31,296 bases of DNA from IMG/VR virus record IMGVR_UViG_3300023179_000344, positions 1 through 31,296 of that record; one strand, 5' to 3'. The position numbers and the translations under genes are program-made. How positions within the stretch are numbered: position 1 is the first letter of the stretch; each line of letters opens with the position of its first letter. Positions 1 through 31,296 of this stretch are shown here, piece by piece. The notes under the pieces are model-generated. The model was not told the DNA's origin. It did no database searches and saw nothing but the letters and a program-made list of their open reading frames with translations. The stretch is from a virus.

Positions 1-1375
1 GACTAATTTCACCTTCTTCATCAAAGATATGCTTAAGTGGTTTTGTTGGAAGTGCAATTTCAGCACAAAGATTGCTTTGCTTAACTGGTGCAACACTTTC
101 AATAAATGCACCATGTGTATTGGCATGGTCAACATTCATAAGATAAATGCGACCTGTATTCTTGCGTTCTTCCATAAACATACTAAACAGATCAATAGCT
201 TTATAAGTTTTTTTACGAATCTTGCTGTTTTTTTCAGCAGCCTCATAAAGTTGTTTAAACTTGTCTTGGTCTTGGAAGAAAGCATTGTATAAGCCTGGAA
301 CATCACTTGGACTAAAGCAGGTGATGTCCCCACCTTGGAGAAGACGCTCATACATTAACTTGTTAAATTGTACACCATAATCCATATGGCGAACACGATT
401 ATCTTCTGTTCCCTTGTTATTTTTGAGAACCAATAAATCTTCTACTTCATAATGCCATAGTGGATAATATAGAGTTGCCGCACCGTTGCGAACACCACCT
501 TGTGAACAACTGCGAACAGCAGTTTGGAAATGCTTATAGAATGGAATTAAACCTGTGTGGCTGGCGTCACCTTTACGAATTGGAGATCCAATGGCACGGA
601 TAGCCCCAGCACCAATCCCAATGCCTGCCTTTTGACTTACATATTTGACAATGGCACTACTTGTTGCATTGATACTGTCTAGACTATCGTCAGTTTCAAT
701 TAATACACAGCTACTAAACTGACGTTGTGGTGTGCGGACGCCAGCCATCACAGGAGTAGGAAGACTAATATCGTGCTTACTGATAGCATCATAATAGTCC
801 CTAACATAACGTAAACGAGTTTCTTTTGGGTATCTTGAAAATAGTGTTGCGGCAATAAGAACATAAGCAACTTGTGGAGTTTCCATGATTTGACCAGTAA
901 CACGGTTCTGCACTAGATACTTGCCACGTAGTTGCTCCATTGCAACATAAGCAAGACTACAATCACGTTCATGGTCAACGAACTTGTTAATAGTTGCCCA
1001 TTCTTCTTCGGTATAATCTGTTAAGAGCGCAGGATCATAAAATCCACTTGCAACATTCTTTTTAATAATATCAATCAATGCCCACGGATGATAGTCACCA
1101 TATACTTCTTTGCGTAGGTGATAGTTTACGAGACGACCTGCGACATATTGGTAATTAGGCGCATCTTCACTAATAAGATCAGCAGCAGCCTTAATCATAG
1201 TTTCTTGGATTTCACTGGTTTTAATGTTATTATAAAATTGAATTTGACTTCGTAGTTCTAGTTCACTTGCACTTACATTGTTGATATTTTCTGTTGCCCA
1301 GAATACTACTTTGTGAAGTTTATCAATATTCAATGGTTCTTTACGACCATCACGTTTAGTAACATTAATCGCCAT
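1..1375 (-). CDS. nrdA: Ribonucleoside-diphosphate reductase large subunit, class I (partial, C-terminus outside window)
   Basis: Class I ribonucleotide reductase alpha subunit, which reduces ribonucleotides to supply dNTPs for phage DNA synthesis. About 458 N-terminal residues are present and the rest lies beyond base 1. The first 90 residues form an ATP-cone (start MAINVTKRDGRKEPLNIDKL). The catalytic barrel follows, with the first redox cysteine in FSSCVLI and the thiyl-radical cysteine in SNLCAEIALPT near the window edge. The ATG at 1375 is preceded by AGGAAG at good spacing, and the gene follows the 1385-1843 gene by 9 bases. T4-like phages usually carry nrdA with nrdB; the partner is not in view. 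No intein or intron is seen in the visible part. The identification is firm. Confidence 0.95.
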   Translation of the reverse strand, partial: MAINVTKRDGRKEPLNIDKLHKVVFWATENINNVSASELELRSQIQFYNNIKTSEIQETMIKAAADLISEDAPNYQYVAGRLVNYHLRKEVYGDYHPWALIDIIKKNVASGFYDPALLTDYTEEEWATINKFVDHERDCSLAYVAMEQLRGKYLVQNRVTGQIMETPQVAYVLIAATLFSRYPKETRLRYVRDYYDAISKHDISLPTPVMAGVRTPQRQFSSCVLIETDDSLDSINATSSAIVKYVSQKAGIGIGAGAIRAIGSPIRKGDASHTGLIPFYKHFQTAVRSCSQGGVRNGAATLYYPLWHYEVEDLLVLKNNKGTEDNRVRHMDYGVQFNKLMYERLLQGGDITCFSPSDVPGLYNAFFQDQDKFKQLYEAAEKNSKIRKKTYKAIDLFSMFMEERKNTGRIYLMNVDHANTHGAFIESVAPVKQSNLCAEIALPTKPLKHIFDEEGEIS

Positions 1376-1384
1376 TTGATCTTC

Positions 1385-1843
1385 CTATATTTTTAATTGT
1401 TTTGCGTTTACAGTATTAATCAGTTCTGCGGTTGGACTGATTGATAGGTTATTTACAACCACTCCATCCTGGTAATTCAACGTATATAATCCACCCTCAC
1501 ACCTGACTAAATTAAGGTATTCATGTTTTTTGCGGTCACGATAAACCTCTATTACCATACTATCCTTTTCTGAATAAGAAGTAAAGTATAAAGTGTAAAA
1601 AATACCTAATGCACGTGCAGTATCATCATACAAACCACTGCTTATAAGCGTCCATGGATCAGGCCAGTGACGACAATCATCAAATTCAAGATATGGGTCT
1701 GTTAATTTGCAATTCTGCCATGCTTTAGCAACAAGATCCAAGTGATCTTTGTCTATACTACGACGAAAATCACGCCATTGTAGAATGTTGTCATGGGTTC
1801 TTGATGTAATCCACTTAGAACATATCGAAGTATCTAATAGCAT
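1385..1843 (-). CDS. Hypothetical protein downstream of the tailspike
   Basis: A 152-residue protein with no domain I recognise. It is rich in aromatic and charged residues (for example DDCRHWPDPWTLISSG), has no signal peptide and no membrane segment, and looks like a small globular cytoplasmic or virion-associated protein. Its start overlaps the 3' end of the tailspike gene by 29 bases, so the two are probably co-transcribed and translationally coupled. Genes directly behind a tail fibre or spike are often chaperones or adhesin-associated proteins. That role is a guess from position only. Confidence 0.75.
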   Translation of the reverse strand: MLLDTSICSKWITSRTHDNILQWRDFRRSIDKDHLDLVAKAWQNCKLTDPYLEFDDCRHWPDPWTLISSGLYDDTARALGIFYTLYFTSYSEKDSMVIEVYRDRKKHEYLNLVRCEGGLYTLNYQDGVVVNNLSISPTAELINTVNAKQLKI

Positions 1844-4800
1844 AATTGATAAGACCTGTACCTGTTGAATCGGTAGTGTATGTTACATCGCTGCCATTAT
1901 AACCAAATGTAACACCAACATCACTACTAAATGTCCTATCATCTTCTATACTATATAAACCACCAGAAGTCAATGTAAATTTAGCAAGTCCAGTGGCAAC
2001 ATTACTGCCTCTTGTAATAGTATATTGGAACTCAAATCCAAAATTTTCACCAAATTCATTTAATCCAGTTACGAGAGCCGCAGTAGTATTATTTGCTAAT
2101 GCCAATGTTCTACCACGTTGGTAATTGATTGTTCCCATACGCAAGCCGTAAGAATATACCCATTCAACAGCTTGTTCAACTTCACTTACATATGGTATAC
2201 CAGTGCTTGTGCTTGCCTGTGCTGCTGTTCTATCAAAACTATCACCGATACTTGCACAACCACTTATTGTAGTATCAAAATATATGATTCTATAAAATGG
2301 ATTTGCAACACCAGTGCTTTTGTTACCTACATCACGGTAATAATTACTTAAACTTAAGAAATTAGTGCTGTTTGTCATATAACAACCACTATTGTAAATT
2401 AAGTCCATTGTGCTGTTACTGATAGTAAAACCAATAGCACTTGTTCCAACAAAATACAAACCATGATAAAGGTTGCTAAATGTGCAACTATCTATAAGTC
2501 CATTGCTTGTATACTGACTACTCGGTAGATAAATTCCAACATGAAATCCATTAATTAAACAATCAGTAATATTAACATCACTTGCATATGCAAGGGCACG
2601 ACCAAGTAGCTTAACACCAGCAGTAGTGCTGCCATTAATTGGATCTGTTAAAACAGTGACAGTGCTTGTGTTTGGACCTTGGAAACGAATATTGTTTAAT
2701 GTAACACGTGTTGCGCTGTCAACTACAATACCATCATTAAGACTTTGTAATGTCATATCACTTATTGTAATATCAGTTGGTAGACTTGCACCATTTAATC
2801 CAATAAGATTTTGAATTTGTTGTAGGTCATCTGCTGTATACATAACCCATGTTGTATATGGATAGATGTATGGATTTGCTGTTTGTGTGATTTGTGTATT
2901 ATAAGTTCCTTCACCACGCAATCTTGCATAACTTGGAACATTTATACTACCACTAACAATATATTCACCTGCTGGAAAGTATAAAACTTTACGTGCTGCA
3001 AGACTTGTTGTTCTGCAATATAATTCATACATTGCACGATTAATGGCTTCTGTGTCATCTGTAACACCATCACCTCTGGCACCAAAATCTTTTACACTAA
3101 CAAAGTCATCAAGTTTTTTCTGTAAAGAACGTTGTGTAATTGTTCCACCATAACTTAAACTTTGTGTTGTCCAAGTTTGTGCATCTAAACTTGTGCTTAT
3201 ATGACCATTATCACCAATAGCATAATAAGTGCTACCAATATAACCCATACCACGATTGCTATATGTTACTGATTGTGTTTCTTTTCTAAAATAATTGTAT
3301 TGACTTGTGCTATAATAAAAGAAACCATATTGACCACCAATAACATTAGTTGTGTTATTGTCTGCAATATCATATAGATCTGGTGCAAGTGCGCTGGTTC
3401 CAAAATAGATACTTGTATAAGTCCAAGTTACTGCATCTTGTGATTTAAGATAAGTTAGACTTGTATCACCACTTACATAAAAATATGTGCCGATATAAGT
3501 AGAACCAGTTAAGTTAGCATAAGTTGTTGTTGTTTTTGTAAACCAACTAGTGCCATTTGTGCTAGTAGCAATAACACCATGATCACCTGTAACAATCCAA
3601 TAATTTGTGGACGCACCGCCTGGTGGTGTAAATGTATAATATTGTACACTGTTTAAATCACTTAGTGTGACAGTTGCACCGCTTGGATCAGTTGCACTAT
3701 TTGCAATAGCACTGCTCCATGTTGTGCCATCTGCACTGCTAACACCAATACCACCAGTTCCAACTGCAATTGCTTTATATGTTCCACCACCCAAATTAGC
3801 AACTGCAACGCTGCGAAGTTCTGCGCTTGTGCCGCTGCTACGAGAAGTCCAAGTTGTAGCATTTGGACTGGTTAGTATAGTTCCATTAGCACCTACTGCA
3901 ATCCAAGTAGTTGTGCTTAATTTTGTTATACCAATTAAGTTTTGTGAAGTTCCACTTGTACGTGCAGTAAAAGTAGTGCCAGTTGTAGATGTTAAAATAA
4001 CACCACTATCACCAACAACTACCCAAGTAGTACCATCAAAATAAACACTGTTTAAACTCGTAGATACACCACTGGTTCTTGCTGTCCACGTAGAACCTGT
4101 TCCACTAGTATAGATTCCACCACTGCCAGTTAGCACTGTAAATAAACCAGCACCATTATGGTAAATGTACTTAAAATTTTCAATAGCACTTGCTACTGTC
4201 GTGATCTTGCTTAATGTAGTGCCACTAGCATTTTTATATACATCACCCCAACTTGTAAGAGACCATGCATTTGTGCCATCATTAGTAACACTTACCAAAC
4301 CATCAACAAGGCTTCGAGTCCATGTACTACCATCAGTGCTTACATAAACTTTATTACTTTCGCATGCTGCAACAAATGAGTTACCACTACCATTAGTAAT
4401 ATAACGTAAACCCAAAACATCATAGAAACCAACACTTGTTACAGTCCAAGTTATAGCATCTGGACTTGTTATAATTCTGCCATTTGTTCCACCAGCAACA
4501 AATTTACTATTACCATATGCAATACTATAAAGAGCATCAGTTGTTCCACTGGTTTGACTACTCCAAGTTACGCCATTATTACTTGTAAAAACTTCACCAA
4601 GTTCAGTTACAAGAACAAACTTACTACTTGCATAAACAATTGCATTGATGTTAGTGTATGAAACTGCACCACTTGGTTGCCATACTGTTCCATTTGAACT
4701 ATACAACACTGTACCATTAGTTCCAACTGCTACAAAATATCCACCACCATAAGCGATATCAAGTAAATTTTGTGTAGTTCCACTTATAGTGCTGCTCCAA

Positions 4801-5147
4801 GTAGAACCATCACTACTTGTAAGAATATTACCATTACTACCAACTATTACATATATTGAACCATTACTTGCAATTGCATTATATACAGCACGTGCATTAC
4901 CAGTTTGTGGATTATAACCAGCATCACTGTTTTTAAAATCATATAAATTTGCTAAATTAAGAATATCACTGTATTCAGTGAGAATTTCTGTATTACCAGT
5001 TTGTGGCGCACCATCACTTACAAGACCGTTACCAATAAAAAGACGGCGTTCATCGACAGCATAACCTATTTCTGCCTTTGCAAGTTGTGGTAGATTTTCA
5101 AAAATTCCGCTACGATGTTGTATTCTTGAGATTTGGACAATGCTCAT
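1815..5147 (-). CDS. Tailspike / receptor-binding protein: tropism-determinant-like N-terminus, 14 beta-propeller repeats, pectate-lyase-like beta-helix
   Basis: A 1110-residue adhesin that probably sits at the baseplate and binds or cleaves a host surface polysaccharide. Residues 1-60 match the N-terminal attachment domain of Mtd-type proteins (IQHRSGIFENLPQLAKAEIGY, then RRLFIGNG). Residues 86-660 hold 14 consecutive repeats of about 40 residues of the form F-V-A-V-G-NGTILTS-DGTTW, as in YCF48/BNR-type beta-propellers. At about 679 a pectate-lyase-3-type domain begins (FVSVKDFGARGDGVTDDTEAI, then LYFPAGEYIV) and runs as a right-handed beta-helix to about 960. The last 110 residues form a separate C-terminal domain. 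No catalytic residues can be assigned by eye. A late-promoter-like CATAAATA and GAGAG precede the ATG. Confidence 0.88.
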   Translation of the reverse strand: MSIVQISRIQHRSGIFENLPQLAKAEIGYAVDERRLFIGNGLVSDGAPQTGNTEILTEYSDILNLANLYDFKNSDAGYNPQTGNARAVYNAIASNGSIYVIVGSNGNILTSSDGSTWSSTISGTTQNLLDIAYGGGYFVAVGTNGTVLYSSNGTVWQPSGAVSYTNINAIVYASSKFVLVTELGEVFTSNNGVTWSSQTSGTTDALYSIAYGNSKFVAGGTNGRIITSPDAITWTVTSVGFYDVLGLRYITNGSGNSFVAACESNKVYVSTDGSTWTRSLVDGLVSVTNDGTNAWSLTSWGDVYKNASGTTLSKITTVASAIENFKYIYHNGAGLFTVLTGSGGIYTSGTGSTWTARTSGVSTSLNSVYFDGTTWVVVGDSGVILTSTTGTTFTARTSGTSQNLIGITKLSTTTWIAVGANGTILTSPNATTWTSRSSGTSAELRSVAVANLGGGTYKAIAVGTGGIGVSSADGTTWSSAIANSATDPSGATVTLSDLNSVQYYTFTPPGGASTNYWIVTGDHGVIATSTNGTSWFTKTTTTYANLTGSTYIGTYFYVSGDTSLTYLKSQDAVTWTYTSIYFGTSALAPDLYDIADNNTTNVIGGQYGFFYYSTSQYNYFRKETQSVTYSNRGMGYIGSTYYAIGDNGHISTSLDAQTWTTQSLSYGGTITQRSLQKKLDDFVSVKDFGARGDGVTDDTEAINRAMYELYCRTTSLAARKVLYFPAGEYIVSGSINVPSYARLRGEGTYNTQITQTANPYIYPYTTWVMYTADDLQQIQNLIGLNGASLPTDITISDMTLQSLNDGIVVDSATRVTLNNIRFQGPNTSTVTVLTDPINGSTTAGVKLLGRALAYASDVNITDCLINGFHVGIYLPSSQYTSNGLIDSCTFSNLYHGLYFVGTSAIGFTISNSTMDLIYNSGCYMTNSTNFLSLSNYYRDVGNKSTGVANPFYRIIYFDTTISGCASIGDSFDRTAAQASTSTGIPYVSEVEQAVEWVYSYGLRMGTINYQRGRTLALANNTTAALVTGLNEFGENFGFEFQYTITRGSNVATGLAKFTLTSGGLYSIEDDRTFSSDVGVTFGYNGSDVTYTTDSTGTGLINYAIRYFDMF

Positions 5148-5170
5148 TAGTATCTCTCATTTTATAGAGA

Positions 5171-5178
5171 TATTTATG
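5171..5178 (-). promoter_or_regulatory. T4-type late promoter CATAAATA before the tailspike gene
   Basis: On the minus strand the sequence is CATAAATA, matching the NATAAATA late consensus of marine T4-like phages. It lies 23 bases before the tailspike ATG at 5147, leaving a short leader with a GAGAG ribosome-binding site. It overlaps the end of the nuclease gene, so the call rests on the octamer and its position. Confidence 0.5.
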
Positions 5179-5875
5179 AGTTCTCCGCATAGAACTGCCA
5201 AACTCTATCCCACCAAGTTGCAGTCCAGTCATCAAATTCATCACCAGTAATAATCCAACGTTGTGGTTCACAGTTCTTACTACACATTAAGATAACAATT
5301 TGTTTGATATCTGTGCCAAATATTTCATTATGAGCAGCAGCATAAGCGGCACCTTGAATAAAATAATCATGAATCCATTCAGTTTTTTTAGGTTTATTGG
5401 TTTGTTTATAGTCTATAATACTTGGTTTACCATTATAAACACCAACAAGGTCAGTAGTGCCAGCATAAAGCTGTGGATAATATAGTGCAGTTTCCATACC
5501 CCAAAATTCTTGAAGTTGTCCTTTAAGATATTCATCAATAATAGTATTTGCCATTTTAGCACTTTCTTGATGAACAGCATTACTACCTGTTTTTAATTCA
5601 CCATGTTCCAACCAATTTTCAAGTTGTTTGTGCATACTAGTTCCACGACCAGCGGCTTCTGTTGTGATTTGTTGTGCTTTTTCAACACCAACACGCTGTT
5701 TCCATTCACGCAATGCTATAACTTTTTCTTTTGGTTTGGTTTTGTCAAGAATAGTAGTTACGCTTGGAACAATATCACCAGTAGGTGTCAGGTATCTACG
5801 ACCTGCTTCTGTTTCTTTACGTTTAATTTCGCTATAATTATATTGTTGATTATACTTTACCAGGATATTTGCCAA
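5174..5875 (-). CDS. PD-(D/E)XK exonuclease, RecB/Cas4-like
   Basis: A 233-residue nuclease of the PD-(D/E)XK superfamily, likely processing DNA ends in phage recombination or replication. The core motif is visible in the middle: GTTDLVGVYNGKPSIIDYKQ supplies the catalytic Asp (TTD) and the D-Y-K pair, and a QGAAYAAA helix follows, as in RecB-family nucleases. An N-terminal helix (GRGTSMHKQLENWL) matches the family's first conserved helix. No ATG lies before the conserved region; the reading frame begins at TTG (5875), inside the last codons of the gene upstream, with only a weak GGGA nearby. The exact start is therefore unsure. The product is probably cytoplasmic even though it sits among structural genes. 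Confidence 0.82.
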   Translation of the reverse strand: MANILVKYNQQYNYSEIKRKETEAGRRYLTPTGDIVPSVTTILDKTKPKEKVIALREWKQRVGVEKAQQITTEAAGRGTSMHKQLENWLEHGELKTGSNAVHQESAKMANTIIDEYLKGQLQEFWGMETALYYPQLYAGTTDLVGVYNGKPSIIDYKQTNKPKKTEWIHDYFIQGAAYAAAHNEIFGTDIKQIVILMCSKNCEPQRWIITGDEFDDWTATWWDRVWQFYAENS

Positions 5876-6195
5876 GAGATATTTGTCCCATCAGTTGATA
5901 TACGACTGATAGTATAACCCAATTTGGCAAAGTTGTCAATAACACTTTGCATTTGTCCAGTGGCAAGCGCATTGGCTGTGCTTGTTTGCCAAGCAGTATA
6001 ATATTGTGTAGCTAGTGTCATTGGTGTTCCAACAACAGTATTACCATTTAAGGCAGTTGTTGTAGTTTTGTTTACAGTAACGGTAACATTACCAGCAGTA
6101 ACTGCTCGCAATACATTTAGATTTAACAATGCAATTTCTGTTTCGGTTGCTACGCTTGTTACACTTTGTGTTCTGGCATTTGTTGCTGTAAACAT
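5857..6195 (-). CDS. Hypothetical small Thr/Ala-rich virion-type protein
   Basis: A 112-residue protein rich in Thr, Ala, Val and Asn (MFTATNARTQSVTSVATETE), a composition typical of small phage structural proteins. I recognise no family. The C-terminal third (QSVIDNFAKLGYTISRISTDG) looks like a small alpha/beta domain. The ATG at 6195 has a GTGGAAAA ribosome-binding site. Its stop overlaps the next gene's TTG start by 19 bases. It sits in the structural block between a nucleotidyltransferase-like gene and the RecB-type nuclease, so a virion role is likely but not shown. Confidence 0.75.
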   Translation of the reverse strand: MFTATNARTQSVTSVATETEIALLNLNVLRAVTAGNVTVTVNKTTTTALNGNTVVGTPMTLATQYYTAWQTSTANALATGQMQSVIDNFAKLGYTISRISTDGTNISWQISW

Positions 6196-6214
6196 ATTAT
6201 TTTTCCACTAATAT

Positions 6215-7147
6215 TTAGGATACACTTTTGCTTTTTGTTTTGCCGCCTGCTTGTCTTTTACGTCTGCCAGCACAATGTGCTTTCTGGCTAAAACCTTTTG
6301 GATGACTGCAATTAATACTTTTCTTATATTTTTTAGTCCATGTTTCAGTTATTTTCTGCATGGATTTTTTAACTTTATATTTTTTACCATCAACAATAAA
6401 GTATTCCAAACCTTTTTCACGTGCAGTTCTCAAAGCACCACTAAAGGCATTACCTTCACTTAAACTTAAATCATTGTCAATTGCTTTTAGATGTGCGTCA
6501 TTTAGTTTGTTAAGATCACCTTCATTACGAAGTAACTTAAAAGCGAGATTTTCAACACCAAATTCACCCTCACGCTCTAATCCACTTTGGCGAAGTTTCT
6601 TAATACGTTCTTTTAAACGTTTTATAGTTGCACGGTCACCACTTTCTACCGCTTGGTCTATTTCAGCATGTAGATGTTCAAACTTGTCTTGAATGTTTGT
6701 AGTGTCTGGATTTGCTACAATTGTTTTAGGAAATTTAATCCAATTATTATTATAAATGCTGTAAATACCATTTGATATATGCTTTTCGTCACTGCGTTGA
6801 ACATACACTTCTACGGCGTGACCATAAATGCTTATATCATGTTGATCATTAAATGCACCTTTTTTAGCCATAAACAATTGGTCAAGGTCTTCTTCGCAAG
6901 GACCATTTACATCAGCAACAAGATGTAGGTCAATATCACTATCTGCATTATAATTATAACTTGCATTACTTCCACTTATTGTTATATCAGTTAATTGTAG
7001 ATTTGGAATGTTTATAAAATCAACAAATGCTTTGGCAATCTTAAACAATGCAAGACGGACTTCTGGTTTAAGGCGATTGTTTTCCCATAAATCAGGATTC
7101 AACTTGTCATGAAATTTTGTAAGTTGTTCTAAATCACCAATGCGCAT
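6215..7147 (-). CDS. Nucleotidyltransferase (DNA polymerase beta-like fold) with Cys/His C-terminal tail
   Basis: A 310-residue protein with an apparently intact nucleotidyltransferase active site: GSNASYNYNADSDIDLHLV gives the GS signature (G59-S60) and the D71-x-D73 metal pair, and HAVEVYVQ supplies a third carboxylate (E113). Such enzymes transfer an NMP to a protein, antibiotic or RNA; the substrate here is unknown. A charged helical region follows (residues 150-215). The basic C-terminus carries CSHPKGFSQKAHCAGRRKRQ, a Cys/His element that could bind metal or nucleic acid. It lies among virion genes, 12 bases after the 7160-7591 gene, which suggests it may be packaged or act on a virion or host target late in infection. 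Confidence 0.78.
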   Translation of the reverse strand: MRIGDLEQLTKFHDKLNPDLWENNRLKPEVRLALFKIAKAFVDFINIPNLQLTDITISGSNASYNYNADSDIDLHLVADVNGPCEEDLDQLFMAKKGAFNDQHDISIYGHAVEVYVQRSDEKHISNGIYSIYNNNWIKFPKTIVANPDTTNIQDKFEHLHAEIDQAVESGDRATIKRLKERIKKLRQSGLEREGEFGVENLAFKLLRNEGDLNKLNDAHLKAIDNDLSLSEGNAFSGALRTAREKGLEYFIVDGKKYKVKKSMQKITETWTKKYKKSINCSHPKGFSQKAHCAGRRKRQAGGKTKSKSVS

Positions 7148-7159
7148 AAGGTATTTAGA

Positions 7160-7591
7160 TTAAAAACGTGATGCTCTTGCAGCCATTTTATCAACCGTTG
7201 CACGTTCTGGACTACGACCATTACCTATTGGAGCACTGCTTTGTTCTGGTTCTGGCGCAGGTTCTGGCATAGGTGCGGCACCGCCTTGTTCTGCTCCAAG
7301 ATCACCTTCTGGTTCACCCATTGGTTCCGCATCAAAGTCATCACTTTTACCAATAGTGATGTAATCTTCATTAGCATCACCAATTAGTTCATCAAGTGCA
7401 GGAAATTGTTTTTTCAAACCTTCTAATGCTTCCCAGTTAAAACTATAACCAGCATTATTCATAAGATTTGTGATGTTACGCATTGGAATTTTTGTGCCAG
7501 GTTCTGTCTTATTTTGCAAATATTGCAAAATTGTCATCAAAGTTCCTACTTGACTACGAACAAAATCTGGCGCAACTTCCAAGAGTTTCAT
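7160..7591 (-). CDS. Hypothetical structural-block protein with acidic Pro/Glu-rich tail
   Basis: A 143-residue protein. The first 85 residues look globular and helical (QVGTLMTILQYLQNKTEPGTKIPMRNITNLMNNAG). The rest is a low-complexity acidic tail rich in Pro, Glu, Gly and Ala (MPEPAPEPEQSSAPIGNGR). The ATG lies 2 bases after the upstream gene's stop, so the two are surely co-expressed. Both share a disordered P/A/G-rich C-terminus, which suggests they act together, perhaps as scaffold or capsid-associated proteins. I do not recognise a named family. Confidence 0.78.
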   Translation of the reverse strand: MKLLEVAPDFVRSQVGTLMTILQYLQNKTEPGTKIPMRNITNLMNNAGYSFNWEALEGLKKQFPALDELIGDANEDYITIGKSDDFDAEPMGEPEGDLGAEQGGAAPMPEPAPEPEQSSAPIGNGRSPERATVDKMAARASRF

Positions 7592-7593
7592 TA

Positions 7594-8511
7594 TTAAACT
7601 CTCTTACCACGACCTAATTCGGCAGTTCCGCCAGCGGCACTATCAGCAGTATCTAAATCACCGCCATCACGTGGAGGCATTGGTGCTGCACCTGTATCAA
7701 CTGGTTCAGCAGTAGGAGCAGGTGCTCCACCTAAATCACCAACTGGTGCGGCACCCATTGGTTGTGCACCATAAACACCACGTGCTGCATTATCAAGTGT
7801 ATCACGTGCTGTATTTGCACTGTCAAGCAATCCTTGTAGAACTTGCTTGGTTGAATCATTAAATGAATTAGCTTGTTCCATGCCAATTTCATCCTTCATT
7901 GCACTGACAAGTGCTGGAAGTTGTTCATTTTGCATAGTGCTAATCTTTTCAACAATATCTTGAACTGTATCAGCAAGGTCACGTGCAGCCATAGTAACAC
8001 GAGCCTGTTCAATTTCACCTTCTGTTAATGCTGGTGGTAGAACAATACTTTCATTCTTTGCCATTTTTGTAGCAGTAGCATACATAACTTCTTTACCACG
8101 CTTGCCATAACGCTTTTCAAAATCACCACCACGCTTTTTAAGTGACTTTACAAAGTGTTCTTTCTTCTTTGTTTCGCCTGGTGTCAACTCACGTTCGTTA
8201 AGTTGGGTTGTGCAATATTCATTGATTGCAATCATCTTTTCTGCGAGTGCTTTACGACCTGCTGCCATTTCATTCTTCCATGTTTCAAGGACTTTTGTTA
8301 CCATAACAGCTTCCATATATTTTGGATTACGTTCTGCATGATGAACTTGTGAACTCTTACGAATTGTGTTTATTTGACTCTGAACAGTTGAAAGCATTTG
8401 GTTAACACTGCCTTCTGTTAAACTGTCAAGATTAAGCTGCCACTTATAAACTTTCTCTAATTGCTTATTAAGTTCTGCGGCAGAAAAATTACTAAATTCT
8501 TTAACAAACAT
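7594..8511 (-). CDS. Virion/prohead-associated helical protein with Pro/Ala/Gly-rich tail
   Basis: A 305-residue, mostly helical protein. Its middle carries a strongly basic conserved-looking stretch, KKKEHFVKSLKKRGGDFEKR followed by YGKRGKEVMYATATKMAKN, of a kind I recall from marine myovirus structural proteins. A coiled-coil-like helical region lies at about 170-240, and the last 60 residues are a low-complexity tail (GGAPAPTAEPVDTGAAPMPP). The ATG at 8511 has AAGGA upstream and a possible late promoter AATAAATA 20 bases before it. A scaffold or head-core function is plausible from the layout, but no motif proves it. Confidence 0.78.
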   Translation of the reverse strand: MFVKEFSNFSAAELNKQLEKVYKWQLNLDSLTEGSVNQMLSTVQSQINTIRKSSQVHHAERNPKYMEAVMVTKVLETWKNEMAAGRKALAEKMIAINEYCTTQLNERELTPGETKKKEHFVKSLKKRGGDFEKRYGKRGKEVMYATATKMAKNESIVLPPALTEGEIEQARVTMAARDLADTVQDIVEKISTMQNEQLPALVSAMKDEIGMEQANSFNDSTKQVLQGLLDSANTARDTLDNAARGVYGAQPMGAAPVGDLGGAPAPTAEPVDTGAAPMPPRDGGDLDTADSAAGGTAELGRGKRV

Positions 8512-8531
8512 TTTAATGTCCTTGTTTTAGT

Positions 8532-8539
8532 TATTTATT
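8532..8539 (-). promoter_or_regulatory. Possible late promoter AATAAATA
   Basis: The minus-strand octamer AATAAATA fits NATAAATA and lies 20 bases before the ATG at 8511, followed by an AAGGA ribosome-binding site. It sits at the 3' end of the preceding gene. In AT-rich DNA such an octamer can occur by chance, so support comes mainly from position. Confidence 0.42.
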
Positions 8540-8969
8540 GCAAAGAGAGACTTTTTTCTAATTCTCTCAACTGTTGTTCTAACAAATCAAGGTTAGTTTC
8601 CACATTTTCTAATCTATCATCCAAGATTGGATTATATTTTGTTTTTAGTCTACGTTTAAAACGTTCTTTGTCATCCAATAGCATATCTAATTGATGGTCA
8701 TAGGCAATCATTTTATGGGAATCAGTATAGCGTTTTTTACATATTAATGCTGCAAATAGTATAGCAATACGGCGTTGTTTGAAAGTAGAAATTGTTGATT
8801 TTCCTCTTTCAACATTCCATATACCATTGCTATTCTTGATTTTAATATCATTAACCACAAAAGTATTACCTACCGATTTTACAATGATATTTCCACGTTT
8901 AGACATATCATTATAGGAATCAGTGATAAACTTTGCTATTTTGTTGAATTGATATTTTTCGCTGTTCAT
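8535..8969 (-). CDS. Hypothetical protein with C-terminal coiled coil
   Basis: A 144-residue basic protein. The N-terminal 60 residues look like a small beta-rich domain (GNIIVKSVGNTFVVNDIKIKN). The C-terminus is a heptad-like helix (DDRLENVETNLDLLEQQLRELEKS) suited to oligomerisation. No family is recognised. A sigma-70-type promoter (TTGACA, 17 bases, TAAAAT) ends 6 bases before the ATG with no ribosome-binding site between, which predicts a leaderless mRNA and early expression. That is unusual inside an otherwise late region. Confidence 0.78.
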   Translation of the reverse strand: MNSEKYQFNKIAKFITDSYNDMSKRGNIIVKSVGNTFVVNDIKIKNSNGIWNVERGKSTISTFKQRRIAILFAALICKKRYTDSHKMIAYDHQLDMLLDDKERFKRRLKTKYNPILDDRLENVETNLDLLEQQLRELEKSLSLQ

Positions 8970-8975
8970 ACAAGT

Positions 8976-9004
8976 ATTTTATCAAACAGCATTATAATTG
9001 TCAA
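8976..9004 (-). promoter_or_regulatory. Sigma-70 promoter, leaderless arrangement, for the 8535-8969 gene
   Basis: The minus strand reads TTGACA (8999-9004), a 17-base spacer and TAAAAT (8976-8981). Only 6 bases separate the -10 box from the ATG at 8969, so transcription should start at or next to the initiation codon. The same geometry recurs at four other genes in this window. Confidence 0.68.
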
Positions 9005-9280
9005 TTATAAGTGCGGATTTTTCGCAATATAAATTATCAACCCTAATAGGGCTGTTAGTAGTGAGCCAATAATGCCAATTCCCAAGCCAACGAGTTTTTT
9101 ATAAGCCATAGTTTCTTTCTCGATCAACATATTTTTGATCTCGCTGACTATGGATTCGACTGTAGCAAGTCTTGTTTCCATAGTATTCATTTTTTCATCC
9201 ATTCTTTCATAACGCTCTGCACAAAGATCAACGTGTGCTTCTAAACTTTCACGTTCATTTTCATAAACTTTAGTTGCCAC
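9005..9280 (-). CDS. Coiled-coil plus C-terminal membrane segment protein (holin-accessory/XhlA-like candidate)
   Basis: A 91-residue protein. An amphipathic helical N-terminal half (ERYERMDEKMNTMETRLATV) leads into one C-terminal hydrophobic segment (LVGLGIGIIGSLLTALLGLIIYIA) and a short basic tail. This layout matches XhlA-type holin-associated proteins and some T4-like small membrane proteins. The chosen start is GTG at 9280, because GGAG lies 6 bases upstream; the in-frame TTG at 9292 has no such site. A perfect late promoter (TATAAATA) lies 25 bases upstream. Late expression plus topology make a lysis role reasonable, but no endolysin gene is in view to support it. Confidence 0.72.
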   Translation of the reverse strand: MATKVYENERESLEAHVDLCAERYERMDEKMNTMETRLATVESIVSEIKNMLIEKETMAYKKLVGLGIGIIGSLLTALLGLIIYIAKNPHL

Positions 9281-9305
9281 TTTGTTCTCCAAATGCAGTG
9301 CAAAG

Positions 9306-9313
9306 TATTTATA
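9306..9313 (-). promoter_or_regulatory. T4-type late promoter TATAAATA before the membrane-protein gene
   Basis: A perfect TATAAATA on the minus strand lies in the short gap before the GTG at 9280, followed by a GGAG ribosome-binding site. This is the canonical gp55-dependent late octamer of T4-like phages. Confidence 0.72.
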
Positions 9314-9319
9314 ATATGG

Positions 9320-9667
9320 TTAAATCATTAAAAAGTGGGTGTTTTTGTGTTCACTGTCTATTAGAGCACAGTTTATGTCAAAATCAATAGTTTCATTAAG
9401 TCCAGATATAATAGGAAGATGCTGAACTATTTTTTCAAGTTCAGTTATGTTTATGTTTTCAGTAGAATCAAAATCAAATATCCAGACATTATGAAAACCG
9501 CTATAGTTTTTACCAAAATCTAAACCAGTTAAATCTCTATGAATTTTCTTTGGAAAGTTTTGAATTTCAAAATTGCAATATAGACTTATAGATTGCATAA
9601 GTGAAACCCAATTTTTATTTGGATTTGTTTCTGTTCCCAAATCTATAAGTGTTAAACAACGTATCAT
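9320..9667 (-). CDS. Hypothetical protein
   Basis: A 115-residue protein starting at the ATG at 9667 (MIRCLTLIDLGTETNPNKNW). The open frame extends upstream to a GTG at 9733, but that extension would translate straight through a rho-independent terminator hairpin and is rejected. No family, signal peptide or membrane segment is recognised. The sequence looks like a small alpha/beta domain (GFHNVWIFDFDSTENINITELE). There is no clear ribosome-binding site, and the strong terminator just upstream means transcription must come from read-through or a promoter I cannot see. Confidence 0.62.
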   Translation of the reverse strand: MIRCLTLIDLGTETNPNKNWVSLMQSISLYCNFEIQNFPKKIHRDLTGLDFGKNYSGFHNVWIFDFDSTENINITELEKIVQHLPIISGLNETIDFDINCALIDSEHKNTHFLMI

Positions 9668-9684
9668 AAGAGTATATAGACAAT

Positions 9685-9710
9685 AAAAAAGGGCGGTAAA
9701 AATACCGCCC
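9685..9710 (-). terminator. Rho-independent terminator
   Basis: On the minus strand a perfect 8-bp stem, GGGCGGTA/TACCGCCC (9691-9710), with a 4-base loop is followed by a run of six T (9685-9690). It ends the transcript of the 9736-10170 gene. It is the strongest terminator in the window and suits a highly expressed late gene. Confidence 0.92.
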
Positions 9711-9735
9711 TTAATTCTACTATATTCACCCACTA

Positions 9736-10170
9736 TTAAGTGTATGAAAGTTTGAAACCCTTGTTCACGAAAAGTGAAGTAGTTGCGTTAGTGCTGTTGT
9801 TACCATAGTAACCACTACCGTTACCACCGTTACGAACAATTGCCTGAACTGCTGATGCAATACCAGCGTCAGTTGTTGCATAACCTGCTGCACCTTCAAG
9901 AAGAAGACTGATGTTACCACCACTACCTGTTTCAATTTGGTATGCAAGAACTGTAATGTTTGCTGAAAGTGTCTTCAAGATACCTTCAACACCAAGGTTT
10001 ACACCAAGTTCGTTTGTAAGATCGGTTGCTGCACCACCAGAACCTGCAATATAACCTGCAAGAGCTACTGGTTGCTTACCAATGAAACTTGCACCTGCTG
10101 CTGTGCTGATAAAGCCCTTGCCGTCACCAACAAGACCAACGTTACCATTTACACGATAAAAATCTGCCAT
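9736..10170 (-). CDS. Small Gly/Ala-rich virion protein, probably abundant
   Basis: A 144-residue protein starting MADFYRVNGNVGLVGDGKGF, rich in Gly, Ala, Thr and Asn and free of Cys, as many phage capsid-decoration or tail proteins are. I do not recognise a named family. Its signals suggest high late expression: a perfect TATAAATA late promoter about 40 bases upstream, GGAG at good spacing before the ATG, and a strong terminator just downstream that isolates it as a single-gene unit. Its GC content looks higher than that of neighbouring genes. A decoration or tail protein is the best guess. Confidence 0.82.
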   Translation of the reverse strand: MADFYRVNGNVGLVGDGKGFISTAAGASFIGKQPVALAGYIAGSGGAATDLTNELGVNLGVEGILKTLSANITVLAYQIETGSGGNISLLLEGAAGYATTDAGIASAVQAIVRNGGNGSGYYGNNSTNATTSLFVNKGFKLSYT

Positions 10171-10210
10171 TTTAATACTCCAAAATCTGCGTTTATTAAT
10201 ACGCTAATAG

Positions 10211-10218
10211 TATTTATA
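10211..10218 (-). promoter_or_regulatory. T4-type late promoter TATAAATA before the 9736-10170 gene
   Basis: A perfect minus-strand TATAAATA lies 40 bases before the ATG at 10170, in the gap between genes. Together with the terminator at 9685-9710 it defines a monocistronic late unit. Confidence 0.78.
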
Positions 10219-10238
10219 TTACTGGAAAGAAAAGAGCT

Positions 10239-10487
10239 TTATTTGCTCTCATTTATTCGTCTTAAGCCACGAACAAATTTAGCTGGTTCTTGTGTGCGTA
10301 TGCTATTCAGCAATCTACGTTCAAGTTCTTCTGCCTCTGGAGTATCATATGTTTCACGTAGTTGATTAATTAAATTAATAGCACTATTAATGATATGATT
10401 GGCACGACTTTCAAGAACGTGTCCACTATCTTTGCCTATTGACATATGGCTTAATTCATCAAGAATACTGCGAGATTGTTTACGCAA
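10239..10487 (-). CDS. Hypothetical small helical protein
   Basis: An 82-residue, highly charged helical protein ending in LLNSIRTQEPAKFVRGLRRI, a pattern I recall from conserved hypothetical proteins of marine T4-like phages. The start chosen is TTG at 10487, because GGGAG lies 8 bases upstream; a TTG at 10502 would put that site inside the gene. It begins 20 bases after the stop of the radical SAM gene and shares its strand, so the two may be co-transcribed. Function is unknown. It could be a small virion protein or, less likely, a partner or substrate of the radical SAM enzyme. Confidence 0.7.
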   Translation of the reverse strand: MRKQSRSILDELSHMSIGKDSGHVLESRANHIINSAINLINQLRETYDTPEAEELERRLLNSIRTQEPAKFVRGLRRINESK

Positions 10488-10507
10488 ATTACTTACTCCC
10501 AAATTAT

Positions 10508-11530
10508 TTAGGGATTTTTACACTTTGCAACTTTTCCACAAACATTGTCGCATTGAATTAAACGACCAGTTTCATAACTATCTTTAGTCCATGAACTTTC
10601 TACACTACTAAACCATTGTATGCAAGTTTCTAACTCATTTTCATGCAAGCTATTATGTTTTATCAATGGTTTAATTTGACGATTTAAAAATCCATTATAT
10701 CCTTGATCATAGGTTAATGGATTAAAAGCCAAATAACAACAAGGATAAACTAATCCATTTGCAGCAATATAAACTGAACTATTATCTTTTGTAAAACAAG
10801 AATGTATTAATCCTTGAACATATGGTCGATGACGATATGTTTTATTTGGGTCACTTTGAAATTTTATTATATCTTCAATATCAGTAAACCCTTTGTAATT
10901 TCCTAAAATACGAACTAACTTACCACTGCGGTCAAAAACTGGACCAGTATTTCGTCCATGATCAACTATTTCAAATCTTGCAAATCCTAGTTTTTTAGAA
11001 AGTAATTGTGCCTCTTCAATTTGATGTTTATTATGATCAAATCTTATCATTTTCCAAGTAGCAACTCCGCCAGCATCCATATAAGTTTTTGCATTTTGAA
11101 GTATTCTGTTAAAATTGGTATCTTGCCGATATATTTCATGTGTATCTTCTAAACCATCTAGGCAAAAATCTACAATTGTATCTGAAAATTTTCCAAGTTC
11201 ATGCCAAAAATCTGCGTTTCTTGCACTACCGTTTGTGCTTATTCTTATCCCCAATGGCGAATAACACGATTTAAAATAATCTAATATTTGTAGAGATTCT
11301 AAATTAGATGTAAAATCTCCAAAATTTCCATTAAGTAATATTCCACGTTCAAGTTGTGAAATAAATTGTGGGGAAAATGAATGTTTAATTAAATTAAGTG
11401 TTAAATTAGTTTCTTCATATCCACTATTGTATGGATAACCAAATAAGTTTCTTGGACAAAGTGGACATCTAGCATTACATAAACTACTAAATTCCATATG
11501 TAAATGTCTGATTTCTTTTAAACTGATCAT
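10508..11530 (-). CDS. Radical SAM enzyme with SPASM-like C-terminal cluster domain
   Basis: A 340-residue radical SAM protein. The 4Fe-4S/SAM motif is CNARCPLC (residues 18-25), and a GNFGDF segment at about 70 resembles the GGE region. The C-terminal third has SPASM-like cysteines: a Cys before AANGLVYPCC, then CIQW, and finally CDNVCGKVAKC, enough for an auxiliary iron-sulfur cluster. Family members modify peptides, proteins or small molecules; the substrate here is unknown. It is divergent from a second radical SAM gene, with only 27 bases between start codons, so the two probably share a control region. It is visibly more AT-rich than neighbouring structural genes, which suggests separate acquisition. 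Confidence 0.88.
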   Translation of the reverse strand: MISLKEIRHLHMEFSSLCNARCPLCPRNLFGYPYNSGYEETNLTLNLIKHSFSPQFISQLERGILLNGNFGDFTSNLESLQILDYFKSCYSPLGIRISTNGSARNADFWHELGKFSDTIVDFCLDGLEDTHEIYRQDTNFNRILQNAKTYMDAGGVATWKMIRFDHNKHQIEEAQLLSKKLGFARFEIVDHGRNTGPVFDRSGKLVRILGNYKGFTDIEDIIKFQSDPNKTYRHRPYVQGLIHSCFTKDNSSVYIAANGLVYPCCYLAFNPLTYDQGYNGFLNRQIKPLIKHNSLHENELETCIQWFSSVESSWTKDSYETGRLIQCDNVCGKVAKCKNP

Positions 11531-11557
11531 TTCTATATTTAAATAGTATACACAATC

Positions 11558-12841
11558 ATGAATGAAATCAAATCAAAATTAGAAAAACGTGGTAAATTTT
11601 TTTGTCCTGCAAAGTGGCAAGAATTATATCTGTATTTGAATCATGGTAATACAAACAGTTGTTCTCATCCAATACCACACAAAATACCACAAGAAGAACT
11701 TAATGAAAGTTTGTTTGCTTTACATAACACCAAACATAAAATGAAAGTTCAGCAACAAATGCTTAATAACGAAATCCCCGATGAGTGTCATATGTGTTGG
11801 CATTTAGAGAATAAAGGAATTATGAGTGATAGATTTGTAAGAGGCAGTCACTGGGAATCTTCTATAGACAATCTAAAAGTAGATAAAAATCATATTCCTA
11901 AATTTATAGAAGTTGTATTTGATAATTTATGTAATTTAAGTTGCAGCTATTGTGATAGTGGTCAAAGTTCAAAATGGACAAACATTTTAGAAAAAACAGG
12001 TCCATGGGAAATAGAAACAGATGATAGAAATTTATATAACAAAATTAACATAAAATCAGGGTTTGTAAATAAAACTTATATCGACGCTTGGAATAATTGG
12101 TGGCCGTTAATTAAAAATCAAGTTGAGTTTTTAAAAATAAGTGGCGGCGAGCCTTTAATCAGTCCCAATTTTTGGAATACCGTATACAAAGTTGATGAAA
12201 GCAATCTGAATTTAAATTTAAGTATTAACAGTAACATGTGTTTTGATAAGAAATATATTCTTAAATTAATAGAAATTGCAAAAAATTATAAAACGATCAA
12301 AATTTCAGCAAGCATTGATGCAACTGGAAAAATAGCAGAATATACCAGAAATGGTTTAGATTATGATTTATTTTTAGAAAATATTAATTATTGGTGTGAT
12401 AATAGTCCAGATAACTGTTATCTAAGTTTGCAAAGCACAGTTAATATTTTTAACATCTGGGGCATTACCGACAAGTTTGATTTGCATTTGAATTTAAAAG
12501 AAAAGTATGGAACTAAAATAAAAGAATGTTATAGCACTATTGTTAGATTTCCAAAATTTCAAAATTTTTTATTATTACCATATAGTATCAGAAAATCTAT
12601 ACATGAAAAAATGTCTGCATGGTATGAAAGTAAAATTGATAAATTTTCCGAAAAAGAAAATATTTTTATTAAAAAAACATTCCAAAATCTTCTATCGGAA
12701 AATGATGAGCATAATTTTGAAAAGAAAAAACTTTACAAGCAAGATTTAATTAAATTTGTAAAAAATTATGACAAATTTAATAAACATAAATTTGAAAATG
12801 TTTATCCAAAAGAATTTATTGATTGGTTGAATGAAGAATAA
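11558..12841 (+). CDS. Radical SAM protein of the 'twitch' type
   Basis: A 427-residue radical SAM protein on the plus strand. The cluster motif is CNLSCSYC (about residue 125-132), followed by ISGGEPL (GGE motif, SAM binding) and the strands LNLSINSNM and IKISASIDATG of the partial TIM barrel. An N-terminal Cys-containing region (FFCPAKW, CSHP, CHMCW) could hold an auxiliary cluster, as in twitch-domain proteins. The Lys/Asn-rich C-terminus is very AT-rich. The substrate is unknown. It is transcribed away from the other radical SAM gene and toward the DnaE-like polymerase, 69 bases ahead. No clear ribosome-binding site precedes the ATG. Confidence 0.87.
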   Translation: MNEIKSKLEKRGKFFCPAKWQELYLYLNHGNTNSCSHPIPHKIPQEELNESLFALHNTKHKMKVQQQMLNNEIPDECHMCWHLENKGIMSDRFVRGSHWESSIDNLKVDKNHIPKFIEVVFDNLCNLSCSYCDSGQSSKWTNILEKTGPWEIETDDRNLYNKINIKSGFVNKTYIDAWNNWWPLIKNQVEFLKISGGEPLISPNFWNTVYKVDESNLNLNLSINSNMCFDKKYILKLIEIAKNYKTIKISASIDATGKIAEYTRNGLDYDLFLENINYWCDNSPDNCYLSLQSTVNIFNIWGITDKFDLHLNLKEKYGTKIKECYSTIVRFPKFQNFLLLPYSIRKSIHEKMSAWYESKIDKFSEKENIFIKKTFQNLLSENDEHNFEKKKLYKQDLIKFVKNYDKFNKHKFENVYPKEFIDWLNEE

Positions 12842-12910
12842 AAATTAAAAAACTCTATTTTTCAAGATAATTAATATATTATAGGCAAATTTAGGCATAA
12901 AGGGCAAACA

Positions 12911-14611
12911 ATGAAACTACCAGAAAACGCACAGGCACAATGCGAACAATTATTAAAAGAATTTAGAAGAAAAATACCAGATGATGCGGCATATAGTGAT
13001 CGCCTTGTTGAAGAAATAGAAATCATACTGGGATTACGTTTTACAGAATACTTCTTACAGGTCCGTGAAATATTAGATATGACCACTGATTTACCACACA
13101 TGACTCGTGGTAGTGCAGGCAGTAGTCTTGTATGTTGGGCATTAGGAATTACAGACGTTGATCCTATAAAATGGGATATACCACTTTCACGATTCTTAAA
13201 TCCACACCGTGATGATTTACCAGACATAGACATAGACTATCCACATTGGGCACAAACTACAGTGATGGAACGTATATTCAAACGCTGGCCAGGTAAAAGT
13301 GCACGAATTAGTAACTATGTTACATTCAAAGAAAAAAGTGCCAAGCGTGAAGCAGCACGACGACTTGGTGCAAAAGGTAAATTACCTCGCAACTTCAAAT
13401 ACGATGATCTTGACATTGACATAGGGGAAGCCATACGTATTGAAAAGAAGTTGCTTGGTAAGAAACGAGCCATCAGCAAACACTGCGGTGGCATACTTGT
13501 GTTCAAGCATAATCTACCAAAAAGTCTAATAAATGCCGATAATCAAATACTGTTAGACAAACATGAAGTAGAAGACCTTGAACACTTGAAGGTTGACATA
13601 CTTGCTAATCGTGGTTTAAGTCAACTATATGAAATAGAACCAAATATGAGTTTAGAAGACTATCCTGATTATGATGAAGCAACTATAAATCTACTTTGCA
13701 ATGGTGATGTATTAGGTGTAACACAAGGTGAATCACCAGCAATGCGACGATTGTTCCGTGCAATACAACCAAAGTCACGCAGTGATTGTGTATTTGCTAC
13801 TGCACTTATACGTCCTGTTGCTACCACTGGTCGCCAAAAAGCAAGTTTCTTTCATGACTGGACTGAACAACGATTAGAAGAAAGTATTGTTTATGAAGAT
13901 GATGCTATCAAAAAGATAAGCAAACTTATTGGTTGTGATATCTATGAAGCAGATATGTATCGTCGTGCATTTGCCAAAAAGAATGAAGAAAAAGTTTATG
14001 AGTTTATGCACCGCATGGGAACACATCCTAATAAAACAGAAATTATAGACGAACTTTATCAACTTGGAAACTTTGGATTATGCCGTGCACATGCTGTAAA
14101 TCTTGGTAGATTGATTTGGGCGTTAGCATATCAGAAAGCGCATAACCCAAAACCATTTTGGGCAGCATATCTTAAACACTGTGAAGGCAGTTATCGTCGT
14201 TGGGTTTACAAGAATGAAGCCAAACGTGCTGGTTGGGATTTACGTGATTTAGGTTACAATTACAGTTTACTAAACGACTCAATTTATGAATATCGCAAGT
14301 ATGGATGGTGGGGAGATCAAGAGTTCTTATCAGGTTTTTATTGTTCTAATCAGTATCTGGACCGTTTTGAATTTGCTGGTCTTGTTGCTAATGGTCGTGT
14401 ATTCAAAGGTGAAGGTGGAAAGTATATTACATTCTTGACACTTGGTGTTGGTAACGGAAAATATATTGACCTATTGGTAAAAGGTCCAGTTGCATATCAT
14501 GATTATGATGTTGTATGCGGAGTAGGCAAAGTTAAAACAAGCAATGGCAGTCAATATATTGAATGTCAAAATGTGCGGACATTAAAATTGGAAAAATTTA
14601 TTTCTGCTTAA
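12911..14611 (+). CDS. C-family DNA polymerase III alpha-like protein lacking the PHP domain
   Basis: A 566-residue DnaE-type polymerase, about half the length of bacterial DnaE. The palm is complete: RGSAGSS (66-72), LPDIDIDY with the catalytic pair D105 and D107, and LKVD with the third Asp D229. LGVTQGESPAMRRLF and ALIRP match the DnaE fingers region. LCRAHAVNLGRLIW matches the conserved FNKSHA helix, and FAGLVANGRVFKGEGGKYITF begins an OB domain. The N-terminal PHP domain (about 280 residues in DnaE) is absent; the gene has its own ATG with AAGGG 6 bases upstream, so this is a compact form rather than a fragment. It converges on the helicase gene with a 14-base overlap. Confidence 0.88.
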   Translation: MKLPENAQAQCEQLLKEFRRKIPDDAAYSDRLVEEIEIILGLRFTEYFLQVREILDMTTDLPHMTRGSAGSSLVCWALGITDVDPIKWDIPLSRFLNPHRDDLPDIDIDYPHWAQTTVMERIFKRWPGKSARISNYVTFKEKSAKREAARRLGAKGKLPRNFKYDDLDIDIGEAIRIEKKLLGKKRAISKHCGGILVFKHNLPKSLINADNQILLDKHEVEDLEHLKVDILANRGLSQLYEIEPNMSLEDYPDYDEATINLLCNGDVLGVTQGESPAMRRLFRAIQPKSRSDCVFATALIRPVATTGRQKASFFHDWTEQRLEESIVYEDDAIKKISKLIGCDIYEADMYRRAFAKKNEEKVYEFMHRMGTHPNKTEIIDELYQLGNFGLCRAHAVNLGRLIWALAYQKAHNPKPFWAAYLKHCEGSYRRWVYKNEAKRAGWDLRDLGYNYSLLNDSIYEYRKYGWWGDQEFLSGFYCSNQYLDRFEFAGLVANGRVFKGEGGKYITFLTLGVGNGKYIDLLVKGPVAYHDYDVVCGVGKVKTSNGSQYIECQNVRTLKLEKFISA

Positions 14612-16001
14612 GATTATTAAGCATTTGTCGTAGCGCACTGCTGTTTACATCAGCCTGTATTTTACCAGGTTGATCTTCTACCACTGCTTCTGTTGATGGC
14701 TTAACATTGCTACCACCTTTAATGCTTGCAAAGATACTACTGCTTTGTTTCTTAAATTGTTGATAATCTGGATCTTCTGCAAGGTCACGAATACGCAAAC
14801 TATCAATATCAAATTCTAATTCAATCTTTTGCCCAACACCACTACTACTACGTGTTTTCATAAGTTGTAGTTGATACTTGCCATGTTCACGCATACTACG
14901 ACTTGTAAAGATACCAAATAGATTATCTGCGGTATTGATCTTACTGATACCACCACTGATATGACTATGGTCAAATTCTACTTCTTCCACAGATGCACGG
15001 TTTAACTGTGATGCTGTGACTAATAGAATATCTAATTCTTTTGCAAAGTTACGAATTTCTTCACTGACATACTTGTCTTTAACAAACAGATCACTTGGGC
15101 TAACCTTTGCACTAACAGGCATAAGCAAGTCAAGATAATCAATCATAACAAAGTCAACATGACGACCAGTTCGTATTTGTAATTCTTTAATATAAGCACG
15201 AACATCGTTGATATTGCTTTGTGCTGGCATATACTTGATTTGCAAGCGACCACTTTTCTTGCCAAGCATCTTAACTTTAACTTCAATATCTTCAATGCTT
15301 TTAAAGATATCACGTGACGGTGTATTGGTAAGCATACCATCAATACGCATGGCAGTAAGTTCTTCACTCAATTCAAGTGTAATGTATACACCATTAAGAC
15401 CTGCCAATATCCAATTACAAGCAATGTTCTGCATGAACAGTGATTTACCACTACCAGAACCGCCAGCAAAGATATTCAATTCACCACGATTAAATCCACC
15501 AAACAGCTTCTTGTCAAGTGTGGTCCATCCACTACTTGTTTGACCGTTATTATCTTTAATTTTATTCAATCGTGCAATAGGATCAAGAAAGTAGTCAGTG
15601 CCAAGGTCTTTGGTTAAACTAATCTGCACTGCATCTTTAATAATCTTTTCAACAGGATCAAAATCACCCTTTTCCAACATATCTGCGGCTTTTAGAATTG
15701 CACGTTCTAATTCTTTTTGTTTAGTAAAACCTTCAAATTCTTCCAAGAACCAACCAGTATGGTCATCAGTCATACCAGGTATGGGTTGGAAAGTATTACT
15801 GGTGGCAGCATTAATCTGTTCTACCAATGGCATAATAGTATGCTTGTCACAATGTTCTTTGATAAACTTTGCCGCACTCTGCAAACTACGGTCAAAGTTG
15901 TTTGGATTGAAAATGTTTTGGACACGCACATAACTTTGTGGGTCACTTAACATCATTTCAATGAATAGTTTTTGAACTTGTGAGTCGTAGTTTTTAGACA
16001 T
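14598..16001 (-). CDS. Replicative DNA helicase (DnaB/gp41-like)
   Basis: A 467-residue RecA-fold replicative helicase that unwinds DNA at the fork as a ring hexamer with the primase. The N-terminal 130 residues are the helical DnaB-N-like domain. The Walker A motif is GGSGSGKS (180-187), VYITLELSEE follows as the H1a region, and VDFVMIDYLDLL (282-293) is Walker B. LLVTASQLNR and ISGGISKINTAD are the H3/H4 motifs, and QLMKTRSSSG carries the arginine-finger region. A sigma-70-type -10 TATAAT ends 8 bases before the ATG with no ribosome-binding site, so the mRNA is probably nearly leaderless. The gene converges on the DnaE-like polymerase gene. Confidence 0.94.
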   Translation of the reverse strand: MSKNYDSQVQKLFIEMMLSDPQSYVRVQNIFNPNNFDRSLQSAAKFIKEHCDKHTIMPLVEQINAATSNTFQPIPGMTDDHTGWFLEEFEGFTKQKELERAILKAADMLEKGDFDPVEKIIKDAVQISLTKDLGTDYFLDPIARLNKIKDNNGQTSSGWTTLDKKLFGGFNRGELNIFAGGSGSGKSLFMQNIACNWILAGLNGVYITLELSEELTAMRIDGMLTNTPSRDIFKSIEDIEVKVKMLGKKSGRLQIKYMPAQSNINDVRAYIKELQIRTGRHVDFVMIDYLDLLMPVSAKVSPSDLFVKDKYVSEEIRNFAKELDILLVTASQLNRASVEEVEFDHSHISGGISKINTADNLFGIFTSRSMREHGKYQLQLMKTRSSSGVGQKIELEFDIDSLRIRDLAEDPDYQQFKKQSSSIFASIKGGSNVKPSTEAVVEDQPGKIQADVNSSALRQMLNNLKQK

Positions 16002-16009
16002 ATTGGGCT

Positions 16010-16037
16010 ATTATACACTTTATAGTTTAAATTACAA
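16010..16037 (-). promoter_or_regulatory. Sigma-70 promoter of the helicase gene
   Basis: The minus strand reads TTGTAA (16032-16037), a 16-base spacer and a perfect TATAAT (16010-16015) preceded by GTG, giving an extended -10-like TGTATAAT. The -10 box is 8 bases from the ATG at 16001 and there is no Shine-Dalgarno sequence. Confidence 0.55.
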
Positions 16038-16586
16038 ATTAAAAAATTTACGATTTTTTCCCCACCATTTGTTATATTCTTCTTCTATACTGTCATCAGC
16101 AATTAAAGAAAAATAAATTTTTATAGTATTTTTAAAACTATTATAAGAAAAAAATATATCTTGATTGATTGGTATAATATCATTTAGTTGAAAAACATTA
16201 TTCCATCGTTTAACATCAATTAAATTACGTTTTGTAAAGGGAATATTATGAATTGTTTGCAATCTATAAAGTAATTCTTTTTCATACCCTACTGAATTAA
16301 TATAAAACATTTTACTGTTTTCAAAAATATTTTTAAGTTTAGGATGAAAATAATGTGCTGACATACAGTAAGTAACTTTATCATTATAAATTAAATTTTC
16401 ATCATTTAACAAACTTTGACAATAATCCTTAAATGCAAAAAATTTACCATCTACTTGTATTTTATTGTCAAAATAGTTTATTTTTGTTAACTCATTATAA
16501 TACAGTTTATTAATACATAAAGTTAAAAAATCTCCACCTCCACCCCCAGAATGAAATAAGATAAATTTATTTTTATTAAAGCCCAT
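16032..16586 (-). CDS. Hypothetical protein with N-terminal glycine-rich loop
   Basis: A 184-residue, very AT-rich, Asn/Lys/Tyr/Phe-rich protein. It opens with a strand and glycine loop, KFILFHSGGGGGDFLTLCIN, and ends in an aromatic, acidic helix (EEEYNKWWGK). The layout resembles nucleotide- or PAPS-binding loops of sulfotransferase-like or P-loop enzymes, but the classical GKS/T is missing and I would not assign an activity. The protein at 25015-25665 opens in a very similar way (EYVGGCRGDFLCNFLN), and the next gene upstream has a related opening. It sits between helicase and primase, where its base composition marks it as an insert. Confidence 0.72.
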   Translation of the reverse strand: MGFNKNKFILFHSGGGGGDFLTLCINKLYYNELTKINYFDNKIQVDGKFFAFKDYCQSLLNDENLIYNDKVTYCMSAHYFHPKLKNIFENSKMFYINSVGYEKELLYRLQTIHNIPFTKRNLIDVKRWNNVFQLNDIIPINQDIFFSYNSFKNTIKIYFSLIADDSIEEEYNKWWGKNRKFFNL

Positions 16587-16599
16587 TACAATCTCTATT

Positions 16600-17358
16600 T
16601 TAAATACTTTGATTATAAGTAAAATATTTTACATTGATATCATAAAAACGTTTATATAAAATTTCTACTTTATTCTTATCTACTTGAATATCAAATTTTT
16701 CTAATATTTCTTGCAAATTTTTTAAAAATTTATCATAAGAAAAAAAATTTTCAAAGTAAAAAACTATATCAGTATCTTCAATATTAACACTTTCAGAAAG
16801 ATTATAATAATACTCTGTTATTTTTTTACTATTTTTTTCTAAAATTAAATGTTTTCTTTTTTTATTTTTTTCTAGGTCACTAATTTTTTTGTAGCTATAT
16901 ATTGCATTTTCATTGACTGATTCTTTAATTTTATCTCCCATTATTTTACTAACAATATCTAATGACTCTTTTTTAAAAAGAATAAAAATTTTATTTGTAT
17001 GGGGGAAAACTTCTCTTATTTCATTTATACCTACAAAAGTGGCAATTCTTTGAGGGGGTTGAAATATTTTTTCATTTTTAACTTTGACATCAATGTTTTT
17101 ATTTAAAAAGCTATCTTTGTCTTCACGGGTTTTTATTTCTATCCATGCATTAATATCATCGTCACCATGAAAATTATTCAAGACAAAAATTATATTTTTA
17201 TGGGCAGCATTGTTTTGATCAAAAATATCGAAAGAATCCTCAAAATATTTTGTAAATTTATCTGATAAAATTAATATATGATATAAAAAACTACCAAATG
17301 TTCCTGGTGTATAAAATATAAAAAACATTTGTTTTTTTAATTCTTCTAAATCAATCAA
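16600..17358 (-). CDS. Hypothetical AT-rich protein, related layout to the 16032-16586 product
   Basis: A 252-residue Lys/Phe/Ile-rich protein. FFIFYTPGTFGSFLYHIL near the N-terminus resembles the strand-loop-helix opening of the neighbouring protein, and DIVFYFENFFSYDKFLKNLQ near the C-terminus resembles the late segment of sulfotransferase-like proteins. No catalytic residue can be assigned. The frame opens with TTG at 17358, overlapping the primase stop by 4 bases (TTGA). An ATG at 17328 would give a 242-residue protein beginning directly at MFFIFYTPG, and could be the true start. Homopolymer runs of A and T are frequent, and composition differs clearly from the flanking primase gene. Confidence 0.7.
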   Translation of the reverse strand: MIDLEELKKQMFFIFYTPGTFGSFLYHILILSDKFTKYFEDSFDIFDQNNAAHKNIIFVLNNFHGDDDINAWIEIKTREDKDSFLNKNIDVKVKNEKIFQPPQRIATFVGINEIREVFPHTNKIFILFKKESLDIVSKIMGDKIKESVNENAIYSYKKISDLEKNKKRKHLILEKNSKKITEYYYNLSESVNIEDTDIVFYFENFFSYDKFLKNLQEILEKFDIQVDKNKVEILYKRFYDINVKYFTYNQSI

Positions 17359-18356
17359 TCAAACCACCGTTTTGTTTGTAATTTAATTTTTAAACTACTA
17401 TTTTCTACACTTTGTAAAATACTTTTCATAGTGAAGGTATGACCATACTTAGCAACACTGTCTGCAACATCTTTAATACCATCACCCCAATCTGGAAATG
17501 CTACTCCCCAACCATACTTTAGCGCAGCATTAACCATTGCGTGGCCAGCTTTGTCACGATCAGGAACAACAATGATATCACGATCAAGTGTTTCAATAAC
17601 ATCGGCTTGCGTGTCATTGATTTCATTACTACAAATTGCAAGTGCACCAATAGCAACTGCATCAAGCAATCCTTCAACAACAATACAAAACTTTGCGTTT
17701 TTAAGTTGTTTATCATATCCCCATATCATATTACTTGGATAGTTGGAAAAATATTTTATCTTCTTCTTACCATCTTCAAATAATCTACCACTGAAACCCA
17801 TGGGTTTATTGTTCCAAGTAAATGGAACTAACACACGGTTGCGCAATGACGCATCATCTGTCCAATGAAACTCATGCAACTTATCACCAAAACCACGAGC
17901 ATCAAGATAACGAATAGCGGTTTCCAAACTGTTATAATCTTCTTCATTGATATATCCATCATTTAACCAACTTGTAATAGGACGACCAGGACAAGGATCA
18001 CGTGGTTCATAGGTAGGTAACTCACGTGTTTCAACTACAACTGGTTCTGCGGTCTCTTGGCTGATAGCAAATAGCGCAAGACGACCTACAAGGTCTTCAC
18101 CCATACCAAGCCAGTTCATCCAACGCCGCATTTTATAACTTAAACGACGACCTGGCTGCCAACTACAAGTATAGTGACAATTGAAACAATGATAATTGAT
18201 ACCGCCTTCTAGTGTTTGGTGAACACCACCACGACCACGAGTATCGGACTCGTGTCCCAAATGCTGACAGCATGGCGCATTAAAGCTAATCCACCCACTT
18301 GGGGTAGATTTCTTCTTCCATGGCAAATGGTTCAGTATTTGGTTGGTAATTTCCAT
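17355..18356 (-). CDS. DNA primase (DnaG/gp61-type, zinc-binding plus Toprim)
   Basis: A 333-residue primase that makes RNA primers for lagging-strand synthesis. Residues 25-65 form a zinc-binding domain with CCQHLGH (C29, C30, H32/H35) and CFNC (C57, C60). The Toprim core follows: FCIVVEGLLDAVAIGAL gives the catalytic Glu and IIVVPDRDKAGH gives the D-x-D metal pair. Length suits T4-like phage primases, which are shorter than DnaG because they lack a large helicase-binding domain. Its sigma-70 promoter (TTGACA, 17 bases, TATATT) ends 6 bases before the ATG without a ribosome-binding site, so leaderless early expression is predicted. Confidence 0.92.
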   Translation of the reverse strand: MEITNQILNHLPWKKKSTPSGWISFNAPCCQHLGHESDTRGRGGVHQTLEGGINYHCFNCHYTCSWQPGRRLSYKMRRWMNWLGMGEDLVGRLALFAISQETAEPVVVETRELPTYEPRDPCPGRPITSWLNDGYINEEDYNSLETAIRYLDARGFGDKLHEFHWTDDASLRNRVLVPFTWNNKPMGFSGRLFEDGKKKIKYFSNYPSNMIWGYDKQLKNAKFCIVVEGLLDAVAIGALAICSNEINDTQADVIETLDRDIIVVPDRDKAGHAMVNAALKYGWGVAFPDWGDGIKDVADSVAKYGHTFTMKSILQSVENSSLKIKLQTKRWFD

Positions 18357-18362
18357 TTAAGT

Positions 18363-18391
18363 AATATAACAGATTTATGGCAATCTGTCAA
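18363..18391 (-). promoter_or_regulatory. Sigma-70 promoter of the primase gene, leaderless arrangement
   Basis: The minus strand reads TTGACA (18386-18391), a 17-base spacer and TATATT (18363-18368). The -10 box ends 6 bases before the ATG at 18356, so transcription should begin at the start codon itself. Confidence 0.75.
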
Positions 18392-19176
18392 GGACGATAA
18401 TAAATGTAATTCATCTGACCGCTAATTTGACTTACTTTAAATCTTACAGCACGATATTTGCCTTGGAAATTAAAATAATTACTACCACTGACATTTGCAC
18501 AATTAGCATAACTTATAGTTGTAAAACTGTTAGAATCAACCACACTCTTTGCATCCATACTTGCTTGTAACTGAATATTGCCAGTAAAAGCATTAGAATT
18601 ATATTGCACAGTCTGATATACGGCACTACCACGAACATAATTTGCGGTCAGGAAGCTACTACTGTATGCAACATTTACATAATTTGTATCACTGTTATTG
18701 CTGTATGTAAAGTTGTTAGCACTATAGCTTGGTGTAAACTGTGGATATACTGAATCTTGTATTCTTGCTTGACCTTGTGCCTGATAGTTGTCATCGCTAT
18801 AAACAATTTCTTGTTCACCTTCACCATTTGTGGCAACAATACTATAATTATATAATCCTGCATTTATATTGTCAAGCAAACTGCCTTCAATAAGACAAGT
18901 TGCTACACCATCACGTGTATAAACAAGGTCAAGATTACGTGAAAACACTAATTCTTTTGTAGTGCTATCAATTAAATTAAATAAAACTGTGCTTTGTAAA
19001 AGGCTCACAGGTTTTTGATCATTATTTTTAATAACGAACTTAAATCTATTATCTACACCTTTATAGATTTGTAATGGCTTGGCGTAAAACAACTGATTCT
19101 CCCTGTGTAATGCAAGGTCGCTGTTCTTTACAACAGTTATAATTTGTTGATATAAATAACCTGAAATTTGCTGCAA
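18388..19176 (-). CDS. Virion structural protein, baseplate/fibre-like
   Basis: A 262-residue protein with two parts. Residues 35-115 look like an immunoglobulin-type or BppU-N-like beta domain (FKFVIKNNDQKPVSLLQSTV, then LDNINAGLYNYSIVA), common in baseplate proteins. The second half is a Ser/Asn/Tyr-rich beta region (YSANNFTYSNNSDTNYVNVA) ending in YRAVRFKVSQISG. There is no signal peptide. The frame begins with TTG at 19176 behind AAAGGG, with a possible AATAAATA late promoter at 19195-19202. A virion role is likely from composition; the exact place in the particle is unknown. Confidence 0.75.
   Translation of the reverse strand: MQQISGYLYQQIITVVKNSDLALHRENQLFYAKPLQIYKGVDNRFKFVIKNNDQKPVSLLQSTVLFNLIDSTTKELVFSRNLDLVYTRDGVATCLIEGSLLDNINAGLYNYSIVATNGEGEQEIVYSDDNYQAQGQARIQDSVYPQFTPSYSANNFTYSNNSDTNYVNVAYSSSFLTANYVRGSAVYQTVQYNSNAFTGNIQLQASMDAKSVVDSNSFTTISYANCANVSGSNYFNFQGKYRAVRFKVSQISGQMNYIYYRP
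19151..19158 (+). promoter_or_regulatory. T4-type late promoter TATAAATA directed at the 19203-19577 gene
   Basis: A perfect plus-strand TATAAATA lies 44 bases before the ATG at 19203. It falls inside the first codons of the divergent gene ending at 19176, so part of the match could be coding coincidence. No other promoter for the plus-strand gene is evident. Confidence 0.5.
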
Positions 19177-19194
19177 CTAATGGACCCTTTTTAA

Positions 19195-19202
19195 TATTTA
19201 TT
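19195..19202 (-). promoter_or_regulatory. Possible late promoter AATAAATA directed at the 18388-19176 gene
   Basis: The minus-strand octamer AATAAATA lies 18 bases before the TTG start at 19176, with AAAGGG between them as ribosome-binding site. It faces away from the TATAAATA at 19151, so two late promoters would overlap divergently. Confidence 0.45.
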
Positions 19203-19577
19203 ATGAGTTTTTCACTGGAACAAATGCTTGAACAATATCCGTTCTTAAGTTATATAAAATACCCCACTGCGGATTTTATTGGAATTATTCAAAATTTTGA
19301 TGGAGATATTGTTTCAATGTATGCCTTTAACAAATTAAAAACCGAAGATGATAAACGTGGATTTCTTGAAGCAGCAGAAATATGGTGGTGGGAAAGTAAT
19401 CGGTTAATACCGATCAATATATTCTTAAAACATGGTTGGGACAAATATCGTTACAGCACAGTAACACTAACTACAAAAGATATAAGAGAACAATGTGGAC
19501 ATATTGTAAGCATTGCTAAACTTGCAGAACGCAGAACAAAACGTAGAGTTGTACAGTTAGTTAAACGACTAGGTTAA
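19203..19577 (+). CDS. Conserved-type hypothetical protein
   Basis: A 124-residue protein starting MSFSLEQMLEQYPFLSYIKY. It is rich in Trp and charged residues (EAAEIWWWESNRLIPINIFL) and ends in a basic helix (ERRTKRRVVQLVKRL) that could contact nucleic acid. No family name can be given. It lies alone on the plus strand among minus-strand genes, has a TATAAATA late box upstream, and its 3' end overlaps the convergent DnaE-like core gene by 9 bases. No ribosome-binding site is evident before the ATG. Confidence 0.72.
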   Translation: MSFSLEQMLEQYPFLSYIKYPTADFIGIIQNFDGDIVSMYAFNKLKTEDDKRGFLEAAEIWWWESNRLIPINIFLKHGWDKYRYSTVTLTTKDIREQCGHIVSIAKLAERRTKRRVVQLVKRLG

Positions 19578-20117
19578 TAAGTTCATATGAACCATTACTA
19601 ATTGTGCATAGCCATAGGCATGTGCTTTCTTAAAATAATAGCCTTCATTTGGTTTTACCCAAATCTCATCAGCTATTTCTCGCCATCGTTTTCCGATAAG
19701 ATATCGTTTTGATGGACGAATGATTGCCAATACCATAGCCAACTGATCCATTGTAGTAGGAAGATGTTGTTGTAAGACATCAAAATGATTTGATAGATGA
19801 ATAAGTTTGGCAACGAAATCTTTCTCCTTTAATAATTCCCACTGTGGTTCACGCTTACAGAGTTCGTCAAGATGCTCGTTACTGCGAACTGAATTATAAA
19901 CGTGAACATTCAGTAGGTCAAGTTTCATATAACCTAATTCTTCTGCCGTATCATAATCAACGTTACTTAATCCTGTAACAGGATTGAACGGAATAGGATT
20001 GACATAGACTCCAGTGTTGTGCTTGACAACAGCACCGTCACGGCGTATAGACGCAGGAACATGCTTGATAAGTTTCAAGATATCCTCACGGTTTCCAAAG
20101 TCTATATCAATATCCAC
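19569..20117 (-). CDS. Miniature DnaE-like (C-family polymerase palm) protein
   Basis: A 182-residue protein aligning in order with the core of DNA polymerase III alpha. MDIDIDF at the very start matches the catalytic DIDIDF (D2 and D4). RRDGAVVKHNTGVYV matches the DnaE R-x-x-G-x-HAAG region. LGYMKLDLLNVHVYNSV supplies the third catalytic Asp (D67). MVLAIIRPSKR matches ALYRPGP, and YYFKKAHAYGYAQLVMVHM matches the FNKSHA helix. It lacks the GSAAGS segment, PHP and OB domains. The GTG start directly follows the stop of the upstream gene. It may be a non-catalytic regulator or a minimal enzyme. The same phage also carries a larger DnaE-like protein at 12911-14611. Confidence 0.78.
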   Translation of the reverse strand: MDIDIDFGNREDILKLIKHVPASIRRDGAVVKHNTGVYVNPIPFNPVTGLSNVDYDTAEELGYMKLDLLNVHVYNSVRSNEHLDELCKREPQWELLKEKDFVAKLIHLSNHFDVLQQHLPTTMDQLAMVLAIIRPSKRYLIGKRWREIADEIWVKPNEGYYFKKAHAYGYAQLVMVHMNLLT

Positions 20118-20852
20118 TTAACAACCAGCCTTTTCTAATATCTGCCTTGCAAGTTCTGCTTCTGCGGCATGTATTTTTAACTTGCGTTCCCAAAATGGTG
20201 GATCAATCCAAGGTAGTGCAAGTGTAACTTGTTCTTCATTTAATTGTCCAAGTTTTTCTATACCATTGTCACAGCAATAAATTACCCAAGGACTAATCCG
20301 ACCATGAACAATGTGATTTAAGAAACGACTTGTGCTTATCTTTTTAAAGTAATCATTAAACGCTATAATGTCATCTTTAGTTTCTTCTGCCCAACGTTGC
20401 ATAGTTTCAACACTACGCTCTAATGCTTCATCATATTTTTCAGTTCTAACATATTCCCACAGATATGATTCATAAATTTTATCACGTGTCCAACTATCAA
20501 GTTTGTATTTGCTTGTTAGCACATAATCTATAAATTTATTAACATTAATTGCATCAATCGCATTACAGTGACGACCAAATTTTACAAATCCTTGATATAG
20601 TGAACTACTGCAAAAGTCTTCATATGTTTTAAGTTTAGCACTGCCTTGGGTTAATTCATAAAACCTTATCCAAGCAATATAACCAATACGCACACCTTTT
20701 TCATTCTTTTGATTTTCACGGCGTTTTGGTTCGCATTGATGAACTACAAGACTGTTTTCACGAGTGAAAGCAAGTCCGCAGTATTTGCAAACAAATTCTC
20801 CAGACTTAACATCTTTAGCCGCTTCAATTGCAATTTTATGTAGTTCTTTCAT
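20118..20852 (-). CDS. Zinc-finger protein, conserved hypothetical
   Basis: A 244-residue protein. Residues 20-40 carry a C2H2/C2HC-like finger, CKYCGLAFTRENSLVVHQC (C-x2-C-x12-H-x-C). The remainder is helical with several Trp and Tyr (GVRIGYIAWIRFYELTQGSA, AKLKTYEDFCSSSLYQGFVK). I recall similar proteins as hypotheticals in marine T4-like phages, but know no function. A single finger suggests binding DNA, RNA or a protein partner. It abuts the mini-DnaE gene downstream with no spacer and overlaps the deacetylase gene upstream by 17 bases. The constant pairing with a polymerase-like core would fit a replication or late-transcription role, which is inference. Confidence 0.78.
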   Translation of the reverse strand: MKELHKIAIEAAKDVKSGEFVCKYCGLAFTRENSLVVHQCEPKRRENQKNEKGVRIGYIAWIRFYELTQGSAKLKTYEDFCSSSLYQGFVKFGRHCNAIDAINVNKFIDYVLTSKYKLDSWTRDKIYESYLWEYVRTEKYDEALERSVETMQRWAEETKDDIIAFNDYFKKISTSRFLNHIVHGRISPWVIYCCDNGIEKLGQLNEEQVTLALPWIDPPFWERKLKIHAAEAELARQILEKAGC

Positions 20853-21375
20853 TTAATAATTCTTTTGCTTCATTTGTAATATAATACTTAAATGTGCTAT
20901 TGTCAAATCCTAATAACACATCTTTATGTAGCGGTAATTCATAAGCATTGTATGGTTCGATATGAATAATTTCATTATAATACTGTGGAAAATTACCAAA
21001 ATAAACTTTTGGTTTGACAATATCAGTAACAGATTCATTAATAAATCTATGGTGTAAATGTCCATATTCACCAAGGTGATTGTGTGTTAATATAAGATCA
21101 TGTTGACTGCAATGATAATGCAAAAATTTTTCAGCATCTTTACCATCAAAACCTAATTCATTATTCTTTACCAACTCCCAGTTATCAGTAAATCCACCAA
21201 ATTGTGTTTCAACTCCATATTTGTCCCAGAAATTTTTCATTTCATTAGCACGTTCATCAAAGAAATTGTATGTAAGATAAACAATTTTCCAATCATAATG
21301 TTGATATTTTCTTATAAAACCCCAACCAAAAATTACACAATCATCAGGATGAGCAACTATACATATGGCTTTCAT
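20836..21375 (-). CDS. PIG-L/LmbE family de-N-acetylase
   Basis: A 179-residue zinc-dependent deacetylase of the LmbE/PIG-L family, which removes acetyl from N-acetylglucosamine-type sugars. The signature AHPDDC lies at residues 8-13, with H9 and D12 as probable metal ligands and D11 as base; the usual final Glu is replaced by Cys. The second motif, THNHLGEYGHLHH (97-109), gives the third ligand and matches the HGEYGHPDH pattern. It is a single-domain protein of slightly short length with no signal peptide, so it acts in the cytoplasm. Its start overlaps the glycosyltransferase-like gene by 4 bases (ATGA), suggesting that one enzyme adds a sugar and the other trims it. Confidence 0.88.
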   Translation of the reverse strand: MKAICIVAHPDDCVIFGWGFIRKYQHYDWKIVYLTYNFFDERANEMKNFWDKYGVETQFGGFTDNWELVKNNELGFDGKDAEKFLHYHCSQHDLILTHNHLGEYGHLHHRFINESVTDIVKPKVYFGNFPQYYNEIIHIEPYNAYELPLHKDVLLGFDNSTFKYYITNEAKELLNERTT

Positions 21376-22211
21376 ATGCGGTCCTTTACAAATTCATCCC
21401 ATGCAAAGCGTTGGTCAGCATCAAGTAGTTTATATGCACGTGGATGTATGCTTGCAGTGAGTGCCTTATCGTCTCCTTGTAATTTAACAAACCAATTATA
21501 AAAATTATCTACTTCCCAATCTGCAAGATTATAAACACTAAATTGCTGCTTGCCACTATATAAATCATCAAATAAGTTATTTTTGCTTATCCATGCACTA
21601 TAACATAAAAACTCTGTGATACCGTAAGTATCAGGATTTACTTTACTTGGAAATTGGCAATTGCTTTCAAACCATTCTACAAAGTTTGGTTCATTCATGA
21701 CCATATCACGCATGGCATGAGTATAAGCAAGAAAAGGAACACCAGCAGGACTGATCCAGTTAAAATTTGTAATATTATATTTTTGCTTTAGAAATTGTAA
21801 ACCAGACTGCCAATGTGGACTGTTGCATGTCCAACTTTCACAATGTGCACGATTGTATTGGTCAAATATTTCTTCAATATCAAATGGACGAATAAACCAT
21901 GTCTTGGCATCAAGTATCATGCACCAGTTACTTTCAGCATGTGCTGTACCAAGTATCTTGCATATTTGCTGTGTATACCAACCTGACAGATGTGATGATG
22001 GATAATAACCAAACTCATTGCGGTGAAATATGCGAACTTTATAACCAAGATCGCCATACCAACTTACGTCAATATCGCCATGAGTTAGCGTGTCATCATT
22101 TAATATAACATATATGTTTTGTATTTCATGATCAAAGTAATAAGCCATACTGTATGCTTGAAGTTCAAGCAAATGCAGTTCATTACGATAAACAACAGTT
22201 AGCAAGTCCAT
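21372..22211 (-). CDS. Glycosyltransferase-like protein (DUF6492-like)
   Basis: A 279-residue protein with a GT-A-like opening (MDLLTVVYRNELHLLELQAY, then NIYVILNDD) and a central WCMILDAKTWFIRPF that sits where GT-A enzymes have their DxD metal motif; here it reads DAK, so metal use is uncertain. Later WISPAGVPFLAY and YGITEFLCYSAW resemble acceptor-binding parts of DUF6492-type proteins. It is soluble, without membrane segments. It overlaps the deacetylase gene by 4 bases and follows the small 22214-22429 gene by 2. Likely acceptors are a cell-surface glycan, a virion protein or modified DNA; the sequence does not decide between them. Confidence 0.7.
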   Translation of the reverse strand: MDLLTVVYRNELHLLELQAYSMAYYFDHEIQNIYVILNDDTLTHGDIDVSWYGDLGYKVRIFHRNEFGYYPSSHLSGWYTQQICKILGTAHAESNWCMILDAKTWFIRPFDIEEIFDQYNRAHCESWTCNSPHWQSGLQFLKQKYNITNFNWISPAGVPFLAYTHAMRDMVMNEPNFVEWFESNCQFPSKVNPDTYGITEFLCYSAWISKNNLFDDLYSGKQQFSVYNLADWEVDNFYNWFVKLQGDDKALTASIHPRAYKLLDADQRFAWDEFVKDRI

Positions 22212-22213
22212 TG

Positions 22214-22429
22214 TTACTTTGTGATCTCATGTATAGTTCGTGCTTGCTTTAATAAATCAATAACAGTTGGGTCTTTGCTTTGAAATACTGGTCTCCATTC
22301 TTGCCACCAATTAAATAATTCAACCATTTCAAGTGTAAAATTACAATGTAATTGCTGACCACCAAAAGTGTCACTGATTGTTAACGATGCTATTCTGTAT
22401 TCATTGGTTGTAGAACTTTTAATAGTCAT
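22214..22429 (-). CDS. Hypothetical small protein
   Basis: A 71-residue protein (MTIKSSTTNEYRIASLTISD) with a beta-rich N-terminus and an amphipathic C-terminal helix containing several Trp (LFNWWQEWRPVF). No family is recognised. It overlaps the gp62-like gene by 4 bases (ATGA) and precedes the glycosyltransferase-like gene by 2 bases, so it is certainly part of this operon. The tight coupling to a replication-type gene is the only functional hint. Confidence 0.7.
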   Translation of the reverse strand: MTIKSSTTNEYRIASLTISDTFGGQQLHCNFTLEMVELFNWWQEWRPVFQSKDPTVIDLLKQARTIHEITK

Positions 22430-22887
22430 TTCAACGCCTCTTTAATTTCTTTGTCGCTATATCCACGTTCAACTAACATACCTTTATATTGCTCATCAGT
22501 AATTTTATCAGCAAGAAGTTCTGCTTCATCACTCTTGATATGCGGATATAATTCTAACATCTTTTGAGCACGTTTATTCTTGGCAGTCTTTCCGCTATAT
22601 GCCATCCACTCATGACGATGCTTGCCCATGTTGGGGCTTACAGTGGTCAGCAGCAGCCATTGTAGTTTAGGATGCTTGTTGATATCAAAGAAACGTTTGT
22701 TTACACGTTCATTCATTGCTTGCAGATAATATTGTTGTAATTCTGGAATACCGTTGACTACACTGCCCCAACGCAACATAAGATAGGTAGAGAACTTCTT
22801 GCGTTCTTCATCATTGAGTTCATCATAAAACTCACGATTACGCAAATCAAGTTGTGCCATTTCATAACCAATGTCAAGTTTGTTCAT
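22426..22887 (-). CDS. Possible clamp-loader small subunit (gp62-like)
   Basis: A 153-residue helical protein. The segment FYDELNDEERKKFSTYLMLRW, then NKRFFDINKHPKLQWLLL, resembles what I recall of gp62, the small subunit that helps the gp44 ATPase load the sliding clamp in T4-like phages. The C-terminal half (MLELYPHIKSDEAELLADKI) is a second helical bundle. Neither gp44 nor the clamp gp45 is in view, so the call rests on sequence memory alone and is moderate. It overlaps its neighbours on both sides (14 bases with the nuclease-like gene upstream, 4 bases downstream). Confidence 0.6.
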   Translation of the reverse strand: MNKLDIGYEMAQLDLRNREFYDELNDEERKKFSTYLMLRWGSVVNGIPELQQYYLQAMNERVNKRFFDINKHPKLQWLLLTTVSPNMGKHRHEWMAYSGKTAKNKRAQKMLELYPHIKSDEAELLADKITDEQYKGMLVERGYSDKEIKEALK

Positions 22888-23512
22888 AGAATATTTCTTT
22901 TTCTACATCTAATGCTATTGCAGCTATTTTTCTTATCACAATACCGTTATCTTTTGCAATTAATAAATGTGTTAAATCTTTATAAGAATTAATATCTTTA
23001 TTATTAACTAATACAATGTCTATTCCTTTTTGAATAATTTTTTTATAAATTTTTTCATCATATTCTTGCGTAATTGCTTTGCCATTAGAAAGAATGCTAT
23101 ATTGAAGATCACAAGGTCTCATATACATAAAAAGTTGATGCAAAGAATGATCCGTATACACAATATACCAAGTTTTAGCATTTGTATCCCACTTTGCACC
23201 TAATTTTTTTACCCTATCTTTGTGCTCAAATGGGACATCAAGAATTATTTTATAATTTTGTTTCATATAGCTGTAACTTAAAGTTAATTCATGATATACA
23301 CATTCAATATAGATGTCATATTTTCTAATATAAAAATCACATATAATATTTTGATTAGGATATTTTACTTCATATTCATATGAAAGACCGCTTGGTAGCA
23401 AAAATTTATTCACAAAATCAGCTTCAAATTTACTGCGATATTTTTTACCGTCATTGGCAACAGTTGGAATACCAAAGATAGGTTTTTTTGGTTTTGTTGC
23501 AAGATTAACCAA
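22874..23512 (-). CDS. PD-(D/E)XK nuclease-like domain fused to DUF5710-like module
   Basis: A 212-residue protein with two recognisable parts. Residues 25-75 (YRSKFEADFVNKFLLPSGL, then CDFYIRKYDIYIECV) resemble Vsr/homing-type PD-(D/E)XK nucleases, with a helix Glu, the D of CDF and the E of IEC; the lysine usual after the Glu is replaced by Val, so activity is uncertain. Residues 90-120 (LDVPFEHKDRVKKLGAKWD, then WYIVY) match the DUF5710 module found in phage and plasmid DNA-processing proteins. Its TTG start at 23512 has AGAGG 8 bases upstream and overlaps the upstream gene by 8 bases. It is more AT-rich than its neighbours, consistent with a mobile or acquired nuclease. Confidence 0.7.
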   Translation of the reverse strand: MVNLATKPKKPIFGIPTVANDGKKYRSKFEADFVNKFLLPSGLSYEYEVKYPNQNIICDFYIRKYDIYIECVYHELTLSYSYMKQNYKIILDVPFEHKDRVKKLGAKWDTNAKTWYIVYTDHSLHQLFMYMRPCDLQYSILSNGKAITQEYDEKIYKKIIQKGIDIVLVNNKDINSYKDLTHLLIAKDNGIVIRKIAAIALDVEKEIFYEQT

Positions 23513-23738
23513 GGATTATTCCTCTCCATTCACCTTTTTCGGTTGGTGAAAATATGCCAGCGATGCTGCCATCATTTTTGATTTCTTTTACTTCTTCACT
23601 CGCATAATATAGTGAGCGCAACTGATCTGCCGCATCTTTCAACGTAAGATTAGTCTCGGTGGCTTTAAGTATATCCATCCATTCAATATATTCTTCTGTA
23701 TAATAACGCTTTGGTGGCGAAACTGTTCCAATGCTCAT
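23505..23738 (-). CDS. Hypothetical small protein, first gene of the operon
   Basis: A 77-residue protein (MSIGTVSPPKRYYTEEYIEW) with a helical, acidic middle (LKDAADQLRSLYYASEEVKE). No family is recognised. It is the first gene of the eight-gene operon running down to 19569. A consensus sigma-70 promoter (TTGACA, 17 bases, TATAAT) ends 6 bases before its ATG with no ribosome-binding site, so translation probably starts on a leaderless mRNA. A small leader gene in this position often serves host takeover, but nothing in the sequence shows that. Confidence 0.75.
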   Translation of the reverse strand: MSIGTVSPPKRYYTEEYIEWMDILKATETNLTLKDAADQLRSLYYASEEVKEIKNDGSIAGIFSPTEKGEWRGIILG

Positions 23739-23744
23739 AATAAT

Positions 23745-23773
23745 ATTATACTACACTATATTTTGGATGTCAA
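23745..23773 (-). promoter_or_regulatory. Consensus sigma-70 promoter of the 23738-19569 operon, leaderless arrangement
   Basis: The minus strand reads a perfect TTGACA (23768-23773), a 17-base spacer and a perfect TATAAT (23745-23750). It overlaps the last codons of the 23751-24251 gene, and the -10 box ends 6 bases before the ATG at 23738. This is the best sigma-70 match in the window. Confidence 0.85.
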
Positions 23774-24251
23774 TGGTTTCACTTGCACGACTAATTTCTT
23801 TAACAAAGTATGCACATATTGGCTTTGGTCCGTCAGTTATTGGAATACAAAGTAGCTGACCGTTCTTTAGTTTAGGAAAATACCAGCGCACATCCTGATA
23901 CACATCTTCAATTTCTATGTTCATAAATGCCGCACGGAATGAACTTAGCGGATTAAATGTAAATGCTTGGAATCCACGGTCATTGAGTTTTGTAAGTGGC
24001 AGTGCTTCTAAGTCACCAATTTCTGCTTCGCCAATAAGAATACGCCAATTATATGGCATCATAATTCTGTGTTCACCAATTTTTAAAACCAATGCTGGAT
24101 CATTAAAACTTTCTAAAAATACCAATGGCAAGAAATAATAATCTGCTTCTGGTGGGTTACTGTTATCTAAAACGCAAAATCGTAAATCATCAACTTGGTC
24201 TGGTAAATTATTCATTTCAAATACGGTATTATCAACTGTTAGTATTCTCAC
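23751..24251 (-). CDS. Conserved-type hypothetical protein
   Basis: A 166-residue protein with a mixed alpha/beta look. The block YFLPLVFLESFNDPALVLKI, then PYNWRILIGEAEIGDLEALP and FNPLSSFRAAFMNIEIEDVY, recalls a hypothetical protein of marine T4-like phages; I do not know its function. There is no signal peptide or membrane segment. It overlaps the SGNH-like gene by 4 bases (ATGA), and its 3' end contains the promoter of the next operon. It is the last gene of the uvsW-led operon. Confidence 0.75.
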   Translation of the reverse strand: MRILTVDNTVFEMNNLPDQVDDLRFCVLDNSNPPEADYYFLPLVFLESFNDPALVLKIGEHRIMMPYNWRILIGEAEIGDLEALPLTKLNDRGFQAFTFNPLSSFRAAFMNIEIEDVYQDVRWYFPKLKNGQLLCIPITDGPKPICAYFVKEISRASETIDIQNIV

Positions 24252-25018
24252 TGTCTTTCCTTAACAAAATTATAATATAATTCAGCAATGGCAACCTGAC
24301 CATCAGGGTGCGTATGATATCCTGGATCTGGTCCAGTTAATGGATGACTATTGCAAAAAGCACCCAACGCAAAATTTGGTGGTGCAAAATATTTTTCTAA
24401 AAATGGTTGTGGGAAATCTGCCGCCCAACCTTTACCATGAATATATGTATTCCAACCATTAAACAAAAATGGTATGTTTAAGTAATCTAATTTCCATAAA
24501 CCACTATACAATACCCAATTATCTACTTGACGTTTCCAATGTGCATCATAAAGAAATGCAGCATAACCTTCCATTGCCATGCGTGTATGTTTGTCTACTT
24601 TGGCAATGCGATAGTTATGGTCATAGTTCTCAATAACACTGAACATTGTTTCAGCAATCATATGATAAGGATGAGCATCACCATAGTTAAAGTTCTTTAA
24701 CCCATCTTCCCAACGATAACCATTACGGTTTTCTTCTTTTGCACTGTGGTTTGGACTACCATCTTCTATCTTAATAAACTTCTCAACTGGAAACTCTATG
24801 CGGTCTTCTGTAGTGCTTGCAATAAACACCCAATCTGCTTTTTCTTTTATTGCTTCATCAATCTGTAATCGTATTACATTATTGCCAATACCTTGACGAG
24901 CATAGGTAATAAGTTCAGCACCAAGTTTGTTAGCAAGAATTTCACTCCAATGCGTTCCCATATATTCAGGAAGATTACTAACAGCACTAAACGAGCAACC
25001 ACATACTGCTATTTTCAT
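24248..25018 (-). CDS. SGNH/GDSL hydrolase-like protein
   Basis: A 256-residue protein with the layout of SGNH hydrolases, which remove acyl or acetyl groups from sugars and lipids. MKIAVCGCSFSA at the start supplies the nucleophile Ser block, GIGNNVIRLQID resembles the Gly/Asn oxyanion blocks, and a C-terminal YHTHPDGQVAIAE gives the catalytic His region. The pattern is clear, though the nucleophile could be either Ser of CSFS. There is no signal peptide, so the substrate is probably cytoplasmic. It is coupled by 4-base overlaps to the neighbouring genes in the uvsW operon, an odd place for a carbohydrate-modifying enzyme. Confidence 0.72.
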   Translation of the reverse strand: MKIAVCGCSFSAVSNLPEYMGTHWSEILANKLGAELITYARQGIGNNVIRLQIDEAIKEKADWVFIASTTEDRIEFPVEKFIKIEDGSPNHSAKEENRNGYRWEDGLKNFNYGDAHPYHMIAETMFSVIENYDHNYRIAKVDKHTRMAMEGYAAFLYDAHWKRQVDNWVLYSGLWKLDYLNIPFLFNGWNTYIHGKGWAADFPQPFLEKYFAPPNFALGAFCNSHPLTGPDPGYHTHPDGQVAIAELYYNFVKERQ

Positions 25019-25665
25019 AAATTTTCATTCCATACATAACTATAATCAGCAGGATAGTATTTTTTACCCCACAATTCTATTTCTTTTTTTAATTCTACAA
25101 ACTTTAATAAACTTTTGTATTTTTGTATATCTATTTCATTAAACATATTATTAATTTCTATATCGTAATAAAGTTTTTCATAATTTAACAATATTTTATT
25201 TTTGTTATTTTTAGGATGATTATAAAAATCAAAGAAAAATTTAACTAGTAGTGGATTTTTTAAATGGGTTTCAAAGCTATGTTGATCTACAATTGTATGA
25301 TGGTCATGATTTTTAAATAAACTTTCAACTCGTATATTTGAATACCATTCTTTAGAAAAAATTATTTTATAAATTTGGAAATTATATTTTTTTAGCAACT
25401 CGTAATGTTCATTTTGTAAATAAAAAAGATGATGCACAGCAGTATATTTGTCAGAAATTGTTGACAAGATAAATTCAAATTCTTTATAATCTACGTTTTC
25501 TTTTGATTCTTCAAAAGAATTTATATGGCGTCTTAAATTTTTATTAAGACATATACTTTTAGATGTTAATTCAGTTTCCAGAAAAATATCATTATAATTT
25601 AAAAAATTACATAAAAAATCACCACGACATCCACCAACATATTCAATTAAATATTTTTCACTCAT
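25015..25665 (-). CDS. Hypothetical AT-rich protein with glycine-rich loop (sulfotransferase-like layout)
   Basis: A 216-residue, Asn/Lys/Tyr-rich protein. The N-terminal strand and loop KYLIEYVGGCRGDFLCNFLN closely recalls that of the 16032-16586 product, and ILLNYEKLYYD in the last third resembles the conserved late motif of sulfotransferase-like proteins. No PAPS-binding residues can be confirmed. It is joined by 4-base overlaps to uvsW upstream and to the SGNH-like gene downstream. Its strong AT bias against the flanking genes suggests it was inserted while keeping the overlap architecture. Confidence 0.72.
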   Translation of the reverse strand: MSEKYLIEYVGGCRGDFLCNFLNYNDIFLETELTSKSICLNKNLRRHINSFEESKENVDYKEFEFILSTISDKYTAVHHLFYLQNEHYELLKKYNFQIYKIIFSKEWYSNIRVESLFKNHDHHTIVDQHSFETHLKNPLLVKFFFDFYNHPKNNKNKILLNYEKLYYDIEINNMFNEIDIQKYKSLLKFVELKKEIELWGKKYYPADYSYVWNENL

Positions 25666-27104
25666 TTGTAGTTGCTCTTTTCTTGAGTAAATGGATATTT
25701 TGCATCTTTATAAAACTGTTTACGTTTTGTAAGATGACGTTTTGCAAACTTACAATCTGCTGTTACATCCCAGATTTGAACAAAGTCTTTGTCTTCTGCT
25801 TTGCGGATTCCACGTCCGATACTTTGGATGACACGAACAAAACTTTTACCAGGTTCAATAAGCACAAGATTGAAAATGCGAGGGATATTAATACCAACGG
25901 CTGCAACGCCGTAAGTAGCCACGATAATCTTGTCACTAACATCCGCAACTTCATCATAGTGTTCTTTACGATCTCCGACTTTCATATCGCCATGAACAAA
26001 CACACTATTAGGCAATCGTGCAACAAGTTCATCACCACATTCACGGCGATCAACCAACACAAGTGTATTACCAGTTTTGATAATTTCATTTACCATACTT
26101 GCAAGATGATCCAATCGTTCACTGTTAGTGGTGAGATATTTAAGTTCAGCCTGATAGTTTTTGAAGTCACTGTATTCAACAGTTTGCACAATGTTAACAT
26201 GACACGCACTTAACACACCACGTTCTTGTAATTCTGCTGCACTTAATTGATTAAGAACTTGACCAAATGATACAAGTAATGCGGCACGTTCAAATTGTTC
26301 TTTGGGAACTGTTCCTGTTAATCCCCAACGGATAGGAACATCAGCAAAGTGATCTGTAAGCAATGCTTTAAGAACTTCTGCTTTTGCTTGATGCACTTCA
26401 TCAACAATGATAGCAACAACGTTTAGCATCGCTGTCCACTCATCACCATCTTTATTTTTCTTTAGTAGATTGTTTAGGCTTTGCCATGTGCAGATAGTAT
26501 GTGTGCGACCAAGTTCTTTACGATCACCAAAATAAACACCAACATTTAATCCAAGATTTATATAATCTGCTTCTGTTTGAGTAACAAGACTTTTGTTAGG
26601 CACAATAATAATCGTGCGACCATACTTTTCAACACTATACGATAGTGCTGCTGTCATAATTGTTTTACCAGCACCAGTGGCTACTTCTTGTATACCTTGT
26701 GGATTTTGTAAGAACTCGTTGACAATTTCAACTTGATAATCACGTAGAACTATTGGCTTGCCTTCTTGTGGATGAACTTTTGGCCAGTTCTTATTGCTAA
26801 ATGTATTTTCATTTATTGCATCAAACTCAAGTTGCTCACGTGATGCACGATGATCTTCAATTTCAAAATCCCAATTACGATCTTGCAACCATTCTATAAT
26901 TTCTGGTAGTAGATTGATATAGGTTGAACCACCAAGTTGAAAATACGCAACCTTACCATCCCATCTACCTAACTTTACACTTGGTAGGTGACGAGCATAC
27001 GGAACTTCATACTTAAATTTTGTAACAAGTCTCCGACGAGTGTCAACGTCAAGACCTTCTAATTTACAATTGACTTCATCACGGATGATAATTTTACATA
27101 ACAT
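25662..27104 (-). CDS. uvsW: UvsW-type SF2 helicase
   Basis: A 480-residue superfamily 2 helicase matching T4 UvsW, which remodels stalled forks and R-loops and helps switch from origin- to recombination-dependent replication. An N-terminal DNA-binding domain (RRRLVTKFKYEVPYARHLPS, then GRWDGKVAYF) precedes the motor. Motif I is VATGAGKT (141-148), motif II is DEVH (235-238), motif III is GLTGT, and motif VI is SIGRGIRKAED. Length fits UvsW (about 500 residues). The promoter TTGAAA, 17 bases, TATATT ends 7 bases before the ATG with no ribosome-binding site. It leads an operon with three further genes, all with 4-base overlaps. Confidence 0.93.
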   Translation of the reverse strand: MLCKIIIRDEVNCKLEGLDVDTRRRLVTKFKYEVPYARHLPSVKLGRWDGKVAYFQLGGSTYINLLPEIIEWLQDRNWDFEIEDHRASREQLEFDAINENTFSNKNWPKVHPQEGKPIVLRDYQVEIVNEFLQNPQGIQEVATGAGKTIMTAALSYSVEKYGRTIIIVPNKSLVTQTEADYINLGLNVGVYFGDRKELGRTHTICTWQSLNNLLKKNKDGDEWTAMLNVVAIIVDEVHQAKAEVLKALLTDHFADVPIRWGLTGTVPKEQFERAALLVSFGQVLNQLSAAELQERGVLSACHVNIVQTVEYSDFKNYQAELKYLTTNSERLDHLASMVNEIIKTGNTLVLVDRRECGDELVARLPNSVFVHGDMKVGDRKEHYDEVADVSDKIIVATYGVAAVGINIPRIFNLVLIEPGKSFVRVIQSIGRGIRKAEDKDFVQIWDVTADCKFAKRHLTKRKQFYKDAKYPFTQEKSNYK

Positions 27105-27111
27105 TAATGTT

Positions 27112-27140
27112 AATATAGTATATTAGAAAATATATTTCAA
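27112..27140 (-). promoter_or_regulatory. Sigma-70 promoter of uvsW, leaderless arrangement
   Basis: The minus strand reads TTGAAA (27135-27140), a 17-base spacer and TATATT (27112-27117). The -10 box lies 7 bases before the ATG at 27104. It starts right after the terminator of the preceding unit, so uvsW is transcribed independently. Confidence 0.7.
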
Positions 27141-27141
27141 T

Positions 27142-27166
27142 AAAAAAGCAGCGATAAACGCTGCTT
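27142..27166 (-). terminator. Rho-independent terminator after the ATPase unit
   Basis: On the minus strand an 8-bp stem AAGCAGCG/CGCTGCTT with a 5-base loop (27146-27166) is followed by a T run. It begins at the stop codon of the 27166-27345 gene. The plus strand also shows T-rich sequence after the stem, so it may work in both directions. Confidence 0.88.
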
Positions 27167-27345
27167 TATTTTTTTGATTTTACTTCTGCAATTTTTTGTA
27201 TGGTAACTTTACCGTCACCAAATCCATATTGCAAATCGACCAGGCGTTTTGCACTCGCCTGATCGTTTGCATTTACTGTAAGTGAGAATTGCAGTGTTGG
27301 TGTATGAGGTCTTGTCACTACACCTTTTATATCATACTGCTTCAA
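27166..27345 (-). CDS. Hypothetical small protein coupled to the AAA+ ATPase
   Basis: A 59-residue protein, MKQYDIKGVVTRPHTPTLQF onward, with a beta-rich body and a helix (QASAKRLVDLQYGFGD) that resembles small ferredoxin-like folds. The start taken is TTG at 27345, because GAGGAG lies 9 bases upstream and it overlaps the ATPase stop by 4 bases (TTGA). A longer frame to 27390 exists, but would place the ribosome-binding site inside the gene. No family is recognised. It is directly followed by a terminator, so it is the last gene of the unit. Confidence 0.68.
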   Translation of the reverse strand: MKQYDIKGVVTRPHTPTLQFSLTVNANDQASAKRLVDLQYGFGDGKVTIQKIAEVKSKK

Positions 27346-28361
27346 CGACCACCACTCCTCATCACTGTAATCTCTGCAACACGTTGCCAACGAGAACCAA
27401 CACTCTTACGAAGATCTGCCAACTTAAGTGCGGTGCGAAGTGACATTTCACGGAACCGCTTGGCATTATCCTTCATAAACTGCAGAATTTCGTCCTGTTG
27501 CTCATCGGTAAAATCATAATCACGGAACAATTCACCGCTGTTTGCAATTTGCCGAATACGAAGATATTTATCGTGTTCAGTGTCAAGCGTCAAGTCAATG
27601 TAATGGCAACGTGATTGCAATGCTTCAAGATGGTCTTGCAGTTTCTTGCTACGGATATTCTCAAACTTCAAGTTAGTAATGAAGATAACACCACCCTTGA
27701 AGTCAAACTTGTTTGGAATACCTTGCTTGTTCAAAAGTGAACTGTCAGCGTTCCAGTGAATTGTGCGGCGTTTACCGCTATCAAGTGCAGCCTTGAGAAT
27801 GTTAAGTGCCAATTCATCCATCAACACGCTATCGCAATCGTCAAACACAAGAACAGAACCGCTTTCGCTGAACTCATAAAGTTTAGCATACAGACCAAGT
27901 GCGGTCATAGCACCCTTGACAACTTGATACTTTACACGGCCAGCAACTTCATCAAGAACACTAACTTGGTCAAGACGCTTATGAACACCATAGGACTTAC
28001 CAACGCCAGGTGGACCAACAACGATCATAGCACGAACGTCACCTTCCTTGACAGCAGTTGTCATATCTTCAAGAATAGAGAAACGTTCAGCAATACGTTC
28101 AATAATCTGCTCGTCAGTTTCCTTGACTTTTGGTTGAACTGCTGTTTCGGTCATGGTAGGTGCTTCCTGATCTGTATATTCAATCATATGCTCACCGTCA
28201 AGTTGAATACGGCAACGTTTGCGGTTGAAAGGAATTGAACCATCCACTGAAATATACCCACTACGACCAACCTTGGTAAATGGGGTCAGTAGCGGAAATA
28301 CGGTGTTTTCAACAGGCATACCGTTAAAAGTACCAGACTTAACGAGGACTGAGTTAGACAT
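27342..28361 (-). CDS. AAA+ ATPase
   Basis: A 339-residue AAA+ ATPase of a type common in large marine phages. Walker A is GPPGVGKS (116-123) and Walker B is VLVFDDCDS (about 169-177). VIFITNLKFENIRSKKLQDH supplies sensor 1 and the following helix, and QSRCHYIDL carries a likely arginine finger. The N-terminal 80 residues look like a small beta-rich domain. Function is unknown; it does not look like the gp44 clamp loader, although a remodelling or replication role is plausible. The gene has a sigma-70 promoter 30 bases upstream and GGAG before the ATG, unlike the leaderless genes nearby. Confidence 0.85.
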   Translation of the reverse strand: MSNSVLVKSGTFNGMPVENTVFPLLTPFTKVGRSGYISVDGSIPFNRKRCRIQLDGEHMIEYTDQEAPTMTETAVQPKVKETDEQIIERIAERFSILEDMTTAVKEGDVRAMIVVGPPGVGKSYGVHKRLDQVSVLDEVAGRVKYQVVKGAMTALGLYAKLYEFSESGSVLVFDDCDSVLMDELALNILKAALDSGKRRTIHWNADSSLLNKQGIPNKFDFKGGVIFITNLKFENIRSKKLQDHLEALQSRCHYIDLTLDTEHDKYLRIRQIANSGELFRDYDFTDEQQDEILQFMKDNAKRFREMSLRTALKLADLRKSVGSRWQRVAEITVMRSGGR

Positions 28362-28391
28362 CTGTTTTCTCCATCAACAGGTTATATTGTG

Positions 28392-28419
28392 ATAATATCA
28401 TAAAATTGGGGGTTGTCAA
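28392..28419 (-). promoter_or_regulatory. Sigma-70 promoter of the AAA+ ATPase gene
   Basis: The minus strand reads TTGACA (28414-28419), a 16-base spacer and TATTAT (28392-28397). A leader of about 25 bases with a GGAG site follows. A short inverted repeat (GCACTTT/AAAGTGC) just upstream could end transcription of the preceding gene. Confidence 0.82.
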
Positions 28420-28427
28420 GCACTTTT

Positions 28428-28754
28428 TTAAAGTGCGCCCGTCCAACGAATGCGGTCAAAAGTGCCGTCAATAACGTTACCACGGGCAAAGTTTTTGGCT
28501 GGTGCTTTCCAAGATGCGGCTTTAAGGATATCACCCATGCGGAATTTGCCAATATTGCCCTTGGCAATAAAGCAGTGGACGCTGTTACGTGATACAATCT
28601 TGATAAATTTGCTACCTTCTTCAATGCGAAAACTATCATTATATTCTTGGATCATAGCCGCTACGTGTAGTAAATGGGCTTGATGTCCAGCCCAAGCCAA
28701 ATAGTCAGCCTTGGCTTTTTCAATCAGTTGGATAATGCCAGTTTCAAAGTCCAT
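28428..28754 (-). CDS. Hypothetical early protein
   Basis: A 108-residue protein starting MDFETGIIQLIEKAKADYLA at ATG 28754, behind GGAG with 7-base spacing; an in-frame TTG at 28772 has no such support. The fold looks like an N-terminal helix followed by a small beta domain (FIKIVSRNSVHCFIAKGNIG). No family is recognised. It has its own sigma-70 promoter. The 28382-28639 open frame on the same strand is a shadow of this gene. Confidence 0.75.
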   Translation of the reverse strand: MDFETGIIQLIEKAKADYLAWAGHQAHLLHVAAMIQEYNDSFRIEEGSKFIKIVSRNSVHCFIAKGNIGKFRMGDILKAASWKAPAKNFARGNVIDGTFDRIRWTGAL

Positions 28755-28785
28755 TGCAGTTCTCCGTTGCAATTTCTATATTACC

Positions 28786-28813
28786 AATATAACACAGATT
28801 TAAGGGTTGTCAA
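28786..28813 (-). promoter_or_regulatory. Sigma-70 promoter of the 28428-28754 gene
   Basis: The minus strand reads TTGACA (28808-28813), a 16-base spacer and TATATT (28786-28791). The leader carries GGAG before the ATG. The region around the -35 (TTGACAACCC) is identical to that of the promoter at 28392-28419. Confidence 0.82.
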
Positions 28814-29001
28814 GCATTATTTGCAACAACCATGGCGTCATCATACCGCTCGTAAGCCATTGAAATTTCATCATAATTTGGCTCTGGCTGTGGGTCATTT
28901 TGGTGGATACGGGTCCATTCTTCCGCCAAAAATTGCTGAATTTCAGGGGAATTTGTATCGATTTGGGTGTCAAAATCTTGACGTTTTTCAAAACGGGTCA
29001 T
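28810..29001 (-). CDS. Hypothetical small acidic early protein
   Basis: A 63-residue acidic protein (MTRFEKRQDFDTQIDTNSPE) with a helical, Asp/Glu/Gln-rich body. No family is recognised. It is well supported as a gene: GAGGAG lies 6 bases before the ATG and a sigma-70 promoter lies just upstream. The competing frame at 28800-28991 lacks these signals. Small acidic early proteins of phages often bind and redirect host enzymes; this is a class-level expectation, not evidence. Confidence 0.75.
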   Translation of the reverse strand: MTRFEKRQDFDTQIDTNSPEIQQFLAEEWTRIHQNDPQPEPNYDEISMAYERYDDAMVVANNA

Positions 29002-29026
29002 GTGTAACTCCTCTGCTTATATGTTC

Positions 29027-29054
29027 ATAATAGCATAAATTAGGATTATGTCAA
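29027..29054 (-). promoter_or_regulatory. Sigma-70 promoter of the 28810-29001 gene
   Basis: The minus strand reads TTGACA (29049-29054), a 16-base spacer and TATTAT (29027-29032), followed by a leader with GAGGAG. It lies back to back with the late octamer at 29064-29071 that serves the plus-strand gene. Confidence 0.82.
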
Positions 29055-29063
29055 GTATATTTT

Positions 29064-29071
29064 TATAAATA
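29064..29071 (+). promoter_or_regulatory. T4-type late promoter TATAAATA for the 29087-29416 gene
   Basis: A perfect plus-strand TATAAATA lies 15 bases before the ATG at 29087 and is followed by GGAG. An early promoter faces the other way 10 bases off, giving a compact early/late divergent control region. Confidence 0.75.
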
Positions 29072-29086
29072 TTATTGGAGATAGAT

Positions 29087-29416
29087 ATGGCTATAAAATT
29101 ACTATTTGACTTTACTAAGTCACATTCAACAGAAACTTCTGAAATATATCACTTAATGGATCAAATGGATATTTTTGACCAAAATTTTTTAGATAATGGT
29201 ATAATTCACTCTATCCAAAGTTCATCCGATATAACTGGTGAAAACATACATGAACAAACCTATTATATTTTTGATTCACTAGCTAATTTTCAAAACTTTC
29301 TTGAATCTAAAAATAGTTCAGAAATTGAGAATTTATGGAAATCTGTTTATGATGCTAGATTCAAAAAAGGGTTTTTAATGAAATTCTCTATCGATTATAA
29401 TTATGTAATTGAATAA
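29087..29416 (+). CDS. Hypothetical small protein under a late promoter
   Basis: A 109-residue protein starting MAIKLLFDFTKSHSTETSEI. The start at 29087 is fixed by GGAG 6 bases upstream; the in-frame TTG at 29075 overlaps that site. It is Asn/Ser/Phe-rich with a possible ferredoxin-like alternation (TYYIFDSLANFQNFLESK, then FLMKFSIDYNYVIE), but no family is recognised. It is the only plus-strand gene in this part, with a perfect late octamer, and its 3' end overlaps the convergent glycosyltransferase-like gene by 16 bases. Confidence 0.75.
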   Translation: MAIKLLFDFTKSHSTETSEIYHLMDQMDIFDQNFLDNGIIHSIQSSSDITGENIHEQTYYIFDSLANFQNFLESKNSSEIENLWKSVYDARFKKGFLMKFSIDYNYVIE

Positions 29417-30117
29417 TTGCTTCTAGCATAACGTTCACGATAATGACGTTCACCTGGTTCTAAACTACGAGCCAACTCTACATAATCTGGACCCTTACTA
29501 TGCAACCAAGCCTCGTGGTCAAAACGCCAATGAGGATTAGTTGGATGACGGGTAAACTGTGTAAAGTTATGATTTAATCTATCTTCTGGATGTGCAATAG
29601 GTTCTAACTTAGCAACATAATCACTCTTTGCCCACCAGAAATTACCAGCAAAGTGTGGCCATGGGGCAGTATTGTAATTTGTTCCAACAGCTTCTGCACC
29701 TTCACCAAGTGCTTCAACATTATCACGCCACTTCTCAATCGTTGCCCAATTCATAAAGTCACGCCAATCACCAACGTTTGGATCACCATAACGTAACAAA
29801 CCTTTAAGATGAATATAACAAATATGATAAGGTTGACTTGCTTCACGTGCTTGTTGTAACATATACATCAATGTTGGCCATTCATGATAAGCAGCATCTT
29901 TGTTGACGCTTGCAAGTTTAAGTTTGCCTGTTGAGTCATTAATATTCTTTGTTGACAACCAATTAGTAAAGGTCCAAGGTTGACCATTCATACAGATATG
30001 GATTTCACTGGCTGCATCCCATAATCCAGATTTTTCAATTAAGTCCCATTGTTGGTCCATTACTTGGTTCCAACCGCCTAGTTCATTTACATGCCAGAAA
30101 ATCTTGATCGGTGTCAT
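29401..30117 (-). CDS. Glycosyltransferase-like protein
   Basis: A 238-residue soluble protein. HICYIHLKGL, then DFMNWATIEKWRDNVEALGE and GTNYNTAPWPHFAGNFWWAK, is a pattern seen in putative glycosyltransferases of bacterial surface-polysaccharide loci and marine phages. The IHLKG and FAGNFWWAKSDYV segments match donor and acceptor regions only by analogy; no DxD motif is present, so the assignment is tentative. The ATG has AAGG upstream. It starts 20 bases after a tRNA-Ala gene and may share its promoter. It is the second glycosyltransferase-like gene in the window and is not similar to the one at 21372-22211. Confidence 0.68.
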   Translation of the reverse strand: MTPIKIFWHVNELGGWNQVMDQQWDLIEKSGLWDAASEIHICMNGQPWTFTNWLSTKNINDSTGKLKLASVNKDAAYHEWPTLMYMLQQAREASQPYHICYIHLKGLLRYGDPNVGDWRDFMNWATIEKWRDNVEALGEGAEAVGTNYNTAPWPHFAGNFWWAKSDYVAKLEPIAHPEDRLNHNFTQFTRHPTNPHWRFDHEAWLHSKGPDYVELARSLEPGERHYRERYARSNYSIT

Positions 30118-30136
30118 TTTATTACCTTGTTGATGT

Positions 30137-30210
30137 TGGTGGAGAATATCAGAGTCGAACTGATGAATCCGCCTTGCAAAGGCGGCGGTTTTCCACTAGC
30201 CTAATTCCCC
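30137..30210 (-). tRNA. tRNA-Ala (anticodon TGC), CCA encoded
   Basis: The 74-base minus-strand gene folds as a cloverleaf. The acceptor stem is GGGGAAT/ATTCTCC with the G3-U70 pair that identifies alanine tRNA. The anticodon arm is CCGCC-TTTGCAA-GGCGG (anticodon TGC, reading GCA), and the T arm is ATCAG-TTCGACT-CTGAT. The 3' ACCA is encoded. The D stem GGCT/AACC has one C-A mismatch. A sigma-70 promoter lies 10 bases upstream. It likely boosts decoding of GCA codons in the AT-rich phage genome. Confidence 0.93.
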
Positions 30211-30220
30211 ACTAGATAAT

Positions 30221-30249
30221 AATATATATCCAGACATAATACATGTCAA
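30221..30249 (-). promoter_or_regulatory. Sigma-70 promoter of the tRNA-Ala gene
   Basis: The minus strand reads TTGACA (30244-30249), a 17-base spacer and TATATT (30221-30226), 10 bases before the tRNA 5' end. It probably also drives the glycosyltransferase-like gene downstream. Confidence 0.78.
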
Positions 30250-30250
30250 G

Positions 30251-30297
30251 AAAAAACCCCTGCGTGGCCCATTTTAGTTACACCAGAGGCAGAGGTT
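30251..30297 (-). terminator. Probable rho-independent terminator with a long loop
   Basis: On the minus strand AACCTCTGC (30289-30297) pairs with GCAGGGGTT (30255-30263), with one G-U pair, across a loop of about 25 bases, and is followed by TTTTTT. It would end transcripts coming from the methyltransferase side just before the tRNA promoter. The large loop makes it less certain than the other two terminators. Confidence 0.6.
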
Positions 30298-30448
30298 TTA
30301 ATAGTAGCCATCATCGGAATGATAAGACCAACCCAACGAATTGAATTGGGGGGTTAAGCTAGTTATAAGATCAGTAAAAAACGTATTCCGTTAGTTGCAC
30401 ACACTCGTCAGAGGAGTGGTTATAGAATAAATTTATAAACTGATAATA
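30298..30448. other. Gene-free stretch with hairpins, possible structured RNA
   Basis: No convincing gene is present here. Two hairpins are visible: CACTC/GAGTG with a 7-base loop (30402-30418) and, on the minus strand, AACG/CGTT followed by T (30376-30392), a weak terminator candidate. GC-rich patches alternate with AT-rich DNA. The stretch could be the 3' end of the methyltransferase unit or a small RNA ending at the 30251-30297 hairpin. Confidence 0.35.
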
Positions 30449-30640
30449 TTATTTAACACTTTTTATTACGTCAATCAATAAACTTTTAAATTCTTCTTTT
30501 GCTGGTAAAAAAACTTGTTCACGAATTTGATTACGATGTCTATAATTACTATACTTTTCTTCTTCCCACATATCATCTTGGGCATCAATCATCTTTTCCA
30601 TAGCAATCAACATTTTTTCTAATAGTTCGTCTGTTGTCAT
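30449..30640 (-). CDS. Hypothetical small acidic helical protein
   Basis: A 63-residue, Met- and Glu-rich helical protein (MTTDELLEKMLIAMEKMIDA, then QDDMWEEEKYSNYRHRNQIR). No family is recognised. AGGA lies close before the ATG and the gene starts 7 bases after the methyltransferase stop, so the two form one transcript. The helical, amphipathic look suits a small regulatory or antagonist protein, but nothing proves it. Confidence 0.72.
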   Translation of the reverse strand: MTTDELLEKMLIAMEKMIDAQDDMWEEEKYSNYRHRNQIREQVFLPAKEEFKSLLIDVIKSVK

Positions 30641-30647
30641 TTTATCC

Positions 30648-31296
30648 TCATAATGATAAGAAACTTTGTGAACGGTCTATCCATTCTAATACTAAATCTT
30701 TTTCGTCAAAATTATCAATAGCACTTAATTTAGCATCTAAACAATATGGCAATCTACCTGTATCTTTCAATTCATATAAACTTCTATACACACGTGGTTC
30801 ATCAGTAGTTTTATAAACAGCAGCACGTAACCAACGATTTTGTTTATCAAACTGAAAATGTGCATTACGACAATCAAAACCAGCACTTGCTAATTGAACA
30901 ATAAGACTGCTCATTGTATAAACATGATACATTCCATTTACCATATTAACGTTTACAGTATTGTGTTGTATATGTTGACTTATAGAAAGTGAATATGGAA
31001 TTTCAACTATTAATAATCCATCTTTTTGTAACAACTTATGCCAATGAAATAATGTAGCAACAGGATTTAAAGCATGATGCAATGCGTTGTGACACCAAAT
31101 AAGGTCTTGCGAAGGTAACTCTATAGTAGAGAAATCTTCAAATATCCACTTCATTCCTTGAACAGTTTGTATGTTATGCGGTGGTGCTACTTCCACAGCA
31201 GTAACATTAAAATTATACTTTTGCCCATCTGGACTTACAAGCGATGCCCACCATACAGCATCATAACCCATACCAGCACCCATTACACAAATATTA
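30648..31296 (-). CDS. SAM-dependent methyltransferase, class I (partial, N-terminus outside window)
   Basis: The C-terminal 216 residues of a class I (Rossmann-fold) methyltransferase. Motif I reads NICVMGAGMGYDA right at the window edge, so the frame continues past 31296 and the ATG at 31283 is internal. An acidic residue follows in TAVEVAPP (SAM ribose binding). SQDLIWCHNALHH is the motif IV region, and KDGLLIVEIPYS is motif VI. This pattern fits Methyltransf_11/23-type enzymes that act on small molecules, sugars or lipids better than DNA methyltransferases, because no DPPY or PC motif is seen. The substrate is unknown. Confidence 0.85.
   Translation of the reverse strand, partial: NICVMGAGMGYDAVWWASLVSPDGQKYNFNVTAVEVAPPHNIQTVQGMKWIFEDFSTIELPSQDLIWCHNALHHALNPVATLFHWHKLLQKDGLLIVEIPYSLSISQHIQHNTVNVNMVNGMYHVYTMSSLIVQLASAGFDCRNAHFQFDKQNRWLRAAVYKTTDEPRVYRSLYELKDTGRLPYCLDAKLSAIDNFDEKDLVLEWIDRSQSFLSL

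Follow-up and report, generated by a model that had tools for sequence, protein, structure and literature searches.

The DNA analyzed here (the window, 31,296 nucleotides of the virus record IMGVR_UViG_3300023179_000344) carries, on the minus strand, genes encoding a UvsW-like helicase of 480 aa (25662..27104; PF04851/PF00271, phrog_16; 54% identity to the Phosso helicase), a DNA primase of 333 aa (17355..18356, start 18356; phrog_47), and a DnaB-like replicative helicase of 467 aa (14598..16001, start 16001; PF03796 and phrog_19). Gene 8969 (8535..8969; 144 aa) has no assigned function and matches phrog_7591 weakly, and the first gene of the 23738 operon (23505..23738; 77 aa) had no Pfam or PHROG matches. 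The homologous uvsW, primase, and helicase genes, in conserved order, place the window in the PA5oct/RaK2/Atu_ph07 jumbo-phage lineage, as part of the genome of an uncultured phage with PA5oct (Arenbergviridae), Agrobacterium phage Atu_ph07, and Sinorhizobium phage Phosso among its relatives. The annotated order is uvsW, a DnaE piece, primase, and helicase in Phosso and Atu_ph07 and uvsW, primase, and helicase in PA5oct. A megablast search of positions 8000 to 20000 against phages gave no match.

Each of the five genes is preceded by a sigma-70-type promoter with 10 to 12 of 12 hexamer matches and a spacer of 16 or 17 nt, the -10 box ending 6 or 7 nt before the ATG at four sites and 8 nt before it at the fifth. 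Upstream of gene 8969, a TTGACA box (8999..9004) lies 17 nt from TAAAAT (8976..8981), with a gap of 6 nt to the ATG. The primase promoter combines TTGACA (18386..18391), which overlaps the stop codon of the upstream open reading frame (18388-19176), with a 17-nt spacer and a TATATT box (18363..18368) that is preceded by TG and ends 6 nt before the ATG. At the 23738 operon, TTGACA (23768..23773) lies within the 3' end of the upstream reading frame (23751-24251), and TATAAT (23745..23750; spacer 17, gap 6) adjoins its stop codon. The uvsW promoter consists of TTGAAA (27135..27140) and TATATT (27112..27117; spacer 17, gap 7). An intrinsic-terminator-like hairpin immediately 5' of it (27145..27167) is only suggestive; there were 6 such sites in the region versus 6.3 expected. 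The helicase promoter is the weakest site in the window, with TTGTAA (16032..16037), overlapping the stop codon of the reading frame at 16032-16586, and TATAAT (16010..16015) separated by 16 nt and a gap of 8 nt.

These promoters had been proposed in the first-pass annotation, and the hexamers, spacers, and gaps that it gave were all confirmed on the minus strand. So was its claim that no Shine-Dalgarno (SD) sequence intervenes between the -10 box and the ATG: none of the five genes has GGAG, AGGA, or GAGG at positions -18 to -3. No SD-like site was found before alternative starts within their first 50 codons, and in all five the gene's own frame is closed 1 to 7 codons before the ATG.

Promoter spacing in the window and its relatives

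A looser promoter scan of positions 15900 to 29200 gave 88 matches, some within coding sequence, compared to 64.9 ± 7.1 in shuffled sequence. This modest excess favors the view that near-ATG -10 boxes are chance occurrences in AT-rich intergenic DNA, with translation proceeding from elsewhere or from longer transcripts. Raw promoter matches are by themselves weak evidence, and the case is carried by the precise spacing and its conservation. By arithmetic from the shuffle rate of G001, the closest large relative (338 kb), approximately 0.03 to 0.06 strict matches at gaps of 5 to 7 nt would be expected per 23 to 36 genes, versus 4 in the window, a count that leaves out the helicase with its gap of 8. 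Our own gene caller recovered just one window match each at gaps of 6, 7, and 8, because it called only 23 window genes.

G001 itself contained a sigma-70-type -10 box ending 5 to 7 nt before the ATG in 19 of 332 ATG genes (2, 13, and 4 genes at gaps of 5, 6, and 7), whereas shuffled upstream regions gave 0.4 genes (maximum of 2 in 20 rounds). Among 7,442 internal ATGs, the counts at the same gaps were 5, 5, and 2. The flanking gaps were nearly empty (1 gene at 0 to 4 and 2 at 8 to 14), and a separate group of promoters, in 32 genes, lay 15 to 55 nt upstream of the ATG. G001 gene 84396, one of 20 leaderless genes in an earlier list, has a coding-like context, is probably a chance match, and is outside the 19.

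Gaps of 5 to 7 nt were also found in G002 (7/87 genes), G003 (4/32), G004 (3/43), G005 (9/123), G006 (6/175), G007 (4/319), and G008 (5/92), where shuffle means were 0 to 0.5 (G007 shuffles reached 3 at most in 10 rounds); G002 and G008 probably represent nearly the same genome as G001. Contrary to what chance in AT-rich DNA would predict, the excess persisted at 45 to 46% GC (G006, at 46%, and G007). Among first-ATG genes, there were 0 of 364 in Phosso and 0 of 302 in Atu_ph07. When the count was widened to the first four start codons of each gene, near-ATG genes numbered 22 in G001 and 9 in G007 and 2 in PA5oct, 2 in RaK2, 1 in Atu_ph07, 1 in Phosso, 3 in 121Q, and 6 in SCTP-2. Genes of the relatives were called with a simple hexamer caller that missed short genes (196 ATG genes in PA5oct, or 271 at a laxer threshold, versus 462 annotated features); laxer calling gave the same contrast among genomes for ATG starts. 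The distribution of -10-to-ATG distances, which the first-pass annotation had put forward as a check, is thus bimodal with a sharp peak at 6 nt in G001 and the uncultured relatives; in the cultured relatives the peak is hardly present or absent.

Conservation of the near-ATG box

Primase homologs were collected from 140 tblastn hits, which gave 133 rows, 69 after collapse at 95% identity, and a final set of 68 nonredundant sequences; L093, in which the upstream region is cut off, was left out. A near-ATG box at gaps of 5 to 8 nt was present in 52 of the 68, with a gap of exactly 6 in 47, and was kept in homologs only about 35 to 40% identical. Ten other four-base gap windows gave 0 to 9 of 68, and shuffles gave 3.1 (maximum of 8 in 30 rounds), although the shuffles keep the chosen start, so that the effect of start choice lies outside that control. 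The 16 primases lacking the box belong to 10 cultured phages encoding initiation factor IF3 and six environmental contigs (L062, L072, L147, L148, L165, and L176).

A strict near-ATG promoter (gaps of 4 to 8 nt) was found in 36 of 56 distinct primase upstream regions, including 15 of 33 at less than 60% identity to G001, and in 17 of 18 for gene 8969 (12 of 13 at less than 60% identity), 9 of 11 for 23738, 18 of 69 for the helicase (TANNNT at a gap of 6 in 20 of 69), and 21 of 85 for uvsW; these strict counts and the primase upstream scoring are inflated, as they preferred, among nearby starts, those giving a near-ATG promoter. SD-like sites were present among the remaining upstream regions of the helicase (22) and uvsW (17). 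The near-ATG spacing appears to have been retained over long evolution while the surrounding DNA changed.

The shuffle and conservation controls, including the persistence of the box across distant primases, strongly disfavor chance, which we now consider very improbable as an account of these boxes; the five-site pattern is real and far beyond chance. A T4-type late promoter as the source of the near-ATG box was rejected because a TTGACA-like box lies 16 to 17 nt upstream. Given the peak at a gap of 6 beyond shuffles and the conservation at the primase and gene 8969, the mRNAs of these genes most likely have their 5' ends on the start codon or no more than about 2 bases from it, and this architecture supports the proposal of the first-pass annotation that they start at the AUG. 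Transcription might also start a few bases off, leaving a very short leader.

Leadered promoters, hosts, and initiation factors

The first-pass annotation contrasted these genes with three that keep leaders, and this contrast was borne out. Also on the minus strand, TTGACA-16-TATTAT (28392..28419) precedes gene 28361 with a gap of 30 nt, TTGACA-16-TATATT (28786..28813) precedes gene 28754 with a gap of 31 nt, and TTGACA-16-TATTAT (29027..29054) precedes gene 29001 with a gap of 25 nt, each with a GGAG leader as the SD site. Across six relatives, 5 of 45 leaderless genes had an SD site, compared to 40 of 59 leadered genes with at least 10 matches; for the remaining genes, the figure was 338 of 920. 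In G001 alone, under a looser 9-match rule, just 17 of 38 leadered genes had one. The TG extension is common to both promoter sets (22 of 45 leaderless and 25 of 60 leadered). Two initiation modes, as the earlier annotation supposed, therefore seem to coexist and to be driven by one kind of promoter. Predicted RNA structure over the first 30 to 60 nt did not differ between leaderless and other genes (P = 0.42 to 0.98); an unstructured start has been reported for leaderless mRNAs of Caulobacter (PMC4117421).

We consider it highly probable that host housekeeping-sigma promoters located 6 (5 to 8) nt before the start produce leaderless phage mRNAs, while a second set of genes is leadered. Host RNA polymerase with the housekeeping sigma factor would start transcription of particular phage genes from near-start promoters, placing the 5' end at or within about 2 bases of the AUG or GUG. 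Translation of these mRNAs would need no SD site and presumably begins with 70S ribosomes binding directly; we infer this step, like the transcript ends, from the promoters and spacing seen in the sequence and their conservation. The second set, with promoters of the same kind, would carry leaders. A likely advantage is that the control region fits into 20 to 40 bp behind a codirectional gene; the start codon itself would offer ribosomes no site except on transcripts that begin at it.

The 19 leaderless genes of G001 include eight encoding primase, UvsW, clamp loader, SbcD, nucleotide kinase, polynucleotide kinase, exonuclease, and endonuclease; six others have family matches, including Clp-like and DnaJ-like proteins, and five have none. 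By promoter type and gene function, the five window genes are candidate early genes. Nine of the 19 lie no more than 40 nt from a codirectional upstream gene, and this compactness fits a version of the leaderless reading, to which we give about an even chance, in which the promoters are real but have no regulatory meaning, being simply the shortest that work in hosts proficient in leaderless translation. Caulobacter, with 375 leaderless genes (9.6% of coding sequences) described as no less well translated than those with leaders (PMC4117421), would be such a host, and the alphaproteobacterial-type tmRNA carried by G001 hints at one; a scan of genome contigs for a host using the helicase gave 27 pattern matches and no relatives. 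Simple economy fits less well with the retention of this state at particular genes (primase and 8969) across long divergence, with the promoters of UvsX and other G001 genes, which lie further upstream, or with Phosso and Atu_ph07, which have alphaproteobacterial hosts and nearly no near-ATG genes.

A second version, which we regard as unlikely, is a regulated switch in which leaderless genes are preferred when initiation factors or ribosomes change and in which phages supplying IF3 have dropped leaderless starts. Among 14 cultured relatives, drawn from 61 records with a primase match, 11 encode IF3 and all 11 have leadered primases, whereas the three without IF3 (PA5oct, MIJ3, and SCTP-2) have predicted leaderless primases. 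No IF3 gene was found in G001 to G008 or in 49 environmental records, which are mostly fragments. In the tree test, which had 14 rows, the association is complete (IF3 present in 10 cultured phages and absent from G001, G007, PA5oct, and SCTP-2, the completeness of G001 and G007 not being stated). However, the primase tree yields a single independent contrast when only supported branches count and two when all do, with long branches meeting, so that no statistical test is possible and the association is a lead only. High IF3 inhibits some leaderless mRNAs, although IF3 is described as having a dual effect (PMC9031893, a review), and in phiYS40 infection there is a precedent of IF2 rising and IF3 falling (PMC3594737). 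PA5oct and SCTP-2, which lack IF3, nevertheless have few leaderless genes. Ribosomal protein bS21 was found in 7 of the 8 genomes examined, with or without leaderless genes, and was rejected as a discriminator, as it did not separate the groups; no S1-domain gene was found in 10 genomes. An initiator tRNA is recognized by its 1-72 pair and a GGG/CCC anticodon stem. In the two tRNA-Met(CAU) genes of G001, the 1-72 pairs are G-C and G-U and that stem is absent, and a phage initiator tRNA favoring leaderless mRNAs was rejected. Overall, the IF3 pattern is compatible with the initiation-factor idea but is no proof of it. Rather doubtful, too, is the broader proposal of a lineage split between two heritable ways of initiating translation of its replication genes, in which some phages combine IF3 with SD leaders and others, without IF3, have start codons locked to the gene's own promoter and usable only as a 5' end, the gene remaining silent on read-through (e.g., late) transcripts of its upstream neighbor and promoter position alone timing synthesis.

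Comparison with known leaderless systems

In general, leaderless initiation is regarded as a property of the host or, in phages, as a peculiarity of single genes; here, leaderless starts appear to be conserved, for particular genes, within a lineage of giant phages. Leaderless phage mRNAs are already known, and the arrangement in the jumbo lineage is a new variant. Phosso and Atu_ph07 differ from the window in having leadered primases and encoding IF3, whereas PA5oct shares the predicted leaderless primase but has just one other such gene. Because PA5oct, MIJ3, and SCTP-2 have known hosts, their predicted leaderless primases make the claim testable now, along with the sharing of one translation apparatus by leaderless and SD-led phage mRNAs and the role of IF3. 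Gene-start corrections are also suggested. In PA5oct and MIJ3 the primase is annotated as starting directly 3' of the -10 box, before the predicted 5' end of the transcript, which in PA5oct (host P. aeruginosa PAO1) would be the second GTG, at record position 145890 and 6 nt after the box. In SCTP-2, which infects Salicola, the annotated start lies downstream of the likely one, predicted at position 160185.

The cI gene of lambda, a temperate phage, encodes a repressor. Its 5'-terminal AUG resembles that predicted here (PMC9031893). Lambda thus offers one gene, whereas a genome-wide class is predicted in the jumbo lineage. Early mRNAs of the Thermus phage phiYS40 are reportedly leadered, and Thermus phage P23-45 is said to have leaderless middle/late transcripts. 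The lytic phage phiYS40 has a class of leaderless mRNAs, as is predicted here, which includes most of its middle/late transcripts (PMC3594737). Its leaderless genes are middle/late and belong to a phage of a thermophile, whereas those predicted here include replication and repair genes, have TTGACA/TATAAT promoters, and occur in a T4-like jumbo lineage. In Caulobacter, leaderless mRNAs are transcribed from the start codon, as predicted here (PMC4117421), but these are host genes with mapped ends. The "-10 region adjacent to ORF" genes of Deinococcus-Thermus likewise have TANNNT a few base pairs before the start, are leaderless, and coexist with classical genes; for those cellular genes the -10 motif is reported to suffice and the -35 box to strengthen it (PMC12340547), whereas the phage genes described here have a good -35 box 16 to 17 nt away.

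Lineage of the window and its five start-adjacent promoters

The window spans one entire IMG/VR virus record (31,296 bases) and, judged from its genes, belongs to a T4-like jumbo-phage lineage. Its UvsW is 54%, 51%, and 50% identical to those of Sinorhizobium phage Phosso, PA5oct, and Atu_ph07; for its helicase, identity is 55% to PA5oct, 51% to Atu_ph07, and 45% to Phosso; and its primase is 34% and 31% identical to those of Atu_ph07 and PA5oct. Phosso and Atu_ph07 are annotated with the gene order uvsW, DnaE piece, primase, helicase; the PA5oct annotation has uvsW, primase, helicase. The closest large relative is the environmental genome G001 (338,435 bp), with a helicase 99% identical to that of the window. 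A DNA polymerase III alpha-like protein is encoded in the window as separate pieces on opposite strands (12911-14611, plus; 19569-20117, minus; PF07733/PF17657 and phrog_11778), and a small polymerase gene is annotated near primase in Phosso and Atu_ph07. Two divergent ORFs (10508-11530, minus; 11558-12841, plus) may resemble radical-SAM proteins, going by cysteine motifs identified by eye. A tRNA-Ala(tgc) gene (30137-30210, minus) lies 19 nt upstream of ORF 29401-30117, and G001 carries 23 tRNA genes, including a tRNA-Ala.

The first-pass annotation had placed the -10 box 6 to 8 bases before the ATG of gene 8969, helicase (start 16001), primase (18356), the 23738 operon, and uvsW (27104). All five promoters were recovered in the window sequence, as were the GGAG leaders of the three contrasting genes (28361, 28754, and 29001). 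The frame is closed 1 to 7 codons upstream of the ATG at all five sites, and a search of the first 50 codons of these genes for real starts lying downstream behind Shine-Dalgarno (SD) sites found none. The promoter overlaps or adjoins the end of the upstream ORF at three of the five sites: the -35 boxes of the primase and helicase promoters contain that ORF's stop codon, and the -10 box of 23738 directly follows it. A terminator-like hairpin lies just upstream of the uvsW promoter. Sigma-70-like matches scoring 12/12 also occur inside or across ORFs at 25461-25490 (plus) and at 18847-18875 (minus), the latter within the ORF upstream of primase. The primase-helicase interval (16032-17358) holds two AT-rich ORFs (26% GC at 16001-18000).

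Promoter spacing in G001 and other relatives

Promoters were defined by a TTG-initial -35 box, a TANNNT -10 box, at least 9 of 12 matches, and a spacer of 16 to 18, and were positioned relative to the first ATG of called genes. In G001, gaps of 5, 6, and 7 nt between -10 box and ATG were found for 2, 13, and 4 of 332 genes, compared with a mean of 0.4 (maximum, 2; 20 rounds) for gaps 5 to 7 in shuffled upstream sequences and with 5, 5, and 2 of 7,442 internal ATGs. Gaps of 0 to 4, 8 to 14, and 15 to 55 nt accounted for 1, 2, and 32 promoters. The distribution, a count that the first-pass annotation had proposed, is bimodal: genes either lack a leader or carry one of at least about 9 nt. For Lactococcus cremoris, measured leader lengths are reported to show a gap between 4 and 14 nt (PMC10986495).

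Among environmental relatives, promoters at gaps 5 to 7 precede 9/123 genes in G005, 6/175 in G006, 4/319 in G007, 3/43 in G004, 4/32 in G003, 7/87 in G002, and 5/92 in G008, the last two being probable near-copies of G001 and hence not independent counts. Among cultured relatives, Phosso (0/364), RaK2 (0/313), Atu_ph07 (0/302), and PA5oct (1/196) have nearly none, despite 19 to 57 promoters each at gaps 15 to 55; 121Q has 0/275 and SCTP-2 has 4/368 (shuffles, 0.3 and 0.1). Allowing any one of the first four start codons gave 22 in G001, 9 in G007, 6 in SCTP-2, and 1 to 3 each in PA5oct, RaK2, Atu_ph07, Phosso, and 121Q.

The 19 predicted leaderless genes of G001 fall into three groups. Eight encode primase, UvsW, deoxynucleoside monophosphate kinase, an SbcD-like nuclease, clamp loader, a polynucleotide-kinase-like protein, an exonuclease, and an endonuclease. 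Six encode a nucleotide-sugar epimerase, a DNA methyltransferase, a phrog_1314 protein, a homing endonuclease, a Clp-like ATPase, and a DnaJ-like protein (the last assigned by reading the sequence). None of the remaining five had a PHROG match. Matches among 10 leadered genes examined include UvsX, an AAA ATPase, RNA ligase, an HNH endonuclease, deoxyribonucleotidase, and another epimerase; function does not divide the two sets cleanly. The promoter type is common to both (TG extension in 22/45 leaderless and 25/60 leadered). In six relatives, SD sites precede 5/45 leaderless and 40/59 leadered genes (17/38 leadered genes in G001 alone under the 9-match rule).

Conservation among homologues and cultured phages

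A strict near-ATG promoter (gaps 4 to 8), counted over distinct upstream sequences of homologues, was present in 17/18 for gene 8969 (12/13 at <60% identity), 9/11 for 23738, 36/56 for primase, 18/69 for helicase, and 21/85 for uvsW, with an SD-like site in 22 and 17 of the rest for the last two. Helicase upstream regions diverge widely among relatives, and the near-ATG promoter is often there. With a looser criterion, a box at gaps 5 to 8 is present in 52 of 68 primases (collapsed at 95% identity), in 47 of them with a gap of exactly 6; the corresponding counts were 0 to 9 in ten other windows of four gap lengths and 3.1 in shuffles (maximum, 8; 30 rounds). The box persists in primases 35 to 40% identical to that of G001 (first 160 residues), and in close relatives the six bases preceding the ATG vary while the spacing is kept. 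On the primase tree, the near-ATG label needs 7 changes, versus 14.4 in shuffles.

A perfect TTGACA-17-TATAAT promoter precedes the primase of PA5oct. The GTG annotated as the primase start directly adjoins the -10 box, and the same frame contains a second GTG at gap 6; MIJ3, of the same genus, shares this arrangement. SCTP-2 has TTGACA-16-TAGCAT-6-ATG at 160185, ahead of where its primase is annotated to start. The annotated primase starts may be wrong in PA5oct (NC_071039, 145884-146912) and SCTP-2 (MF360958, 160185-161219), with predicted transcript starts at 145890 and 160185.

Translation factors and known leaderless systems

IF3 (PF00707) is encoded by 11 of 14 cultured relatives examined, drawn from 61 records with a primase match (Phosso, Atu_ph07, RaK2, 121Q, CBB, Vibrio 2.275, Munch, XaC1, XbC2, fENko-Kae01, and pEa_SNUABM_47), and in all 11 the primase lacks a near-ATG promoter. 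Searches for IF3 found none in PA5oct, SCTP-2, or MIJ3 or in 49 environmental lineage records (G001 to G008 and 41 further), mostly fragments. The correspondence is a lead rather than a result, because the tree offers only one or two independent contrasts. Inhibition of some leaderless mRNAs by high IF3 is reported, as is a dual effect of this factor (PMC9031893), and a link between leaderless starts and IF3 is speculative here. The ribosomal protein bS21, present in 7/8 genomes tested, does not separate the leaderless and leadered groups.

In the proposed mechanism, mRNAs would begin at the start codon, initiate on 70S ribosomes, and be made early; more speculatively, the same start codon could be silent on read-through transcripts. 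G001 carries a permuted alphaproteobacterial-type tmRNA gene (L192:330-709, L192 being its record; ARAGORN, 330-694; RF01849, 377-709, 108 bits), a weak pointer to a host group where leaderless mRNAs may be common (PMC4117421).

IF3 genes have been noted in some jumbo phages (PMC7824862, PMC7162821), and phage S1-like proteins have been linked with rare SD sites (PMC7162821). Among the matches listed from open-licence literature, titles and abstract openings held no report of a leaderless class in PA5oct-like jumbo phages. Leaderless phage transcripts as such are already known: phiYS40 is described as having leaderless middle and late mRNAs, together with an increase in IF2 and a decrease in IF3 (PMC3594737), and the AR9 paper calls phage transcripts "often leaderless," AR9's own 5' UTRs being 26 to 491 nt (PMC5312081). 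The layout of a -10 box next to the ORF has likewise been described in Deinococcus-Thermus (PMC12340547).
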